Assembly (NCBI RefSeq): GCF_900142985.1
Contig: NZ_LT670849.1
Span: 6,712,501-6,776,500 of the forward strand
Length of the DNA stretch: 64,000 bases
From: Bradyrhizobium erythrophlei
GTDB lineage: Bacteria; Pseudomonadota; Alphaproteobacteria; Rhizobiales; Xanthobacteraceae
Direction of reading: 5' to 3'
The notes below the pieces were generated by a model that worked only from the letters and a program-made list of their open reading frames with translations, was not told the origin of the DNA and made no database searches. Made by a program: the position numbers and the translations under genes. This document shows, one piece after another, positions 1-64,000 of this stretch; the stretch's first letter is position 1, and each line of letters opens with the position of its first letter.

Positions 1-445
1 TGGTGAAGGCGTCGGAGAAGATGCGGCCGCGGAGGGCGAGGCCGAGGAGGCCTCCAGCACCATTCAGCTCTCGTCCGAGCGCTACGTCGAGATGTCGGCG
101 CAGGAACAGGTGGTGCTGACGGTCTCCGTGAACGGATTCGGCAAGCGCACCTCGTCTTACGAATACCGAACGACCGGGCGTGGCGGCAAGGGCATCGTCG
201 CGATGTCGGTCAACGACCGCAACGGCAAACTGGTTGCTTCCTTCCCCGTCGAAGAGTCCGACCAGATCATGCTAGTGACCGACAAGGGCCAGCTGATCCG
301 TTGCCCGGTGGAAGACATCCGCATCGCCGGCCGCTCGACGCAAGGCGTCATCGTGTTCGATACCGCCGACGACGAACACGTCGTGTCGGTCGAACACATC
401 GGCGAGGAAACCGAGAACGGCAACGGGAACGGCGGCTCGGCCTAG
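1..445 (+). CDS. gyrA: DNA gyrase subunit A, C-terminal end (partial)
   Basis: The reading frame is open from base 2 and the gene begins before the window. It encodes the end of the GyrA C-terminal beta-pinwheel, which wraps DNA during supercoiling. Visible are the blade-type segments VNGFGKRTSSYEYRTTGRGG (GyrA-box-like region) and VTDKGQLIRCPVEDIRIAGR. An acidic Glu/Ala-rich insert lies at the very start (bases 2-55) and an acidic, Asn/Gly-rich tail ends the protein; both are common in alphaproteobacterial GyrA. The stop codon lies inside the first base pairs of a palindromic repeat (442-517). Identification is secure; only about 147 residues are visible. Confidence 0.95.
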   Translation, partial: GEGVGEDAAAEGEAEEASSTIQLSSERYVEMSAQEQVVLTVSVNGFGKRTSSYEYRTTGRGGKGIVAMSVNDRNGKLVASFPVEESDQIMLVTDKGQLIRCPVEDIRIAGRSTQGVIVFDTADDEHVVSVEHIGEETENGNGNGGSA

Positions 446-517
446 TGGTCCGATTCTAACATTCGCATTCCTTCTCAGCGGCCACTTTTGCGAATGTTAG
501 AATCAAAGGACCACGAG
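442..517. repeat. CTAGTG-bounded palindrome, copy 1
   Basis: Imperfect inverted repeat. The left arm begins CTAGTGGTCC followed by TTCTAACATTCGC; the right arm is GCGAATGTTAGAA followed by GGACCAC. It overlaps the gyrA stop codon and can fold into a long hairpin, so it may serve as the gyrA transcription end. It is a member of the family at 531, 15088, 15181, 18021, 24038 and 24129. Confidence 0.8.
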
Positions 518-530
518 CAAAATATAAGTT

Positions 531-611
531 TCTAGTGGAGTTTTGGATTTGACATTCGCTTGTTGGACTCGCGGCCGAGCGGGTAGCGAATGTCAAATCC
601 ACTCCACTAGA
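531..611. repeat. CTAGTG-bounded palindrome, copy 2
   Basis: Inverted repeat with arms TCTAGTGGA ... TCCACTAGA and an inner stem TTTGACATTCGC / GCGAATGTCAAA around a GC-rich loop. It lies only 13 bp after copy 1 and just past the stop of the convergent methyltransferase gene, so the two palindromes fill the gyrA / methyltransferase intergenic space. Confidence 0.85.
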
Positions 612-622
612 GCCGCCTCAAC

Positions 623-1288
623 TCATCCCATCCGCATCGACAATTCGACATCCTCGGCGAATGGCGTCGACAGATAGCCGTTCGCCGGCGAGCGCACGCG
701 CGCCAGATACTCGGGACTGAAATCGGCGTTGTCGGCGATAACAATCGCGCCGGGCTTGAGGCGGTCTTCCAGCAGGCTGAGGATACCCGGATAGAGCGAC
801 TTGGCGCCGTCGAGCAGCACGAGATCGATGGTTTCCGGCAAATCGACGCGGAGTGTTTGCAGTGCATCGCCTTCCCGAATCTCGACGAGATCGTTGAGGC
901 CGCCCGCCGCCAGGTGATCGCGTGCCCTGGCTACCTTGGAGGGCTCGAACTCGCTGGTGATGATCTGGCCGCCGCCGTTGTCGCGCAGCGCGGCCGCAAG
1001 GTGCAGGGTCGAGATGCCGAACGAAGTCCCGAACTCGACGATCGTTCGCGCCCGAGAGCTGCGCGCCAGCATGTAGAGCAGTTGGCCGGTTTCTCGCGAG
1101 ACCGCGAGAGAGGCATCCTTCAAGCGCCCGTAGAACTCCCGATATTCCGTCTTGCTCTGCATCAGGCGGGCCAGTTCTCCTTTGGAGAGCGTGGCGGTGG
1201 CCGCCTCTAGTTCTGCTTCCGATGCCCTGGCTTCTTGGAACAGGCGGCGCAGCAACGGTGCCAGGGGAGCAGTGGTCAGGGTGGTCAT
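623..1288 (-). CDS. class I SAM-dependent O-methyltransferase
   Basis: Protein of 221 residues, the usual length for the catechol/caffeoyl-CoA-type O-methyltransferase superfamily. The SAM-binding glycine motif is EFGTSFGISTLHLAAAL (about residues 85-101), followed by the acidic ribose-contact strand ITSEFEP and the GDALQTL and LVLLDGAKSLYPGIL motifs, the latter holding the metal/substrate-binding Asp. The ATG at 1288 is preceded by GGAG at good spacing. It is divergent from the TetR-family gene at 1385 with under 100 bp between, so that regulator is its likely controller (inference). The acceptor substrate cannot be told from sequence. Confidence 0.85.
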   Translation of the reverse strand: MTTLTTAPLAPLLRRLFQEARASEAELEAATATLSKGELARLMQSKTEYREFYGRLKDASLAVSRETGQLLYMLARSSRARTIVEFGTSFGISTLHLAAALRDNGGGQIITSEFEPSKVARARDHLAAGGLNDLVEIREGDALQTLRVDLPETIDLVLLDGAKSLYPGILSLLEDRLKPGAIVIADNADFSPEYLARVRSPANGYLSTPFAEDVELSMRMG

Positions 1289-1384
1289 GGAAGGATCTCC
1301 GGTCAGCTCTTGGGTTGATTTCGTGCCGAGTCAGAAATACGACTAATTATTCGCATTCGCTATTCGCGTTATTGGAGAGTGTTC

Positions 1385-2029
1385 ATGGCCAACCGGCGAA
1401 GCCCTTCAATTTCCTTGCGAAAAAGTCCGCAGCAGGCCCGCTCGGAGGGGCTTGTGGCGACCATTCTGGAAGCTGCGGTTCAGGTTTTGGCGAAGGAGGG
1501 CGCCCCGCGCTTTACGTGCGCGCGTGTGGCGGAAAAGGCCGGCGTCAGCGTCGGGTCGCTGTATCAGTATTTTCCGAACAAGGCGGCGATCCTGTTTCGT
1601 CTGCAAAGCGATGAATGGCGGCAAACGTCGGAATTGCTGCGCAGCATTCTCGAAAATGTCGAGAAGCCGCCGCTTGAAAGGTTGCGTACGCTGGTCCGTG
1701 CCTTCATCCAATCGGAATGCGACGAGGCTAAAATGCGCATCGCGCTCAATGACGCCGTTCCGCTCTATCGCGATGCGCCGGAAGCGCAGGAGGTGCGGGC
1801 GTCGGGAAGCCGCACGGTTGAAGTCTTCATGCGGGAAGTGTTGCCCGAGGCGTCGGATTCAGTGCGCGCTTCAGTCGGCGATCTGATCAAGCGAACGCTG
1901 AGTTCGGTGGGGAAGGATTTTTCGGAAACGCCCCGCACCTCCGCGGAGATCAAATCCTATGCGGATGCGATGGCTGATATGTTCTGCGCCTATCTCACGA
2001 CACTTCAGAACGATAAGGCACGAGCGTGA
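1385..2029 (+). CDS. TetR/AcrR family transcriptional regulator
   Basis: About 214 residues. The N-terminal TetR helix-turn-helix is clear: an ILEAAVQVLAKEG helix followed by VAEKAGVSVGSLYQYFPNK at roughly residues 40-60. The C-terminal ligand-binding half is divergent, as usual. I prefer ATG 1385 to the GTG at 1379 because GGAG (1374-1377) is correctly spaced only for the ATG. It is divergent from the O-methyltransferase, and its stop overlaps the start of the next secreted-protein gene, so those two are probably cotranscribed. The ligand is unknown. Confidence 0.85.
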   Translation: MANRRSPSISLRKSPQQARSEGLVATILEAAVQVLAKEGAPRFTCARVAEKAGVSVGSLYQYFPNKAAILFRLQSDEWRQTSELLRSILENVEKPPLERLRTLVRAFIQSECDEAKMRIALNDAVPLYRDAPEAQEVRASGSRTVEVFMREVLPEASDSVRASVGDLIKRTLSSVGKDFSETPRTSAEIKSYADAMADMFCAYLTTLQNDKARA

Positions 2030-2598
2030 GAATCCTTGGCGCGCTTGCAATTTTATTGAGCTGTTCGAACGCCTGGGGCTGCGAGCTGTCGCTGGTTGCA
2101 CCGGCGGCGTCGTTGCTCAAAGATCCGGTTCAGGCGCATACGTCGCTGGCCGATGATGCCTTGACGGTCAGGTTTACGGTCGCCTCGCCGTCGATCAATG
2201 CGAAGAAGCTGCTTGCGCCAAACGAACATCCCTACGAGTTCGATGTCGTGGAAGTATTCGTGACATTTTCCGACAGCGGATTTCCCTACTTCGAATATGA
2301 GGTGTCGCCGTACAATCAGACTTTTCAGGTCAGGATCGTCAGCAGGAGAGAGCATCACGAAGGCGTCGATCTGGGGCTGACCTCGACGGTGGAGATCTCG
2401 CGCAGCGGCTGGACCGCGCAGTTGACGATTCCGCTCAAACCATTGGGCTGGGACGGCGACGCGAGCAAAATCCGCGGCAATCTTTATTCGGTTCTTGGGC
2501 CCTCGAAGAAGCGCAGCTACTGGAGCGCGTTTCTACCCAAAACGACCCGGCCGGACTTCCACCGTCCGGAATATTTCAAACCTCTGTTGCAATGTTGA
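2026..2598 (+). CDS. secreted carbohydrate-binding (CBM9/DOMON-like) domain protein
   Basis: Protein of 190 residues with a signal peptide (MRILGALAILLSCSNAWGC; the Cys after the Gly could make a lipobox-like site). The mature part has the beta-sandwich pattern of CBM9-like proteins: DDALTVRFTVASPS, then FDVVEVFVTFSDSGFPYFEY and GWTAQLTIPLKPLGW. These motifs are typical of small CBM9_1-like periplasmic proteins; ligand binding is inferred from the fold. The GTG start overlaps the tetR stop by four bases, which suggests translational coupling. Confidence 0.65.
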   Translation: MRILGALAILLSCSNAWGCELSLVAPAASLLKDPVQAHTSLADDALTVRFTVASPSINAKKLLAPNEHPYEFDVVEVFVTFSDSGFPYFEYEVSPYNQTFQVRIVSRREHHEGVDLGLTSTVEISRSGWTAQLTIPLKPLGWDGDASKIRGNLYSVLGPSKKRSYWSAFLPKTTRPDFHRPEYFKPLLQC

Positions 2599-2716
2599 GC
2601 GAAGACTCATCGGTTCGCCGCTGCCGATTGACGCCAACTGTTGTAGAATGACAATCGCCCTTGCATGCGTGACTGTCGCATGTGACGGTATCGTGTAGAT
2701 TGCGGCAGACTGATCC

Positions 2717-3037
2717 ATGACGCCCGAGCAGATCAAGCTCATCAAGAAGTCGTTCGATGCGATGTGGCCGATGTGCAGCGATATCGCCGAGCTCTGCTAC
2801 ACCAGGTTCTTCGAACTCGCCCCCGATGCGAACGCGTTGTTCAGAAGCGACATGGAGCGGCAGCGCGCCAAATTGATGGACATGATCGCGGCGCTGGTCG
2901 GTTCGCTCGACCAGCAAGCGCTATTCCAGTCCATCATCGCGAATTCGGGCCGCCACCATGCCAGGTTTGGGGTTCGGCCATCGCAATATGACGCGCTCGC
3001 CAGCGGGCCTGAAGATCGGACGACCGGATGGAGTTAG
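2717..3037 (+). pseudogene. truncated bacterial globin
   Basis: The N-terminal part matches single-domain bacterial globins: LIKKSFDAMWPMCSDIAELCYTRFFELAPDANALFRSDMERQR, which includes the CD-region Phe, then the proximal-His stretch SGRHHARFGVRPSQYDAL. Just after this the frame runs into unrelated residues and stops at 106 residues, against about 135-150 in the family. Helices G and H are therefore missing. The N-terminal haem contacts are present but a stable fold is doubtful. Remnant versus deliberately short protein cannot be settled here; remnant is more likely. Confidence 0.65.
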
Positions 3038-3065
3038 AATTCAAGGATCGCTACGCTCACCGCGG

Positions 3066-3836
3066 CTATTCGTCGTCGTAGTAGTACTGCCACCGCGGTG
3101 GGTGCTGCCGGCGCGGCGGTGGCGCCGGCTGCATTCTCGTTTGCGGCGACTGGGTCGGTCCTGCCGAAGGCGGAGACGCCTTGGGCAACGCGCTTTGCTC
3201 GGAAACCTTGGCGAGTAAGCGCGCCATATCTTCCTGCTTCGTCTTGAGCTGCTCAATGACTTTTGCATTGTCGCTGGCTATTTGGTCTTGCTTTGCCTTG
3301 AGCTGTTCCATCGCTTGCTCCAGATTTGCGATATCGCCCGTAACCTTTTGCAGCAACTGTGTCAGGTCCGAAGCCGCGGAGGCAGCTGTGGCGGCGTCCT
3401 GCGGTCCAGTATGGGACAACGGTGCTGCTTGCGTCGGCGCTGCCTCCGCCGCCGTCACTTGAACGCGGGATGGATCGGGTTGTGCAGGAAACGGCGGCGT
3501 TTTCGATGGCAAGGATGGCGTGGAAATGAGCTGCGGCGCCCATTGGGCGCCAATCAGCATCGCGCCGCCATGAGACGATTGCAAAACGAAGGCGGCGATG
3601 CCCCCGATGCATACCGCCGATAGCAGGCCAACCAGGCCACGCCGTGCAAGCCTCCGACGCGGTGGTTGCGCGGCGGATCCAACCGAAGGTTCGTGTACGG
3701 CATCGTGCCCAATTTTTGAAATCCGTTCAGACAAACGTGCAAGCTCTTCATCGGCGCGCGCGATTTGGTCGTAGGCACTCGCGATTTGTTCATCGGCGCG
3801 AGAGATCAAGTTATCCTTTGTCGGTGTGGAGTTCAT
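3066..3836 (-). CDS. membrane-anchored coiled-coil protein of unknown function
   Basis: About 256 residues from ATG 3836, chosen over the upstream ATG at 3860 because GGAG lies eight bases before it. Order of parts: a short N-terminal heptad-rich segment (about 10-45), a basic stretch PPRRRLARRG, one transmembrane helix (LVGLLSAVCIGGIAAFVL), a Pro/Ala-rich linker, a second coiled coil (DLTQLLQKVTGDIANLEQAM to LLAKVSEQ) and a Pro/Arg-rich tail ending YYYDDE. The topology fits an inner-membrane protein with a periplasmic coiled coil. I recognise it as a type often seen in Bradyrhizobium but know of no function. Confidence 0.75.
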   Translation of the reverse strand: MNSTPTKDNLISRADEQIASAYDQIARADEELARLSERISKIGHDAVHEPSVGSAAQPPRRRLARRGLVGLLSAVCIGGIAAFVLQSSHGGAMLIGAQWAPQLISTPSLPSKTPPFPAQPDPSRVQVTAAEAAPTQAAPLSHTGPQDAATAASAASDLTQLLQKVTGDIANLEQAMEQLKAKQDQIASDNAKVIEQLKTKQEDMARLLAKVSEQSALPKASPPSAGPTQSPQTRMQPAPPPRRQHPPRWQYYYDDE

Positions 3837-3860
3837 TGGCGTTTCTCCGTCCAACGTCAT

Positions 3861-4299
3861 CCGCGGATAGGGTCAAGCATCTGGCAGGTTGACCGCCAGC
3901 GAAGACCTTAATGCAATCTTGTAAGGCGGACGATAGAAAGTATAGGACCACATCACCTGACGCGCCAAGTCTGACGGTGCGGCCAGCGAACGCGGGGAAT
4001 TCTGCTTGTCTGGCTACCTCTGGCCAGCTTATCGCTGACCGGGTAGGAGCACGGCCGGACCATCCCAATAGCAGAGGACATTGAGCGGTCAGATTTGCTG
4101 TAATGAATAGCAACGGCGCGCGTCGTTCACCGCGCCGGTCTGCGCTCAGGAGCGATCCCGCGACCGGGAGAATCCTCCGTATCAAAACTTTACCGGGGTT
4201 GGCTTCAGAGATGGCCCTCAGTCCGAGGCCGCTTTTTGCGCGAAGAAAGCCCTGGCCAATGCGCCGGGGTTTTTGTTTGCTGGATGTCTGGATGTGGCA
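3861..4299. other. non-coding stretch with a terminator-like hairpin
   Basis: No convincing gene on either strand; the longest frames lack recognisable composition or a ribosome-binding site. At 4250-4275 there is a GC-rich hairpin (CCCTGGC / GCCGGGG) followed by TTTTTG, which looks like a rho-independent terminator on the + strand, but no + strand gene lies directly before it. The stretch ends at the MITE-like inverted repeat at 4300. Confidence 0.45.
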
Positions 4300-4517
4300 G
4301 ATAGTGTTGCAAAAGTCGAAAGTTGCAGCGGTCCAAATTTTTGGCGAAAATCTGAAGCGCAAAGAGATCGATGATTCGCATGGTCTCGGTCGCGCTACCG
4401 AAGTCGCCCACGAATTTGGCGCAAGGCGATGAGGTCCCTCAGATCATTACACGAATAACGCGCCAGCTGCCCTCAGAAATTTTGTATCTCCTGCAAAACG
4501 ACTTTTGCAACACTATC
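4300..4517. mobile_element. 218-bp MITE-like element with perfect 19-bp terminal inverted repeats
   Basis: Bases 4300-4318 (GATAGTGTTGCAAAAGTCG) are the exact reverse complement of 4499-4517. No transposase fits inside the 218 bp. The outer sequence resembles the terminal repeats of the IS1182-like copy at 52107-53599 (CCGATTGTGTTGAAAAAGTC), so this is probably a non-autonomous or internally deleted derivative mobilised by such a transposase. No target duplication is evident. The IS30 element begins almost immediately after its right end. Confidence 0.6.
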
Positions 4518-4518
4518 G

Positions 4519-5743
4519 GCGGTGAGTTCAACTGATCAGCGCAACACGTACCTTAGACCGAGGACGTGGAGCGACAGCGATGTATCATCGGGTTGGGTTT
4601 ACGGCAGCTCAGAGCGCGGAGCTTTGGGAGCGTTGGAAGAAGGGTGAAGGCCTGAAGTCGATCGGGCGGGCCTTTGGCAAGCCGTCTTCCTGCATTTTTG
4701 CGCATTTGCGGCCCAGCGGCGGGATTGTGCCGCCGGCCCGGCACCGATCCCGTCTGGCGCTGACGATGGCGGAACGCGAGGAGATATCTCGGGGCATTGT
4801 TGAGGGCCAATCGGTCCGGGCAATAGCGAGGATGCTGGGTCGCGCAGCATCGACGGTCAGCCGAGAGATCAGTCGCAACGGCGGGGTGGGTCGCTACCGG
4901 GCTGCGGCGGCTGACAAACTGGCATGGAAGCAGGCGCGGCGCCCAAAGCCGTGCAAGTTAGCGATACATGGCCAGTTGCGGCAGACTGTTGTTAGAAAGC
5001 TGGAGCTCAACTGGTCGCCCGAGCAGATTGCAGGCTGGCTGAAGCGGGCCTATCCAGAGACTGAGGCGTGGTGCGTGTCTCACGAGACCATCTATCGCAG
5101 CCTTTATGTGCAGGCCCGCGGCGTGCTGAAGAAAGAGCTGATGGAGCATCTGCGGTCTCGACGGCCAATCCGGCGCTCGCGGCACGCAACGGCGAAGGCA
5201 GACCAGCGTGGTCGTATCCCGGACGCCGTCTCGATCCGCGAGCGACCGGCGTCGGTCGAGGATCGGGCTGTGCCAGGCCACTGGGAGGGTGACCTGCTCT
5301 GTGGATCGAAGAACAGCTACATCGTCACATTGGTCGAACGCCACTCGCGTTATGTGATGCTCGCCAAGGTCCCGAACAGGGAAACGCAGACCGTGGTCGA
5401 CGCACTGATCCGGCAGGCAAGAAAACTGCCCGATGAGCTCTACAGATCCCTGACCTGGGATCGCGGCAAGGAACTTACCGACCACAAGCGGTTCAGCATG
5501 GAAACAGATATCGATGTCTACTTCTGCGACCCGCAAAGCCCCTGGCAGCGCGGCTCAAGCGAAAACACCAATCGCCTGCTGCGCCAGTACTTCCCCAAGG
5601 GCCTTGACCTCGCGGCGCACTCCCAGGCCGAGCTGAACAAGGTGGCACGCCAGCTCAATGAGCGGCCGAGGAAAACGCTGGACTTCCAGTCGCCAGCAGA
5701 GCGATTTAGCCAATGTGTTGCGGCGACCGGTTGAACTCACCGC
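4519..5743 (+). mobile_element. IS30-family insertion sequence (copy 1)
   Basis: Terminal inverted repeats about 29 bp long lie at 4519-4547 (GCGGTGAGTTCAAC ... GCGCAACAC) and 5715-5743 (GTGTTGCGGCGACC ... GTTGAACTCACCGC). The outermost GC on each side may be a 2-bp target duplication, giving an element of 4521-5741. The right repeat overlaps the 3' end of the transposase gene. It sits 1-3 bp from the MITE-like inverted-repeat end, in line with the known taste of IS30 for inverted-repeat targets. Confidence 0.85.
4580..5734 (+). CDS. IS30 family transposase
   Basis: Intact 384-residue transposase. The N-terminal helix-turn-helix regions include LTMAEREEISRGIVEGQSVR and IARMLGRAASTVSREISRNGG. 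The DDE catalytic triad is readable: D238 in GHWEGDL, D294 in TWDRGKEL and E328 in SSENTNRLLRQYFPKG. The length and the motif order match IS30 proteins, so the element may still be active. A second, non-identical IS30 transposase occurs at 45931-47097 on the other strand. Confidence 0.95.
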   Translation: MYHRVGFTAAQSAELWERWKKGEGLKSIGRAFGKPSSCIFAHLRPSGGIVPPARHRSRLALTMAEREEISRGIVEGQSVRAIARMLGRAASTVSREISRNGGVGRYRAAAADKLAWKQARRPKPCKLAIHGQLRQTVVRKLELNWSPEQIAGWLKRAYPETEAWCVSHETIYRSLYVQARGVLKKELMEHLRSRRPIRRSRHATAKADQRGRIPDAVSIRERPASVEDRAVPGHWEGDLLCGSKNSYIVTLVERHSRYVMLAKVPNRETQTVVDALIRQARKLPDELYRSLTWDRGKELTDHKRFSMETDIDVYFCDPQSPWQRGSSENTNRLLRQYFPKGLDLAAHSQAELNKVARQLNERPRKTLDFQSPAERFSQCVAATG

Positions 5744-5790
5744 ACTTAGCGGACATGCTGGGGCGAACTGACCATGTCCGCTCCTCATGG
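5743..5790. repeat. GCACTTAGC / ATGTCCGCT dispersed repeat, copy 1
   Basis: Starts GCACTTAGCGGACATG and ends GACCATGTCCGCTCCT, directly after the IS30 right end. Related copies lie at 40436, 49269 and 53598. GGACAT and ATGTCC at its two ends form a small inverted repeat. I have a general memory of such sequences being frequent in Bradyrhizobium and Rhodopseudomonas. Confidence 0.5.
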
Positions 5791-5884
5791 CCCAGCGGAC
5801 AGCCTATTTGGTTGGATCGGATTTACGAGTATACGCCCTAGTAGGATCATCCGGCTGTCGCGGGGGACGACGGGGCAAAGACAA

Positions 5885-7366
5885 ATGGAACGGCGAGAAT
5901 TTCTGCAAGCTTCCGGCGTCTTCGCGGCCAACCTGATCGTCGGCAGTTCGCCGCTCTCGATCCGCAAGGCAGAGGCCGACACGGGACTGCCGATTGCGGC
6001 CTTGAAGGCGGCGCTCGATCCCCAAAAGGATCTGGTGCTGGTCTCCGGCGCCGGTGTGCCGCCCAGGTTCGACTACAGTGCCTCCTTCAGCAAGCGGAAG
6101 CAGATCACGCCGCAAGTGCGGGTTGTCGCATCCAGCCCGCAAGCCGTCGGCAACACCATTCGATGGGCGGCCAGTAACGGCGTGAGCTTTGCGATCCGCT
6201 CGGGCGGTCACTCCTATGAAGGATTTTCGCAAAGCGCCGATCTCGTCATCGACGTGCGCGGCATGGCCGCCGTTCAGCTCGCAGCCGACAAGAAGTCGGT
6301 CGCGATCGGCTCCGGGGCGTCCCTGGGGAACGTCTACGCCGCGCTCGAGCCTTCCAGCCGGGCGATCCCCGCCGGCACCTGTTTTCCGGTCGGGGTGGCC
6401 GGCCATTCGCTCGGCGGCGGCTTTGGCCTGTTGGGACGTCCGTTCGGGCTTGCCTGCGACAGCGTGCTGTCGATGGAGGTCGTCGACGCCTCCGGCAATA
6501 TCCTGAACGCGAGTGCGCAGGAAAATCCCGATCTGTTTTGGGCGCTGCGCGGCGGTGGTAACGGCAGCTTCGGCGTCGTCACCAAATTCAGTTTCCGCAC
6601 CAGCGCGGTCAATCGGGTCGCCAAATTCGCCATCACCTGGACCAGGCCGGTGGCGCAGGCGACCAAGGTCGTGATGGCCTGGCAGGACTGGCTCGACGCT
6701 CTGCCGCCCGCGATCACCTGCACGCTTCACCTGACAAAAGAGACAGGCGGATCGATCAAGGTGCACATCGCGGGCTTGTCGGTCGATTCCGAAAGTAGGT
6801 TGATCGCCGAGCTGAAGCGCCTGCAAAAGCTGTCGGGCGCGGCCGATACGCTGAGCACGAATACGCTGACCTTCGCGAGAGCCGCGACCATCTTCAATGG
6901 CGGCGGTCCTGCTTACGAATCTGTCCTGATGAAGGGCAAGTCCGACTACATCGTCGAGCCCATGAGCAAGCAGGGGATTTCTGCGCTGCTCGACGGTCTG
7001 CAGAAGGCGCCGGGCGAGATCGCCGTGCTGTTCGACAGCTATGGCGGCGCGATCAACAACGTCGCTTCCGACGCCACGGCCTTCGTCCATCGCGGCAAGA
7101 CGAAATACCTGATCCAGTATTTCACGCAGTGGGATAGTCCCGGCGCCACGGAGACGCACCTCGCGATGATACGGACGCTTTATGCCGCGATGCGGCCCTA
7201 CGTGTCCGGCGCGTGTTACGTGAATTACTGCGATCTCGATCTGGGCGAAGGATACGCCAGGGCCTATTGGGGCGATAACCTGACGAGGCTGATGAAGATC
7301 AAGGCCGCGTTCGATCCGAAGAACGTGTTCCGTCACGCTCAGAGCGTGCCGTTAGCACAAGCCTGA
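5885..7366 (+). CDS. Tat-exported FAD-linked oxidase (berberine-bridge-enzyme type)
   Basis: About 493 residues from ATG 5885. This start is chosen because MERREFLQASGVFAANLIVG is a twin-arginine signal; the frame extends upstream to 5774 but that part looks like non-coding DNA. The mature protein has the PP-loop FAD domain (VVASSPQAVGNTIRWA, then AIRSGGHSYEGFSQSADLVI), whose His in SGGHSYEG is the usual covalent flavin site, followed by GVAGHSLGGGFGLLGR and a C-terminal BBE motif (CYVNYCDLDLGEGYARAYWG). Such enzymes oxidise sugars, alkaloids or other secondary alcohols; the substrate here is unknown. The IS30 copy ends about 140 bp upstream and may affect its promoter. Confidence 0.85.
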   Translation: MERREFLQASGVFAANLIVGSSPLSIRKAEADTGLPIAALKAALDPQKDLVLVSGAGVPPRFDYSASFSKRKQITPQVRVVASSPQAVGNTIRWAASNGVSFAIRSGGHSYEGFSQSADLVIDVRGMAAVQLAADKKSVAIGSGASLGNVYAALEPSSRAIPAGTCFPVGVAGHSLGGGFGLLGRPFGLACDSVLSMEVVDASGNILNASAQENPDLFWALRGGGNGSFGVVTKFSFRTSAVNRVAKFAITWTRPVAQATKVVMAWQDWLDALPPAITCTLHLTKETGGSIKVHIAGLSVDSESRLIAELKRLQKLSGAADTLSTNTLTFARAATIFNGGGPAYESVLMKGKSDYIVEPMSKQGISALLDGLQKAPGEIAVLFDSYGGAINNVASDATAFVHRGKTKYLIQYFTQWDSPGATETHLAMIRTLYAAMRPYVSGACYVNYCDLDLGEGYARAYWGDNLTRLMKIKAAFDPKNVFRHAQSVPLAQA

Positions 7367-7370
7367 AAAA

Positions 7371-7400
7371 CGAAGTGGAGGCGGGGTGGCCTCCACTTCG
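7371..7400. terminator. bidirectional intrinsic terminator
   Basis: Perfect 11-bp stem CGAAGTGGAGG / CCTCCACTTCG with an 8-base loop. It lies between the convergent FAD oxidase and the small secreted-protein gene and is flanked by AAAAA on the left and ATTATTT on the right, so it can serve both. Confidence 0.8.
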
Positions 7401-7426
7401 AATGCCCGATTATTTCGGGGACAGCG

Positions 7427-7684
7427 CTACGGCGTGCGGTCGGCCGTAACCAAGCGGGCCTCGCGAACCGCGGTCTTGGAACCGACCTTGCGCAGGCAGG
7501 AAGCTTCAAAATGCGGCCAGGCCTGCTCCGAGCAGTCGCGGCCGGTTAGGTGGATATCGAGGCGGTCGGCTTTCGCGAGCGGGCGCGGCACGCTGGCTTC
7601 GACGGATGGCGCAAAGCCCGGCAGAACGGCCAGGGCAGCAGCTACACACGCAGCAAGAGCAATGGCTGAAATGGTCTTGATCAT
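7427..7684 (-). CDS. small secreted protein, conserved hypothetical
   Basis: 85 residues with a clear signal peptide (MIKTISAIALAACVAAALAV, cleavage probably after ASVEA or similar). The mature part is about 55 residues and carries two Cys in GRDCSEQAWPHFEASCLRKV, able to form one disulfide. I recognise this as a common small periplasmic protein in Bradyrhizobium with no known role. The longer frame on the opposite strand (7386-7901) is its shadow. Upstream on the minus strand are about 290 bp without another gene. Confidence 0.75.
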   Translation of the reverse strand: MIKTISAIALAACVAAALAVLPGFAPSVEASVPRPLAKADRLDIHLTGRDCSEQAWPHFEASCLRKVGSKTAVREARLVTADRTP

Positions 7685-7973
7685 GACGGTCCCCTGTCAC
7701 CGGGCCCTGGTGGCCCCTGTTGTCTGGTGTCTTGATACAAACGCGCGGTTTCCGGAGTTCTTCGCCAAAGCCCCCAAAAGCCCGAAAATGGTTTCGTCCC
7801 ACCGTCATATTGTTTCGTCGCGACCGGCCCGACGAAACAAAGCCGGTATGCCGGGTAGACGCGCGGGGGCCCTAGATCGTTCAATGGCCGATGAAATATA
7901 ACCGTTGGCGGTCCGCCCTGGACGTGGTCCGGACCTGCTTGCGGGGCAGGACGGGGCAGGGTAGGACGGTTTC

Positions 7974-8471
7974 ATGCCCCGAATTGCGCTTTACCCCGGC
8001 TCCTTCGACCCCGTCACCAATGGCCATCTGGACGTCGTCCGGCATGCCGTCGGCCTCTGCGACCGCCTGGTGGTGGCGATCGGGGTCCACCCCGGAAAGG
8101 CTCCTCTTTTCACGGTGGAGGAACGCCTGTCGATGCTTCGGGAGGTGTTTGAACCGGTGGCCAAGAGCGGCGGCTGCGAATTCGATTGCACCACGTTCGA
8201 TGACCTCACTGTCACCGCAGCCAAGCGCGCCAACGCCACCATCCTGATCCGGGGCCTGCGCGACGGCACCGACCTCGACTACGAAATGCAGATCGCCGGC
8301 ATGAACGAGACCATGGCGCCCGGCGTCCACACCGTGTTCCTGCCGGCCTCACCGACCGTTCGACCGATCACCGCCACACTGGTGCGACAGATCGCCAGTA
8401 TGGGTGGCGACGTTTCGAACTTCGTGCCCAAGCAGGTCGCCAAGCGGCTCAAGGCCAAGTTCGGCCGCTGA
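7974..8471 (+). CDS. coaD: pantetheine-phosphate adenylyltransferase
   Basis: 165 residues, standard length. CoaD transfers AMP from ATP to 4'-phosphopantetheine, the fourth step of coenzyme A synthesis, in the cytosol. The nucleotidyltransferase motif is [20 protein letters not shown] (TxGH motif with His18), followed by [21 protein letters not shown] and the C-terminal [21 protein letters not shown]. It is followed at 29 bp by the periplasmic cyclophilin gene, and the order coaD / cyclophilins / queA is a familiar rhizobial arrangement, so these may be cotranscribed. Confidence 0.97.
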
Positions 8472-8500
8472 AACCTCCTTCTCTCACCCAGGAAGCTCCC

Positions 8501-9064
8501 ATGATCCGTATCCTCGCTGTTTTCGTCGCGCTGATTTGCGCCGCGCCTGCCATCGCCCAGCCGCTGCCTGCCGGGACCGACAAGCAAAACACCATCGTCA
8601 TCGATACGACCAAGGGACGGATCGTCATCAAGCTGCGCACCGATATCGCGCCCCAGCACGCCGAGCGCATCAAGCAGCTCGCCCGCGAAGGCTTTTACAA
8701 CAACGTGCCGTTCCATCGCGTGATGGATGGTTTCATGGCGCAGACCGGCGATGGCCAGAACTTCAACGGTACCGGCGGATCGAAATATCCGAACCTCAAG
8801 CAGGAATTCTCCAGCGTCCACTTCAAGCGCGGTGTCGTCGGCATGGCGCGCAAGGGTGACAGCGTGGATTCGGCCAACTCGCAGTTCTTCATCATGTTCG
8901 GCGACGGCGCGCCGCTCGACGGCAAATATACCGTGATCGGCGATGTGGTGCAGGGCATGGACGTTGTCGACAAGCTGAAGAAAGCCGACGCAAGCTCCCC
9001 GGGCGGCGCGGTGACCGATCCCGACAAGATGGTGAAGGTTCAGGTCGCGGCCGACCTGAAGTGA
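8501..9064 (+). CDS. periplasmic cyclophilin-type peptidyl-prolyl isomerase
   Basis: 187 residues with a signal peptide (MIRILAVFVALICAAPAIAQ), then a compact bacterial cyclophilin domain. Active-site motifs are readable: FYNNVPFHRVMDGFMAQTGD (catalytic Arg in FHRV), then GVVGMARKGDSVDSANSQFF and the IMFGDGAPLDGKYTVIGDVV region. It would catalyse proline cis/trans isomerisation in exported proteins. It is a paralogue of the cytosolic copy at 9475; only this one carries an export signal. GGAAG lies before the ATG. Confidence 0.93.
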   Translation: MIRILAVFVALICAAPAIAQPLPAGTDKQNTIVIDTTKGRIVIKLRTDIAPQHAERIKQLAREGFYNNVPFHRVMDGFMAQTGDGQNFNGTGGSKYPNLKQEFSSVHFKRGVVGMARKGDSVDSANSQFFIMFGDGAPLDGKYTVIGDVVQGMDVVDKLKKADASSPGGAVTDPDKMVKVQVAADLK

Positions 9065-9067
9065 TCG

Positions 9068-9499
9068 GTGAGCCGCCCTCGCCAGTTGTCGCTGATATGC
9101 GTGGCCGGGCTTTGGCTCGTCGGTCTCACCCCTGCGCCGGCACAACCGGCGCAGGTCAATACCATCGCCGATGTGTTTGCGAGGCTGAGGACGTGCTGGC
9201 AACCGCCGGACCCGGCGCGCGCCCATGTCGGCATCGACATCACCGTTGTCGTCAGTTTCACCCGGACGGGCGAGATTTTGGGCCGGCCCCGTGTGACCTA
9301 TGAATCGGAACAAGCCGACGACAACGACCGTTTATTGTACCGGATTGCGGCGATGGAGGCGTTGCAGCGCTGCACGCCGATGCCATTTACAGAGACAATG
9401 GCCGGCGCCATAGCCGGCCGCCCTTTTGCGATCAGATTTCACAACCGTAAACCTCCACCAGGAGAGAAGAGAGCATGGCTGCTACAGAAAATACTTTGA
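9068..9499 (+). CDS. secreted hypothetical protein, TonB-C-like
   Basis: 143 residues from a GTG start four bases after the preceding stop. It has a signal peptide (LSLICVAGLWLVGLTPAPAQ) and a compact domain ITVVVSFTRTGEILGRPRVT ... AAMEALQRCTPMPFTETMAG, which resembles the C-terminal fold of TonB-like periplasmic proteins (strand, then a helix containing the CTP motif). Its 3' end overlaps the next cyclophilin gene by 25 bases, so the three genes are probably one transcript. The function is unknown. Confidence 0.75.
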   Translation: MSRPRQLSLICVAGLWLVGLTPAPAQPAQVNTIADVFARLRTCWQPPDPARAHVGIDITVVVSFTRTGEILGRPRVTYESEQADDNDRLLYRIAAMEALQRCTPMPFTETMAGAIAGRPFAIRFHNRKPPPGEKRAWLLQKIL

Positions 9500-9942
9500 T
9501 CCTCGAAACCACGCAGGGTCCCGTCACCATTGAGATGCGCCCCGACCTTGCGCCCAACCACGTCGCACGGATCAAGGAACTGGTGCGCGACGGATTTTAC
9601 GACGGCATCGTGTTCCACCGGGTGATCGACGGCTTCATGGCGCAGACCGGTTGCCCGCAAGGCACCGGCACCGGCGGTTCCGGCCAGAAGCTCAAGGCCG
9701 AATTCAACGCCGAGCCGCATGTGCGCGGCACCACCTCGATGGCGCGCGCTGCCAACCCTGACTCCGGCGACAGCCAGTTCTTCATCTGCTTCGACGACGC
9801 GCCGTTCCTCAACAAGCAGTACACGGTTTGGGGCAAGGTGACGTCAGGCATGGAGAATGTCGACAAGATCAAGCGCGGCGAGCCGGTCAAGGATCCCGAC
9901 AAGATCGTCAAGGCGCACATGGCGCAGGACGCGGCCCAATAG
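9475..9942 (+). CDS. ppiB: cytosolic cyclophilin-type peptidyl-prolyl isomerase
   Basis: 155 residues with no signal peptide, so cytosolic. It is a complete cyclophilin: FYDGIVFHRVIDGFMAQTGC with the catalytic Arg, TTSMARAANPDSGDSQFFIC, and the Trp-containing YTVWGKVTSGMENVDKI. AGGAGAGAAGAGAGC precedes the ATG. It is clearly related to the exported copy at 8501, a duplication common in this order of bacteria. The symbol is given by analogy with cytosolic cyclophilins. Confidence 0.93.
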   Translation: MAATENTLILETTQGPVTIEMRPDLAPNHVARIKELVRDGFYDGIVFHRVIDGFMAQTGCPQGTGTGGSGQKLKAEFNAEPHVRGTTSMARAANPDSGDSQFFICFDDAPFLNKQYTVWGKVTSGMENVDKIKRGEPVKDPDKIVKAHMAQDAAQ

Positions 9943-9955
9943 GGCTGGACCCTCT

Positions 9956-10060
9956 TGGTGAGGAGCCCGCGCAAGCGGGCGTCTCGAACCATGAGGCCGC
10001 AAAGCTTTGGTGGCCTCATCCTTCGAGACGCGCTAACGCGCTCCTCAGGATGAGGAGCGG
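9956..10060. repeat. REP-like double hairpin
   Basis: Two linked arms in inverted orientation: GGTGAGGAGCCCGCGCAAGC then GTCTCGAACCATGAGGCC on the left, GGCCTCATCCTTCGAGACGC then GCGCTCCTCAGGATGAGG on the right. Arms of this kind (CCTCATCCTTCGAGAC / CTCCTCAGGATGAGG) are, from memory, very frequent between genes in Bradyrhizobium and Rhodopseudomonas. It occupies the whole ppiB-queA gap and may attenuate transcription or stabilise the upstream mRNA. Confidence 0.75.
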
Positions 10061-10076
10061 CCCATAGCGAAACCAG

Positions 10077-11153
10077 ATGCGCACCGATCTCTTCGACTTC
10101 GAACTGCCGGCGGAACGGATTGCGCTGCGGCCGGCCCAGCCGCGCGATGCCGCGCGGCTTCTCGTCGTCGAGGCCAGTGGCTCCCTGCACGACCGCGTCG
10201 TGTCCGATTTGCCGCAATGGCTGAAGGCGGGCGATCAGATCGTCGTCAACGACACCAAGGTGATCTCCGCGCAACTCCGGGGACGGCGCATCGGCCGCGA
10301 GACCGAGCCGAAAATCGAGGCGACGCTGATCAAGCGGCTCGATGCGTCACGCTGGCAGGCGCTGGTCAAGCCGGCCAAGAAACTCGCAGCCGGCGACCTC
10401 GTTCGCTTCGGCAACGAAGGCAAGGTGTGTCTGCTCGGCCACCTCGACGCCGAAGTGGAAGAAAAGGGCGAAGAGGGCGAGGTCACGCTGTCGTTTTCGT
10501 TTCACGGGCCGGCGCTGGACTCCGCCATCGCCGACCTCGGCAGTCCGCCTTTGCCGCCCTATATCGCCTCGAAACGTACGCCCGACGAGCAGGACGCGGC
10601 TGATTACCAGACGATGTTCGCGACCAACGAAGGCGCGGTCGCTGCACCTACGGCCGGGCTGCATTTTACTCCGGCACTGGAGACCGCGCTGCGCGAGCGC
10701 GGCGTTGGCATCGTCAGGCTCACACTGCATGTCGGGGCCGGCACCTTCCTGCCGGTCAAGGTCGACGACACCGCCGAGCACAAGATGCATTCCGAGTGGG
10801 GCACAATCTCGCCGGAGGCGGCCGAGGCGCTCAATGCGGCCCGCGCCAAAGGCGGCCGCATCGTCGCGGTCGGCACCACGTCGATGCGGCTCCTGGAAAG
10901 TGCGGCCACTGAAGACGGCACGGTCAGGCCGTTTGCCGACGAGACCGCGATTTTCATCACGCCGGGTTATCGATTCCGCGCGGTCGACATGCTCCTTACC
11001 AACTTTCATCTGCCGCGCTCGACCCTGTTCATGCTGGTCTCGGCCTTTTCAGGGCTAAAGACCATGAAGCGCGCCTACGCGCATGCGATCGACAACGGCT
11101 ACCGGTTTTACTCCTACGGCGATGCCTGCCTCCTGTTTCGAGGCGATAACTAG
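10077..11153 (+). CDS. queA: tRNA preQ1(34) S-adenosylmethionine ribosyltransferase-isomerase
   Basis: 358 residues, the usual QueA length. It makes epoxyqueuosine in tRNA by transferring the ribosyl part of SAM to preQ1 at position 34. Family signatures: [20 protein letters not shown] at the N terminus, [17 protein letters not shown] in the middle, and [20 protein letters not shown] with [13 protein letters not shown] at the end. tgt, which works one step earlier in the same pathway, lies 1.3 kb on at 12445. The stop directly abuts that of the convergent asd gene, with no gap. Confidence 0.97.
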
Positions 11154-12179
11154 TTAGGCCGCAACCCGCTCCGGCAGCAATTCGGCGATCTGGATCGCGT
11201 TCAGCGCCGCACCCTTGAGCAGTTGATCGGCTGAGACGAACAGCGAGATCGAATGACCGCTTGGATCGCTGAGATCGCGCCGGATGCGCCCGACAAGCAC
11301 GTCGTCCTGTCCTGACGCCTCGATCGGCATCGGGAAGTAGTTCCGGACACGATCGTCGACCACCTTCACGCCGGGCGCGTTGGTCAGGAGCCTGCGAACC
11401 TCGCTTTCACTGATCGGCTTTTCGCATTCGAAGGTGATGGCCTGGCTGTGGGCGCGCAGCACCGGCACACGGACGCAGGTGATGCCGATCGCGATCCGGT
11501 CGTCCTCGAAGATCTTGTGCGTCTCCTTGATGACCTTGGTCTCTTCCTCGTTGTAGCCGGTCTCGGGATCGATCCTGGTGTCGTGATTGAAGACGTTGAA
11601 GGCGTAGGGATGCGGCAGCACCGTGGGCGTAAAGCTCTCGCCGGCAAGATTGGCGCGGGTCGATGCCACCAGTTCCTCCATCGCGGCGGCGCCAGCGCCC
11701 GATGCCGCCTGATAGGTCGAGATGATCATGCGCTTGATGCGGTTCTTTTGATGGATCGGCCATAGCGGCATCAATGCCGTGATCGCCGAACAGTTCGGAA
11801 CGGCGATGATGCCCTTGTGCTCGGCAATCCGCCGGCCGTTGATCTCGGGCACTGCGAGCGGGACGTTGGGGTCCATGCGGAAAGCAGAGGAGTTGTCGAT
11901 GACGACGGCGCCGGCCTTGACCGCTGATGGCGAGAACTTGCGCGAGACGCTGCTGCCGGCCGAAAACAGTGCGATGTCGACACCCCCAAACGAGTCTTCG
12001 CGCAGCTCCTCGATGGTGATGGTTTCGCCGCGGAAGCCGAGCGTCTGGCCGGCCGAACGGCTGCTCGCGAGCGCCTTGAGCTTCTTGACCGGAAAGCCGC
12101 GCTTGTTGAGCGTGGCGATGAATTCTCGGCCGACCGCGCCGGTCACGCCGGCGATGGCAACAACAGGGTCTCTGAGCAT
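11154..12179 (-). CDS. asd: aspartate-semialdehyde dehydrogenase
   Basis: 341 residues. The enzyme reduces aspartyl phosphate to aspartate semialdehyde with NADPH, the branch point to Lys/diaminopimelate, Thr and Met. The N-terminal NADP site is [18 protein letters not shown]; the catalytic Cys130 is in AVPNCSAI; the substrate-binding loop is EPETGYN-like ([10 protein letters not shown]), with [10 protein letters not shown] following. A Thr/Lys-rich short ORF and an intrinsic terminator precede it, which suggests attenuation (see 12205 and 12266). The gene stands alone between queA and tgt, convergent with queA. Confidence 0.95.
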
Positions 12180-12204
12180 GTTCGTCTCCGTGGGATTTTG
12201 GGCA

Positions 12205-12240
12205 ATAAAAAAGCCCCGAACCTTTCGGTAGCGGGGCTTC
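12205..12240 (-). terminator. intrinsic terminator in the leader of asd
   Basis: Read on the minus strand: stem AAGCCCCG(C) / CGGGGCTT with a loop near CCGAAAGG, followed by TTTTTTATT. It lies between the short Thr/Lys-rich ORF (stop at 12266) and the asd start (12179) and is oriented to stop transcription before asd. That placement is what an attenuator would show; alternatively it ends a short independent transcript. Confidence 0.75.
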
Positions 12241-12265
12241 GGATCAAGATGATGCGGTCGTTTGA

Positions 12266-12337
12266 CTACGCGCGCACGCCTCCCGAGCCCCCGGAGGGCT
12301 TGGTTTTGGTCGTGGTTTTGGTGGTCGCGAACATCAT
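12266..12337 (-). CDS. Thr/Lys-rich leader peptide candidate upstream of asd
   Basis: 23-codon ORF on the minus strand starting ATG ATG. The peptide begins MMFATTKTTTKTKPSGG and so has six Thr and three Lys codons within nine positions, followed by a Gly-rich end. The terminator at 12205-12240 follows after about 25 bases, then asd. Asd supplies both Thr and Lys, so a ribosome stalled on these codons could report shortage of those amino acids, as in known thr leaders. Weak points: no good Shine-Dalgarno is visible and I did not model an antiterminator. It could also be a chance low-complexity ORF or a small-RNA-borne peptide. Confidence 0.45.
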   Translation of the reverse strand: MMFATTKTTTKTKPSGGSGGVRA

Positions 12338-12444
12338 GGGACCGGACTTATGGGCAAGACTCTGGGCCTCGTCAACCGATTTTGCCTGAAAACTACTTAC
12401 TGCGGGTTGAACAGGGCGCCATTGTTACGCGATAAGCCGCTTGC

Positions 12445-13578
12445 ATGAGCCTGCCCAACCATTTCGAACTGCTTGCAACCGATGGCCCCGCGCGAACCGG
12501 ACGCCTGACCACACCCCACGGCGTGGTGCGGACGCCGGCCTTCATGCCGGTCGGCACCGCCGGCGCCATGAAGGGCATGCACTGGCGTGAGGTGCGTGAT
12601 GCCGGCGCCGATATCGTGCTCGGCAACACCTACCACCTGATGCTGCGGCCAGGTGCCGAGCGGATCGCGGCGCTCGGCGGCCTGCAAGCCTTCACGGGGT
12701 GGAACGGCCCGATGCTGACGGACTCCGGCGGCTTCCAGGTGATGTCGCTGTCGGAGCTGCGCAAGGTCAAGGAAGAGGCGGTTACGTTCCGCTCGCATAT
12801 CGATGGCGCCATCGTCGAATTATCGCCGGAGCGTTCGATCGAGGTGCAGCGGCTGCTCGGCTCGGACATTGCGATGCAGATGGATGAATGCGTCCGGCTG
12901 CCCGCTGATCGCAGCGATATCGATCGCGCCATGCAACTGTCGCTGCGTTGGGCCGAGCGCAGCAAGCGCGCGTTCGAGACTGCGCCGGCGGGCTATATGC
13001 TGTTCGGCATCGTACAGGGCGGCGATCTGCCGCAGCTTCGGCAGGCCAGCGCGCAGGGCCTCGTCGATATCGGCTTTCACGGTTATGCGATCGGCGGGCT
13101 TGCGGTGGGCGAGCCGCAGGAAGTCATGCTGGCGATGATCGAGGAAGTCGGCCCGGTGCTTCCAAAGGACCGTCCGCGATATCTGATGGGGGTTGGAACG
13201 CCTGACGATATCCTGGAAGCGGTCGCGCGCGGCGTCGACATGTTCGATTGCGTGATGCCGACGCGTAACGGCCGCCATGGCATGGCCTTCACGCGCTACG
13301 GCCAGATCAATCTGCGAAACGCGCGCCACGCCGACGATTCGCGGCCGCTCGACGAAACCAGCCCCTGGCCGTCGGCGCGAAACTATTCTCGCGCCTATCT
13401 GCATCACCTCGTCCGGTCCGGCGAGACACTGGGCGCGATGCTGCTGTCCGAAATCAATATCGCGTACTACCAGCAACTGACGGACGGGATCAGGCAGGCG
13501 ATTGCGCAGGGAACGTTTGCCGATTTTCGCGCACGCACGAAAAGCGAATGGGAAAAAGGCGACATCGCGCCGCGTTAG
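12445..13578 (+). CDS. tgt: queuine tRNA-ribosyltransferase (TGT) lacking the zinc site
   Basis: 377 residues. TGT exchanges guanine 34 for preQ1 in tRNAs Asp, Asn, His and Tyr. Key residues are visible: D93 in [12 protein letters not shown], the substrate loop GIVQGGD, and the nucleophile D268 in [14 protein letters not shown]. The family zinc motif (CxCxxC ... H near the C terminus) is absent: the aligned stretch [18 protein letters not shown] has S306, W308 and A311 in place of the three Cys, and I337 (SEINIAYY) in place of the His. Everything around it is well conserved, so this looks like an intact enzyme with a lost metal site. It shares the queuosine pathway with queA nearby. Confidence 0.95.
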
Positions 13579-13671
13579 ATCGCCGCAGCTCTTGATCGGT
13601 CAACTAACGGCGAAATCCAGCAAGCGCTGCGCGCTAGCCAGCCAACGAAACCCGACGAACTATGATGGAAC

Positions 13672-13881
13672 TCAGTTACAGACGAGACGCTTGAGCGAAT
13701 GCTTGGTCACAAAACCATAGCCACAGGTGTCGCAGGTCCAGAGATAGCTGATGATGTTATCGGCCAGATAGGCTGACGCCTCAGCAGCCACCATCGAATC
13801 CGCACAAACCGGACACGTCGGCAGATCACTCCCACGAGGACTGTGCGTTACGGCGGACAGGACTGCAGCAACTGCTGACAT
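13672..13881 (-). CDS. small zinc-ribbon-like protein
   Basis: 69 residues from ATG 13881, chosen for the GGGAGG five bases upstream rather than the longer frame. Two CxxC pairs, CPVCADSM and CDTCGYGF, are separated by about 30 residues, a typical zinc-ribbon layout. A helical stretch (AAEASAYLADNIISYLW) lies between them. No function is known; the type is common in Bradyrhizobium genomes. Confidence 0.7.
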   Translation of the reverse strand: MSAVAAVLSAVTHSPRGSDLPTCPVCADSMVAAEASAYLADNIISYLWTCDTCGYGFVTKHSLKRLVCN

Positions 13882-14108
13882 CGAGGCCTCCCCTGCGATC
13901 TGAACCCGAATGCAACATACAACAATTAGTTTGACCATACCGCAACACAAATGCGTTGGTTTTACGATATTCGGCGAACTTGCGCATTTTTGCGACGCAG
14001 CGAACTATGGCGCGCGGGTGCTTGCGCCGCGGCGCAGACCGTCACTATTTGAACAGCAATTGAAACAAGACTTCACAATCGGAAGCGCATTGATGCGGGG
14101 GAAGAGGC

Positions 14109-15086
<978 letters not shown>

Positions 15087-15087
15087 C

Positions 15088-15165
15088 CTAGTGCGGCGAA
15101 TTTGAAGTTCCTACTATCTTGCCGCGACCGCATTATAGGAACTTCAAATTCGTACGCCGCACTAG
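15088..15165. repeat. CTAGTG-bounded palindrome, copy 3
   Basis: Arms CTAGTGCGGCGAATTTGAAG ... and ... CTTCAAATTCGTACGCCGCACTAG-type complement, with inner stem TTGAAGTTCCTA / TAGGAACTTCAA. It starts two bases after the cysK stop and could end that transcript. The stem bases differ from copies 1 and 2 but remain paired. Confidence 0.85.
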
Positions 15166-15180
15166 CAACCATGGATTGGC

Positions 15181-15252
15181 AGAGCTCCTTTGATTCCGAA
15201 GTTCGCATCAGAGGTAGCCGCGATAGCTTGCGAACTTCGGAACCGGAGCTCT
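15181..15252. repeat. variant palindrome bounded by AGAGCTCC, copy 4
   Basis: Arms AGAGCTCC ... GGAGCTCT with inner stem ATTCCGAAGTTCGCA / TGCGAACTTCGGAA. The architecture (outer closing helix, small mismatch, inner stem containing GAAGTTC, GC-rich loop) is that of the CTAGTG family, but the outer helix has a different sequence. It lies 15 bp after copy 3 and directly before the ATG at 15254, so it is in the 5' leader of that gene. Confidence 0.7.
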
Positions 15253-15253
15253 G

Positions 15254-15493
15254 ATGCCCGACCAGCCGCGGCGACCGCGAACCCTGAACGATGCCCGTAC
15301 CGAAGCGGAGGCGGCATTCAAGAAGGTAACGAAGAAAGAGGCGGAAGCGCCGCCCAGGACGAACGCCGTTCCCGGCGTCAAGGAACTGGTGTCGCTACGG
15401 ATCGACCAGGACGTGCTCGAATACTTCCAGGGGGGCGGACCGGGCTGGCAGGATCGGATCAACGAAGCCTTGCGCAAGGCCGCGGGGAAATAG
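15254..15493 (+). CDS. BrnA-like antitoxin family protein (orphan)
   Basis: 79 residues. The C-terminal part VSLRIDQDVLEYFQGGGPGW followed by QDRINEALRKA matches the ribbon-helix-helix end of BrnA antitoxins (pattern: xLRxDxDVLxxFxxxGxGxQxRINxxLR). The N-terminal half is Lys/Glu-rich and variable. A BrnT toxin gene would be expected just upstream, but only palindromic repeats are there. It may be an orphan DNA-binding protein. It converges with the EamA gene, with 4 bp between the stop codons. Confidence 0.7.
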   Translation: MPDQPRRPRTLNDARTEAEAAFKKVTKKEAEAPPRTNAVPGVKELVSLRIDQDVLEYFQGGGPGWQDRINEALRKAAGK

Positions 15494-15497
15494 CCGG

Positions 15498-16376
15498 TTA
15501 AGCCCTGATCTGCGCGGGCTTTGGTGCTGATGTCTTCAGGTTCAGAAGATTGCCGGTCAGAATGAGCAATGCGCCCAGGATCGTGAAAACGTCCAGCCGC
15601 TCGCCATACAGCAGCCAGCCCGCGGTCGCCGTCAGGGGCACGCGGAGGAAATCCATCGGCACCACGATCGTGGCGTCCGCGTAAAGCATCGCGCGCGCCA
15701 TGCAGAAGTGCGAAAACGTCCCGCCGAAGGCGACCCCGATCGCGCAGGCCCAGACGTAGGGTGACGGCCAAACCCAGACATGAAGGGTAGGGAGTGCGCC
15801 CGCCAGCACCTGTATCGCCATCATCCAGAACACGATGGCAAGCGCCGGCTCCGTGCGGGTCAGCGATTTCATCATCACAACCGTGACGCCAAGGACAGCG
15901 GCAGCGGCCAGCACGATCAATTGGCCGACATTGACCTCACCCGCTGAGGGGCGGACGATGACGAAGACGCCGACGAGGCCGAGCGCGATCGCGGCCGCCT
16001 TCCACATCGTGATGCGTTCGCCCAGAAAGCTGGCGGCGAGGATGGCCGTCCAGATCGGCATGGTGAATTCGATCGACACCACCTGTCCCAGCGGAATCAT
16101 CGTCAGCGCCAGGAACCAGCCGTACTGGCCGGCATAATGCAGGAAGGCGCGCGTTGCGTGCATCGGCAGCCGCGATGTTCGCAGCATCCCGAAGCCGCCG
16201 GCGAAGTAGATCGCGGGGCAAAGCATCAAAACGCCAAGGCCGGAACGGAGCTCCATGATCTGAAAGATATTGAGTTCGCGTGCCGCCTCGCGACCCGAGA
16301 TCGCCATCAACAGCATCAGACTGAGGAAGCCCGCCATCCACAGCGCGGCTTTAAGTTTGGAAGGCGGTCGATCCAT
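15498..16376 (-). CDS. EamA/DMT family transporter
   Basis: 292 residues with ten hydrophobic segments in two EamA repeats; the first runs about residues 10-140 (start LKAALWMAGFLSLMLLMAIS) and the second from LIVLAAAAVLGVTVVMMKSL. Conserved PMDFLRVPLTATAGWLLYGE in the second repeat is typical of this drug/metabolite transporter superfamily. It probably exports a small metabolite across the inner membrane; the substrate is unknown. It stands alone on the minus strand. Confidence 0.85.
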   Translation of the reverse strand: MDRPPSKLKAALWMAGFLSLMLLMAISGREAARELNIFQIMELRSGLGVLMLCPAIYFAGGFGMLRTSRLPMHATRAFLHYAGQYGWFLALTMIPLGQVVSIEFTMPIWTAILAASFLGERITMWKAAAIALGLVGVFVIVRPSAGEVNVGQLIVLAAAAVLGVTVVMMKSLTRTEPALAIVFWMMAIQVLAGALPTLHVWVWPSPYVWACAIGVAFGGTFSHFCMARAMLYADATIVVPMDFLRVPLTATAGWLLYGERLDVFTILGALLILTGNLLNLKTSAPKPAQIRA

Positions 16377-16549
16377 GGGAACGGCAAAACCGGCGATGCG
16401 AGGCAGGGGCTCTGGGCCGGGCCGGTATCAGCGAGCAAGCTTCCCTTTGCAACGCGCAAATATGCCGATGCTATAATGCGCGGCGGGATGAATCCCCTTG
16501 GGAAGACTTCATGCGCATGCTGTTGGATAACTCACGGCGCATGAAAAAG

Positions 16550-16584
16550 CCGGCAGGTCACCGTGATGGCGACCCGCCGGCCTT
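16550..16584 (-). terminator. intrinsic terminator after the 16601 gene
   Basis: On the minus strand: GGCCGGCGGGTC ... GACCTGCCGGC followed by TTTTTCA. It lies just after the stop of the secreted-protein gene at 16601-17119. Confidence 0.75.
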
Positions 16585-16600
16585 GGTCTGAAATCTGAAA

Positions 16601-17119
16601 TCAGCTGCGCGTCAGCGAAATCGAAGCGCCCCTGAACTGGCTCTCAGCCCGGATTACCACCGACTGCTTGTTGCCGCGTGTCGTCAGCGAAATGTTCGCG
16701 TTAAAACCAGGCGCGCTGGCAACAACCTGAATCACGCCGCCACCCGCGCGGCCCTCGATATTGCCGTTGATGTTGCGGCTGGTCTCGCTCCAGCTGCCGG
16801 AAATTGCCGGACCCTGCGCGGTCACGTTGCTGGTCAGGTTGAACTTGTAGCTGTCGCTGGCGCAGGTCAGCGTCTGTTGCAGGCCAGAGCCTCCGGCGCC
16901 GACCGCGTAGGTCGCGCGGCAACGAATGCGCTCGGTCGAGCCGTCGTCCAGCGTGACCGTACCGCCGCCGCTCCAGACGCCGGCCATACCGGCGAAAGGT
17001 CCGCCGGCCTGCGCGTGACCGCTGTCGCTCCAGACGGAGGCTGCAAGCACGGTTGCGATCGCGAAGACCAGGCGACGCGTGACGCCGAAAGACTTCCTGG
17101 TATTGTTCAGACGCTCCAT
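16601..17119 (-). CDS. secreted hypothetical protein
   Basis: 172 residues: a cytoplasmic basic start, a signal sequence (LVFAIATVLAASVWSDSGHA) and a mature, Ser/Gly-rich beta domain. Recognisable blocks are GVWSGGGTVTLDDGSTERIR, a Cys pair (RCRATY and LTCASDSYKF) that could form a disulfide, and a C-terminal strand ASISLTRS. I recognise this as a conserved alphaproteobacterial periplasmic protein without a known function. It has its own terminator. Confidence 0.75.
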   Translation of the reverse strand: MERLNNTRKSFGVTRRLVFAIATVLAASVWSDSGHAQAGGPFAGMAGVWSGGGTVTLDDGSTERIRCRATYAVGAGGSGLQQTLTCASDSYKFNLTSNVTAQGPAISGSWSETSRNINGNIEGRAGGGVIQVVASAPGFNANISLTTRGNKQSVVIRAESQFRGASISLTRS

Positions 17120-17404
17120 TCCAATTCCCCCATCGGCATTGTCACTACGCTGGCCGTCCGCATATGCACATTGATCGGTGAGAGCACAAGTCCCTCGGGT
17201 GCCGATGATGCCTTGGATACCAGCGCCGGCGAGAAAATTTTATCCCCCGTCCGTATGAGCGTCGAGTGGTCAGCCGGGCATCACGACGTGCTTTCGGTCA
17301 TGTTTTCGACGATGAAAACATATTCCAGAACATGGATTTATGTCTGGAATCGAGTCTGGCAGGTCAACTCGTTGAAGGTATGCTTCGGGCGGCGTCCGCG
17401 GAAG

Positions 17405-17995
17405 CTAACTCGCGAGTGCCGGTGCGCTGGTCGCAAATTGCTCGTCCTGCGGCTTCGCCGGCAACGCGTTGTGAGCCCTCGCGTAGTCGATAACCTCGGC
17501 GAGCAATTTCTGGCCCATCGGCGCAAGAGCGCGCTCCCACAATTGCCGGGCCGTCTCGCCTTTCCCAACAAAACACCAGTCCTGTGCCGCGATCGCGCCG
17601 GCATCCATCCGATCCGCGAGATGATACACGGTGCCGCCGGCAATCGGGTCCTGCTCGCGGATGGTCCATTCGACGGCCGCGATCCCGCGATGGCGCGGCA
17701 ACAGCGACGGATGATAGCCGATTCCGCCGAGGCGGGAGGCGGCCAGCGCTTCCCTGGCTATGCGCGCATGGCTGTGGGCGGTGACAATCAAATCGGTGCC
17801 ACCGGCGATTTCGGAGGCGACTACCAGTTTCGGATTGGCCTGAACCACCACCTCGATGCCGGCCTCACGCGCAGCCATAGCCAACCGGTCTTCGGCATCC
17901 GCAACCACAACCCTGACGACGTCGACGTCATGCCCGCGCAGCATTTGCAGGGTCGTCACGCCGAAATGGCGAGAGCCGACGAGGGTAATCCGCAT
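17405..17995 (-). CDS. formyltransferase-like protein (Fmt N-terminal fold)
   Basis: About 196 residues from ATG 17995, chosen for GGAAGAG upstream; the frame reaches 18088 but that part lies in a palindromic repeat. The fold is that of formyl transferases: MRITLVGSRHFGVTTLQMLR at the N terminus, AHSHARIAREALAASRLGGI and the catalytic-region GIGYHPSLLPRHRG (usual His with Asn replaced by AHSH upstream), then GGTVYHLADRMDAGAIAAQD. It lacks the C-terminal tRNA-binding domain of Fmt, so a small-molecule substrate such as a nucleotide sugar is more likely than Met-tRNA. Confidence 0.75.
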   Translation of the reverse strand: MRITLVGSRHFGVTTLQMLRGHDVDVVRVVVADAEDRLAMAAREAGIEVVVQANPKLVVASEIAGGTDLIVTAHSHARIAREALAASRLGGIGYHPSLLPRHRGIAAVEWTIREQDPIAGGTVYHLADRMDAGAIAAQDWCFVGKGETARQLWERALAPMGQKLLAEVIDYARAHNALPAKPQDEQFATSAPALAS

Positions 17996-18020
17996 GATTT
18001 CTCTTCCGTCAGAACTAGGG

Positions 18021-18092
18021 CTAGTGTCCCGGTTCTGACATTCGTTTGATGCCGCGGCGGGCTCGTTTACGAATGTCAAATCCACCACACTG
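18021..18092. repeat. CTAGTG-bounded palindrome, copy 5 (degenerate right end)
   Basis: Left arm CTAGTGTCCCGGTTCTGACA, right arm ACGAATGTCAAATCCACCAC. The inner stem TGACATTCGT / ACGAATGTCA is intact but the outer right part does not complement the left. It looks like copy 2 on one side and copy 7 on the other, as if recombined. It lies in the 5' region of the formyltransferase-like gene. Confidence 0.65.
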
Positions 18093-18196
18093 AAACGTCG
18101 ATTAACATGCCGCAGGCCCCGGCGATCAGGCCGAAAACGGCAAGGGCAGGCTTATCAACAGACTGGATGAAGCGGGAACCAGCCGATGAGACAGGG

Positions 18197-18550
18197 TCAG
18201 CGTGAGGAGAATTTCGGGATTTTTTCCGCAAATCCGTTGAAGCACTTCAACCGCTCATCCTCCTCCTTGACGAAGCGGCAATCCATCACGCCGTTCGCCG
18301 CCCCGGCCTTCGCCTTTGGCGGCTTGGTGGGCGGGATCGCTGCATCGTAGCAGTCGAGCCGTTCCTTGCTCTCGTCCTCGATCTCGAGGCAGGCCAACAG
18401 CTTCTCGGCAAGGGATTTCGGGGGGCCGGCTTTCGGTGTCTTCGACTTGGCATGCACCGCCGGCTTTGCCGCGGGCGCCGGCGCATCGTCTTGCTGCGCC
18501 CAGGCAGCCGTTGCGGAGAATACGACGATCAAGGCAAGCAATTTTCTCAT
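18197..18550 (-). CDS. small secreted protein with twin Cys motifs
   Basis: 117 residues with a signal peptide (MRKLLALIVVFSATAAWAQ), a Pro/Ala/Lys-rich linker and two similar Cys blocks: LLACLEIEDESKERLDCYDA and MDCRFVKEEDERLKCFNGF. The pattern C-x(6-8)-ER-L-x-CYD resembles the disulfide motif seen in type VI accessory (VasI-like) and related periplasmic proteins, but no secretion genes are near. The function is unknown; the two blocks look like an internal repeat. Confidence 0.7.
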   Translation of the reverse strand: MRKLLALIVVFSATAAWAQQDDAPAPAAKPAVHAKSKTPKAGPPKSLAEKLLACLEIEDESKERLDCYDAAIPPTKPPKAKAGAANGVMDCRFVKEEDERLKCFNGFAEKIPKFSSR

Positions 18551-18867
18551 GTCCGGTCCTCTTTGGCCTCGAACCCCGATGCGCCGATCCGGATGCGTGC
18601 ATCCGAAAGTGCCTGGCGGCGGGGCGGCCGGCGAATGTCAAATCTGCGACGTTAAGGTCTATAAAGCGAACGGCGGTCCTTGCAACACGAAGAAGCGCCA
18701 GTCCGGTGCAAAACCCGGCCCCAGCCAGGAAGTCCGCGGCGGCCGGATGTTTGTGGCAAGACGGCGGCATTGCATGTGCGTACGTGTCAAACGCGCCCGT
18801 TAACGTAGATTTCGACGCCCGGCTGATCCATAATGCCGCCTCTCGTGGCAGTGGAGAAATCAGTACC
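18551..18867. other. intergenic stretch, divergent promoters
   Basis: 317 bp between divergent secreted-protein genes. It carries a lone half of the dispersed palindrome (GGCGAATGTCAAATCTGCGA near 18630) with no matching left arm. No gene is seen on either strand. Promoters for both flanking genes must lie here but I could not assign them with confidence. Confidence 0.4.
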
Positions 18868-19623
18868 ATGCGTGCTCTCAAGCGCTCGCGGATCGCCGTT
18901 CCCTTGATATCGATCGTGGCTGCTTTTGCGTTCTCGGCGCAGGCCCAGGAGCAACAGCAACACAAGCCGCCGCCGCAAGGGCAGGCGAAGCCGGCTGGGC
19001 CCGCGGTGCGTCAGGGGCCGCCTCGCGCCGGTCAAGGTCAAGGTCAGGCGTTCCAAGGTCAGGCGGTGCGCGGACCACAGGGCCAGCAAGGTCAGCGCTT
19101 TGTGCGCGGCAATTTCCCGACGCGAAATTTTGGTGGCCGGCCCTATCACGGACATCTGGCCTGGGAAGGCGGGCGGTGGCGTCACGAGATGCACAATGGC
19201 CGCTTTGGCTGGTGGTGGGATGTCGGCGGCGTCTGGTACTTCTACCCGCAACCCATGGATGGTCCTCCGGCCTACGTCTCGGATGTGGAGGTGATGGATG
19301 ACGTCGCCGGCGGTCCGGACGACGACATGGACCCCGGACCGGGCTATCCGCCCCCCGCAGCGGCTTACGCACCGCCGCCGCCCCCGGGGCCGGATCCGGC
19401 GGCGGGTGCGGTTGGCGGTGCCATTGTTGGCGGCGTCCTCGGCGGCCTGATCAGTGGCCGGCCGGTGGGCGCAGCCGTCGGCGCCATCACTGGCGGAACC
19501 ATCGGCGCCATTGCCGGAGCCCAGGCTGCGGCGCGGCCCGGCTATTATCTCGCCCAGGGCGGCTGCTACTACAAATATCCGTCGGGGCAGTACGCCCAGG
19601 TCGATCCGCGCAATTGTTATTGA
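18868..19623 (+). CDS. secreted Gln/Pro-rich protein with a glycine-zipper segment
   Basis: 251 residues from ATG 18868, chosen because a signal peptide starts there (IAVPLISIVAAFAFSAQAQ). Order: a low-complexity Gln/Pro/Gly region to about residue 80, an aromatic block (HGHLAWEGGRWRHEMHNGRF then GWWWDVGGVWYFYPQP), an acidic Pro-rich linker, a glycine zipper (VGGAIVGGVLGGLISGRPVG, two hairpin-forming segments) and a Cys-containing end (GGCYYKYPSGQYAQVDPRNC). It is probably an envelope protein; glycine zippers associate with membranes. The function is unknown. Confidence 0.75.
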   Translation: MRALKRSRIAVPLISIVAAFAFSAQAQEQQQHKPPPQGQAKPAGPAVRQGPPRAGQGQGQAFQGQAVRGPQGQQGQRFVRGNFPTRNFGGRPYHGHLAWEGGRWRHEMHNGRFGWWWDVGGVWYFYPQPMDGPPAYVSDVEVMDDVAGGPDDDMDPGPGYPPPAAAYAPPPPPGPDPAAGAVGGAIVGGVLGGLISGRPVGAAVGAITGGTIGAIAGAQAAARPGYYLAQGGCYYKYPSGQYAQVDPRNCY

Positions 19624-19682
19624 TGCGAATCAACCGGGTTCTTGGGTAGCGATGATGCCGGCGAGATTTCTCGCCGGCTTGG

Positions 19683-20072
19683 ATGATCAGGCGGACCATG
19701 CGCAAGTCACCGTCGCCATCGTTGCCTTCGCTCAGCGTTCGGATCGATCTCGACCCGGAGGGGCGGATCGGTCCGGGCAAGATTCTTTTGCTCGAGAACA
19801 TCAATAGCTGTGGCTCGATCTCCGCGGCCGGGCGGGCGATGAACATGTCCTACAAGCGGGCATGGGATCTGGTCGACGAAATCAATCGCATCTGCCAGCG
19901 CGCCGCGGTTGATCGGCAAACCGGCGGCAAGAATGGCGGCGGCGCCATGCTGACGCCGTTCGGCCTGTCGCTGATCGAACGCTATCGGAAAATCGAGCGG
20001 TCGGCCGAGAGCGCGGCGCGCAAGGAGCTGCAAGCCCTGCGCGCGGATATCGGCCATCGGACCAAGGGCTGA
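19683..20072 (+). CDS. ModE-like winged-helix regulator, HTH domain only
   Basis: 129 residues. The core matches the N-terminal LysR-type winged helix of ModE: ILLLENINSCGSISAAGRAM then NMSYKRAWDLVDEINRI, and the wing/helix LTPFGLSLIERYRKIE. The C-terminal molybdate-binding (TOBE) domains are absent, so if it senses molybdate it does so otherwise. Two ATGs (19683, 19698) are possible. No molybdate transport or molybdoenzyme genes are seen nearby. Confidence 0.8.
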   Translation: MIRRTMRKSPSPSLPSLSVRIDLDPEGRIGPGKILLLENINSCGSISAAGRAMNMSYKRAWDLVDEINRICQRAAVDRQTGGKNGGGAMLTPFGLSLIERYRKIERSAESAARKELQALRADIGHRTKG

Positions 20073-20356
20073 CCGATCCTCGCCAGCCCGACTTCCTTCG
20101 GATGATCCTCGACATCTCATCCAGCCAGGCCCGCAGGCGTCGCAAGGTAACCGAATGCGGCGCTCCGTACGGTTGAAATCACAAATCCTGCTATAGGCAA
20201 CTCAAATCGAATTTTGCCTTCCACTGTTGCTTGGCTGCACTTGTGGCCTCGTTATGTTCCATCTGATATATCGACCGTTGTGTTCGGCCAGACACAACGA
20301 TTGGTAGCCGGAGCGCTCGCTCCGTCTACGGGGGTGGCCAACTTGGGGGTTTCAAA

Positions 20357-21856
20357 ATGAAGAAAGCGCTCGCGATTGCGCTCGCAGTGACAGGTCTGGC
20401 GGGCACCGCCTACGCCGCGGACTGGGTGCCGCCGAAAGTACCGGACGTGATCCCGGACAACCTGACCTTCTGGGGCATCACGCCGATCGGCGTGCTCGAC
20501 CTCGGTGGCGCCTATCAGACCAACGGCCGGCCGCTTGGCGCCGTGGTGTCGGGTCTCGAATATTCGCCGTTCACGACCACCCGCAACTACACAGGGCAGT
20601 CGATCGCGACGGTTCAACATAGCGCCCTTCAGCAGTCCTTCATCGGCGTGAAAGTCGAAGAGCCGCTGGGCGGCGACTGGAAGGCGATTGCGCGCCTCGA
20701 CACCGGTGTCGATCCGCTGAGAGGCACGCTTTCCGACGGCTGTAGCTCGTTCCTGCAGAACGCCGGCATCGCTTACAACCAGCAGACTTCCAATGCCGAC
20801 AGCGGCCGCTGCGGCCAGGCCTTCAACGGCCAGCTCTGGGGCGGCATCAGCAACAAGCAATACGGCACGCTCACCATCGGCCGGACCAATTCGTTCGAGC
20901 TCGACGGTATTGCGACCTACGACCCGATGGCGCTGTCCTACGCCCTCTCGCTGCTCGGCTATTCCGGCACGAACGGCGGCTCCGGCAGCACCCAAGCAGC
21001 GCGGTGGGATAATTCAGTGAAGTATGTCTACGACAACGGCCCGATCACGGCTGGTGCGATGTATTCCAACGGTGGCAATGCCACCGGTTTCTTCGGTGAC
21101 GCTTACTCCTTCGTATTCGGCGGACATGTGGGTGGCTTCTCCGCAGAGGCGACCTACACCAAGGAACATGGCGTCGTGAACCTTCAATCGGCCGCCAACC
21201 TTCCGCTCAACGCCACGTCGCTCTTCGCGAACATGTCCGACGATCAAGAGATATCGGTCATGGGCAAGTATACTTGGGAATTTGGCCGGCCGGGTGGTGC
21301 GGCCTATTCGGGGTACACCAAGGCCGTCAAGGCCGAGCCGATGCCGGTCGACAAGTTCACGATTTTCGCCGGCTATTCCAACGTCCGCAATTCCAATCCG
21401 AAGACGCCGATCACCCAGGGTGACGCCGCCGGCGGGTACCTGCTTACAACGCTCGACAACAACGCCTTCACAACTGCGCGCGTCTTCGATTTCTACTGGG
21501 CGGGCGTGAAGTACGACTTCGCTTGGGGTCTGAGCCTCACTGGTGCGTACTACCACGTGAACCAGAACTCCTACATTGCCGACAACACCAACATTTGTCC
21601 GGCGGCTGGCGGCGCGAGCGCGATCACGTGCGCCGGCGGCTACGACCAGGTCTCGTTCCTGGCCGACTACGCCCTGAATAAGCATCTCGACGTCTATGCC
21701 GGCGCGACCTGGGCTCAGGTGAGCGGTGGCTTGGCGTCGGCTTTCCCGGGTAACCCCGGCACCAAGGTCCTCCAAGGCATCAACTTTTCTGGACCTGCGC
21801 CGGGTCACGACATCAGCACGGCCGCTGTCGTGACCGGCTTCCGCATCAAGCTGTAA
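20357..21856 (+). CDS. outer-membrane porin
   Basis: 499 residues with a signal peptide (MKKALAIALAVTGLAGTAYA). The mature protein is rich in Gly, Asn and aromatic residues in alternating strands, with porin-like blocks LTFWGITPIGVLDLGGAYQT, LWGGISNKQYGTLTIGRTNS and YTWEFGRPGGAAYSGYTKAV, and ends in a strand with terminal hydrophobic residues (TGFRIKL). It fits the general-diffusion porins of rhizobia. A roughly 280-bp leader precedes it and a strong terminator follows. Pore selectivity is unknown. Confidence 0.85.
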   Translation: MKKALAIALAVTGLAGTAYAADWVPPKVPDVIPDNLTFWGITPIGVLDLGGAYQTNGRPLGAVVSGLEYSPFTTTRNYTGQSIATVQHSALQQSFIGVKVEEPLGGDWKAIARLDTGVDPLRGTLSDGCSSFLQNAGIAYNQQTSNADSGRCGQAFNGQLWGGISNKQYGTLTIGRTNSFELDGIATYDPMALSYALSLLGYSGTNGGSGSTQAARWDNSVKYVYDNGPITAGAMYSNGGNATGFFGDAYSFVFGGHVGGFSAEATYTKEHGVVNLQSAANLPLNATSLFANMSDDQEISVMGKYTWEFGRPGGAAYSGYTKAVKAEPMPVDKFTIFAGYSNVRNSNPKTPITQGDAAGGYLLTTLDNNAFTTARVFDFYWAGVKYDFAWGLSLTGAYYHVNQNSYIADNTNICPAAGGASAITCAGGYDQVSFLADYALNKHLDVYAGATWAQVSGGLASAFPGNPGTKVLQGINFSGPAPGHDISTAAVVTGFRIKL

Positions 21857-21879
21857 GCCAACGGACCAGCGAAACCGAA

Positions 21880-21918
21880 ACCGCCGTGAACCTCAGGGGT
21901 TCACGGCGGTTCTGTTTT
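21880..21918 (+). terminator. intrinsic terminator of the porin gene
   Basis: Stem ACCGCCGTGAACC / GGTTCACGGCGGT (13 bp, near-perfect) with a short loop, then TCTGTTTTC. It lies 24 bp after the porin stop codon. Confidence 0.85.
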
Positions 21919-22188
21919 CAGCTTCGGTATCGCTGGCTCTATCCGCCATTGCGATGGCGAATGAAGACGAAATTTTAAATCATTGATGATGTTATAAAAA
22001 GGCCGCACCGCCGCGCGGCCGAGTAGCCGGGCGCCGCCCTTTTTTCACCTACCCCAGAGAGCGAAAGCGCTCGGCTACTTCGAAAAGTCCAGCGTGACTG
22101 GTTTAAATGACGTGTCCATGACCGCGAACTCTGGAACTTTGTTCTCGGCAGGAGAACTACGGGAAAATCAGCCTGTTTTCGCGGAAAT

Positions 22189-23595
22189 TTACCGCAACTC
22201 CTGCTTCGGCATCGTTGGGCCTGTCCGTCGCCACGCCAGCAATGAACTCGTGACCATCACGACCAGCGGGACGACAAGCGCCACGTAAGCGTTGTCGATG
22301 CCGAAGGGATTTCCCATCAAAAACCAGGCGATGGTGGCAACCATCGAACCGATGATGCTGAACAGCGCGCCGCCTTTGGTGCCGAGCCAAGGCGCGTAGA
22401 AGACGAGCAGCACCAGAACCGACAGAGAGGCCCTGATCGCTTTTGCAAGGAAGGTGATTTGCAGGACGTTCGGCGTGTAGATCGCAAGCGCGATCGGCAA
22501 CAGGCCGACAACGACCGTCGTCACCCGTACGAAGACAAGCGACCGTCGCTCGTCATCTGCCGCGCTCACGAAGCGGGTGTAAAAATCCTTGTAGAGCAGG
22601 GTAGCCGTTGAAACGCTGATCGCGGAGATCGTGCCGAACAGCGAAGCTGCCAGTCCTGCGGCGACGATGCCTGCCATCGGGCCATTCATGTCGGCGATCA
22701 GTGCCGAGAAGGCGTTGATGGACTTGATGCCGGGATAGAGCATCAGTGAGCACATGCCGATCAGAGCGGTCGCGATGCCGAAGGGTATCAGCAGCACCGC
22801 CGCGCTGAAGCTTGCGACTTGTGCCTTCTGCCGCGTCTCGACCGTATTGATCGCCTGAATGACATACTGGGTCGAGAAAGTCGCGCCCATGCCGGCGATG
22901 AACCAGGCAAAGATCTGACTGACGCCGACATTGGTCCAAGAAAACATTGCCGGCGGCAGATGCGTCTGCAATTCGCTAAGGCCACCCACCTTCGTCAATC
23001 CAAAATACAGGGCGATGCCGACGCCGGCATACTTCATCAGCGAATGGATGACATTGGTATAGACCACCGACCGCATGCCGCCGACGAAGACATAGAGAAC
23101 GGCAACGACGCCGCAAATGACGGTCGCCAATGTCCGATCGACGGCAAGCAGCACGCCGAGAATAGCCCCGCCGCCCGCGTACAGCGCCACCGCCACGATC
23201 TGGAGCGCTAAGATCATGACGAGCGAGGTGGCGACCTTGGTCGAGGGCCCATAGACCTCGGCGAATACGCCCGAGATCGTATTGTGCCCGGACTCCTTGT
23301 ATTTTCCGGCGAGAAACCAGGCGTAGAACAAAAAGCCCGCGCCGAGCGCGATGATGTTCCACGATGCCGAGATGCCGGAAATGTAGGCTTCCTGGGCCGT
23401 GCCGACGCTGGCCGATGTGCCGATGAATTCGGACATCAGCATGAGCCCTACCAGAACGGCAGGAACCCCGGACCCCGTGGTGCCGGACGTGAATGTCGTT
23501 GCCGTCGTCACCGACCGCTGCACGATGCTCGTCAGCAGGCCGAGACCGGCCATGTAGGCGACCACGACGGCCAGCGCCACGTAGTTGGTTTGCAT
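22189..23595 (-). CDS. sodium:solute symporter (SSS family)
   Basis: 468 residues with about 13 hydrophobic segments. SSS features: the N-terminal SGTTGSGVPAVLVGLMLMSE with an unwound-helix-like region, FVGGMRSVVYTNVIHSLMKY (the conserved GG-x-x-AV-x-x-T-D/N region) and ASLFGTISAISVSTATLLYK (GxxSS-like sodium site in helix 8). It would import a solute with Na+ (candidates: proline, pantothenate, carboxylates); nothing nearby points to which one. Confidence 0.85.
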   Translation of the reverse strand: MQTNYVALAVVVAYMAGLGLLTSIVQRSVTTATTFTSGTTGSGVPAVLVGLMLMSEFIGTSASVGTAQEAYISGISASWNIIALGAGFLFYAWFLAGKYKESGHNTISGVFAEVYGPSTKVATSLVMILALQIVAVALYAGGGAILGVLLAVDRTLATVICGVVAVLYVFVGGMRSVVYTNVIHSLMKYAGVGIALYFGLTKVGGLSELQTHLPPAMFSWTNVGVSQIFAWFIAGMGATFSTQYVIQAINTVETRQKAQVASFSAAVLLIPFGIATALIGMCSLMLYPGIKSINAFSALIADMNGPMAGIVAAGLAASLFGTISAISVSTATLLYKDFYTRFVSAADDERRSLVFVRVTTVVVGLLPIALAIYTPNVLQITFLAKAIRASLSVLVLLVFYAPWLGTKGGALFSIIGSMVATIAWFLMGNPFGIDNAYVALVVPLVVMVTSSLLAWRRTGPTMPKQELR

Positions 23596-23658
23596 ACAAG
23601 GCTAGATATCAAAGCGCTGGCGATCCCGCCATGCGCCCGATTGACTACCTTGCTTAGC

Positions 23659-23904
23659 TTACCAGCGCCCGCCGCACTCGGACGGCACAAAGCTCGGGTT
23701 CATCAGACAGGCGTTGTCCAGCGAGGAATCCCAGCCGCCTCGCCGCCGCCAGCCGCTCCAGGCCAGATAGTCGCAATATTTGCTATGTGGGTTTCCGGCT
23801 TCCCGGGTCGCGCAATAGATGCTCTGGCCGTAGATTGGCCTTGCCATCGCGGGGGCGGTTGCAACAAGCACCGTTGCGGCCGTCAGGAGAATGATCGCTT
23901 TCAT
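23659..23904 (-). CDS. small secreted Cys-containing protein
   Basis: 81 residues with a signal peptide (MKAIILLTAATVLVATAPAM, cleavage at AMA). The mature 60 residues are rich in Trp, Tyr, Gly and Ser with four Cys (IYCATREAG, YCDYLAWSGW, ACLMNPSFVPSEC). It is typical of the many short periplasmic proteins of Bradyrhizobium. The function is unknown. It lies 63 bp beyond the start of the symporter gene on the same strand. Confidence 0.65.
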   Translation of the reverse strand: MKAIILLTAATVLVATAPAMARPIYGQSIYCATREAGNPHSKYCDYLAWSGWRRRGGWDSSLDNACLMNPSFVPSECGGRW

Positions 23905-24037
23905 CTGGGCTTCCTCTCAGTGGTCTCTCTTTACCGGAATAGACACCCCGCATAAAGACTTCATTCCATTGGGGGACACGGCTCACAATATTGTAACCGG
24001 ATATGCTCCGAAGTGCCTGTGGCGAGAGCGCGCAGCT

Positions 24038-24115
24038 CTAGTGTGGCGACACTGACGTTCCTTTCAGTGTGGCCCCGAGTTCTTCGAAGGAACGTCAGAG
24101 TCAAAGCCACACTAG
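24038..24115. repeat. CTAGTG-bounded palindrome, copy 6
   Basis: Arms CTAGTGTGGC ... GCCACACTAG, inner stem CTGACGTTCCTT / AAGGAACGTCAG. Both ends are perfect, and the stem again has its own sequence with pairing kept. Confidence 0.85.
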
Positions 24116-24128
24116 AATCATATGGTTG

Positions 24129-24199
24129 CTAGTGTCCCTTTGGTTCTGACATTCGTAAAAGTGCCTGCCGCGATAGGATTGTCAGAACCGGGACGCTAG
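24129..24199. repeat. CTAGTG-bounded palindrome, copy 7
   Basis: Arms CTAGTGTCCC ... GGGACGCTAG, inner stem GGTTCTGACA / TGTCAGAACC. Only 13 bp separate it from copy 6, as copies 1-2 and 3-4 are also paired closely. Confidence 0.75.
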
Positions 24200-24310
24200 G
24201 GCCGAATAGGCCTTCCGAATCAACGTCAGGGCAAGTCCCAAATCTGGCCGATAGTTGCCGGCTACGCCGGAAGCGACAAATTGGGGCGCGGCGCCCCAGA
24301 CGTCACGATG

Positions 24311-24337
24311 CGAAAAGCCCCGGAGCTGTCCGGGGCC
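24311..24337 (-). terminator. intrinsic terminator of nrdAB
   Basis: On the minus strand: GGCCCCGGACAGCTCCGGGGC followed by TTTT, about 33 bp past the nrdB stop. Given here as a stem of GCCCCGG / CCGGGGC. Confidence 0.85.
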
Positions 24338-24369
24338 TTTGCCATGGTCATCGCGAGCGCTGCGGGCCT

Positions 24370-25512
24370 TCAGTCCCAGCTCAGTGCGCCACCATTCTGA
24401 TATTCGATCACCCGCGTCTCGAAGAAATTCTTCTCCTTCTTCAGGTCCATCGCCTCCGACATCCACGGGAATGGATTCTCGGTCTCCGCAAACACCGGCG
24501 CCAGACCGATCTGTGCGCAACGGCGATTGGCGATGAAGTGCATGTACTGCTCGCAAAGGGCGGCGTTGAGGCCAAGGAAGCCGCGCGGCATCGTATCCCG
24601 CCCGTAAGCCGCCTCCAGTTCGGCCGCTTGGCGGATCATGGTGCGCGCTTCGCCCTGAAACTCCGGTGTCCATAGATGCGGATTTTCGATCTTGATCTGG
24701 TTGATCACGTCGATGCCGAAGTTCAGATGGATGCTCTCGTCACGCAGGATGTACTGATACTGCTCGGCGATCCCGACCATCTTGTTGCGCCGGCCGAGCG
24801 AGAGGATCTGCGCAAAGCCGGTATAGAACCACATGCCCTCGAACACGACGTAGAAGGCGATCAGGTCGCGCAGAAAGGCCCGATCCGTCTCCGGCGTGCC
24901 GGTCGCGAAAGCGGGATCTTCCAGGTGTTTTGTCTGCTTCAGCGCCCACGCCGCCTTGTCGGTGATCGAGGGCACTTCGCGGTACATGTTGAACAGCTCG
25001 CCCTCGTCGAGGCCGAGACTCTCGACGACGTACTGGAACGTATGGGTGTGGACGGCCTCCTCGAAGGCCTGGCGAAGCAGGTACTGCCGGCACTCGGGAT
25101 TGGTCAGGTGCCGATAGATCGCCAGCACGATGTTGTTGGCGACCAGGCTTTCGGATGCTGCGAAGAAGCCGAGGTTGCGCTTGATGGCGCGTCGCTCGTC
25201 GTCGGTGAGGCCGTCGCGCGATTTCCAGAGCGCGATGTCGGCCTGCATCGAGACTTCGGTCGGCATCCAGTGATTGTTGCAGCCGGCGAGGTACTTCTCC
25301 CACGCCCATTTATACTTGAGCGGAAGCAGCTGGTTGACGTCGGCGCGGCAGTTGATCATCCGCTTTTCGTCGACCGAAACGCGGCCTCCGGTGCGGTCGA
25401 TCAGGCCGGTATTCGCGTGATCGGTAACTTCCGGCTTGCTGCGCGGCACGGGTCGCAGGACCGCGGGGATTGGCGCGGCCGCGGCGGGTTCAGTGTCTGA
25501 CCAGTCGAGCAT
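24370..25512 (-). CDS. nrdB: ribonucleotide reductase small subunit, class Ic by residue pattern
   Basis: 380 residues from ATG 25512, which has AAGGAGAG upstream. The six metal ligands are all identifiable: E121 ([12 protein letters not shown]), E152 and H155 (EEAVHTHTF), E225 (VVFEGMWF), E259 and H262 ([10 protein letters not shown]). The position that carries the radical Tyr in class Ia (Tyr122 of E. coli) is F159. The first ligand is Glu rather than Asp, and all spacings equal those I recall for Chlamydia trachomatis R2 (E89, E120, H123, F127, E193, E227, H230). This is the class Ic pattern, which uses a Mn/Fe centre instead of a tyrosyl radical. The C-terminal tail ([10 protein letters not shown]) docks on NrdA. 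It is cotranscribed with nrdA, 11 bp apart. Confidence 0.93.
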
Positions 25513-25523
25513 TTTTTCTCTCC

Positions 25524-28418
25524 TTACTGGCAGGCTTCGCAATCGGGGTCGTCGATCCGGCAGGCCTTGACCCCTTCAAGGTCGGGCGCGGCCGGCACGA
25601 TGATCGGCGCGTGCGAGATCGCGGAGGTGACCGAGACCGCGTTGAGCTTACCGTCCGTGCCCTTCAGCGTCGATTTCTCGACATGGGTCGCCGATCTCGA
25701 TCGCAGGTAGTAGGTGGTCTTGAGCCCGCGATTGAAGGCGAGACGATAAAGTGCGTCGAGCTTCTTGCCGGAGGGATTGGCGATATAAAGATTCAGCGAT
25801 TGGGACTGGTCGATCCATTTCTGCCGGCGCGCGGCCGCCTCGATCAGCCAGACGCTGTCGATCTCGAAGGCGGTGGCGTAGAGCGCCTTGAGATCGTCCG
25901 GGATGCGATCGATCTGGCCGACGCTGCCGTCGAAATATTTCAGATCGGACACCATCACTTCGTCCCAGAGGCCGCGCGTCTTGAGGTCACGGACAAGGAA
26001 ATCATTCACGACCGTGAAGTCGCCCGACATGTTCGATTTGACGAACAGGTTCTGATAGTTGGGTTCGATCGATTGCGATACGCCGCAGATGTTGGAGATC
26101 GTCGCCGTCGGCGCGATCGCCATCACGTTCGAGTTCCGCATGCCGGCCGACTTGACCTTGTTGCGCAGGCGGTCCCAGTCCAGCGTCGACGAACGGTCGA
26201 GATCGAGCGCGCCGCGCGCCTCGGCGAGAAGCTCGACGGAGTCGATTGGCAGGATGCCCTTCGACCACAACGATCCCGCAAAACTCGGATAGGCTCCGCG
26301 TTCCGCGGCGAGATCGGCAGAAGCTTCGATCGCGTGGTACGAAATCGCTTCCATGCTGAGATCGGCAAAGCTGACGGCGTCATTGGACGCAATCGGGATG
26401 CGCTGGAGTTGCAGCGCTTCCTGAAAGCCCATCAGGCCAAGCCCGACCGGGCGGTGACGCAGGTTGGAACGCCGCGCCTCCGGGATCGTGTAGAAGTTGA
26501 TATCGATGACGTTGTCGAGCATGCGCACCGCTGATGTGACCGTGCGCTTCAGTTTGGCGCGATCGATGCCCTTGCTGCCGACGTGATTGAGCAGGTTCAC
26601 CGAGCCCAGGTTGCAGACCGCGACTTCGTCGGCCGAGGTATTGAGCGTGATCTCGGTGCAAAGGTTCGAGGAATGAACCACGCCGACATGCCGCTGCGGC
26701 GAGCGCAGATTGCAGGGGTCCTTGAAGGTGATCCAGGGATGGCCGGTTTCAAACAGCATGGTCAGCATGCGCCGCCACAGGTCGCTCGCCCGCACGGTCT
26801 TGCAGACGCGCAAGCCGCCGGCTTTGGCTTTGGCCTCGTAGGCCTCATAGGCGGCCTTGAAGTCCGCGCCATAGAGATCGTGCAGGTCAGCCGTCTCGTC
26901 CGGCGAGAACAGCGTCCACTCCGCATCGGCCTGGACCCGCTGCATGAACAGATCCGGCACCCAGTTGGCCGTGTTCATGTCGTGGGTGCGGCGGCGATCG
27001 TCGCCGGTGTTCTTGCGCAGATCGAGGAATTCCTCGATGTCGACATGCCAGGTCTCGAGATAGGCGCAGACCGCGCCCTTGCGCTTGCCGCCCTGGTTGA
27101 CAGCGATCGCGGTATCGTTGGCGACCTTGAGGAACGGAATGATGCCCTGGCTTTCGCCGTTGGTGCCCTTGATGTGGGCCCCTAACCCGCGCACCGGCGT
27201 CCAGTCGTTGCCGAGACCGCCGGAATATTTCGCAAGCAGGGCATTGTCCTTGATGGATTTGAAGATGCCGTCGAGCTCGTCCGAAACAGTGGTAAGGAAG
27301 CACGATGAAAGCTGCGGGCGCAGCGTGCCGGCGTTGAACAGCGTTGGCGTCGAGGCCATGAAGTCGAACGACGACAGCAAGCCGTAGAATTCGATCGCTT
27401 TCGCTTCGCGATCGATCTCCCGCAAGGCCAGCCCCATGGCGACGCGCATGAAGAACGCTTGCGGCAACTCGATGCGCTTGCCGCGGACATGCAGGAAATA
27501 GCGATCGTACAGCGTTTGCAGGCCGAGGAACTGGAATTTCAGATCGCGCTCCGGCTTCAGCGCCGCGGCGATCCGGCCGAGGTCGAAGCGGGCCAGTTCG
27601 GGATCGAGCAGTTCGGCGGCGATACCGGTCCTCACATATTCCGGAAAATAGTCGGCATAGCGCGTGGCCATGTCGGCCTGCGAGGCACTGGTCGATGTCT
27701 TGTGCACATAGGACAGAACTTCGCCGCGAAGCTTGTCGAGGAGCAGACGTGCGCTGACGTAAGCGTAGTTCGGCTCCTGCTCGACCAGCGTTCGCGCGGC
27801 CATGATCGAGGCTAGCGCCAATTCATCCTGGCTGATGCCGTCATAGAGATTGCGCTGAGTCTCGGTCAGGACCGGGGCAGGGGACACGCCGTCGAGACCG
27901 GCGCAAGCCTCGGTGACGATGAGTTCGAGCCGCTTGCTGTCGAGCCTGACGCGCGATCCGTCGGTCAAGGTGACGTGAATAGCCGACTGCGGGGCTTCGG
28001 ATGCTTGTGCGATAGTTTCTTCCGCGCGTTTGCGGGCGCGGTCTTCGCGATAGAGCACGTAGGCGCGGGCGACCTTTTGGTTCTCGCTCCGCATCAGCGC
28101 GAGTTCGACCTGGTCCTGCACATCCTCGATGTGGAACGTGCGGCCCTCACCGGCGCGGCGCATCAATGCGGTGACGACGTCCGCCGTCAGCTGCTCGACG
28201 GTCTCATGAACGCGTCGCGAGGCACCTGCGGTGTTTCCTTCGACCGCAAGAAACGCCTTAGTCATGGCGACCGCGATCTTTCCCGAATCGAACGGCGTCA
28301 CCTTGCCGTTGCGGCGGATGATCTGCATGGCGGGCTCGCTGGGAACGGCAGCGAGCGATTCCGGACGCAAGTGGATGATAGGAGCGGAAGCATTTTCCGC
28401 GTGCAGGTCTAAAGACAT
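25524..28418 (-). CDS. nrdA: ribonucleoside-diphosphate reductase large subunit
   Basis: About 964 residues from ATG 28418; the frame is open to 28508 but enters the leader RNA. It reduces ribonucleoside diphosphates to deoxy forms together with NrdB. Two N-terminal ATP-cone-like regions are visible ([20 protein letters not shown] and [20 protein letters not shown]). The catalytic core has LSSCFL, the NxCxE site in SNLCTEITL, and [11 protein letters not shown]; the C-terminal redox pair is in DPDCEACQ. The length fits class I alpha subunits with extra ATP cones, as in class Ic enzymes. Transcription is expected to be controlled by the cobalamin riboswitch just upstream. Confidence 0.96.
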
Positions 28419-28555
28419 CAGATGGCCCCGAAGTTCGCGTGTTGGTTTTTGACGGGGCAACAAGGGGCGCTGCAGAATTGCCCGGCAGCGATGAGCCGGA
28501 CAGCGCATGCAAGCGACCGCCGGACACCCCGTCCGTGGACGTTTTTTTGCTGTCG

Positions 28556-28740
28556 CGGCAGGTCTCCTGACTTGCAGGTCGCTGTTGTTCCCTTGGCCTT
28601 CCCGATGCGAAACCGCATCAGTGGCGTACGGATTGGGAACAACTCACTGCTTACAGTTGCGGGGGCAGTGCCGGATTTTCGCGCCCCAAACGCGATTCAC
28701 CGGCTTCCCTCTTAGCCACCAGATATTGCGATCTGATGGA
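28556..28740 (-). promoter_or_regulatory. cobalamin (B12) riboswitch upstream of nrdAB
   Basis: On the minus strand the conserved blocks appear in order: GCCGGTGAATCGCG, a CTGCCCCCGCAACTGTAAGC core, then GCCACTGATGCG, GGGAAGGCCAAGGGAAC and the B12-box-like GTCAGGAGACCTGCC. It lies about 140 bp before the nrdA ATG. When B12 is bound it should repress. This makes sense because B12-dependent (class II) reductase would then serve; no class II gene is in this window. Downstream is the sequence CGTCCACGGACGGGGTGTCC, nearly identical to that after the metE riboswitch. Confidence 0.93.
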
Positions 28741-28884
28741 CCGTGACACCCATATGTGGGGATATTCGTGGCGGAGTGTCAATGATTCCTTGGAGCGCGG
28801 CAACGGTTCATTGTGGAAGGTTGTGAATTGCGAGAGCGCCCCTGTCTGCGAAGGCCCCGTTGACGAAGGTATCCACTTGCAGAT

Positions 28885-29072
28885 ATTCGGCTTCTGTTTG
28901 GGTTCTCCGGGTCCTGCTTGATCCGGAGCTAAGAGGGAAGCCGGTGCAATGCCGACGCTGCCCCCGCAACTGTAAGCGGCGAGCCGCTGTCCAACTAGCG
29001 TCACTGAAGCCATGCGGCTTCGGGAAGGCCGGACAGTAGCGACGACCCGCGAGCCAGGAGACCTGCCCCGAC
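28885..29072 (+). promoter_or_regulatory. cobalamin (B12) riboswitch upstream of metE
   Basis: Conserved blocks: GGGTTCTCCGGG, AAGAGGGAAGCCGGTGCAAT, CTGCCCCCGCAACTGTAAGC, GTCACTGAAGCCATGCGGCT, TTCGGGAAGGCCGGACAG, and GAGCCAGGAGACCTGCC at 29051-29067. The metE start lies about 120 bp on. B12 bound to this RNA should switch off MetE when the B12-dependent MetH can work. It is divergent from the nrdAB riboswitch, with some 145 bp between for both promoters. Confidence 0.95.
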
Positions 29073-29190
29073 AACATTGTTCGTCCACGGGCGGGGTGTC
29101 CCGGTGGTGCGCCAAGCAGATGTCGCATCACGCGACGTCCTCTGCACGCATCCGCCATGGCATTTGCCCCCAGATCAAGGGGTTGAAGCT

Positions 29191-31524
29191 ATGTCTCTTC
29201 TCAAACTTCCTGTTGCTACGCTTGGTACGCCGCGCATCGGCCCGCGACGTGAACTGAAATTCGCGCTTGAAAGCTACTGGGCCGGAAAATCCACCGAAGC
29301 GCAGTTGCTCGAAGCCGCCGCCGGTTTACGCGCGGCCAATTGGGCGCGGCAGAAATCGCTTGGCGTGACGGTTATTCCCTCCAACGATTTCTCACTCTAC
29401 GACCACGTGCTCGATACCAGCGCGATGGTCGGCGCCATTCCTGACATCTACGGCTGGAAGGGTGGCCCGGTTGCGCTCACGACCTACTTCGCGATGTCGC
29501 GCGGAGCGCAGAACCAAGACCATGGCGCGGATTGCGGTCACGCCCATCACGGGCATGGCGCGGCCGCGCAGGAGATGACCAAGTGGTTTGACACCAACTA
29601 CCACTACATGGTGCCTGAATTTCACGACGGTCAGACCTTCACGCTCTCCTCGCGCAAGCCGATCGAAGAATATGAAGAAGCGAAGAGTCTCGGCTATCAG
29701 ACGCGCCCGGTGCTGGTCGGTCCCGTGACGTTTCTGAAACTCGGCAAGAGCGCCAACGCCGGATTCGATCCGCTCTCGCTGCTGGACCGGCTGTTGCCGG
29801 TCTATATCGAGGTCCTTCGGGAGCTCGCCAGCCGCGGCGCCGAATGGGTTCAGCTCGACGAACCATGTCTGGTGCTCGACCTCGACGAAACAGCGCGTAG
29901 CGCGCTGCGCCGGGCTTACGGACGGTTCGCACTCGAAATGCCTGGTATCAAGATCATGCTCGCGAGCTATTTCGGGGCGATCGGCGATAATCTTGAAACC
30001 GCGTTGGCGCTTCCCGTTGCAGGCCTTCACGTCGACCTCGTCCGCGCTCCCGAACAGCTGGATCAGATAGCGTCCCGTGTGCGAAAGGATCTCGTGCTGT
30101 CGCTCGGCGTCGTCGACGGGCGCAATGTCTGGCGTTCCAATCTTCCTGCGTTGCTCGAACGGCTCGAGCCTGCCGTTGCGAGGCTAGGCAAGGATCGCGT
30201 TCAGCTCGCGCCCTCGTGCTCGATGCTGCATGTACCGATCGACCTCGATCTCGAGATCGATCTCGATTCCGAAGTGAAGGGCTGGCTGGCGTTTTCGGTC
30301 CAGAAGATGAAAGAGCTCGCCACGCTCGGCCAGGCACTGGGCGGCGACCGAGCCGGTGCGTCGGAGGTGCTCGCAGCGTCCGAACAGGCGGCGGCAAGCC
30401 GCAAGGCATCGCCGAAAATCCATCATGCGAACGTCGCCCGGCAAATGTCGGCCATCAATGAATCGATGCGTCGCCGCAGAAGCGGGTTCGCCCATCGCGC
30501 CAGGGTTCAGCGCGAGCGTTTTGCGCTTCCCAAATTCCCGACCACCACGATCGGGTCGTTTCCGCAAACCGCAGATGTTCGTGCCGCCCGCGCCGCCCAT
30601 ACCAGGGGGACATTAAGCGATGCGCAATATCGAACATTCCTGAAAGGGGAAACCGCACGTGCCGTGCGATGGCAGGAGGAGATCGGGCTTGATGTACTGG
30701 TTCACGGCGAATTCGAGCGTAACGACATGGTGCAATATTTCGGCGAGCAACTGTCCGGCTTCGCCTTCACCAGACATGGCTGGGTGCAATCCTATGGATC
30801 GCGCTATGTCCGTCCGCCGATCCTGTTCGGCGACGTCTCCCGGCCCAAACCGATGACGGTCGAGTGGTGGCGCTATGCCCAGTCGTTGACCAAAAAGCCG
30901 ATGAAGGCGATGCTGACGGGACCCGTGACCATTCTCAACTGGTCGTTCGTCCGCGACGACATTCCACGGAGCGAGGCGTGTCGTCAGATCGCGTTGGCGA
31001 TCCGGGATGAGGTGATGGATCTCGAAAGCGCCGGCGCCACCATGATTCAGATCGACGAAGCTGCGCTCCGGGAAGGGTTGCCGTTGCGCAAATCCGAATG
31101 GAAAGCGTATCTTGACTGGGCGGTGGACAGCTTCCGCGTTTCGTCGTCGGGGGTCGCCGACGAAACACAAATCCATACCCACATGTGCTATTCCGAATTC
31201 AACGACATCATCGATGCCATTGCGACGATGGACGCGGATGTTATTTCCATTGAGACATCCCGGTCGAAAATGGAACTGCTGGAAGCCTTCAAGAACTACA
31301 AATACCCCAACGAGATCGGGCCGGGAATCTACGACATTCATTCGCCGCGCGTACCCGAGACCGCGGAGATGAAAAATCTGATTTCCCTGGCACGGAAGCA
31401 ACTTTCGGATTCGCAGCTCTGGATCAACCCTGATTGCGGGCTGAAGACGCGGCGCTGGGAGGAGGTGCGGCCCGCGCTGGTGAATATGGTGGCCGCCGCG
31501 CGAGAATTGCGGGCGGCACCCTGA
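29191..31524 (+). CDS. metE: B12-independent methionine synthase
   Basis: 777 residues from ATG 29191 (AAGGGG upstream), the usual MetE length; the frame extends into the riboswitch but that is leader. It transfers methyl from 5-methyltetrahydropteroyl-triglutamate to homocysteine. The zinc ligands are visible: H664 and C666 in HTHMCYSEF and C749 in [11 protein letters not shown], with the same 85-residue spacing as in E. coli MetE. The N-terminal half ([17 protein letters not shown], then [10 protein letters not shown]) is the diverged duplicate typical of the family. It carries a His-rich insert ([13 protein letters not shown]) near residue 115. Confidence 0.97.
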
Positions 31525-31571
31525 CATGAGATAGTCATCATCGCAGCTCAGTGTCGCCAGCAGGTATGCCG

Positions 31572-31766
31572 ATGCGCTTTTGGATCAAATGCACCCGGTT
31601 TGACACGGGCGAAGCCTATCACGTGAACATTTCCCTCGTTGGCGGAATGCGGCGTGATGGGGCGAAGACGATCCTCGAGTTCGTCGGAAGCAATACGCAA
31701 ACTATCGATGTCAGCGAAACCCCCGAGGAGATCCTTACGATCCACCTCGGGGCAACGGGGAGTTGA
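31572..31766 (+). CDS. small hypothetical protein between metE and the Rieske gene
   Basis: About 64 residues (start uncertain: ATG 31566 or 31572, or GTG 31551). Sequence: MRFWIKCTRFDTGEAYHVNI then SLVGGMRRDGAKTILEFVGS and an acidic tail. It has the look of a short beta-sheet protein, with no recognised domain. It lies 40-50 bp after metE and 4 bp before the next start, so it is probably cotranscribed with the oxygenase. Confidence 0.55.
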   Translation: MRFWIKCTRFDTGEAYHVNISLVGGMRRDGAKTILEFVGSNTQTIDVSETPEEILTIHLGATGS

Positions 31767-31770
31767 AGCC

Positions 31771-32850
31771 GTGGATATGGAGTTGGATTCCGCCGAAGCA
31801 GCCGAAACGAATATCAGCAGCGCACCAGTGGATTTGCGCCGGGTCGGCGCGCACCCGGATCACTGGTATCCGGTGGCTTGGTCGCATGAGGTCAAAAAAG
31901 GGCAAGTCGTCGCGTCTTCTTTTGCCGGCGAGCCGATCGCGATCGTGCGTCCACAACAGGGCGACGTCTATGCGCTGGAAGATCGATGCGCCCATCGCCA
32001 GGTGCCCTTGTCCAAGGGGAGCGTGAAAGATTGCAGGGTGCATTGCTGCTATCACGGCTGGAGCTATGACGCCTCGGGAAAGTGCGATGTTCCCTATATC
32101 GGCAAGGGTAAACAGCCCAACGGCGTGCGGGTATATCCGTCTGCCGAATGCGATGGCATCATCTTCATATGGCCAGGCAGCTTGCCGGCCGCGCCGCCGC
32201 CCGCAAGCCTCGGCGCCGCCGGTGACAAGGCCTACAAGACGCGAAGCTTCGGCCGGATCGTCAATTGCCATTATACGTTCATGCATGAAAACCTGATGGA
32301 TATGAACCATCAGTTTCTGCACATTCGAACGACCGGAAAGGTCACGCCGCGCTATCTCGGCAGGCGGGCGGGCGAGGGCTGGATGGAGCTCGACTATACG
32401 TTCGCGCGGCCGGACTCGAAGCAACCGCTCGGCGAATCCCTGATCACCGGAGGTTTCCGGTCTGACGCGTCCAAGCCGCGCGACCTCATGACCATCCGCA
32501 CCGAATATCCGCACCAGACGCTACGTTTCTTTGCTGGGGGTGGCGACGTACCGGCCCTGTACGTATGGCTTGGCTACACGCCGGTAGACGTCGAACAGCG
32601 GAAAAACAGGTCGTTCATTCACCTTTCGGTTCGCCGGCCAAAAATCCCAGGGGTGCTGGACCTGGCATGGCCCGTCTTGACCTGGTTCACCAATCGCGTG
32701 TTCGAGGAAGATCGGATAATCGTCGAGCTGGAGCAGGCCGCCTATGATGCGCAGGGCGCCGACTGGAATCAGGAAGTGTTTCCGCCGATCAGGGAGCTGC
32801 GTGACCTGCTTTCCAGGAATGGCCGCGTGATGGCCGCACGGCAGGCCTGA
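31771..32850 (+). CDS. Rieske non-haem iron oxygenase, alpha subunit
   Basis: About 359 residues from GTG 31771 (GGGGAG eight bases before). The Rieske [2Fe-2S] site is CAHRQVPLSKG ... CCYHGWSYD (CxH and CxxH). The mononuclear iron site is NLMDMNHQFLHIRTTGK, with the bridging Asp and two His. The length and single-subunit look resemble the vanillate O-demethylase / phenoxy-acid branch. It would need a reductase partner; none is in the window. It may belong with the catabolic genes to its right, with which it is convergent via the GntR gene. Confidence 0.85.
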   Translation: MDMELDSAEAAETNISSAPVDLRRVGAHPDHWYPVAWSHEVKKGQVVASSFAGEPIAIVRPQQGDVYALEDRCAHRQVPLSKGSVKDCRVHCCYHGWSYDASGKCDVPYIGKGKQPNGVRVYPSAECDGIIFIWPGSLPAAPPPASLGAAGDKAYKTRSFGRIVNCHYTFMHENLMDMNHQFLHIRTTGKVTPRYLGRRAGEGWMELDYTFARPDSKQPLGESLITGGFRSDASKPRDLMTIRTEYPHQTLRFFAGGGDVPALYVWLGYTPVDVEQRKNRSFIHLSVRRPKIPGVLDLAWPVLTWFTNRVFEEDRIIVELEQAAYDAQGADWNQEVFPPIRELRDLLSRNGRVMAARQA

Positions 32851-32859
32851 CCGTGTCAT

Positions 32860-33594
32860 TCAGGTGAGTTCAGCCAAAAGCTTCTGATCGCCATAAAGCT
32901 GCAGAAAGTGCAGCAGGTCGGAAAGACCGTCGCCGAGCAGCGTGACGTGCGAGCGCATGACTTGGCTTGCTTGCGTGGCGTCGCCGCGGAAGATCGCCTG
33001 CATGATCTGCTCGTGCTCGGGGATCGAGGATTCCATCCGGCCGGGCTGGAAGGTGATGGTCCTGCGATACGGCGAAATCTTTACCGTCAGCCGGCGCAAT
33101 TCGTCGCGCAGAACGCGGTTGTGGCTGGCCGCAGCGATCATTTCATGAAATTCGAGGTTGGCCTCGTAGAAGCCATCGACGTCCCGAACGCCTGCGGCGG
33201 CCGCGCAGGCCTGATGCGCCGCCTCGAGGCTGTCCCGCTGGTTCGGCCGGATACGGCGAGCGGCTTGTGCTGAAGCAAGAGCCTCCATCTCGGCTGCGAC
33301 GCTGAAGGCATCGAGAAGGTCGGCGAGCGATAGCTGCGCGACCTGCAACCCCTGACGCCCGCGCGAGACCACAAGCCCGCTCGCAGCCAGCCGCTGCAAC
33401 GCTTCGCGCACGGGCGTGCGTGAAACGCCGAAATGATCGGCCAGTTGTCGCTCGTCGAGCCGATCGCCGGGCTTGCGCTGGCCTTTGAGTATCTCAAGCT
33501 CGAGGCGATGAACCACGCTCGCCGACAGCGACTCCGGCTCGCCGGACATTTCGGCTGCTTCAGCGGGAAGAGAAACGTCCGAGATTGCTTTCAT
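32860..33594 (-). CDS. GntR family (FCD) transcriptional regulator
   Basis: 244 residues. Winged HTH at about residues 25-95: VVHRLELEILKGQRKPGDRL, then LADHFGVSRTPVREALQRLA and GLVVSRGRQGLQVAQLSLAD. The C-terminal FCD helical ligand domain has the metal-binding pattern with FHEMIAAASHNRVL and a late His in EHEQIMQAIFRGD. Its start overlaps the permease stop by four bases, so it is the last gene of the ABC operon and probably autoregulates it, responding to the imported substrate or a product. Confidence 0.85.
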   Translation of the reverse strand: MKAISDVSLPAEAAEMSGEPESLSASVVHRLELEILKGQRKPGDRLDERQLADHFGVSRTPVREALQRLAASGLVVSRGRQGLQVAQLSLADLLDAFSVAAEMEALASAQAARRIRPNQRDSLEAAHQACAAAAGVRDVDGFYEANLEFHEMIAAASHNRVLRDELRRLTVKISPYRRTITFQPGRMESSIPEHEQIMQAIFRGDATQASQVMRSHVTLLGDGLSDLLHFLQLYGDQKLLAELT

Positions 33595-34448
33595 GGGTTT
33601 TCTGCCGAGTAAAACCGGTTGGCGACGGATTCAGCGAGCGCCACCAGACCGTAAAGCAACAGGCCGCAGATGCAGAGCACCACGATCGCCGCCATCGATA
33701 TCTCTGTGTCGGCGCGCGCGGTTGCGAAAATGATCAAGTAGCCGAGACCAGCCTGGGCGGTGATGAATTCACCGATGATGACGCCGATGATCGCGAGCGT
33801 GACGGCGATCTTCATGCCGCTGAAGATGTAGGGCAGCGCAGCCGGAAAGCGTACGCTAGAAAAAATCTGCCACTCGTTGGCGGTGAGCGCACGGCAGAGC
33901 CGGAGCATGCTCTTGTCCACACTGGCGAAGCCGGCTGCTGTCGATATCACGACAGGAAAGAATGCGATGAACACCGCGAAGGCGATGCGCGACTGCGAGC
34001 CGATGCCGAGCCAGATGATGAAGAGCGGCGCGAGTGCAATCTTCGGGATCAACTGGAAGAAGACGAGATTGGGATAGAGCGCCTCGCGCGCCACTTCCGA
34101 ATAGGTGATGATGATCGCGAGCCCAATGCCGAGCAACGTGGCGATCGCAAATCCCGCTGCCGATTCCAGTGTCGTCGGAACGGCATGCATCAACAGAATA
34201 TCGTATCGCTCGTAGATATATTTTCCGATCGAGATCGGCGAGGGCAGAATGACCGGCGGGATGTGACCCACTGTGACTGTGATCTGCCAGGCCACCAAAA
34301 CAATTGCGGCCAGGCCAAGCGGCAGCCCCGCGCTCCGCAACCGGGTCAGTCCGGTATCCTTTGTGGCCCTGGGACCGGCGATGATCGCGCCGGTTTCAGT
34401 ACCCATGCCTGTTGATGGCAATCCGCCTGGGGCCATCTTCGTTCTCAC
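33591..34448 (-). CDS. ABC transporter permease (nitrate/taurine/thiamine-precursor type)
   Basis: 285 residues with six transmembrane segments and the EAA loop EVAREALYPNLVFFQLIPKI ALAP-type region (ALAPLFIIWLGIGSQSR), characteristic of SsuC/TauC/ThiX-like permeases. It overlaps the ATPase gene by four bases on one side and the GntR gene by four bases on the other. Together they form an inner-membrane importer for a small organic substrate. Confidence 0.88.
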   Translation of the reverse strand: MRTKMAPGGLPSTGMGTETGAIIAGPRATKDTGLTRLRSAGLPLGLAAIVLVAWQITVTVGHIPPVILPSPISIGKYIYERYDILLMHAVPTTLESAAGFAIATLLGIGLAIIITYSEVAREALYPNLVFFQLIPKIALAPLFIIWLGIGSQSRIAFAVFIAFFPVVISTAAGFASVDKSMLRLCRALTANEWQIFSSVRFPAALPYIFSGMKIAVTLAIIGVIIGEFITAQAGLGYLIIFATARADTEISMAAIVVLCICGLLLYGLVALAESVANRFYSAENP

Positions 34449-35323
34449 TCAACCGTGGCGCCGCGCGTTTCCGGCGGCCGGATTTGCGAAGACGCGCCAC
34501 CATGCGCCTCCTCGATGGTTAGTCGCAGTTTGCGGCACACGGCCGTAAATTCCGGCGTCTCCTCGATCTCGAAGCGGCGCGGCCGTTCAAACGACATTTT
34601 CATATCGAGCACGATGGTCGAGGGGCGTCCGCCCATCACCACGACACGGTCCGACAAAAACGCCGCCTCGCGGATGGAGTGAGTGACGAAGACGACGGTC
34701 TTTTTGTAGGTCTCCAGAATTTCCGAGAGCGCCACGTTCATCTGGTCACGGGTAATGGCGTCGAGCGCGCTGAACGGCTCGTCCATCAGGAGGATATCCG
34801 GGTCGTGAATGAGTGCCCGGCAGATCGCCACGCGCTGCCGCATTCCTCCGGATAGCTGCGATGGCTTCTTGTTCTCGAAGTCCGACAGGCCAACCATGGC
34901 CAGCAGTTCTCGCGCGCGCCGGCGGTAGGGTTCGATCGGCAGCTTGAGAATACGGACCGGAAACAGCACGTTGTCGAGCGCGCTTTTCCAGGGCAACAGC
35001 GTTGCATCCTGGAAGATGATGCCAATCTCGCGCCGCGGCTCTTTAACCTCCGTGCCGCTGAGCACGATTGATCCGCCGGTCGGCCGCTCCAGCCCGGCAA
35101 TCATCATCAGAAGCGTGCTCTTGCCGCATCCGCTGGGCCCGAGCAGGGAGACGAATTCGCCGCGCGCCACGTTGATGGACGCCGACGCCACGGCCTGCAC
35201 CTGACCCTGTCGTGTGAAATAGGTTTTCTGGACGTTGGCGACTGACACCAGCGGTTCTGGGACCGCTGGGGCGTCAGGCGCGGTTTGGGCAGCGGGCATC
35301 GATTTGCGATCCGAACTCCGCAA
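34445..35323 (-). CDS. ABC transporter ATPase (SsuB/TauB type)
   Basis: 292 residues. Walker A is GPSGCGKST, Q-loop IIFQDATLLPW, signature LSGGMRQRVAICRAL, Walker B DILLMDEPFSALD and the switch His in VTHSIREAAFLS. The N terminus has a short Pro/Ala-rich extension. It starts five bases after the substrate-binding protein gene ends and overlaps the permease gene. Confidence 0.92.
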   Translation of the reverse strand: MRSSDRKSMPAAQTAPDAPAVPEPLVSVANVQKTYFTRQGQVQAVASASINVARGEFVSLLGPSGCGKSTLLMMIAGLERPTGGSIVLSGTEVKEPRREIGIIFQDATLLPWKSALDNVLFPVRILKLPIEPYRRRARELLAMVGLSDFENKKPSQLSGGMRQRVAICRALIHDPDILLMDEPFSALDAITRDQMNVALSEILETYKKTVVFVTHSIREAAFLSDRVVVMGGRPSTIVLDMKMSFERPRRFEIEETPEFTAVCRKLRLTIEEAHGGASSQIRPPETRGATVE

Positions 35324-35328
35324 AAACG

Positions 35329-36417
35329 TCAGCTGACATATTTGCGGAACGCAGCCGCGTTCTTTTCCGCGGCCGCCAGCTCATCGTTTTTCAGCGTGGT
35401 CTTTCCGACGAATTTGTTCGTGAACAGCGTTTCGACGTCGGGCCGCGTCGCGCCGTCGCCGGCGGCGTATTTGACCACGAGATCGGCCATGGTCGCGACC
35501 TTCTTCGGATCGGCGTAGCCGAAGCCATGTTCCTTCACTTCGGGCACGAGATTGGTCAGGTTGGTCAATCCGAGGCCGATCCGCGCATACTCCTTGCCGG
35601 TCGAGGACATCGCGACTTCGTTGTTGGCCTTCAGGAAGATGTCGATCGCCTCGTCGAAATTCGTCATGGTGAAACGAATGGCTTCCATCGCACCCTCGAC
35701 AAGGGCCGCGCAGAGGTTCGGGTCCTTTTCCAGCCGCTGCGGCTGCGTGGTCAGCGATTGGCCGTAGAATTCGATGCCGGCATCGCGGAACAGCATGAAG
35801 CGCACGTCGGTGCCGAGCGGGGCGAGTGAGGGTATCGTACTCGTGGCGAAGGCGGAGGCGGCATCGACCTGCTTTTCCATCAGCGAGCGTTCGCGGACCT
35901 TGCCGTCGAGTTGCACCATCTGCACCTTGGCGAGATCGAAGCCGGCTTTCTCGGCATAGAGCGGCAGGAACGGATATTCACCCGACGTGACGCTCGCGCC
36001 GAGCTTCTTTCCCTCGAGATCCCTTGGATTCTTGATCGGCGACCCCGCCAGCAGGCCGATACCCATCAACGCATCGTAGTTGATCTGGCCGATGCAGGTG
36101 ATCGGCAGCTTCTTGGCCGCTTGCACAATCACGGTCGGTGTTGCCGCCATGCCGAAATCGAAGGTGCCGGCGCTGACGGCTTGCGCCGCGGCTCCTGACC
36201 CCGATCCGCGCGCGACGCTAACGTCGAGGCCAGCCTTTTTCCAAAACCCTTTATCGCGCGCGACATAGGCGAACAGGTTCGGTCCTTCCGGAATCCACGA
36301 GGTGGTGAAGGTCACTTTGGTTGCGCCTTGCGAAAGGGCGGGTGTCGCCAACGGAAGCCCAACTGCACCGAGGCTCGTCGCGCTCATTCCCTTCAACACG
36401 TCCCGACGTGAAACCAT
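35329..36417 (-). CDS. ABC transporter substrate-binding protein (NMT1-like), Tat signal
   Basis: About 362 residues from ATG 36417 (GGGAG upstream). The N terminus MVSRRDVLKGMSATSLGAVG is a twin-arginine signal. The body fits NMT1/SsuA-like binding proteins: TTSWIPEGPNLFAYVARDKG then FWKKAGLDVSVARGSGSGAA near the N terminus, and PTVIVQAAKKLPITCIGQIN. This is the first gene of the four-gene importer operon. The ligand is probably a heterocycle, sulfonate or similar; not decidable from sequence. Confidence 0.88.
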   Translation of the reverse strand: MVSRRDVLKGMSATSLGAVGLPLATPALSQGATKVTFTTSWIPEGPNLFAYVARDKGFWKKAGLDVSVARGSGSGAAAQAVSAGTFDFGMAATPTVIVQAAKKLPITCIGQINYDALMGIGLLAGSPIKNPRDLEGKKLGASVTSGEYPFLPLYAEKAGFDLAKVQMVQLDGKVRERSLMEKQVDAASAFATSTIPSLAPLGTDVRFMLFRDAGIEFYGQSLTTQPQRLEKDPNLCAALVEGAMEAIRFTMTNFDEAIDIFLKANNEVAMSSTGKEYARIGLGLTNLTNLVPEVKEHGFGYADPKKVATMADLVVKYAAGDGATRPDVETLFTNKFVGKTTLKNDELAAAEKNAAAFRKYVS

Positions 36418-36622
36418 CGTCTTCTCCCGCCATGCCCCTTTGATCGCCGCCTGTGTCGATCGCAGCATCATCTTGAACGCGGCGCGAGGCAAGCGTGATT
36501 ATGCCAGAAATGCAAACTTGCATATTCTTTGGCCAAGATGCTCGCAATATTGTATGCCAAAGTATCATGCGCGGCGGTTGGCGGGACCGCTCGGGCACGC
36601 TGATACGAGAAGAGGCTGAGAC

Positions 36623-37405
36623 ATGGATTTGGGGCTGAAGGGCAAGACAGTGCTCGTGACGGGCGCTTCACAGGGCATCGGCGAGGGGGTTGCGCGGGGC
36701 TTCGCCGCCGAAGGCTGTCACCTCCATCTCGTCGCCCGCTCCGAAGATCGGCTCAAGTCCATCAAGTCAGACATCGAAAAATCCAGCGGGGTGAGGGTGG
36801 TGATCCACCCGCTCGACCTCACGGCGCCTGGAGAGATCGATCCCCTGGTCGAGGCGGTCGGCGATATCGACGTCCTCGTCAACAATGCCGGCGTCATTCC
36901 GAGCGGAAGCCTCTGGGACGTCGACGAAGCGAAATGGCGCGCCGGCTGGGAGCTGAAGGTGTTCGGCTATATCAACCTGACGCGCGCGGTCTATCCGAAA
37001 CTGAAAGCACGCGGCGGCGGGGTGATCATCAACAATATCGGCAACGGCGGTGAAGTCTTCGATCCCCGATACGTGGCCGGGACGACGGGCAATGCCAGCC
37101 TGATGGCCTTCACCCGGGCGATGGGCGGGCATTCGCTGGACGACAATATCCGCGTCGTCGGTGTCAATCCCGGCCCCGTCGATACCGACCGTATCTACAA
37201 CATGCTGAAAAAGCGCTCCAAGGATATGTTCGGCACCGAAGAACGCTACAAGGAGTTGCAGGCGAGCTATCCGCTGAAGCGGCCGGCCCATGTTCACGAG
37301 ATCACCGATCTCATCGTGTTCCTCGCATCCTACCGTTCGGGATACACGTCGGGCACGATTTTCACCGTCGACGGCGGCATCGCGTCCCGCCGCTCTGTGA
37401 TTTGA
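36623..37405 (+). CDS. short-chain dehydrogenase/reductase with an altered catalytic motif
   Basis: 260 residues. The coenzyme motif TGASQGIGEGVARGF and structural VLVNNAGVIPSG are canonical. The active-site block reads NNIGNGGEVFDPRYVAGTTG followed by NASLMAFTRAMGG: the Tyr of YxxxK is there (RYVAGTT) but the Lys four residues on is Thr, and the usual Ser is not obvious. PG motif VVGVNPGPVDTDRIYN follows. It may use another residue or be a specialised SDR. Divergent from the ABC operon; followed 10 bp later by the hydrolase. Confidence 0.85.
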   Translation: MDLGLKGKTVLVTGASQGIGEGVARGFAAEGCHLHLVARSEDRLKSIKSDIEKSSGVRVVIHPLDLTAPGEIDPLVEAVGDIDVLVNNAGVIPSGSLWDVDEAKWRAGWELKVFGYINLTRAVYPKLKARGGGVIINNIGNGGEVFDPRYVAGTTGNASLMAFTRAMGGHSLDDNIRVVGVNPGPVDTDRIYNMLKKRSKDMFGTEERYKELQASYPLKRPAHVHEITDLIVFLASYRSGYTSGTIFTVDGGIASRRSVI

Positions 37406-37415
37406 GGCGCGTTCG

Positions 37416-38297
37416 ATGAGCTTTGCCAAGACCAGCGACGGCATCAATCTGTTCTACGAGCGCGTCGGCTCAGGTACGCCGATCATCTTCGTTCACGAGT
37501 TCGGCGGCAGCCACTGGAGCTGGGAGCCCCAACTCAACTTCTTCGCTCGCCGTCATCAGTGCTTCACCTTTGCCGCGCGCGGATATCCGCCCTCCGACAT
37601 TCCGGCATCCATCGACGCCTATTCGCAAGGTCGCGCGGCCGATGACATTATCGACGTGTTGAATGCGGCGGGGATCGACAAGGCGCATGTCGTGGGCCTG
37701 TCGATGGGCGGTTTTGCGAGCCTTCACGCCGCGCTCCGTTATCCCAAACGGGTCTTGTCGGTGGTTGCGGCCGGCGCCGGCTACGGCGCCGAAAAAATCC
37801 ACGAGGATTATTTCAGGGGCGTCTCGGCCCAGGTTGCCGACAATTTCGAGAAACGCGGCGCAAAGGCCTTTGCGCCGGTTTATGCGGAAGGCGCCTCCCG
37901 CGTTCAGTTCCAGGAGAAGGACCCGCGCGGCTGGCGGCTGTTTGCCGACCGCCTGGCGAAACATGATGCCCAGGGCGCCGCCAACACCATGCGCGGCGTG
38001 CAGATGCGGCGGCCTTCGCTCTATGACCTCAAAGCCGAGTTTCGCGCCATGCAGACGCCGGTGCTGGTGATGGTTGGCGACGAAGACGACCATTGTCTGC
38101 AGCCCGGCCTGTTCCTGAAGCGGACGATTTCGCGATCGGGGCTCGCCGTGTTTCCGAAGACCGGCCACACGCTGAACCTCGAAGAGCCCGAGTTGTTCAA
38201 CCGCCACGTCGCCGAATTCATCGCGCAAGTGGAGGCGGGAAGATGGGCGCAGCGCGATCCGCGTGCCGACCCCGCGCAGGTGATGCGCACCGGTTGA
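37416..38297 (+). CDS. alpha/beta hydrolase
   Basis: 293 residues. Complete catalytic triad: nucleophile Ser in VGLSMGGFASLHAAL, acid Asp in VLVMVGDEDDHC, and His in KTGHTLNLEEPELF. The oxyanion region is FVHEFGGSHWSWEP. It fits meta-cleavage-product or lactone/ester hydrolases. It is only 10 bp after the SDR gene, so they form an operon; a role in ring or ester cleavage in the proposed catabolic unit is inference. Confidence 0.88.
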   Translation: MSFAKTSDGINLFYERVGSGTPIIFVHEFGGSHWSWEPQLNFFARRHQCFTFAARGYPPSDIPASIDAYSQGRAADDIIDVLNAAGIDKAHVVGLSMGGFASLHAALRYPKRVLSVVAAGAGYGAEKIHEDYFRGVSAQVADNFEKRGAKAFAPVYAEGASRVQFQEKDPRGWRLFADRLAKHDAQGAANTMRGVQMRRPSLYDLKAEFRAMQTPVLVMVGDEDDHCLQPGLFLKRTISRSGLAVFPKTGHTLNLEEPELFNRHVAEFIAQVEAGRWAQRDPRADPAQVMRTG

Positions 38298-38546
38298 CGC
38301 GCCACCGAGCCTTAAAATCGCGCAATCGCCAGCTCATCGATATTTTGCCGATTTGAATTGGGTGCGATTCCGCTGATCGCGATCCCGTGAAGGAAAAAGC
38401 TTGTCGGCCAACGCCAGCGTTTGCAAAGGATTTGCTATTCGCTCCGGTACGGAGAGTAGCTGCATTGCTATTTCAGCGGCACGCTTGCCCCGTCGCTGCT
38501 CTCGCGCCAGCTTTTCAAGCACATGCATTAATCGCGGGAGATACGC

Positions 38547-39392
38547 ATGAGCCTGATCGAGCGGAAGATCGAGTCGCTACCCTTCGTCGAAGCAGAACTG
38601 AACTACCTGGCGCCGACCGACGGCAAGCCGCGTACCTATGCGTTCGATCCGCCGTCGGGGCAGCCCAGGTCAACCGCATTGGCCGAGCCGCATCAGGTGC
38701 CGATATTCGACGGCCGTGCTGTCGCCGGCAGCTTCTCGCTCGATCGCGACGGCTTTGCGCTGGTCCGCCATCCCACGGCCGTGCGGGATTTCTACAACGA
38801 GAAGGAAGTGCGCGACGTCTACTATCCGGCCGCGGAGGCGTTCCTCAGGGCGACCTTGCGCGCGGATCGCGTTTTCATTTTTGATCATACGGTGCGCAGG
38901 CGTGTCGAGGGCGCAGATGACGTCCGCGGCGCAGGTCCAAGGCAGCCTGCAACGCGGGTCCATGTCGATCAGACCGACCTGTCCGGCGCCAATCGCGTGC
39001 GCGAGCACCTGCCGGCCGAAGCCGAAGAGCTTTTGAAAGGCCGCGTCCAGGTGATCAACCTGTGGCGTCCGATCCGCGGGCCGGTTCGCGATACGCCGCT
39101 CGCGCTTTGCGACGCGGCGAGTGTTGCCGCCGGCGATCTCGTCGCTTCAGACCTGATCTATCCGAACCGAAACGGCGAAACCTATTCGGTGAAGTTCAAC
39201 CCCGGCCATCGCTGGTTCTATTTCCCGGAGATGACGCCCGATGAAGCGCTGTTGTTGAAGTGCTACGACTCGGCAACCGACGGCCGCGCGCGCTTTGCTC
39301 CGCACACCGCTTTCGTCGATCCGACCACGCCCAAGGATACGCCGCCACGCGAAAGCATCGAATTGCGAACGTTGGTGTTTCACCGGCAGTGA
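38547..39392 (+). CDS. CmcJ/NvfI-like oxygenase family protein
   Basis: 281 residues. The fold family is recognised by FNYLAP-like start (AELNYLAPTDGKPRTYAFDP), FIFDHTVRRR, the metal motif RVHVDQTDLSGANRVREHLP, VINLWRPIRGPVRDTPLALC, and the second His in RFAPHTAFVDP near the end. Members of this group (cephamycin CmcJ, fungal NvfI, gibberellin desaturase-like) are non-haem iron, 2-oxoglutarate-dependent enzymes; the HVD ... H arrangement supports that. It lies about 250 bp after the hydrolase and may share its regulation. Confidence 0.75.
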   Translation: MSLIERKIESLPFVEAELNYLAPTDGKPRTYAFDPPSGQPRSTALAEPHQVPIFDGRAVAGSFSLDRDGFALVRHPTAVRDFYNEKEVRDVYYPAAEAFLRATLRADRVFIFDHTVRRRVEGADDVRGAGPRQPATRVHVDQTDLSGANRVREHLPAEAEELLKGRVQVINLWRPIRGPVRDTPLALCDAASVAAGDLVASDLIYPNRNGETYSVKFNPGHRWFYFPEMTPDEALLLKCYDSATDGRARFAPHTAFVDPTTPKDTPPRESIELRTLVFHRQ

Positions 39393-39483
39393 GGTCACCT
39401 GACCCGCGCGATCATCTCGGTTCCATGACCGTCGCGGGTTAGTCTAGCTGTTTATATTAACCTTTGCCGAGTTGCGGCTCCCC

Positions 39484-39532
39484 GGTGGAATCACTTAGCG
39501 TTTCGCCGGGGTAGGCAAATGAGAGCACCGCG
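39484..39532 (+). promoter_or_regulatory. conserved 49-nt leader of microprotein A
   Basis: Begins GGTGGAATCACTTAGC, continues ...GGGGTAGGCAAATGAGAG, and ends at the ATG at 39533. The same sequence with scattered changes (GGTGGAATCACCTAGC ... GGGGTGGGCAATAGAGAG) precedes the homologous gene at 60349 at exactly the same 49-nt distance. Around it CCCCGG / CCGGGG can pair here. It may be a structured leader or an operator plus ribosome-binding region. Confidence 0.55.
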
Positions 39533-39628
39533 ATGGCTTCATCTGCCTTGGAAAATGCCCTTACCGCCACCTGTGTCCTAATCGCACTCGCTGTGGTCTG
39601 GTGGGGAATAAAGATCCTCGCTGCATAA
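39533..39628 (+). CDS. 31-residue membrane microprotein A
   Basis: ATG to TAA, 31 residues. N-terminal MASSALENALTATC, one hydrophobic helix (VLIALAVVWWG) and the end WGIKILAA. It is homologous to the 31-residue product at 60349 (about 17 identical positions, including SALE, TxxCV and WGxKILAA), which rules out a chance ORF. It is predicted to be a single-span membrane peptide with the N terminus outside or inside undecided. It lies between the CmcJ-like gene and tRNA-Lys, just outside the island. Confidence 0.65.
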   Translation: MASSALENALTATCVLIALAVVWWGIKILAA

Positions 39629-39864
39629 CGGAGCAAGTCGCTCCCTGGAGCGAGGAGGTCGTGAAGGGCGACGCCGGCAGAGTTCCTGACGCTCGCCGGC
39701 GTCTCCTCCACCTTCTCGCCGGTGGCGGTGCCTGCAAATGCGACTGCGATCCTCTGAAGCGCATTCCGACCGATAACGCGTCGGGTTTTGCCGGGCGATA
39801 TCAACGGCCAATCCGAGCCTGCTATTGACCCGCCCCCGGCTGCCCCCTACACAGCGCCTCGAGC

Positions 39865-39940
39865 GAGCGCGTAGCTCAGATGGTAGAGCACGTGACTTTT
39901 AATCACGGGGTCCTGGGTTCGATCCCCAGCGCGCTCACCA
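39865..39940 (+). tRNA. tRNA-Lys (anticodon UUU)
   Basis: Full cloverleaf can be read: acceptor GAGCGCG / CGCGCTC, D-arm GCTCAGATGGTAGAGC, anticodon stem-loop CGTGA CTTTTAA TCACG with anticodon TTT, T-arm CTGGG TTCGATC CCCAG, and encoded CCA. Its 3' 47 bases serve as the attachment site of the genomic island; the gene stays intact because the island restores that part. Confidence 0.97.
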
Positions 39941-39941
39941 A
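39894..39941 (+). other. attL: left 48-bp attachment repeat in tRNA-Lys
   Basis: From GACTTTTAATCACGGGG to AGCGCGCTCACCAA. It is identical over 48 bp to 55688-55735. It covers the anticodon loop, T-arm and acceptor 3' end, the classical target of tyrosine integrases. Confidence 0.93.
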
Positions 39942-39974
39942 AAACCCCTTCAAAACCAACCAGTTCCAAAATCG

Positions 39975-40026
39975 TTGTAGCCCGCAATTAGCCCAAAAAG
40001 GCCTGTGGGCTACAAGCGGGCTACAA
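39975..40026. repeat. candidate arm-type integrase sites, left end
   Basis: GGGCTACAAGCGGGCTACAA at 40007-40026 is a tandem of GGGCTACAA at 11-bp spacing. An inverted copy, TTGTAGCCCGC, is at 39975-39985. The identical 20 bp recur at 55541-55560 inside the right end. Confidence 0.7.
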
Positions 40027-40118
40027 AAGCGTTCTTGGGGCGTTTTTAGAATGTTCTTCTAGCGTGCCGAGCCCAAAGTCCCGGCCGCGCGGGACCTGCC
40101 GGTGATCTTCGCCTTCAC

Positions 40119-40382
40119 ATGGGCGTCAATCTCTGTTTCGACCCAACCGACACGGGCGTCGCCAATCTGTACCCGCTTCGGAAACCGGTTCCTCGCTTCC
40201 AGCCGGTCGATCTGTCTCCGGCCCAGCAGAACCCCGTGCTCTCTCAACTCGCCGAACATCAACAACTTCACATCAACGAATTCATTGAGGACTCAAAGGC
40301 CTCCGGCCTAATGAATCAGATCATCGAAACATTGACTATGCAAGGAGTGCGGGTCGCTCCGCCCGGAAGCTTGTCTAAGTGA
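40119..40382 (+). pseudogene. C-terminal fragment of an ABC amino-acid-type binding protein (tentative)
   Basis: The 87-codon frame ends LHINEFIEDSKASGLMNQII then ETLTMQGVRVAPPGS. This resembles the C terminus of periplasmic solute-binding proteins (pattern: LN-FVEDAKASG-V--AIE--GLRGVAVAP-GS). The N-terminal three quarters, with signal peptide, are absent. It begins about 180 bp inside attL and is probably debris left by recombination at the island end. Confidence 0.35.
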
Positions 40383-40435
40383 AGAGATGATGGGGCCCGA
40401 CTGACCGTATCGCGCCCCAAATATGTCGCCTACTG

Positions 40436-40485
40436 GGCACTTAACGGACTTGGCCGACCTCGCTGACGATGTCCGCTTCTGAGGG
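40436..40485. repeat. GCACTTAGC / ATGTCCGCT dispersed repeat, copy 2
   Basis: GGCACTTAACGGACTTGGCC then GCTGACGATGTCCGCTTCTG. Same arrangement as 5743, 49269 and 53598. It lies just upstream of the broken IS1182-like element. Confidence 0.5.
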
Positions 40486-40590
40486 TGAACCGGACCTCAT
40501 TGTCACGCGAGCCGATGTCGCCTTTTGACCCTGGCTGTGTGAAAACGCATCGCCGCTGTTATGATTCTCCAGTGATTCTTGGAGAAATCG

Positions 40591-41448
40591 ATGAGGCGCT
40601 TCGTTGAGGAGGCGGATCGTGGGCAATGGACGCTGTTGCCCGGATGCCTTGATGATTTTATTGACGAGAGCAACCCGGTTCGTGTGATCGACGTGTTTGT
40701 CGACGCGCTCGACTTGGCCGAGATGAGTTTCGAAGGGGTAGAGCCGGCAGCAACTGGTCGGCCGTCGTACCATCCCTCGGTTCTCCTGAAGCTGTACATC
40801 TACGGCTATTTGAACCGGCTGCAGTCGAGCCGGCGGCTGGAACGAGAGGCCGGCGCAATGTGGAGGTCATGTGGTTGCTGGGTCGGCTCGCGCCTGATCA
40901 CAAGACGATCGCGGACTTCCGCAAAGACAATGGTCTGGCGCTTCGCAAGGTATGTGCGCGCTTTGTCGAACTCTGCCGTGAAATGGGCCTTCTCGCGACG
41001 ACGAGCGTTGCCATTGATGGCAGCAAGTTCAAGGCCGTGAACAACCGGGACAGGAACTTCACAAAAGCGAAGGTGGAGCGGCGACGCGCTCAGCTAGAGG
41101 AGAGCGTCGCGCGCTATCTGAGCCAACTCGACACCGCCGACAGGCAGGAGCCGACTGAAGCGCTGGCCGCGAAGGTGACAAGGCTCACCGAGAAACTGAC
41201 GAAACTGAAGGAGGAAATGGGCAAGCTTGCGGTTTACGAGAAGCGGATGCTGGCTTCGCCTGACCAGCAAATCTCTCTGACCGATCCCGACAGCCGTTCG
41301 ATGGCAACGAGCGGGCGTGGGTCTGGCGTTGTCGGCTACAATGTGCAGGTCGCGGTCGATACCGATCATCACCTGATTATCGCGCACGAGGTAACGAACA
41401 CCGGCTCGGACCGGGCACAACTCGCCAACATCGCGTCTCGTGCAAAGG
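40591..41448 (+). pseudogene. IS1182-like transposase, frameshifted and 3'-truncated
   Basis: The first part (MRRFVEEADRGQWTLLPGCL ... YIYGYLNRLQSSRRLERE) is in one frame; the continuation NVEVMWLLGRLAPDHKTIAD ... VVGYNVQVAVDTDHHLIIAH is in the next. The break is near 40850, where one base is missing (GAGGCCGG where GAGTGCCGG-like is expected). The protein then stops matching at about 41448 (AQLANIASRAK), where unrelated phage-type sequence on the other strand begins. The last third is therefore missing. It cannot be active. Confidence 0.8.
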
Positions 41449-41449
41449 A

Positions 41450-41775
41450 TGGTTCAACCGTCGCCGCTGGCCTTCATCAAGACCGGCGCGCCATGTTTCG
41501 ACGGCGTCGAGGTTCTGCAAGATGAGGAAGAGCCGGTAACGCTCCTGCGCGACGATGTCGGCGAGACCGTGCTCCTGCAGCCAAGCGCCCATGGCGGCGT
41601 TGTACTTGCTGCCGACCGGCTGATTTGTTCCTGCGATCTTCAGCGCAGCGGTTCGACCCACCGGGAGCGCGCGGGCGACGGAGAGCCAGTCGTTCCAGCT
41701 TGCTCGATCATGATCTCGGAGCCGCGACCACGCTGCGACGCCGATTGCAACTGCATCGATGACCGGTTCGGTCAT
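41450..41775 (-). pseudogene. phage-type hypothetical protein, C-terminally cut
   Basis: Begins MTEPVIDAVAIGVAAWSRLR and runs to QRRRLNHP at the junction with the transposase fragment. The blocks TNQPVGSKYNAAMGAWLQEH and RYRLFLILQNLDAVETWRAG are those of a hypothetical protein that I remember from alphaproteobacterial prophages and islands. The start overlaps the stop of the upstream gene (41772) by four bases, so they were one operon. Confidence 0.55.
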
Positions 41776-42056
41776 CCGATGCCCGCCTGTAAGATCGTGG
41801 CGGTCACCTTGCCGCCCACGCTGCTCAACACGTTCATCGTCAGGCGGATCGCAGCGACCGGCGTCGAGAACGTCGCATAGGTCGCGGTCGAGGAACCGCT
41901 CATGCTGGAAAGAACTGTCGGTGCCGAAGCACCGAGCGTCGGATTCGGAGAGCTGCCGGTCGGATCATCGACGGTGTAGTCGATCTGCCATGCGCTCGTC
42001 GAATTGCCAGCGACACGACGCTGACGCCCGCGCCCTCCACCTTTTCCGCGCGCCAA
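41772..42056 (-). CDS. phage-type structural-like hypothetical protein (probably partial)
   Basis: Only a TTG start is available and the first 15 residues are basic and unlike the rest, so the N terminus is probably lost or shifted. From NSTSAWQIDYTVDDPTGSSP onwards the sequence looks like a small beta-rich protein: TFSTPVAAIRLTMNVLSSVG ... VTATILQAGIG. Such proteins occur beside phage head/tail genes. The function is unknown. Confidence 0.45.
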   Translation of the reverse strand: MARGKGGGRGRQRRVAGNSTSAWQIDYTVDDPTGSSPNPTLGASAPTVLSSMSGSSTATYATFSTPVAAIRLTMNVLSSVGGKVTATILQAGIG

Positions 42057-42311
42057 TATCGCGGTGTCAGTTACGTTGAGTTGATGTTTCCGCGCGTACG
42101 TTGCTTTTCCAAGGGGAGCCGTCCGGCCGGGTGGCTCGGCCAGCTCGGGCCGTCGTCGCGATAAATCTGATCCTAGCTCGTCTCGAACTGTCCAACTTTT
42201 TCCAATGAGGTTCCTCTTTTCCAGATGGGACCCGCAAACGGGTGGTCATTGCCCATTGGGGCGGGTACCGGCGCCGCCGTCGATGTGCTAAAAGCCTGAA
42301 CAGTTGCTGTT

Positions 42312-42575
42312 GTGCAAGGGCATCGTCCTGTGTCGCGAGTATCCGCCGACCCGGAATTGCAGCAGTTGCTTGCGCGAGCCTTTGAGCGAGCGTGGGAGCA
42401 GTATTATCTGCCTGGTCGATCCACCATCGCCCCTGACGATGCTCGACCTGCATTAGCGAAACGGCTTGTCGCACTATCGAAGGACGGGGTCCTCGATGAG
42501 GAGCGCCTTGCTGTTGGCGGCCTGATCCATCTTCGGCTGCTCGCGATCAGGGCTGAAATAGCGCGCGGCTATTGA
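42312..42575 (+). CDS. conserved hypothetical protein of rhizobia
   Basis: 87 residues from GTG 42312. Largely helical: DPELQQLLARAFERAWEQYY, then PDDARPALAKRLVALSKDGV and GGLIHLRLLAIRAEIARG. I recognise the pattern (an AWEQYY motif, then ISPDLARPALAxxLV and G(V/I)xDExRLAxxGLxHL) as a frequent short protein in Bradyrhizobium islands. No known function. Confidence 0.6.
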   Translation: MQGHRPVSRVSADPELQQLLARAFERAWEQYYLPGRSTIAPDDARPALAKRLVALSKDGVLDEERLAVGGLIHLRLLAIRAEIARGY

Positions 42576-42639
42576 CGCTGAAGGCGACAGCGTCCAACCG
42601 CCCAAGCGGAAGCATCGCCCGCGCTGCATGCAACGGGGG

Positions 42640-42735
42640 TCAAATCATTTCCGCGACGGTGGTGATGAGTTCGTAGATGATAATCGAGAGACCGCTGGTC
42701 AAAATCACGAGTTCAAATATCAATCGCGCTATCAT
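42640..42735 (-). CDS. 31-residue membrane microprotein
   Basis: ATG at 42735 with GGAGGAGAGA nine bases upstream, an excellent ribosome-binding site. The 31 residues begin MIARLIFELVILTSGLSIII and end in a hydrophobic/acidic helix (TTVAEMI). One transmembrane helix. Its sequence is not related to the pair at 39533 and 60349. The function is unknown. Confidence 0.5.
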   Translation of the reverse strand: MIARLIFELVILTSGLSIIIYELITTVAEMI

Positions 42736-43073
42736 GGCCGGTCTCTCCTCCGGTTTATGGCTCGACGGACCCCAGAAGGTTGAACCAGCTCTCAGACGCT
42801 TGTCTATGACGAAAATGCAAGTCTTATCCGCAAGCGGCGAAGGGCTAGTCCATCCGCATGCCTCTCAGGTCGCTGGCGTGGCGTGTGGTTGAGTTGCGAC
42901 GTTGTCTGCTGATCTGGACGTGGGCGAGAGTGATTGAAGGCATCATCCGGCATTTGTGGGGTTCATTAATTCAGGTTTAACAATGTCGCGTCGCGGCTGC
43001 CCGCCTACGTCCGCCCTGGGAACGAACGTGAAAAATGCCTGCTAATGCCTTCTCTAGCGAGGAGATCGAAGTG

Positions 43074-43346
43074 ATGAGGATATTCACTACGGCCGCCCTA
43101 ACGCTTGGGGCCTTGGCGCTATGTACTGCAGACCATGCCGCAAACGCTGAAGTCAGGAAAGCAACCGCTGAAGTCAGGAAAGTCTGGATCATCCGTAACC
43201 CTCGCGGATCATGCGGGCCGCCCGACTACAATATCGTTCCCCGCTATTGCTATGACCCTAGGGATGACCGGGTGGATACTAGTCCGTATGCCAAGCCGGT
43301 AGCGCCCGTACACGGACTAGAGTACGGCGGACCTAGTGGCTGGTGA
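43074..43346 (+). CDS. small secreted hypothetical protein
   Basis: 90 residues from ATG 43074 (GAGGAG upstream), with signal peptide MRIFTTAALTLGALALCTAD (cleavage after ANA). A nine-residue unit (AEVRKATAEVRKV) is duplicated just after the cleavage site. The mature part has Cys residues in GSCGPPDYNIVPRYCYDP. No known domain. Confidence 0.6.
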   Translation: MRIFTTAALTLGALALCTADHAANAEVRKATAEVRKVWIIRNPRGSCGPPDYNIVPRYCYDPRDDRVDTSPYAKPVAPVHGLEYGGPSGW

Positions 43347-43622
43347 TCACACGAGTAGAGGACATGTCCGGCCGCCCTCACGATCTTGAAAAGGGGTCCG
43401 GGGGTAAACCCCCTCGGGCCTTGGGCACGATCAACGTCCGTTTATTTTAATCCCCCTTCGTCACAACGCGCGCTGCTTTCTGGAGGGACCCACTTCTGCG
43501 CCGCTGTTCTCGTGGCTCAACTGTCCCGAGGTGACGCCGATATTTTTTCAGAAAAATTCTGGAATGCCAGTAGGCGACGATCAATCGGTTCGCGCGGGAT
43601 TGTCGCCGCTGTCGTCGAGAAC

Positions 43623-43829
43623 TTAGATGTCCCAGTTGTTCATCCACAACATCATGAATCCAGCAACAAGGCCCACAGTTAAAACAAGGGCCAAAAGGAT
43701 CAAACCGATTTTCCAGTATTTTCCGAAGGCCACAAAAAAGCAAAACAATCCAAACGGATCGCTGGCGGAAATCGCCGCCGCCATGGCGACGTCGGCCGAA
43801 GACCTTTTTCTTTTGCGAGGTTCTGTCAT
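43623..43829 (-). CDS. small membrane protein, paralogue 2
   Basis: 68 residues: MTEPRKRKRSSADVAMAAAI, then two hydrophobic helices (PFGLFCFFVAFGKYWKIG and LILLALVLTVGLVAGFMMLW). It is clearly related to the 72-residue product at 43910 (MTE start, basic stretch, DP-L-x-F / GxLxxFxKxWKxGLIxLALVL). Probably a third gene of the same operon; 80 bp separate the two. Function unknown. Confidence 0.6.
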   Translation of the reverse strand: MTEPRKRKRSSADVAMAAAISASDPFGLFCFFVAFGKYWKIGLILLALVLTVGLVAGFMMLWMNNWDI

Positions 43830-43909
43830 TTCCGCTTGCGCTTTCGCTTGCTGTCGCTGACCGGCCGACGTGTCACGCGCTCTGGCGGTCTTCGCGCGGG
43901 ATTATCGTC

Positions 43910-44128
43910 TTAGTCGTCGGGCACTTGGACGTTCCGGTTTCTTTGCCACAGCGTGGATGTCGCAAATGCCACCGCGCCCAAGACGAGGGCCAAAACGATC
44001 AGACCGCCCTTCCACGATTTTGCGAATACCGCCAAAACGCCAAACCACATGAGGGGATCAAGGGCGTATGGCGCGACCTCCTTGGCGGCGTCGGCCAAAG
44101 GCCTTTTCGTTTCGCGGCCCTCCGTCAT
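43910..44128 (-). CDS. small membrane protein, paralogue 1
   Basis: 72 residues: MTEGRETKRPLADAAKEVAP, then DPLMWFGVLAVFAKSWKGGL and IVLALVLGAVAFATSTLW. Two transmembrane helices. The start overlaps the upstream stop (44125) by four bases, a sign of translational coupling. It is a tandem relative of 43623. Confidence 0.6.
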   Translation of the reverse strand: MTEGRETKRPLADAAKEVAPYALDPLMWFGVLAVFAKSWKGGLIVLALVLGAVAFATSTLWQRNRNVQVPDD

Positions 44129-44505
44129 TTCCGCTCGCGCTTGCGGTCGTCGTGCTCTTTCTTCAGTTTCGTCATCTTCCCAAAGAACCAGTGAAGCGCG
44201 GCCTCGATGGGAATCCAGATCAACAAAGCCTCGGCGGCAAGCGAGATGTGCTGATGCATTGCGCGCAGGTCCTCCTCAATCATGAGTCGGAATGCGCTTA
44301 CGGGGGTTCGCCGGTTCAGCGCGTTTCCCACACGGGCTTGATCTGTGAATGCCATTTTGCCGGGCCAGCCGTCGCCGATGAATGCGATGGCGTCATCGGC
44401 CGGTGTCAGAGAGCCCGTCACCGCGCGATGTTCGACCAGCGCCACGATGCCGCGCCAAGCCCGGCGGAGGTGGTCTGGATTCGTTCGCCGGTCGAGCCGC
44501 TTCAA
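44125..44505 (-). CDS. hypothetical protein, first gene of a three-gene small-membrane-protein unit
   Basis: 126 residues if the TTG at 44505 is used; no ribosome-binding site is visible, and the start may have been lost toward the IS110 side. Blocks: LRRAWRGIVALVEHRAVTGS, DDAIAFIGDGWPGKMAFTDQ, and a C-terminal amphipathic/hydrophobic helix (LLIWIPIEAALHWFFGKM) followed by a very basic tail. It is translationally coupled to the next gene. Function unknown. Confidence 0.5.
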   Translation of the reverse strand: MKRLDRRTNPDHLRRAWRGIVALVEHRAVTGSLTPADDAIAFIGDGWPGKMAFTDQARVGNALNRRTPVSAFRLMIEEDLRAMHQHISLAAEALLIWIPIEAALHWFFGKMTKLKKEHDDRKRERK

Positions 44506-44584
44506 TGACCGGCCGACAGGGTCGCGCGCATGAGCAGGCTTCCTGCGGGGGTCGACTTTACAAATTTGTTATCGCAGCGTTAGC

Positions 44585-44782
44585 GCGAGAACATGTGTCT
44601 GCTGTTGGGGGGCGAAGCAGACATGACGACGCCGGGCTGTGACTTCTGGTAATGGCCCCCAAGATGGGGTTATCGGCCGGCCCAGCTTGTGGATAGCTGA
44701 AGATTTTGGGTGCTGCGCTTCAGGCTGATGGTGAAACGAGGTCCGTGGTAACGGCCTCAAGCATCAGAAGGAGAAGCGCAGC
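44585..44782 (+). ncRNA. candidate IS110 bridge RNA region (left non-coding end)
   Basis: About 200 nt of non-coding DNA directly before the IS110 transposase, the position where IS110-group elements encode their bridge RNA. Hairpins can be read: TGTCTGCT (44596-44603) with AGCAGACA (44616-44623), and GGTAATGGCCCCC with GGGGTTATC. Loops could serve for donor and target pairing. The presence of RNA is inferred from family knowledge; exact ends are not determined. Confidence 0.45.
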
Positions 44783-45814
44783 ATGGACCATTTTGCTGGA
44801 TTGGACGTATCGGTCAAGGAGACAAGTGTCTGCATTGTGGATGACACGGGCAGGATCGCGAAGGAATTAAGGGTAGCAAGCGAGCCAGACGCTCTGCTGC
44901 GGGTTCTGGGGAACCCGGCCTACCGTTTCAAGCGGATCGGATTGGAGGCTGGGCCGCTGTCGCAATGGCTTTTCGGTGCGCTTGCCGAAGCAGGCTTGCC
45001 TGTCATCTGTGTCGAGACGCGGCACATGCGGGCGGTTCTGAAGGCGCAGATCAACAAGACGGATCGCAACGATGCGCGCGGTATGGCCCAGATGATGCGG
45101 GCGGGGCTTTATCGCCCGGTGCATGTGAAGACGCTACGCAGTCAGAAACTGCGAGTGCTGCTGACCCATCGCAAACTGCTGCAGTCCAAGGCCATCGCCG
45201 TCGATAACGACCTGCGAGGGACTTTGCGCAACTTCGGCCTCAAGGTGGGCGTGGTAGGAACGGTGAAGTTCGAGGCGCGCATCAAGGAGCTTGTCGAAAG
45301 CTTCCCGGATCTTGCTGAGTTAGTCGAACCGCTGCTGATTGTCCGGCGGACGCTTCGTGAGCAGATCGGCATTCTTCATCGTCGCTTGCTGGCTATCGTT
45401 CGGAATGATGATGTGTGCCGGCGCCTGATGACCATCCCGGGTGTTGGTCCCGTTGTGGCGCTGACCTATCGCGCGACTGTCGACGTGCCCGCCCGCTTCC
45501 GAAACTCCAAGGCGGTGGGGGCGGTGTTTGGGCTCACGCCTTCCAGGTATCAATCAGGCGAGATTGACCGACCCGGCGCCATATCAAGGTGCGGCGACGA
45601 GATGATGCGGGCAATGCTCTACGAAGCGGCTCATATCATGCTGGTGCGTTTGGCGAAGTGGTCCTGGCTCAAGGCCTGGGCCATGAAGATCGCCAGGCAC
45701 CGCGGGATGAAGAAGGCGATCGTGGCGCTGGCGCGCCGGTTGGCGGTGATCATGCACCGCATCTGGGTTGACGGTACCGAGTTCCGATGGAGCCGGGAAG
45801 TTACAGCGGCGTGA
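44783..45814 (+). CDS. IS110 family transposase
   Basis: 343 residues, intact. N-terminal RuvC-like DEDD domain: FAGLDVSVKETSVCIVDDTG with the first Asp, GLEAGPLSQWLFGALAE with the Glu, and KTDRNDARGMAQMMR with the last two Asp. The C-terminal Transposase_20 domain has TIPGVGPVVALTYRA and GLTPSRYQSGEIDRPGAISR CGD-type block, which contains the catalytic Ser region. AGAAGGAGAAG precedes the ATG. A non-coding 5' end of about 200 nt is typical of the group. Confidence 0.93.
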   Translation: MDHFAGLDVSVKETSVCIVDDTGRIAKELRVASEPDALLRVLGNPAYRFKRIGLEAGPLSQWLFGALAEAGLPVICVETRHMRAVLKAQINKTDRNDARGMAQMMRAGLYRPVHVKTLRSQKLRVLLTHRKLLQSKAIAVDNDLRGTLRNFGLKVGVVGTVKFEARIKELVESFPDLAELVEPLLIVRRTLREQIGILHRRLLAIVRNDDVCRRLMTIPGVGPVVALTYRATVDVPARFRNSKAVGAVFGLTPSRYQSGEIDRPGAISRCGDEMMRAMLYEAAHIMLVRLAKWSWLKAWAMKIARHRGMKKAIVALARRLAVIMHRIWVDGTEFRWSREVTAA

Positions 45815-45926
45815 GGACTAGCAGGATTAAACGCGATAGGAGGACACTCGAGTTCCACCGAGCGGTGGAATGATGTCCCTCACGGGACGATGGATGAGGT
45901 GAGTTCGTGTGTCCGCTTGGACCGGC

Positions 45927-47146
45927 GGGTTCAACCGATCGCTGCAACACATTCTGCGAACTTCTCAGCTGGAGTCTGATAGAGCAAGGTCTTTCGAGGT
46001 CTTTCATTGAGCTGCCTTGCGATTGCGCTGAGCTTGGCCTGGCTATGCACGGATAGATTGGTGCCACGCGGAAGATACTGGCGCAGCAATCTGTTGGTGT
46101 TTTCGTTTGACCCGCGCTGCCAGGGACAGCGAGGGTCACAGAAGTAGACGTCGACCTCGGTGGCTAATGTCAGGCGCTGATGATCGGCGAGCTCTTTGCC
46201 TCTGTCCCAGGTCAGCGACCGGTAAAGTTCGCTGGGCAGTCGCTGCGATTGCTTGATGAGCGCCGAGACGACGCTTTCGGTGTCCTTGTTCGCAACCTTG
46301 ACCAGCATCACGTAGCGCGAATGGCGCTCGACAAGTGTTGCGACATAGCTGTTCCTCGATCCGCCGATCAGGTCGCCTTCCCAGTGGCCTGGGACCGCAC
46401 GATCTTCAACAGATGCTGGTCGTTCTCTGATGGATACGGCATCCTTGATCTGGCCGAGCCCGTTCCGTTTCAGGCTGGCGTACCTGGAACGGCGGATCGT
46501 GCGTTTTGCTCTCAGGTGCTCAAGCAACTCTTTTTTCAACACGCCGCGCGCCTGAATGAACAGGCTGCGATAGATCGTTTCGTGTGACACTTGCTTTTGT
46601 GGCTCCTCCGGATATGTGCGCTTGAGCCAGCCAGCTATTTGTTCCGGCGACCATTGTCGCCGCAGCCCGATTGATACTGTTCGCCTCAAGAACGGGTGGC
46701 AAGCCAGCTTGCAAAGCTTGGGGCGCCGCGCCCGATCCCACGCGGCCTGATCTGATCCAGCAGCCCGGTAGCGGTCCGTTCCTCCGTTGCGGTTGACTTC
46801 GCGACTGACGGTCGATGCCGATCGTCCCAAGTGGCGCGCGATCGATCGCAACGAGCGGCGCATGCTGAGCCACCGAGAAATCTCCTCTCGTTCAGAAAGA
46901 CTGAGCGCCCGTTTGCCACGGCGCCGATCTGGTGGACGAATGCCACCGGTTGGCGAAATCACTGAAAAGACTGACGAAGAATCCCGGTCAAATCGACGTC
47001 CGATCGAACTCATCGGCTCGCCAGCCTGCCACCGATCCCAGATCTCAGACCGCAAAGCCGCAGAATAATGGATGCGAGGTCGCCGCTTCATGTTCACACT
47101 CCATCTTTGCTAAAAGACTAGAGTGTTGCGCCGACCGGTTGAGCCC
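45927..47146 (-). mobile_element. IS30-family insertion sequence (copy 2)
   Basis: Terminal inverted repeats GGGTTCAACCGATCGCTGCA (45927 on) and, in reverse, GGGCTCAACCGGTCGGCGCA (ending 47146), 24 bp with four to five differences. The termini share the TTCAAC(C/T)GxTC ... GCAACAC pattern of copy 1. No target duplication is evident. It lies about 110 bp after the IS110 transposase, probably next to the IS110 right end. Confidence 0.85.
45931..47097 (-). CDS. IS30 family transposase
   Basis: 388 residues, intact. HTH blocks LSLSEREEISRWLSMRRSLR and ARHLGRSASTVSREVNRNGG; DDE motifs GHWEGDLIGGSRNSY, TWDRGKELADHQ and GSNENTNRLLRQYLPRGTNL. It is similar in order and length to copy 1 but differs in many residues, so it is a separate IS30 member rather than a recent duplicate. 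The stop codon lies within the terminal repeat, as in copy 1. Confidence 0.94.
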   Translation of the reverse strand: MNMKRRPRIHYSAALRSEIWDRWQAGEPMSSIGRRFDRDSSSVFSVISPTGGIRPPDRRRGKRALSLSEREEISRWLSMRRSLRSIARHLGRSASTVSREVNRNGGTDRYRAAGSDQAAWDRARRPKLCKLACHPFLRRTVSIGLRRQWSPEQIAGWLKRTYPEEPQKQVSHETIYRSLFIQARGVLKKELLEHLRAKRTIRRSRYASLKRNGLGQIKDAVSIRERPASVEDRAVPGHWEGDLIGGSRNSYVATLVERHSRYVMLVKVANKDTESVVSALIKQSQRLPSELYRSLTWDRGKELADHQRLTLATEVDVYFCDPRCPWQRGSNENTNRLLRQYLPRGTNLSVHSQAKLSAIARQLNERPRKTLLYQTPAEKFAECVAAIG

Positions 47147-47485
47147 TCCCCCACTGTCTGTAAGACGGCAAGGCCGCCCCAAAGATTGTTCCGCCTCGTC
47201 TTCGAATCCCATACTGGAAGGGCCTTGGTGCCGATTCCGAAGAGAAGCACGAGCCCGTGGGCGACACCAACACCGCAAACATGGATAGTCTGAAAGTGCT
47301 TGACCCCTAACGGCCGATTAGAGAATTCGGACATTTGATCTCGCCCGTTCTGAGCCGTTCGCAAGCCATTTATCGACGACGCCTCGCCACAAATAGCTAT
47401 GGCTTTGCGCTTATTGGGCGCACCGTGCCCGGTGTGAGGGTCTTATGAGACGACGCACGTTCATCGCACTCATGGAGCGCCGCAA
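47147..47485. other. IS and signal-peptide debris
   Basis: No intact gene. The stretch around 47200-47300 (CTTGGTGCCGATTCCGAAG ... CGCAAACATGGATAGTC) looks to me like an end of an IS110/IS1111-type element, from memory. At 47445 an ATG opens MRRRTFIALM, the start of a Tat-type signal as in PF04392 binding proteins, but it switches to ERRKWANLF and stops after 27 codons. This seems to be a cut gene start fused to the hydrolase upstream region. Confidence 0.4.
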
Positions 47486-49261
47486 ATGGGCAAATCTGTT
47501 TCCGGCACTGAATCCGATCAGCGGAAGTTGAACGGGCCTCAAACGTCGGGCCGCGACTACCGTAACCTGTCAAAACCTCAACAGGAGGTAACCCGCGAAG
47601 ACGATGTGGCCGTGCCCATGCGTGACGGTGTGCAGCTCCTCGCCGACGTTTTTCGACCAACAACACCGGGCCGTTATCCGGTACTAATTGCGGCGTCACC
47701 GTATCCTCGCCAAATACAGGACCTAGGCGCGCCGATGGGCTTTATCGAAGCTGGCGCCAGCGACTACTTTGTGCCGCGCGGCTACGTCCACGTTATTGCC
47801 AACCTCCGCGGCACCAGCGGCTCAGGCGGGACTTTCGGCTTCTTTGACGGCCAGGAGCGGAAGGACATGTACGACCTGGTCGAATGGGCGGCGCAGCAAC
47901 CCTGGTCAGACGGCAATGTCGGCATGGTCGGCATCAGCTATTTCGCCATGACCCAGTTGGAGGCCGCGGTCAAGCGCCCGCCCCATCTCAAAGCCATCAT
48001 GCCAGTGGCGGGCACGTTCGACCTGTACGACTCGGCCACACACCACGGCCTTGTGAGCACTTCCTTCGTTACGCCGTTTCTTTCGATGATCGGAATGACT
48101 TCAGGACGTACCAACAAGCTGTGGCGAAGCAAGTTGCTCGACGCTGTCCGCAGTATCCTCCGCACGCCGGCCATTCACAGGAAGTTTGCCACCTTCAATG
48201 GTGAGGCGGCGATGACGGGGTTGAAAGTTCTTCTCAAGCTTCATCACGACCCGCATCCCTGGGATGACCTCTGGCGCGCCATCGTCGTGGAGCATCCGCT
48301 TCGCGATGCATGGTGGGATGATCGCAACATCCTGCCACTGCTGGATAGGGTAGAGGTGCCGGTCTATCTCGGCTGCGACTGGCAAAACGTGCCGTTGCAT
48401 CTTCCATCCACGTTCCCCGCGTTCCGAAAACTTACGAACAGCAAGCATGTTCAAGTCGCCATGCTGGGCGAGCACGGTCTGGCGTGGCCGTGGGAAAGCC
48501 TGCATGTCGAGGCGCTGGCGTGGTTCGACCACTGGCTCAAGGGACAGGACACCGGCATCCTGGAGGGACCGCGTTTCCGCTACATCCTCCCAGGCGCCGA
48601 AGGCTGGCGCGCCGCCGATACATGGCCGTTGCCGGATGTGACGCATCGGTCGCTCAGGCTTTGCGCGGACGGAACGCTCGGCGATGAAGAAGGCGCGAGC
48701 GGTTCGCGGACCTTGATGGCGCTTGGTGCCGGATTGAATCGCCCCCAGCCGAGCGAGACCGATCCGCCATCGTGCCTGACATGGGATAGCGCACCGCTGG
48801 ACCACGATCTCGACATGGTCGGCGAGATTGAAGTGCAACTCGACGCCATCAGCACTGCGGCCGACACGGCATGGATCGTTTTCCTGCACGATGTCGACGC
48901 CGACGGAACCGTCACCGACGTTACGGCGGGTTACCTCAGGGCCGGATTACGCGAGGTCGATGAGGCGGCCAGCCGTCCCGGCGCGCCTGACCTGCCGTGC
49001 CGGACCTTTCAGGCGGTGCCGATCGGCGAACGCGTGCACTACCGAATCCCGTTGGTAGCCAACGCCCGACGTTTTAGCGTCGGGCACCGCGTGCGGTTGT
49101 TCGTCACCAACGACGATCAGGACAGCAATATGCCTGCGATGCTGACTTTCCGTCACGCAAGCGTCGATACCAGTTGTTTGAACGTCGTCGAATCGTCATC
49201 GCGACTGCTGCTGCCCGTTATGCCGAGAGAAATGAAACAAACAACCGGCTCGTTCGCTTAA
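47486..49261 (+). CDS. CocE/NonD-type X-Pro dipeptidyl-peptidase (S15) family hydrolase
   Basis: 591 residues. Catalytic alpha/beta domain: VAVPMRDGVQLLADVFRPTT, oxyanion region YPVLIAASPYPRQ, nucleophile Ser in GNVGMVGISYFAMTQLEAAV, and His in MLGEHGLAWPWESLHVEALAWF. The C-terminal jelly-roll (PepX_C) begins near SCLTWDSAPLDHDLDMVGEI. No signal peptide, so cytosolic. Known members hydrolyse esters, acylases' beta-lactams or cocaine; the substrate here is unknown. The N-terminal 30 residues may not be native because the upstream sequence is rearranged. Confidence 0.88.
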   Translation: MGKSVSGTESDQRKLNGPQTSGRDYRNLSKPQQEVTREDDVAVPMRDGVQLLADVFRPTTPGRYPVLIAASPYPRQIQDLGAPMGFIEAGASDYFVPRGYVHVIANLRGTSGSGGTFGFFDGQERKDMYDLVEWAAQQPWSDGNVGMVGISYFAMTQLEAAVKRPPHLKAIMPVAGTFDLYDSATHHGLVSTSFVTPFLSMIGMTSGRTNKLWRSKLLDAVRSILRTPAIHRKFATFNGEAAMTGLKVLLKLHHDPHPWDDLWRAIVVEHPLRDAWWDDRNILPLLDRVEVPVYLGCDWQNVPLHLPSTFPAFRKLTNSKHVQVAMLGEHGLAWPWESLHVEALAWFDHWLKGQDTGILEGPRFRYILPGAEGWRAADTWPLPDVTHRSLRLCADGTLGDEEGASGSRTLMALGAGLNRPQPSETDPPSCLTWDSAPLDHDLDMVGEIEVQLDAISTAADTAWIVFLHDVDADGTVTDVTAGYLRAGLREVDEAASRPGAPDLPCRTFQAVPIGERVHYRIPLVANARRFSVGHRVRLFVTNDDQDSNMPAMLTFRHASVDTSCLNVVESSSRLLLPVMPREMKQTTGSFA

Positions 49262-49268
49262 TGACCGC

Positions 49269-49318
49269 TAATGGCACTTAGCCGCATGCCCGGTCGCGCT
49301 CGCGATGTCCGCTGTTCG
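49269..49318. repeat. GCACTTAGC / ATGTCCGCT dispersed repeat, copy 3
   Basis: TGGCACTTAGCCGCATGCCC then GGTCGCGCTCGCGATGTCCG CT-type end. It lies seven bases after the hydrolase stop. It shares GCGCTCGCGAT(G/T)TCCGCT with copy 4. Confidence 0.5.
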
Positions 49319-49434
49319 GGAGGAAGCAGACACCTTGTTATCACGTCGCCATGTCGGCGAATGGCCCAACTGCGACAGTTCCCTTCGAGTGTGCTAGTTT
49401 GAGCTGCTACGATGCCATGGGCTCGGGAGAGGCA

Positions 49435-50421
49435 ATGAAGCGGCGGGAGTTCATCACGATTGTAGGTGGTGTTGCAGCGGCCTGGCCGCTAGCAGCGCGG
49501 GCGCAGCAGGGAGAACGGGTGCGGATTGGCGTGCTGATGTCAGGGTTCGCGTCAGATCCCGAAAATCAGATCCGTATCGCGGCATTTCAACACAGGCTTG
49601 ATGAATTGGGTTGGACAGATGCCAGCAAAGTGCGGATCGATTACCGATGGAGCGGTAACGATGCCGATCACCTTCGAAGCTCCGCTGTGGAGCTTGTAGG
49701 GCTTGCGCCGGACGTGATTTTTGGCGGAACAACCTCAGCTACGGGAGCGCTCTTGCAGGTGACGCGCACCGTACCAATCGTGTTTGCGCTCGTCGCCGAC
49801 CCGGTGGGCGCGGGCTACGTTGAAAGTCTGGCGCGACCCGGCGGCAACGTCACCGGTTTCCTCCCCTTCGAGTATGGCATCGCCGGAAAATGGTTGGAAC
49901 TCCTCAAACAGATGTCGCCGGCGGTGACGCGAATGGCAGTCATTCGCGATCCCAACTCACCAACCGGTATTGGCCAATGGGCGGTAATCCAGGCCATGGC
50001 GCCATCGATTGGGGTTGAGCTAAGTCTGATCAATATCCGCGGCGCCGGCGAGCTGCAGCACGACATCACCGCTCTCGCGCGTTCGCCTAATAGTGGTCTC
50101 ATCGTAACCGGAACCCCATTGGCAACTCAACATCGCGAGCTGATCATCAAACTGGCGGCCGATCATAAGTTGCCCGCAATCTACTATGAGCGCTACTTCA
50201 TCACTGGCGGGGGCTTGATTTCCTACGGGTCACATTTTGTCGACCAGTTCCGGCGCGCCGCTGGCTATGTCGACCGCATACTTAAGGGCGAGAAGCCCGG
50301 TGATCTGCCGGTGCAAGCCCCAACCAGATACGAGTTGGTCGTAAATCTGAAAACTGCCAAAGCACTCGGCATCGACGTCCCACCAGCGCTGCTCGCTCGC
50401 GCTGACGAGGTGATCGAATGA
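49435..50421 (+). CDS. ABC transporter substrate-binding protein (PF04392 type), Tat signal
   Basis: About 328 residues from ATG 49435, with GGGAGAGGCA directly upstream. The signal MKRREFITIVGGVAAAWPLA ending ARAQQ is the hallmark of this large Bradyrhizobium/Rhodopseudomonas family. Domain blocks: RIGVLMSGFASDPENQIRIA, FGGTTSATGALLQVTRTVPI and ARPGGNVTGFLPFEYGIAGK. It is complete to the typical end (AKALGIDVPPALLARADEVI). No permease or ATPase is nearby, as is common for members of this family; the ligand is unknown. Confidence 0.88.
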   Translation: MKRREFITIVGGVAAAWPLAARAQQGERVRIGVLMSGFASDPENQIRIAAFQHRLDELGWTDASKVRIDYRWSGNDADHLRSSAVELVGLAPDVIFGGTTSATGALLQVTRTVPIVFALVADPVGAGYVESLARPGGNVTGFLPFEYGIAGKWLELLKQMSPAVTRMAVIRDPNSPTGIGQWAVIQAMAPSIGVELSLINIRGAGELQHDITALARSPNSGLIVTGTPLATQHRELIIKLAADHKLPAIYYERYFITGGGLISYGSHFVDQFRRAAGYVDRILKGEKPGDLPVQAPTRYELVVNLKTAKALGIDVPPALLARADEVIE

Positions 50422-50442
50422 GGTCGACCACTTCCGCTGTTG

Positions 50443-52017
50443 GCCGATTTTGTTGCAGAAGTCGGTTGAGACAGGCCTCGAACCGTGATTCCGTTGTGTT
50501 GACGCGAATCGCGGCGAGGTCGATCCATGATGGGCCGTCTGAAGAGTGACCAAGGTCAACTGTTCTACGAGTTTCATCTTAGCGAGACGGTTCCCGAAGA
50601 TCATCTGGTGCGGAAGATCGATGCTGCTCTCGATCTTTCCTGGCTTCGCAGCGAACTGGCACCTCATTATTCATCGATGGGTCGCCCATCAATCGATCCG
50701 GAGTTGATGATCCGGATGCTGGTCGTGGGGTATGTCTTTGCGATCCGCTCGGAGCGATTGATCTGCCGTGAAGTGCAGGTGAACCTCGCCTATCGCTGGT
50801 TCTGCAAGCTCGGCATCGAAGATGCCATCCCGGACCATTCAGCATTCTCGCGTGCCCGCAACGAGCGTTTCCGCGAGGGGAATGTTTTTCGCCACGTGTT
50901 CGAGCGGGTCGTCGAAGCGTGCCTCGCGGCTGGGCTGGTTGGGGGTGAAGGTTTTGCCGTTGATGCGAGCCTGATCGCGGCCGACGCCAACAAGCAGCGC
51001 TCGATCGCGGGTCAGGATTGGCGCAGGGATCGCGATCCCGCGAGGTCAGGCCGCGCGGTGAAGGAGTATCTGGCGACCCTTGACGATGCGGCGTGGGGTG
51101 CCGCCAGCGACGTCGTCCCGAAATTTGTCTCGCCGTCCGATCCGGCGGCGCAGTGGACCGGGGCTCACAAGGGGCCAGCGTTCTTCGCTTACTCCGACAA
51201 CTATCTCATCGACGTGAAGTTCGGCGTCATCGTTGACGTGGAGGCATCCCGCTCCATTCGCCAGGCCGAGGCCGGCGCGGCGAAGACCATGCTCGAGCGA
51301 ACAGAGGAGCGCTTCGGCCTCAAGCCGGAGCGGCTTGCGGCCGATACCGCCTACGGGACGGCTTCGATGCTGAACTGGCTGGTCGAGAAGGGCATCGCGC
51401 CACATATTCCGGTGAACGACAAGTCGCAGCGAGACGATGGCACTTTCTCACGCAGCGACTTTCGATATGACCCGGCAAGCGACATCTACCTCTGCCCGGG
51501 TGGAAAGCGGCTCAGGACGAGCGGCACGGTGCACAATGACAAGACGCTTCTGTATCGTGCCAGCAGGCGGGACTGCGGGATATGCCCGCTCAAACCCCAG
51601 TGCTGCCCAAAGGAGCCATCACGCAAGATCCCGCGCGACATCCATGAGCGCGCCCGCGACGTTGCCCGGTCTTTCGTTGGCTCCGAGGACTTTGAGCAGT
51701 CGCGGCGTGAGCGCAAGAAGATCGAGATGCGCTTTGCACACCTCAAACGTATCCTGAGGCTCGACCGGCTTCGACTGCGTGGCCCACGAGGGGCCCAGGA
51801 TGAATTTGTTCTGGCCGCCATCGCCCAGAACCTGCGACGGCTCGCCAAATTGGTCGCCCGGCCGCCGCCATATGCGCTTCAGTGCATCGCGTAGCGTCAC
51901 AGTTGCGTAAACATCAGGGTGGCAGCCGCTCAGGATTGAGCGGCATCAACCGCCCCGTCAAAAACCTCAATCGTAATCCTCGCCAAGCCAACCAACTACT
52001 TTCACAACAAAATCGGC
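50443..52017 (+). mobile_element. IS1182-like insertion sequence (copy A)
   Basis: Terminal repeats GCCGATTTTGTTGCAGAAGT (50443-50462) and, in reverse, GCCGATTTTGTTGTGAAAGT (51998-52017), 17 of 20 matching. The left end begins 21 bp after the stop of the binding-protein gene. No clear target duplication. Confidence 0.8.
50527..51894 (+). CDS. IS1182 family transposase (copy A)
   Basis: 455 residues, intact. N-terminal block HLVRKIDAALDLSWLRSELA then GRPSIDPELMIRMLVVGYVF; middle VGGEGFAVDASLIAADANKQ with a catalytic Asp; FFAYSDNYLIDVKFGVIVDV; C-terminal Cys cluster CGICPLKPQCCP and MRFAHLKRILRLDRLRLRGP. The motif order matches IS1182 (DUF772 plus DDE domain). It may be functional. Confidence 0.93.
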   Translation: MMGRLKSDQGQLFYEFHLSETVPEDHLVRKIDAALDLSWLRSELAPHYSSMGRPSIDPELMIRMLVVGYVFAIRSERLICREVQVNLAYRWFCKLGIEDAIPDHSAFSRARNERFREGNVFRHVFERVVEACLAAGLVGGEGFAVDASLIAADANKQRSIAGQDWRRDRDPARSGRAVKEYLATLDDAAWGAASDVVPKFVSPSDPAAQWTGAHKGPAFFAYSDNYLIDVKFGVIVDVEASRSIRQAEAGAAKTMLERTEERFGLKPERLAADTAYGTASMLNWLVEKGIAPHIPVNDKSQRDDGTFSRSDFRYDPASDIYLCPGGKRLRTSGTVHNDKTLLYRASRRDCGICPLKPQCCPKEPSRKIPRDIHERARDVARSFVGSEDFEQSRRERKKIEMRFAHLKRILRLDRLRLRGPRGAQDEFVLAAIAQNLRRLAKLVARPPPYALQCIA

Positions 52018-52106
52018 ACAAAACGGACATGCAGTTGCAGTCGCCGCATGTCGCCTGTTGGGGATGAACGGACGTCGGTCAGACGTCGGCTAAGGTCCGA
52101 GTTTGA

Positions 52107-53599
52107 CCGATTGTGTTGAAAAAGTCTTTGGTTGCGCGGGGAGTGGTTCGCTGATTCAGTCGTTATGAGAGGACTGAATCATGATGGGGCATCAGCAGGT
52201 TGAACAGGCTGCTTTGTTCTATGAGTTCTCGCTTGAGCGACACGTTCCGGCCAATCATTTTTTACGGTCGATCGATCGGTTCGTAGAGCTGGGCGAACTG
52301 AGACGGGAGCTATCTGCGTTTTACAGCACCATCGGACGTCCCTCGATCGCCCCGGAATTGATGATCCGAATGCTGCTGGTCGGGTACTGCTTCGGGATCC
52401 GATCTGAGCGGCGCCTGTGCGAAGAAGTCCACCTGAACCTGGCGTATCGCTGGTTTTGCCGCCTCGGGCTTGATGGCGATGTCCCCGACCACTCGACGTT
52501 CTCGAAGAACCGCCATGGTCGTTTCCGCGAGAGCGATCTGCTGCGACGGCTGTTTGAGACCATCTTGCGCCGCTGCATCAATGAGGGGCTGGTTGGCGGA
52601 GAAGGTTTTGCGGTCGATGCCAGCCTGATCAGGGCCGATGCCAATCGGCAGAATGGCGTTGAAGGTGAGAAGGGACTACCTCCGGAAGCTGCGAGCCGCG
52701 CCATTAATGAGTATCTGGGCGTATTGGACGATGCGGCATTTGGGGCCGCGACCGAGATCGTTCCCAAGTTCATCTCTCCGGCCGATCCAGCAGCACGCTG
52801 GACGGGTGCCCATGGCGGACAGGCATTCTTCGCGTACTCCACAAACTATCTGATCGATGTTGAGCATGCGATCATTGTCGATGTCGAACCAACCACCGCT
52901 ATCCGGCAGGCGGAAGTTCTCGCGGCTAAGCGCATGATCGAGCGAACCGCAAAGAGCTTTGCGCTTCACCCGTCTAAATTACTTGGTGACAGTGCCTATG
53001 GTTCGGCCGAGATGCTGAGCTGGCTGGTCGATGAACAAGGGATCGAGCCGCATGTGACCGTGTTCGACAAATCGGCGCGCAAGGACGGCACCTTCTCACG
53101 CGAGGACTTCAACTACGATCAAACCAAGGACGTTTATATCTGCCCTGGTGGAAAGACCCTGACCACCACAGGCACACGTGTCAATGACGGCGATACCTTG
53201 CTCTATCGGGCAAGCAAGGCAGATTGCAGCGCTTGTGCTCTCAGAGCGCGGTGTTGCCCGAGCACACCTGCTCGGAAGGTGCCACGCTCGATCCACGAGC
53301 ACGCCCGTGATATGGCGCGCCAGATTGCCAGGTCTTGGCAAGGTCGAACATCACGACGGCTGCGCAAGAAGGTCGAAATGCTGTTCGCTCACCTCAAGCG
53401 CATTCTCAAGCTGGACCGACTGCGACTACGGGGACCAAACGGCGCCCATGACGAGTTCCTACTCGCAGCAACCGCCCAGAACCTTCGGAAACTAGCCAAG
53501 CTGATCCCAATGCCGCAACCAAAGCCGGCCTGAGAAACGGCCAGCTTGCCGCCAATTTTAGTTACTTCGATCTTGAGCCGACTTCTTCAACGGAATCGG
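52107..53599 (+). mobile_element. IS1182-like insertion sequence (copy B)
   Basis: Terminal repeats CCGATTGTGTTGAAAAAGTC (52107-52126) and, in reverse, CCGATTCCGTTGAAGAAGTC (53580-53599), 17 of 20 matching. It follows copy A by only 90 bp; both point the same way, but they are different members (proteins align but diverge widely). Confidence 0.8.
52181..53533 (+). CDS. IS1182 family transposase (copy B)
   Basis: 450 residues, intact. Same block order as copy A: NHFLRSIDRFVELGELRREL, GRPSIAPELMIRMLLVGYCF, VGGEGFAVDASLIRADANRQ, CSACALRARCCP and MLFAHLKRILKLDRLRLRGP. Sequence similarity to copy A is strong in these blocks and weak in the linkers, so they are distinct IS members. Confidence 0.93.
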   Translation: MMGHQQVEQAALFYEFSLERHVPANHFLRSIDRFVELGELRRELSAFYSTIGRPSIAPELMIRMLLVGYCFGIRSERRLCEEVHLNLAYRWFCRLGLDGDVPDHSTFSKNRHGRFRESDLLRRLFETILRRCINEGLVGGEGFAVDASLIRADANRQNGVEGEKGLPPEAASRAINEYLGVLDDAAFGAATEIVPKFISPADPAARWTGAHGGQAFFAYSTNYLIDVEHAIIVDVEPTTAIRQAEVLAAKRMIERTAKSFALHPSKLLGDSAYGSAEMLSWLVDEQGIEPHVTVFDKSARKDGTFSREDFNYDQTKDVYICPGGKTLTTTGTRVNDGDTLLYRASKADCSACALRARCCPSTPARKVPRSIHEHARDMARQIARSWQGRTSRRLRKKVEMLFAHLKRILKLDRLRLRGPNGAHDEFLLAATAQNLRKLAKLIPMPQPKPA

Positions 53600-53645
53600 C
53601 ACTTAGCCGACACGTCCCGGGCGCGCTCGCGATTTCCGCTCCTGG
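53598..53645. repeat. GCACTTAGC / ATGTCCGCT dispersed repeat, copy 4
   Basis: GGCACTTAGCCGACACGTCC then GGGCGCGCTCGCGATTTCCG CT-type end, directly at the IS1182 copy B right end. Confidence 0.5.
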
Positions 53646-53834
53646 CGGCCTCTTTCATTCGCGGTGTACAACTAGGACAGCACCCGTGGCCTATTTCGAT
53701 CCTAACGCAGTGACCTATTTTGCCGCATTGACTCACCGTGTTGAAGGCGAGCAAAGTTGGTCATCACCGTCCTAGTCACGGCAGTTATCGGTGACAGAGA
53801 GTGTTGCGCTCCCGCCTGGTCCAGCGTGAGCATC

Positions 53835-54011
53835 ATGCCGAAAAATCCGCCACCTCCTATTTGCATGAACTGCCGCAGGCCGATGCAATTTTTGCTGCGC
53901 AAGAATATCGGCGGCCGGAAGTTTCAGTGCCCCTATTGCGAGGGTGACGACCCGCTGCGGTCGGCCGAGGTGGCAAAGCTCCTAACTGGTGAATTGCGGC
54001 CCTTGAAGTAA
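53835..54011 (+). CDS. small zinc-ribbon protein
   Basis: 58 residues from ATG 53835. Two CxxC pairs: PPPICMNCRRPMQFLLRKN and KFQCPYCEGDDPLR, spaced about 20 residues apart, then a short basic/hydrophobic tail. A longer in-frame start at 53757 exists but its residues do not look coding. Similar small zinc ribbons are common in Bradyrhizobium. The function is unknown. Confidence 0.65.
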   Translation: MPKNPPPPICMNCRRPMQFLLRKNIGGRKFQCPYCEGDDPLRSAEVAKLLTGELRPLK

Positions 54012-54094
54012 GGTCGCGTCAGCTTCAGAGTGGTCTGTTTTGCTCAGATCGGACTGAGAAAACAGGGTACTGTTCACTCCGTAAGAGAGTGTCC

Positions 54095-54199
54095 ATGACT
54101 TACACCCTCGCCATCATCTTGGCGCTCCTAGGGTTCGCCGCCAGCGCGATCACGGTCATTGCTGTGTGGGACGCGCTCCGGCGACAACGAAGAATTTAA
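54095..54199 (+). CDS. 34-residue membrane microprotein
   Basis: MTYTLAIILALLGFAASAIT then VIAVWDALRRQRRI: one hydrophobic helix and a basic cytoplasmic tail. AAGAGAG lies about ten bases upstream, and an intrinsic terminator follows directly, so this is probably a real one-gene unit. The function is unknown. Confidence 0.5.
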   Translation: MTYTLAIILALLGFAASAITVIAVWDALRRQRRI

Positions 54200-54224
54200 G
54201 GCCGCCCAATTGGCGGCCTCTTTC
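54200..54224 (+). terminator. intrinsic terminator after the 34-residue ORF
   Basis: Stem GGCCGCC / GGCGGCC with loop CAATT, followed by TCTTTC. Its position one base after the stop codon is typical of short genes. The other strand carries the 3' end of the integrase gene 42 bp on. Confidence 0.75.
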
Positions 54225-54265
54225 ATATCAAGCCAAGCGTCATTAATCTCCGCCAGCTTCCGCCA

Positions 54266-55522
54266 TCAGGCAGCAGTGCGTTCATCAAGTTGGGATTGTT
54301 GGGCGGTTACGATGCATTCGATGTAGTCGCCCCACACCTGCATCGCCGCCTGCTTCTCGTCCCAGTATTGCGCGAAGTTGTAATGCTTCCTTGAACCGGC
54401 CGTCGCCTCTCCGGCGATGTGGTTCATGCATGCATCGGTGATGTGGAGCGCGATCTTCAGCTTGTCCTGACCGACGTTCTGGAAGGTGCGGCGGAAGTCG
54501 TGCAGCCAGTAATCCCTGAAGTCGTCGCCGAGCCGCTTCTTGAAGGCGATGGCGGCGTTCGACCAGCCGGAGAAGCCGCCGTCACCGCCTTCGCCGAACA
54601 GATAACCGGTGTCGTCTTGGCGGCGATCCCAGACCTTGTTAATCAGGGCGAGCGCCTGCTGCGAAAGCGGCAGCAGGAACGTCGTGCCGTTTTTCGACCG
54701 GCCGGGTCCAGACAGTTCGATTTTCATCTCGTTGCGCTTCACCTCGCTGCGCTTGAGCTGGCCGATCTGGTTCCGGCGCGCCGCAGTAAGGGCGATCAGC
54801 TTCTGAATCACATCGTAGTCGTTGGCGTCGTCGGACGCCGCCCAGATCGTCCGCAGCTCGGCTTCGCTGTGCTGCCGGTCGCGCGTCGTCGGATTGAACT
54901 TCTCGGTGCCAGCGACCGGGTTGCCACCCTCGACGAAACCTTGGGCGATGGCCCAGTTCCAGAACTTATGAAGGTGCGCGCGGCAGCGGCTCATGGCGAT
55001 TGGGCCGTGGTCAGCCGCGATCTCGTTCAGCTCGGTCGCCACCATGCGCCGTGTCACATCATCAGGCGCGTGTTGATGCATCTCGCTGAAGTAGGCGTCC
55101 TGTTCGCCCTTTTTGTTGACACGGAACAGCGAGCGCCGGTTCTCATCGAGGTAGTTCGGGGTGCGGCCCTTGGCTTCTTGGGCCGCGAGGAAAAGCGGTG
55201 CGATCTTGCCGATGGTCTGCTTGGATGCGGCCTTGGCAGCTTCCTCGCGCTTCGCAGCGGCGGGGTTGCCGCCACGAGATATGTCCTCGAAATGTCGTTT
55301 TGCCCATGTTTGGGCCTCGACCAAATCGACCTTGGCGACCTTGTTGAAAGGGAGCCTCTCCGGCTTGTTCGTCTTCTTGCAGCGCCATTGGATGACGTAG
55401 GTGCCAGCACCACCGTCACGGAAGCGGATGCCAAAGCCGGGCATGGCATCATCGAAGATGGTGATGTCGCTCTTGCCCTCCGGCGGGCGCAGCGTTTTGA
55501 CGTTTAGTTTGGTGAACTCCAT
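54266..55522 (-). CDS. tyrosine-type site-specific integrase of the island
   Basis: 418 residues. N-terminal DUF4102-type arm-binding domain (LNVKTLRPPEGKSDITIFDD ... GFGIRFRDGGAGTYVIQW), then a core-binding SAM-like domain and the catalytic domain. Catalytic residues: Arg in LIALTAARRNQIGQLKRSEV, HxxR in WLHDFRRTFQNVG, His in MNHIAGE and the nucleophile Tyr in SRKHYNFAQYWDEK. It fits P4-like integrases that use tRNA ends. The start lies 165 bp from attR and it reads inward, so promoter and arm sites overlap. It appears intact. Confidence 0.94.
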   Translation of the reverse strand: MEFTKLNVKTLRPPEGKSDITIFDDAMPGFGIRFRDGGAGTYVIQWRCKKTNKPERLPFNKVAKVDLVEAQTWAKRHFEDISRGGNPAAAKREEAAKAASKQTIGKIAPLFLAAQEAKGRTPNYLDENRRSLFRVNKKGEQDAYFSEMHQHAPDDVTRRMVATELNEIAADHGPIAMSRCRAHLHKFWNWAIAQGFVEGGNPVAGTEKFNPTTRDRQHSEAELRTIWAASDDANDYDVIQKLIALTAARRNQIGQLKRSEVKRNEMKIELSGPGRSKNGTTFLLPLSQQALALINKVWDRRQDDTGYLFGEGGDGGFSGWSNAAIAFKKRLGDDFRDYWLHDFRRTFQNVGQDKLKIALHITDACMNHIAGEATAGSRKHYNFAQYWDEKQAAMQVWGDYIECIVTAQQSQLDERTAA

Positions 55523-55540
55523 GGGTGCCTCAAGGTTTGC

Positions 55541-55560
55541 GGGCTACAAGCGGGCTACAA
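55541..55560. repeat. candidate arm-type integrase site, right end
   Basis: GGGCTACAAGCGGGCTACAA, the exact 20 bp also found at 40007-40026. It lies between the integrase start codon and attR, so integrase bound here could also autoregulate. Confidence 0.7.
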
Positions 55561-55687
55561 AACCGCGTCTTTCGGCGGCTCACCGCGACCTGATAATCAT
55601 GAGTCAGAATGCGAAAACGCACAATGGATGAAGGGCTTAGGACTACAAAAGACAATAAAAGACTATTGGCGACTTTTCGCTAAGTAC

Positions 55688-55735
55688 GACTTTTAATCAC
55701 GGGGTCCTGGGTTCGATCCCCAGCGCGCTCACCAA
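55688..55735 (+). other. attR: right 48-bp attachment repeat
   Basis: Identical to the last 47 bases of tRNA-Lys plus one A. No 5' half of a tRNA precedes it, so this is an attachment copy and not a tRNA gene. Confidence 0.93.
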
Positions 55736-55960
55736 TAAAATCAAATACTTATACCTGAATACTAAAAACTCGGTCAGACCGCGTGTCTGCGCTGTGTCTG
55801 CAAACCGATTGCTTGCACCATGACCCTCGGAGCGACAGCGCAGCGGTGTTGCATCAAAGCATCAACCCGGATTCAAACTAAGTCTGTGGGAAACGAGTCT
55901 TTGACTGTGCAGCCGCATAGTCGTCCGCTCTGCGCAGGGGCAGGCGACAGGTGGTGTGCC

Positions 55961-56056
55961 ATGCGTGAAGAATTTGCTTCTTACAGCTTCCTCGCTCTGA
56001 CCGTTGCCGGCGTTGTCATGCTTTTCTCTGGCGTGGTCGCTTTCGCAATTGCCTAA
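55961..56056 (+). CDS. 31-residue membrane microprotein
   Basis: MREEFASYSFLALTVAGVVM followed by a hydrophobic end (FSGVVAFAIA). One predicted transmembrane helix. No strong ribosome-binding site (AGGTGGTG lies upstream). Unrelated in sequence to the pair at 39533/60349. The function is unknown. Confidence 0.45.
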   Translation: MREEFASYSFLALTVAGVVMLFSGVVAFAIA

Positions 56057-56111
56057 TCCTCGTTTTTGGACAGCAGCGATTGATTGAGCCGCTCTACCCG
56101 ATAGCCCGCCA

Positions 56112-56530
56112 TGACTTAGGAAGGCCGCTGGTGAGTCCGGATTTGCTCGCTGTCATGTGCGGGCCGATCAGCGCCAGCGCAATGCGCGCGCTCCGGATCA
56201 GCCCTACCGCCGGCGGACATCGTATCGGCACGCTCGTGGGCACGGCCGGCGCTATTAAGGGGGAGCTCGCGGCCGGCCGTGCAGGTCGCGGCATCGGCGG
56301 ACACCAGCGGCCCAAAAACCAATCGGGCTTTCGAGGCTAGGTTCCAATCCAGCCACTGGCGGGCTGCCCTAGGTGACTCTAGGAAGGCCGCTGGTGAGTG
56401 TTTGGTTTGCGGGCTGGACGTGCAGGCCGATCGGCGCCGCGGAATCACAACACCCTCGTTTGCTTCAGAGGGGCACGGCCGGCCTGGCTGGGGGAAGACT
56501 CGGCCGACCGACCGTGCAGGTCGCGACGAG
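56112..56530. repeat. imperfect tandem duplication of a non-coding module
   Basis: Copy 1 starts at 56112 (GACTTAGGAAGGCCGCTGGT GAGT...) and copy 2 at 56375 (GACTCTAGGAAGGCCGCTGG TGAGT...). Both continue with a GTGC(A/G)GGCCGATC(A/G)GCGCC block, then CAC(G/C)CTCGT ... GGGCACGGCCGGC, then GGGGGA ... CGGCCG ... CCGTGCAGGTCGCG. The shared blocks are collinear over roughly 160-180 bp. No gene is seen in either copy. Confidence 0.55.
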
Positions 56531-56571
56531 CGAACGTCAGCGACCCCGAGAACAAGCAAGAACAAGCAAGG

Positions 56572-56787
56572 TTAACAGGGCGAGTTCCCTAATTCGTCAG
56601 ACAGCACTCTCTCCGTAGCTGGACAGGCGATGAACCGATATCGAGGCACCCAAGCGGAGTTCCAATTCTCGATGGTCTTGCCGCACACCGCGCATTCAAA
56701 GCTGCTGATCTCGCGAGCCTCTGCAATGTGCTCGCTGCGGTTATAAACCGCGCCGCATCTACAGGATCGATGACCTGATTCGGACAT
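56572..56787 (-). CDS. small zinc-ribbon protein, conserved hypothetical
   Basis: 71 residues: MSESGHRSCRCGAVYNRSEH then AREISSFECAVCGKTIENWN and SAWVPRYRFIA. Cys pairs CRC and CAVC form a likely zinc ribbon. I recognise it as a frequent Bradyrhizobium small protein (MSESGHRxCRCGAVY ... ENWNSAWVP), which supports the reading although no function is known. Confidence 0.7.
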   Translation of the reverse strand: MSESGHRSCRCGAVYNRSEHIAEAREISSFECAVCGKTIENWNSAWVPRYRFIACPATERVLSDELGNSPC

Positions 56788-56940
56788 GTTCCAAAGATGC
56801 GCTTCGGCCTGTCCGCTTACCAGTGAACAATCCTGCCATAATCAACCGACCATCAAAACTTGAAGGCCGGGACCTTTAGAGGCCCGCGCGCGTTGACGCT
56901 TTAGACCGGGGGCGACCGCAAAACCCGGAGCTTTTCAGTT

Positions 56941-57129
56941 ATGAGCAATATCCCCTTGGACATCGAAAGACGGTGCGAACAGCGCTGGGCTGCCAGATTT
57001 TCGGCCGCGCGCGCACTCCGAAAGCAGCACCGCCTTGAAGGGCAGCAGCGACTCGCCACGCCCGACAACACCAAAAGAGAAACCCGCCGCGTTAAGTCGG
57101 CGGGCCTGAAGCCTGCACCGGCTGTGTGA
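56941..57129 (+). CDS. small basic conserved hypothetical protein
   Basis: 62 residues: MSNIPLDIERRCEQRWAARF then a basic low-complexity part ending RVKSAGLKPAPAV. GGAG lies about ten bases before the ATG. From memory, proteins of the form MSNIPLDLERRxEQRWAARF recur in Bradyrhizobium. Its last 38 bp overlap the antisense small gene at 57092. The function is unknown. Confidence 0.6.
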   Translation: MSNIPLDIERRCEQRWAARFSAARALRKQHRLEGQQRLATPDNTKRETRRVKSAGLKPAPAV

Positions 57130-57238
57130 GCGCGGGACCGAAGCCGTTACGGCCGGCTAGGGACACTAGGCCACGAAGCGCAATCTCATCCCGCTTGTGC
57201 CGATCGTCTTCGGCGAAATAGGCCTGCATATCTTTCAT
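57092..57238 (-). CDS. small hypothetical protein, coupled to 57235
   Basis: 48 residues from ATG 57238: MKDMQAYFAEDDRHKRDEIA then LRGLVSLAGRNGFGP. The motif MQAxFAEDDRHKxDEIAxRQL recurs in short rhizobial proteins, as far as I recall. The ATG overlaps the TGA of the upstream small gene (ATGA), a sign that both are real. Confidence 0.45.
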   Translation of the reverse strand: MKDMQAYFAEDDRHKRDEIALRGLVSLAGRNGFGPALTQPVQASGPPT

Positions 57239-57399
57239 GAAGGCACGCGCGTATAGACGAGGCAGAGAAGCCCCTGGAGGATAAGGGCGGCGAAGAAATA
57301 CTTCACGGTCTCGCCGCGCGCCTCGCGGAGTTCTCGATTGAGGTCCAGTTGCAAAGCGTTGCGAACACTTGGCGAGGCTGCCAGCCGCCGTCGGCCCAC
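57235..57399 (-). CDS. small single-span membrane protein, coupled to 57092
   Basis: 54 residues if GTG 57399 is used; TTG further in is an alternative. The sequence LDLNRELREARGETVKYFFA then ALILQGLLCLVYTRVPS has a charged N-terminal helix and one transmembrane helix at the C terminus. Its stop overlaps the next start by four bases. The function is unknown. Confidence 0.4.
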   Translation of the reverse strand: MGRRRLAASPSVRNALQLDLNRELREARGETVKYFFAALILQGLLCLVYTRVPS

Positions 57400-57494
57400 G
57401 CTCTGTGCAGGAGGTGCCTGATCTCATATTCCTTTAGAGGCCTCTTCACTTTCCCTCCGCTTTCAGCCTGAGCTCGACCATGCGGCCGATGGCC

Positions 57495-57698
57495 TCAATC
57501 ATGAACGTTGGCCGTAGACGTTGCTCGGCCCTTCTCCGTTACGTGATATTCGACGTCGCTAATGTTGGTCTTGAATGGCGTCAGCCATCCTAGGTCCACC
57601 AGCCGATCGTATCTGCTGCGATCAATATTGCCGGCGGTGTATTTTCGTCCGCCGCCAGCTGCTATCCGTCTAAGCAACTTGATGTCCTCGTCCTGCAT
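57495..57698 (-). CDS. small winged-helix-like protein
   Basis: 67 residues: DIKLLRRIAAGGGRKYTAGN then IDRSRYDRLVDLGWLTPFKT and VEYHVTEKGRA. The pattern helix / helix / LVxxGWLxPF / YxVTEKGRA resembles a winged-helix DNA-binding fold as in short phage or plasmid regulators. No ligand domain is present. Regulatory role is inference. Confidence 0.55.
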   Translation of the reverse strand: MQDEDIKLLRRIAAGGGRKYTAGNIDRSRYDRLVDLGWLTPFKTNISDVEYHVTEKGRATSTANVHD

Positions 57699-57848
57699 TA
57701 TCGTTACCGTAAAGGCTTGCTCCTAGGCGGCGGAGTATTCCGCAACCTCAGGGCCGGGAGCAACGGAAAAACGCGCCGAGGCGGCCCGAAAGGAATGGAC
57801 GGCAGGTCGACGCAGTCCTTTCCGAACGCCGGTAGTAGAGGTTGATCC

Positions 57849-58343
57849 ATGTCAGACCTTGGACAAGCTCGACGTTCCACGCTTCTCGACGCTGCCTGGC
57901 GGACGGCATACCGCGTCGGCTTCCCGCTTGCCCGCATCTGGTGGCGACTGCGGCACCAACAGCATGAGGGGGCGCTTGTGGCTGTCTACGTCGGTCAGGC
58001 GCTACTGCTGGTGCGTTCGTCGTATAGGATCGAATGGAACTTCCCTGGCGGCACTATCCGGCAGGGTGAGACGCCTGAAGAAGCGGCTCGGCGTGAGCTG
58101 GCAGAAGAGATCGGCCTCGCCGGAGCATTCCCGCTGGTCGCCGTGGGCGACGCCTGGGGCCTCTGGGACGGGCGAGGAGATAAAGTGCATTTCTTTGAAC
58201 TACGACTGGATCGGCTGCCCGAATTACAGCTCGACAACCGCGAGATCATCGGCGTACGGCTGATATCGCCGAGTGAGTTGCGCGGCATGCCGCTGACCGG
58301 GCCGGTTGCCGTCTATCTCGGCAGGACGATTCCGCCGGGCTAA
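57849..58343 (+). CDS. NUDIX hydrolase
   Basis: 164 residues. The Nudix box is complete: GGTIRQGETPEEAARRELAE EIGL (GX5EX7REUXEEXGU), giving Mg2+-dependent pyrophosphohydrolase chemistry. The N-terminal part (LARIWWRLRHQQHEGALVAV) has a hydrophobic/basic segment that may associate with membrane. The substrate (nucleotide-type diphosphate) is unknown. It stands alone among small genes in the accessory right flank. Confidence 0.85.
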   Translation: MSDLGQARRSTLLDAAWRTAYRVGFPLARIWWRLRHQQHEGALVAVYVGQALLLVRSSYRIEWNFPGGTIRQGETPEEAARRELAEEIGLAGAFPLVAVGDAWGLWDGRGDKVHFFELRLDRLPELQLDNREIIGVRLISPSELRGMPLTGPVAVYLGRTIPPG

Positions 58344-58782
58344 TCTTAGAGTGACCGCGCAACGCTCGCTGTATTGATTGGCGTTGTCAGTGCCAGCCTG
58401 CTCAAGGATGGTGTGCTGACTTGGACGGCAAACGCTCCGCACATTCGCATCGGGGTTCATGCAGCCGGATCACTCGTGCTGTCACTCGCCCTGTTGTTCT
58501 TGCGGTGACGGTGTTGTGGTCGCTCTATTTTCTGGCAGACGTCGCGAAGCGTAAGGCGGGTTACCACTGCCCCTTTGAGTCACTGACGCGCTGACGTTGA
58601 TTCCGGCAATACTGCACGCTCGAAAAGCAGCAAGATTTGCCGAAACGAGTCGGCACAAGCAGCACCACTGACCTAACCCAATCGTTGTCTTTTTCAGTTG
58701 ATCGCGCGCGGGAGGAAGCCGCTAGGGATTTCGCTAGATCAGTTCGTGAGCACCACCGATCGCCACGGGGCGATATCGACGA
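58344..58782. other. stretch with possible gene remnants
   Basis: A frame from TTG 58374 to the TGA near 58508 reads LIGVVSASLLKDGVLTWTAN then RIGVHAAGSLVLSLALLFLR, which looks like a small two-helix membrane protein with a lost or non-standard start. A second 27-codon frame follows (VLWSLYFLADVAKRKAGYHC). Neither has a good start. The repeat GGCAATACTGCACGC is at 58605. Confidence 0.35.
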
Positions 58783-59319
58783 TCAAGAAAGCTCTACTAT
58801 AGGTGTTTTGCCGCTGAGTTTAGCCAGCTGCCACCCTTTCCGGAACTGGCTCCTCGTAAGTTGCCTGATGCTTGCGAGATTGGCGGCTGGAATCCGTTCG
58901 GCAACAAACGTCCTACCGGCGTCGGTCAGAAAGTCGGGTCTATTGATTTGGAACCACCATAGGAAAAGAGATTCTTCGCTTATCTGTTCCATTCCGCAAA
59001 GCTGACGGGCGACGCTCGCATACAGGATAAACCATTCGGAAAACTCAGGATCGAAATTCAGCGTTGCTTCCGGATCGCGGTCCCCGTGCTTAAAAAAATT
59101 GGCATCGCGCCTCACGAGCTTGTTCCAGTCGCTACGAAATTCATCCTTGATCAGAAACGTGTCAAAGATCAGATCGCGCCTGTAAGGGTTGCGGTGCTCG
59201 CTAATGGCATGGAAAATTTCATAAGCGGCGAAAGCAAGCGTGTGTATCGAGACGACGTCACCATCATCGTCAAACCACAAATTGATCGACGTTCGAAGCT
59301 GCCGCTGTGCAGCCACCAT
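58783..59319 (-). CDS. hypothetical protein of unknown function
   Basis: 178 residues, no signal peptide or membrane helix. Blocks: LRTSINLWFDDDGDVVSIHT, LAFAAYEIFHAISEHRNPYR, VRRDANFFKHGDRDPEATLN and FSEWFILYASVARQLCGMEQ. The pattern (HTLAxAAYEI and RxANFFKHGDRDP) recalls a helical protein family seen scattered in alphaproteobacteria, with no function I can name. It is flanked on both sides by the 15-bp repeat GGCAATACTGCACGC (58605, 59429), so it may have moved as a unit. Confidence 0.7.
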   Translation of the reverse strand: MVAAQRQLRTSINLWFDDDGDVVSIHTLAFAAYEIFHAISEHRNPYRRDLIFDTFLIKDEFRSDWNKLVRRDANFFKHGDRDPEATLNFDPEFSEWFILYASVARQLCGMEQISEESLFLWWFQINRPDFLTDAGRTFVAERIPAANLASIRQLTRSQFRKGWQLAKLSGKTPIVELS

Positions 59320-59583
59320 TTTACTTATTGTGATTGCAGTCAGATGAAAACTCTCCCATGATTCCCGGCATCAGGTAGCAATCTCACAACCTTCTATGCA
59401 GCATAACCAAGCGTAACCTCAGGTCGAAGGCAATACTGCACGCGCGAAGGCCGCCCAAGGGGCTTCGAAAAGAGCCCGCCATTCGCGACGGGTGCCAAGT
59501 TTAGGGAGAGGCCGCCAAGAGGCGGCATCACGAAGCTAGGCCGATTCGCTCGCTGGAGATGTGCCCTGCGGCCAAAATGTTGG

Positions 59584-59742
59584 CTAAGTCTTGGCTCTTC
59601 TATCCTTGGCTGATCGCCTATCAACTCCGGATCGGCGTTCACCTATTACTCGCTTTTCTTCTTCAGAGCGCGTGTCTATTCCAGACCGTCGTTCCTTTGT
59701 GGTTCGCCTATCTGCACCCGACCGCCTCTTAATATCGCCCAT
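59584..59742 (-). CDS. 52-residue Arg-rich repeat protein
   Basis: ATG 59742 with GGAG eight bases upstream. The protein is built from the repeated unit RRSG(A/I/V)D(R/T)R: MGDIKRRSGADRRTTKERRS, then GIDTRSEEEKRVIGERRSGV and DRRSAKDRRAKT. The repeats and the ribosome-binding site argue for a real gene. I recall related short proteins in Bradyrhizobium. The role is unknown; nucleic-acid binding would suit the composition. Confidence 0.6.
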   Translation of the reverse strand: MGDIKRRSGADRRTTKERRSGIDTRSEEEKRVIGERRSGVDRRSAKDRRAKT

Positions 59743-60064
59743 CGTGTGTCTCCGCTGGTTGCCGAGAATCGCGGCGCCTACACGCTATCTCGGGTTGCGC
59801 GCCCGCGACAAGCTTCCCCGGGGAAGGGGATAGATTTTTAAGCAAATCAGGCAGTCGGGGAGCCCGTGGTGCAGTCTGGCTTGCGAACGCTTCAGATCCT
59901 TGCCGCGTTACCAGCTATCCAGGATTCCGACCGCCGCGAAAAACACCACCGCCATCCAAGCCTGCGGGTCCGTCAGCTTGTTTGTAGCAATTGCCAGCAC
60001 AGTGCGGGGAAAAACTCGCTAGTCCGGAGAAGTTGCCGAAAGGCAAGTTTCGCTAGTCGAATTG
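59743..60064. other. non-coding stretch before the cspA remnant
   Basis: About 320 bp with no frame that looks coding on either strand. The right part (from about 60020) is where the missing N-terminal half of the cold-shock gene would be expected, but the sequence no longer matches it. Confidence 0.4.
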
Positions 60065-60202
60065 GGCGGCAAAGATGTATTCGTGCACATCTCCGCTGTC
60101 GAAAAGGCCGGTCTGACCAGCCTCAATGAGGGTGCCAAGGTGAGTTACGAAGAGACGGAGAACCGTGGAAAAACATCCGCGGAAAATCTCAGGGTTGGTT
60201 AG
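60065..60202 (+). pseudogene. cold-shock protein (CspA family), 3' remnant
   Basis: The frame reads GGKDVFVHISAVEKAGLTSL then NEGAKVSYEETENRGKTSAE NLRVG and stops. This is the second half of a CspA protein, with RNP2 (VFVHI). The first half, with the start and RNP1 (KGFGFI), is missing: upstream the same frame reads unrelated residues to a TAG at 60020. An intrinsic terminator follows at the normal distance. So the gene has lost its 5' end. Confidence 0.75.
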
Positions 60203-60216
60203 GAAACTGTCTTAGA

Positions 60217-60246
60217 GCCGGCAGGGTTACTGCCGGCGGGTCTTTG
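60217..60246 (+). terminator. intrinsic terminator of the cspA remnant
   Basis: Stem GCCGGCAG / CTGCCGGC with loop GGTTA, then GGGTCTTTGGGG. It lies 14 bp after the stop codon. Confidence 0.7.
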
Positions 60247-60299
60247 GGGAGAACGTGTGACTCGCGACCTTCCTAAAGTCAGACGAGTAGACGCATCGA

Positions 60300-60348
60300 G
60301 GTGGAATCACCTAGCTTCCTAGCGGGGTGGGCAATAGAGAGAAGTCCA
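60300..60348 (+). promoter_or_regulatory. conserved 49-nt leader of microprotein B
   Basis: GGTGGAATCACCTAGC ... GGGGTGGGCAATAGAGAG, ending at the ATG at 60349. It matches the leader at 39484 in sequence and in exact distance to the start codon. Confidence 0.55.
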
Positions 60349-60444
60349 ATGAGACTCTCGGCCCTCGAGACTGTCTTGCTAACAGCCTGTGTCGTCCTTG
60401 CCGTGGTCGTCGCATACTGGGGATTGAAGATCCTTGCGGCATGA
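60349..60444 (+). CDS. 31-residue membrane microprotein B
   Basis: Same length as microprotein A (39533): N-terminal MRLSALETVLLTAC, hydrophobic helix VVLAVVVAYWG, end WGLKILAA. About 17 of 31 positions are identical between the two, and codon differences are mostly silent or conservative, as expected for a protein under selection. Predicted single-span membrane peptide. The function is unknown. Confidence 0.65.
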   Translation: MRLSALETVLLTACVVLAVVVAYWGLKILAA

Positions 60445-60662
60445 ATTCAGCATCCGTGCGGATGCCGCTCCAGCAACGTCCAAAGCGTGGCAGAAAAAAC
60501 TCAGGCTTTCAAAGTCCGCCGCGACGCCTGTGAAGAGTCTTGACGATAATCGGCGACGGACTCAATATCGGACCGTAGCAAATCAATCGCACATGTTGAG
60601 TGAGGAATTTTCCGGTCCCGCGGAGATACGAGGCCGACATTGTCATTTGGGCCGGGCTCGCA

Positions 60663-60761
60663 ATGCATTTTGTCACCTATTCGATAGTAGTCACCGCCAT
60701 GGTCGTGGTGCTCGTCGAGTGCGGCTATGCCTTGTATTACCTTTTTCTGTTGGTCTTATAG
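60663..60761 (+). CDS. 32-residue membrane microprotein
   Basis: MHFVTYSIVVTAMVVVLVEC then GYALYYLFLLVL: an almost wholly hydrophobic peptide with one or two helices. No good ribosome-binding site. It lies 115 bp before the GapR-like gene. Low-to-moderate support. Confidence 0.35.
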   Translation: MHFVTYSIVVTAMVVVLVECGYALYYLFLLVL

Positions 60762-60876
60762 GTGCGCTGACGCGAAACCTGACGACCTTCAGGCACCTTT
60801 CGGCATTGCTACTCACGTTAAGAGATTGGTTATTTGTTTTCGGTCATTTTCGCGCTTCCATTATCAGGGAGGCACC

Positions 60877-61146
60877 ATGTCTGACGTCACCATTCCCGGC
60901 GGCAAGATTCGCGCGTTCATCGAACGGATCGGAAATATTGACACCGAACTGCAAGAATTGAACGAACAGAAGAAAGAGGTGTTTGCGGAGGCCAAAGGTG
61001 AGGGGTTTGACGTGAAGATCCTCAAGGAGATCATCAAGCTGCGAAAGCAGGACCAGGAAGAGCGTGACGAGCGCGAGAGTCTGCTTGATCTCTACATGCG
61101 CGCCATGGAACAGGCGGGATCGGAGAAAGTCGCTAAGGCTGCATGA
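60877..61146 (+). CDS. GapR-like (DUF2312) nucleoid-associated protein
   Basis: 89 residues from ATG 60877 with AGGGAGG upstream. The DUF2312 core is clear: IRAFIERIGNIDTELQELNE, then QKKEVFAEAKGEGFDVKILK and EIIKLRKQDQEERDERESLL DLYM. Length and motifs equal Caulobacter GapR, which binds overtwisted AT-rich DNA ahead of polymerases. The N terminus (MSDVTIPGGK) differs from the core-genome type. Lying in an accessory zone, it is probably a mobile-element paralogue rather than the housekeeping copy. Confidence 0.88.
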   Translation: MSDVTIPGGKIRAFIERIGNIDTELQELNEQKKEVFAEAKGEGFDVKILKEIIKLRKQDQEERDERESLLDLYMRAMEQAGSEKVAKAA

Positions 61147-61230
61147 TGAAATATGGCGGGTTAGCGACGGCGTGACTCGCCCTTAATCCGCGATGGATCG
61201 CGCAGACTCCTGTGGGTCGATCAACGTGAA

Positions 61231-61449
61231 TTAGCAGGAGCCTGCGGCAATAACGGGATTTGCCTGACCCGGTGCAACATCAAGCGGCTTGTGCGGTTTG
61301 GCAAGACCAACAGTGCCGGGCGGTGTCGCGCTGTCAGCAACTCGCGTGTCCACGTCATGCAACGTCGTGGCAAACGCCAGCACAACTACCACAGCTAGGG
61401 CGACTGCAAAGATAATGACTGCTGTTCTGTGGCTGCGTCGGTGATTCAT
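61231..61449 (-). CDS. small single-pass membrane protein
   Basis: 72 residues from ATG 61449, which has a full AGGAGG upstream. Basic N terminus (MNHRRSHRTAV), one transmembrane helix (IIFAVALAVVVVLAFATTL), and a periplasmic Pro/Ala/Thr-rich tail ending in a Cys (VIAAGSC). No known domain. The strong ribosome-binding site supports expression. Confidence 0.6.
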   Translation of the reverse strand: MNHRRSHRTAVIIFAVALAVVVVLAFATTLHDVDTRVADSATPPGTVGLAKPHKPLDVAPGQANPVIAAGSC

Positions 61450-61672
61450 AAGAACCTCCTGCAACAAATACCAACGCATCAACAGGCGGCCGGTTCCGCC
61501 CCCAAGGGGGGATCTACGTTGGCACCCGCAGTTCGCCCCGGGTGGTTGCCGAATAGAACAGTCGTGTTCCGTTTCCTCCACTTCCTCGAAGGAATAGCAA
61601 GCTATCTACCTCTTGATAGAGGGAGCTGATTTGCGAGGGCGTTTGTTCAAAGTGCTCCGCAACGGACTAGGA

Positions 61673-61708
61673 AGCCGCCAGTGTCTCAGGGCACTGGCGG
61701 CTATTTAT
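61673..61708. terminator. intrinsic terminator-like hairpin
   Basis: Perfect 11-bp stem AGCCGCCAGTG / CACTGGCGGCT with loop TCTCAGGG, then ATTTATTT on the + strand. It lies downstream of the minus-strand ORF at 61770 and far downstream of the GapR gene, so which gene it serves is unclear. Confidence 0.65.
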
Positions 61709-61769
61709 TTCAAGCCGAGGCGCCGTCGCTCATCCGTCGAAGGTCTTCGAGCGCTGGATGGGTTCGCGA

Positions 61770-61949
61770 CTAGGCTACCATCCGATGGCTATTCATGCCC
61801 GCGAAGTCCGTTGCGACCGACCACGAGGTGAACTGCCCCTCGTACATGGCGTGACACAGGTATTGTTTATGGCCATCTTCATAGATCATTGCGAGCATGC
61901 TTTTATAGATGAGATCGTCCTGGCTCTCGACCTTGATGTTTGCCACCAT
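61770..61949 (-). CDS. 59-residue hypothetical protein
   Basis: ATG 61949: MVANIKVESQDDLIYKSMLA then MIYEDGHKQYLCHAMYEGQF and TSWSVATDFAGMNSHRMVA. Balanced composition and no low complexity suggest a real protein, but no start signal is strong and I do not recognise it. It sits just after the broken outer-membrane gene on the same strand. Confidence 0.4.
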   Translation of the reverse strand: MVANIKVESQDDLIYKSMLAMIYEDGHKQYLCHAMYEGQFTSWSVATDFAGMNSHRMVA

Positions 61950-61984
61950 TACCGCGCCAGATTGAACCGTCGCTGCGCCTCATC

Positions 61985-62500
61985 TTAATCCCCGGACGGC
62001 GTCAGCGCGTCCCAGCCGTGGATGTTGCCAACAGCGAGACCGCCAGTGGCATAGAGAAGCCAGTTGCCACCTGCGCCGGCTGCGTATCCGATGCGGCCGC
62101 GGAAGGTGCCGAGTGCGTCAAGGTTGGTTCCGCAAGGATGCGGCGTCACCATCAATGGACCGCAGACGTTCGAACTGCCGCGGAGATCGGACCAGGACAG
62201 ATCGCCTTCCTGGCCATAGACCCAAGGCCCCTTTTGCCAGTTGGACCCCAGCGAGGCGCCGAACAATCCGCCGCGCATCTTATAGCGGCCATCAGCGGGA
62301 GAACCTTCAGTACTGCCTTCGGAGCTTGAAAATGCTGGAATGCCTGGATCGGTCTGGCTGGATGAGCCCCAGCCCTAACCGCCCTGAACGCCACCATAAG
62401 TGCCGGTCCAACCGGGAGAAGATGGTGGGGATGGAGGAGCAGCTAAAACGCTGGCCGCGCTGCTTGCGAGCAAAGCCGCTGCCACAACCGCTTTTTTCAT
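61985..62500 (-). pseudogene. outer-membrane beta-barrel (Omp25/31-like) gene with a nonsense codon
   Basis: From ATG 62500 a signal peptide (MKKAVVAAALLASSAASVLA) and the expected start of the barrel (PGWTGTYGGVQGG) are read, then an in-frame TAG (codon 42, 62375-62377). The same frame goes on with typical barrel sequence: GGLFGASLGSNWQKGPWVYG, QEGDLSWSDLRGSSNVCGPL, LGTFRGRIGYAAGAGGNWLL and YATGGLAVGNIHGWDALTPS, then stops at 171 codons, short of the usual 200 or more with the closing strands. So both a point nonsense and a 3' truncation. Confidence 0.75.
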
Positions 62501-62639
62501 AATAAACTCTTAAATTGTGAATCAAATAAACCGACGCATGCAGCCTAACGGGCTTTTCGATGCGCGACTGTAACCCAACCGCAACAGTTCACGACGAACG
62601 GTTCCCCTGACCGGGGCAGAGGCGCGCGCCTGTTGGCTC

Positions 62640-64000
62640 TCAGCTGGCCTCGGAGCGGATCTCGTTTGGGACCGGCTGAGGAGGAGCGGTGACGGACGGC
62701 AGGGCCACCGGCCGCAGGCCGATCAACTCGGCGGTGCGGACGCCTGCATCGTGCCAGAACTTGAATGAGTTGATCCGGGAGCTCTCCAGGATCGCGATCG
62801 CGACCGCCGAGAGGAACGGCAGGCTCTCGAGCACCAGCACGCCAGCGAAGATATAGATTTCGCGGATCTGCTTGGAATTGTTGGTGACCACGAGCACGGT
62901 CGCGCCAATCAAAAGCAGCACGCCGATCACGGCCTCCCAAAACGCCTGAAACTCGATCGACATCCGCGACAGGCCACCCTTGGAGGTGCGCGCGAACGGC
63001 AGATGTTCGGTAATCAGTCCCTGGGCCACCGCCCGCGAGACCGTCCACTGCACGCTCATGGCGGCGATCATGGCGCCGAACATCTGTCCCCATTTTACCG
63101 GCACGCGCAGCCGATAGAGGATGAGAAAATGCGCGAGCGTCACGACGAACGCCGCGATGATGGGTAATGTGAGAATGCGGTCGGGAATGGCGATATCGGC
63201 GAAGGCGACGATCGGCACCCAGATCAGGTTGAGGATCGCAACCACGACGCCCAGCGTCTCGGCGCCCAGCCAGTTCAGCCAGCCCAGCGAAAACTCGCGC
63301 TTCTGATCGCGCGTCAGCCGGCTCGCGCCGGGCAGGAAACGCCGCCAGTGCTTCTTAATGATCTGGAAGCCACCATAGGCCCAGCGATGGCGCTGCTTCT
63401 TGAACGCTTCATAGGTGTCCGGCAACAGGCCGTGGCCGTAGCGATAGTTCGTGTAGTGCGTCAGCCAGCCGTGCTCGATGATGTTGAGGCCAAGATCGGA
63501 GTCCTCGCATATCGTGTCGCTGGACCAGCCGCCCGCCATGTCCATCGCCGCGCGACGGATCAGGCACATCGTGCCATGCACGATGATGGCGTTCTCCTCG
63601 TTACGCTGAACCATGCCGATGTCGAAGAAGCCGGCATATTCACCGTTCATGATGTAGTGCATCAGCGAACGGTCGCCGTCGCGATGTTCCTGCGGGGCCT
63701 GCACCAGACCGACGCGCGGATCGGCAAATACAGGGACCAGGTCCTTCAACCAGTCCGGACCCACGACATAGTCCGCATCGAGAATGCCGATGATCTCGGC
63801 ATCGGCAGCGGTCCGCTCCATGGCGATGCGCAGGGCGCCGGCCTTGAAGCCTTGAACCTTCTCGGCGTTGATAAACTTGAAGCGCTCGCCAAGTCCGCGG
63901 CAATGGTCCTGAATCGGCTGCCAGAACGCCGGATCGGGCGTGTTGTTGATGATGACAACGCATTCGAAATTCGGATAGTCGAGCCTGGCGATCGCATCGA
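62640..64000 (-). CDS. membrane glycosyltransferase family 2, glucan-synthase-like (5' end outside)
   Basis: At least 453 residues; the start lies beyond the right edge. The GT2 domain shows IARLDYPNFECVVIINNTPD, the metal motif ILDADYVVGPDWLKDLVPVF, the acceptor motif TICEDSDLGLNIIEHGWLTH and the QxxRW motif in FKKQRHRWAYGG. Then come at least six transmembrane helices (ETLGVVVAILNLIWVPIVAF onwards). Such processive inner-membrane enzymes make beta-glucans or other polysaccharides; from memory it resembles the beta-glucan synthases (Ndv type) of Bradyrhizobium, which is not proven here. Confidence 0.88.
   Translation of the reverse strand, partial: DAIARLDYPNFECVVIINNTPDPAFWQPIQDHCRGLGERFKFINAEKVQGFKAGALRIAMERTAADAEIIGILDADYVVGPDWLKDLVPVFADPRVGLVQAPQEHRDGDRSLMHYIMNGEYAGFFDIGMVQRNEENAIIVHGTMCLIRRAAMDMAGGWSSDTICEDSDLGLNIIEHGWLTHYTNYRYGHGLLPDTYEAFKKQRHRWAYGGFQIIKKHWRRFLPGASRLTRDQKREFSLGWLNWLGAETLGVVVAILNLIWVPIVAFADIAIPDRILTLPIIAAFVVTLAHFLILYRLRVPVKWGQMFGAMIAAMSVQWTVSRAVAQGLITEHLPFARTSKGGLSRMSIEFQAFWEAVIGVLLLIGATVLVVTNNSKQIREIYIFAGVLVLESLPFLSAVAIAILESSRINSFKFWHDAGVRTAELIGLRPVALPSVTAPPQPVPNEIRSEAS

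Follow-up and report, generated by a model that had tools for sequence, protein, structure and literature searches.

Two short open reading frames (ORFs) in the 64 000-nucleotide stretch of the Bradyrhizobium erythrophlei chromosome analysed here (the window) are, by sequence comparison, paralogues from a family of 31- to 32-residue microproteins that spans the genus, and the leader conserved ahead of each is best explained as a predicted sigma70-type promoter carrying a CcrM methylation site, GAATC, in its spacer, not as an RNA switch.

Microprotein family across the genus

Copy 1 (MASSALENALTATCVLIALAVVWWGIKILAA; 39533..39628, forward strand), characterized by homology searches and dN/dS, and copy 2 (MRLSALETVLLTACVVLAVVVAYWGLKILAA; 60349..60444, forward strand), by ORF translation, homology search, and dN/dS, both translate to 31 residues at the positions given in an earlier note on this DNA. 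The leader GGTGGAATCAC begins at 39484 and 60300, each 49 nt ahead of the ATG, as that note had observed. The peptides are 55% identical and share the reported SALE and WGxKILAA motifs; the third reported motif, TxxCV, is out of register, though its C14 and V15 are aligned. Searching peptide 2 against its own chromosome at E ≤ 10 returned exactly three places (E 2.4e-13, 8.9e-13, and 7.1e-5), and the third copy (G000:C1:5270308-5270400) is preceded by the same leader.

Relatives occur in 172 of 265 genus genomes, a number obtained with two different profiles, at E ≤ 0.01 and at E ≤ 0.05, and including two weak matches; 161 of these 172 genomes hold a single match. Because the remaining 93 genomes have no match, the gene is dispensable in the genus. 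Outside the genus, a sample of the order yielded one weak match only (locus L085, genome G288), which was excluded from the counts over 94 sequences given below owing to partial profile coverage and a leader judged absent by eye.

The ORFs evolve under purifying selection, with a median dN/dS of ∼0.3 and values below 1 in 99.8% of 544 usable pairs of the 32-residue form and 91% of 76 usable pairs of the 31-residue form. Homologues are abundant, nearly every pair tested has a dN/dS below 1, and the leader is conserved alongside the ORF; these results support the earlier proposal that the microproteins form a gene family served by a control element of its own. The ORFs are very short, as a chance or non-coding duplication would allow, but this explanation is already contradicted by the median dN/dS and by the spread of homologues, and we regard its probability as negligible.

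An AF2 prediction for copy 1 places a helix at residues 2–30 (pLDDT 91, pTM 0.48), and Kyte-Doolittle maxima of 2.13 and 2.44 in a 19-residue window indicate one hydrophobic helix, suggesting that the microproteins are probably single-helix, inner-membrane peptides. E7, W24, and K/R27 are conserved. The family recalls the single-pass membrane microproteins CydX, KdpF, and AcrZ in its ∼30 residues, one hydrophobic helix, and stand-alone tiny gene; it differs from them in being essentially genus-restricted among the sampled genomes, in having no conserved neighbour that hints at a partner, and in reaching the cut-off of no family in Pfam or NCBIfam (one sub-threshold Pfam match, DUF7533, scored 16.1 bits vs the 27 required). 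The suggestion that the genes are too short for standard annotation was partly right, since database entries for 32-residue relatives already exist, several of them labelled "hypothetical protein". No publication on the family was recognized in a literature search.

Each of the two microprotein genes seems to be transcribed on its own. No conserved operon partner was recognized in flanks of, as a rule, 1.5–2.5 kb, where the commonest neighbourhood clusters covered at most 30 of 94 loci; an 81-locus cluster was discounted as an artefact of merged reading frames. One clustered neighbour is putatively acyl-CoA-ligase-like, judging from a reading of its sequence. Downstream, a CTTCCGC/GCGGAAG hairpin follows the stop codon in 53 of the 81 loci whose peptides start MRVA or MKVA, and perfect stems of ≥ 7 bp occur at 58/94 loci compared to 10/94 after shuffling. 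Downstream folding is weak overall (mean z −0.9, 24% below −2), and no terminator U-run was found in the commonest downstream flanks listed.

Promoter-like anatomy of the leader

Promoter features were counted over 94 distinct upstream regions of family members. GAATC followed by N3-TA is present in all 94, TTG lies exactly 16 nt ahead of GAATC in 91, and GGG lies 20 or 21 nt past the G of GAATC in 92. The predicted copy 1 promoter comprises, on the forward strand, a −35 element TTGCGG (39472..39477), GAATC in the spacer (39488..39492), a −10 element TAGCGT (39496..39501) of the TANNNT pattern at an 18-bp spacing, and GGGG at the predicted transcription start region (39508..39511). Copy 2 would use TAGACG (60288..60293), being among the three regions without TTG at −16, followed by GAATC (60304..60308), TAGCTT (60312..60317), and GGGG (60324..60327), also on the forward strand. 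The proposed consensus is TTGCNG (TAGACG in copies 2 and 3), 18 bp, and TANNNT in nearly all 31-residue forms, with a TAGACC-like −10 in the 32-residue form; GAATC would sit at about −20 to −16. The last T of TANNNT is found in 12 of the 13 members not starting MRVA/MKVA, and none of the other 81 has a T at that position; the first T and the A of the element are invariant (94/94). Sigma54 and ECF promoters were dropped after comparison by eye with their consensuses, because TTG-N18-TANNNT is a better fit to the leader.

A GANTC lies between the −35 and −10 elements in 94/94 upstream regions, compared to a mean frequency of 0.36% per position elsewhere in the flanks, and conservation at spacer positions −12, −10, −9, and −3 to −1 is just 43–60% (82% at −11). 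A further GANTC, GATTC in two cases, lies 8 bp upstream in 65/94 regions, all of the 32-residue form. The base after GAATC is always A or G (94/94), giving YGATTC on the opposite strand, and the reported GcrA-associated consensus is YGAKTCK (PMC7987155); the final K is matched in 53/94 regions, and both window copies fail it. The conserved AGA-GTC of the start region forms a third GANTC in 77/80 sequences and may reflect codon choice there rather than methylation.

Genome-wide, the pattern TTG-N13-GANTC-N3-TAG gave three matches vs seven for a reversed control; it is not enriched and therefore marks no large regulon. A scan of 119 family genomes with the sequence-only model R1, under filters prone to losing weak matches, recovered the three copies of the present genome and a single site apiece in four genus genomes, plus three weak partial matches (E 0.015–0.08) in two other genera.

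Proposed CcrM/GcrA control and competing explanations

The genome encodes homologues of CcrM (2.1e-153 to CcrMI 6pbd, RAMA domain present) and GcrA (1.2e-37 to 7ye1), both scoring below the NCBIfam equivalog cut-offs; three GcrA-domain proteins exceed the Pfam cut-off of a model that also gives matches in a Sulfolobus control. In cultured B. diazoefficiens, 99.77% of GANTC motifs are reported to be methylated (PMC4840208). In Caulobacter, a GANTC between −35 and −10 is reported to mark a class of cell-cycle start sites activated at 40–60 min, and a GANTC within 50 bp is reported for only 31% of the cell-cycle start sites enriched for GcrA (PMC4287350). The GcrA/CcrM sigma70 promoters ctrA P1 and podJ P2 of Caulobacter (PMC3667746, PMC4287350) share with the present leader their sigma70-type boxes and promoter GANTC, and both regulators are encoded here too; in contrast, the promoter predicted here drives a microprotein, and the GAATC letters and their distance are fixed genus-wide.

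Taken as a whole, a CcrM/GcrA-timed promoter that drives a short mRNA, transcribed on its own and encoding a single-helix membrane peptide, is probably the best explanation of these observations. CcrM would methylate the GAATC site, which RNA polymerase-bound GcrA would recognize to stimulate initiation, and expression would thereby be timed to replication fork passage. The short mRNA would start near GGGG, an AUG-in-loop hairpin may damp its translation, and the membrane-inserted peptide would, via E7, W24, and K/R27, probably modulate a larger envelope or division protein.

That hairpin raises the question of whether the leader is instead chiefly an RNA regulator, a thermometer or sRNA target in which a start codon held in a loop controls translation. 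Possible hairpins with the AUG in the loop span 39513..39548 in copy 1 (AGGCA-AUGA-AGC / GCU-UCAU-UGCCU; −11.8 kcal/mol by constrained folding) and 60329..60364 in copy 2 (GGGC-GAGA-GUC / GAC-UCUC-GCCC; −11.5 kcal/mol), both on the forward strand, and are equalled in stability by 7.5% and 5.5% of synonymous randoms, respectively (n = 200 each). Of 55 distinct start regions, 54 fold into a stem that encloses the AUG, with at least three unrelated sequences among these stems, and in 20 of 41 distinct 32-residue start regions ≤ 5% of synonymous randoms are as stable. Across 71 distinct 32-residue coding sequences, synonymous change is absent from codons 2, 4, 5, and 8 despite the rarity of AGA, GCT, and AGT, and codons 3–5 form the 3′ arm of the stem; codons 2 and 8, however, fall outside it. 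The 5′UTR plus eight codons is also ordinary in stability, with medians of 0.54 (32-residue) and 0.25 (31-residue) for the share of synonymous randoms that match it, and only 1 of 13 31-residue start regions reaches 0.05, with loci L034 and L043 at 0.79. The leader covariation that the earlier note named as possible support was not found: RNAalifold predicts no base pairs in the leader alone and, with the ORF start included, just five outer pairs, two of which vary on both sides. Rfam at gathering thresholds gave no leader match, and in the window just two cobalamin riboswitches and a tRNA. A riboswitch or structured RNA in the leader is weakened by these results, and the start-codon hairpin is possible, without firm statistical or covariation support. 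The ROSE-type RNA thermometers of Bradyrhizobium similarly place 5′ structure close to the ribosome site, whereas the putative stem here pairs the 5′UTR with codons 2–6 and matches nothing in Rfam. With the invariant GAATC/TA block upstream of the predicted RNA, we consider RNA control as the leader's chief role rather unlikely.

Two further explanations accept the family as real. GAATC could be an unusual sigma element, or the core of an operator bound by a different regulator, with CcrM methylation incidental: its N is A in 94/94 regions, a stricter constraint than CcrM imposes and one that would allow for a further factor, and letters are conserved beyond GANTC (R after the site, the CTAG-like −10, GGGG, and GGGAAGCGGAG in the 32-residue form). 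We judge this unlikely, as the site is an exact GANTC set in the spacer and often accompanied by the second, upstream GANTC, and as the putative promoter of microprotein B next door is of another type and carries GACTC and GAGTC/GACTC, that is, GANTC with other N. Alternatively, the peptide could be a type I toxin-like hydrophobic peptide that an antisense RNA and start-site structure keep in check, resembling TisB, Ldr, and Ibs in size, hydrophobicity, occasional multiple copies, and possible start-site occlusion; the narrow taxonomic range also fits. Unlike those toxins, the family has a predicted promoter with a methylation site, usually gives a single match in a genome, and has no antisense gene known at the locus; a search of 72 556 plasmid records with one 32-residue member came back empty, and no match was confirmed in viral contigs. 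A toxin is accordingly quite improbable.

Duplicated block and possible cell-cycle and symbiotic control

Copies 2 and 3 lie in a duplicated block together with microprotein B and a GapR-like gene. Microprotein B (MHFVTYSIVVTAMVVVLVECGYALYYLFLLVL, 32 residues; 60663..60761, forward strand) is a second tiny hydrophobic ORF beside both copies, 84% identical to its duplicate in the copy 3 block and with a relative in genome G082 (E 1.8e-6). Its putative promoter, GAGTC-TTGACG-N13-GACTC (60535..60563, forward strand), contains two GANTC sites, and the arrangement GANTC-TTGACG-N13-GACTC recurs in all three B places found. The 89-residue GapR-like DNA-binding protein (60877..61146, forward strand) exceeds the cut-off for PF10073 (1.6e-27) and scores 83.8 bits with the NCBIfam GapR model, below its cut-off of 140.

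A more speculative extension of CcrM/GcrA control, to which we give limited credence, is a replication-gated microprotein: fork passage would alter GAATC methylation, GcrA would fire one pulse of a tiny mRNA damped by the start-codon hairpin, and the membrane peptide would set a cell-cycle or bacteroid step. The block shared by copies 2 and 3, with B under its GANTC promoter and the GapR-like protein, would then be a duplicated, epigenetically timed cassette.

The function of membrane microproteins is mostly unknown, and regulation is among the few handles on it; a promoter methylation site invariant across the genus gives a prediction for the timing of peptide production and points to candidate regulators. 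In B. diazoefficiens, nodules are reported to have less ccrM expression and less GANTC methylation than cultures (97.46% vs about 99.8% of motifs; PMC4840208), and the microprotein family may therefore serve as a readout for epigenetic control in symbiosis.

A conserved microprotein family

The earlier note described two homologous 31-residue microproteins sharing a leader, and a sequence check placed both ORFs (copy 1, 39533-39628; copy 2, 60349-60444) and their leaders as described, with GGTGGAATCAC 49 nt upstream of each ATG. The chromosome holds exactly three family places by protein search; the third, copy 3 (G000:C1:5270308-5270400, in the window's own genome), differs from copy 2 at a single residue and shares its leader. 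Upstream of copy 2, 60000-60190 looks by eye like a partial cold-shock domain; Pfam gave no match for ORF 59866-60126. Two divergent cobalamin riboswitches (28540-28760, minus strand; 28883-29084, plus strand) lie ∼120 nt apart.

A three-member profile matched 71 of 146 genus genomes at E ≤ 0.1, and two richer profiles agreed on 172 of 265 at both E ≤ 0.01 and E ≤ 0.05, including the weak matches G020 and G249 (E 6e-4 to 0.01), so the many homologues that had been anticipated were found. Two or three matches per genome occurred in 11 of these 172. Sampling the family gave matches in 11 of 198 genomes and sampling the order gave 13 of 397; all fell in the own genus except one, weak and partial, in G288. 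Because a profile built on a 31-residue helix is weak, remote homologues may go undetected. No family member was confirmed in the viral contigs searched, and a 32-residue member found no match in the plasmids searched. Protein databases yielded 41 relatives at E ≤ 0.001, with named entries called ‘hypothetical protein’ and Bradyrhizobium and Afipia among the names; a further search gave seven matches, including the window's own peptide and a 67-residue entry named as a type VI secretion component.

Most members retrieved have a 32-residue form (MRVASLES...), while the window copies are 31-residue forms starting MASS and MRLS, and other 31-residue members start MK. Across 68 distinct proteins, M1, E7, and W24 are unchanged and L6, A18, V21, K27, and I28 nearly invariant. 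Divergence at codon positions 1/2/3 was 0.22/0.10/0.25 in 72 distinct 32-residue CDS and 0.35/0.24/0.51 in 14 distinct 31-residue CDS (one a shortened MRV form). Median NG86 dN/dS, predicted to be below 1, was 0.29 for the former (<1 in 99.8% of 544 usable pairs from 600 sampled) and 0.30 for the latter (<1 in 91% of 76 usable pairs from 91). Between copies 2 and 3, the first, second, and third codon positions show 0, 1, and 10 differences. AlphaFold2 predicts copy 1 as a single helix (residues 2-30, pLDDT 91).

The leader as a putative promoter

From part of the 172 family-bearing genomes, 143 loci gave 133 matches and 95 distinct upstream-plus-protein combinations, or 94 after removal of L085, a weak out-of-genus match. 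GAATC followed by N3-TA is present in 94/94, its middle base A throughout; TTG starts 16 nt upstream of GAATC in 91 and GGG 20 or 21 nt downstream in 92. With the −35 hexamer taken as TTGCNG, TA lies at 18-bp spacing, and GGGG stands where transcription should start by this prediction. Counted from the G of GAATC, spacer positions −12, −10, −9, and −3 to −1 are 43–60% conserved; conservation reaches 80–87% at −11 and at −8 to −4, the letters of the second site. TANNNT occurs in 12 of the 13 members lacking an MRVA or MKVA start; the other 81 carry TANNNC or TANNNG. Against a mean GANTC frequency of 0.36% per position across −600 to +600, peaks stand at −8 (69%), at +47 to +49 in codons 2-3 (41, 31, and 10%), and, smaller, at +116/+117 (11 and 18%). 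The leader covariation that the earlier note named as support was not found: RNAalifold placed no base pair in the leader alone. On these sequence data, the microprotein family is real and conserved, with a methylation site embedded in its putative promoter.

RNA around the start codon

Codons 2, 4, 5, and 8 (AGA, GCT, TCC, and AGT) show zero synonymous change in 71 distinct 32-residue CDS, in which the L6, E7, L10, A11, and A13 codons vary; AGA, GCT, and AGT make up 2, 8, and 5% of their amino acids' codons in long window ORFs. Pairing between GGGAAGCGG in the 5′UTR and codons 3-5 is possible and would enclose the AUG; MASS, MRLS, and MK forms have different stems of identical geometry. Such a stem is found in 41/41 (32-residue), 12/13 (31-residue), and 1/1 (33-residue) distinct start regions; locus L034 lacks one of that geometry and L043 has only a weak one. 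The median fraction of synonymous randomized sequences at least as stable was 0.06, 0.15, and 0.20, respectively; total start-region stability was not unusual, and consensus covariation is thin. The case for an AUG-enclosing hairpin is suggestive.

AGA-GTC at codons 2-3 in 77 of 80 MRV forms (e.g. L015, minus strand) creates another GANTC, GAGTC, just 3′ of the ATG. In 53 of 81 loci of 32-residue members (e.g. L101 and L092), a conserved hairpin, CTTCCGC...GCGGAAG, lies ∼57 nt past the stop, with no U-run in the commonest flanks.

A duplicated block and possible methylation control

Copies 2 and 3 sit inside a ∼950-nt duplicated block (60286-61183 and G000:C1:5270245-5271185; 80% identity, 758/948 alignment columns) holding this microprotein (A), a second hydrophobic one of 32 residues (B, 60663-60761), and, beyond B, a GapR-like protein (60877-61146; PF10073, 1.6e-27). 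A search of 265 genus genomes found B in two, the window's own genome and G082; in the latter it starts 608 nt downstream of the start of an A-family gene, and no GapR gene was detected in the 8-kb locus. All three B genes follow GANTC-TTGACG-N13-GACTC, a putative promoter with two GANTC sites.

CcrM, whose site is GANTC, is encoded in this genome (phmmer 2.1e-153 to CcrMI), as are three proteins above the Pfam GcrA cut-off (G000:C1:2302186, 3254912, and 4927058), one matching solved GcrA at 1.2e-37. In B. diazoefficiens, methylation of 99.77% of GANTC motifs in culture and 97.46% in symbiosis is reported (PMC4840208). A separate timing class is described in Caulobacter for those cell-cycle start sites whose GANTC lies between −35 and −10 (PMC4287350), and methylation is reported to stimulate GcrA binding, with the GcrA of S. 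meliloti and of B. abortus included (PMC3667746). Against CcrM/GcrA control, the extended YGAKTCK consensus is matched only in part, and the exact promoter architecture is not enriched in the own genome. The second gene, B, whose putative promoter carries other GANTC letters, speaks for the methylation reading. Cell-cycle control of the microprotein genes through the methylation site is proposed as a well-placed inference.
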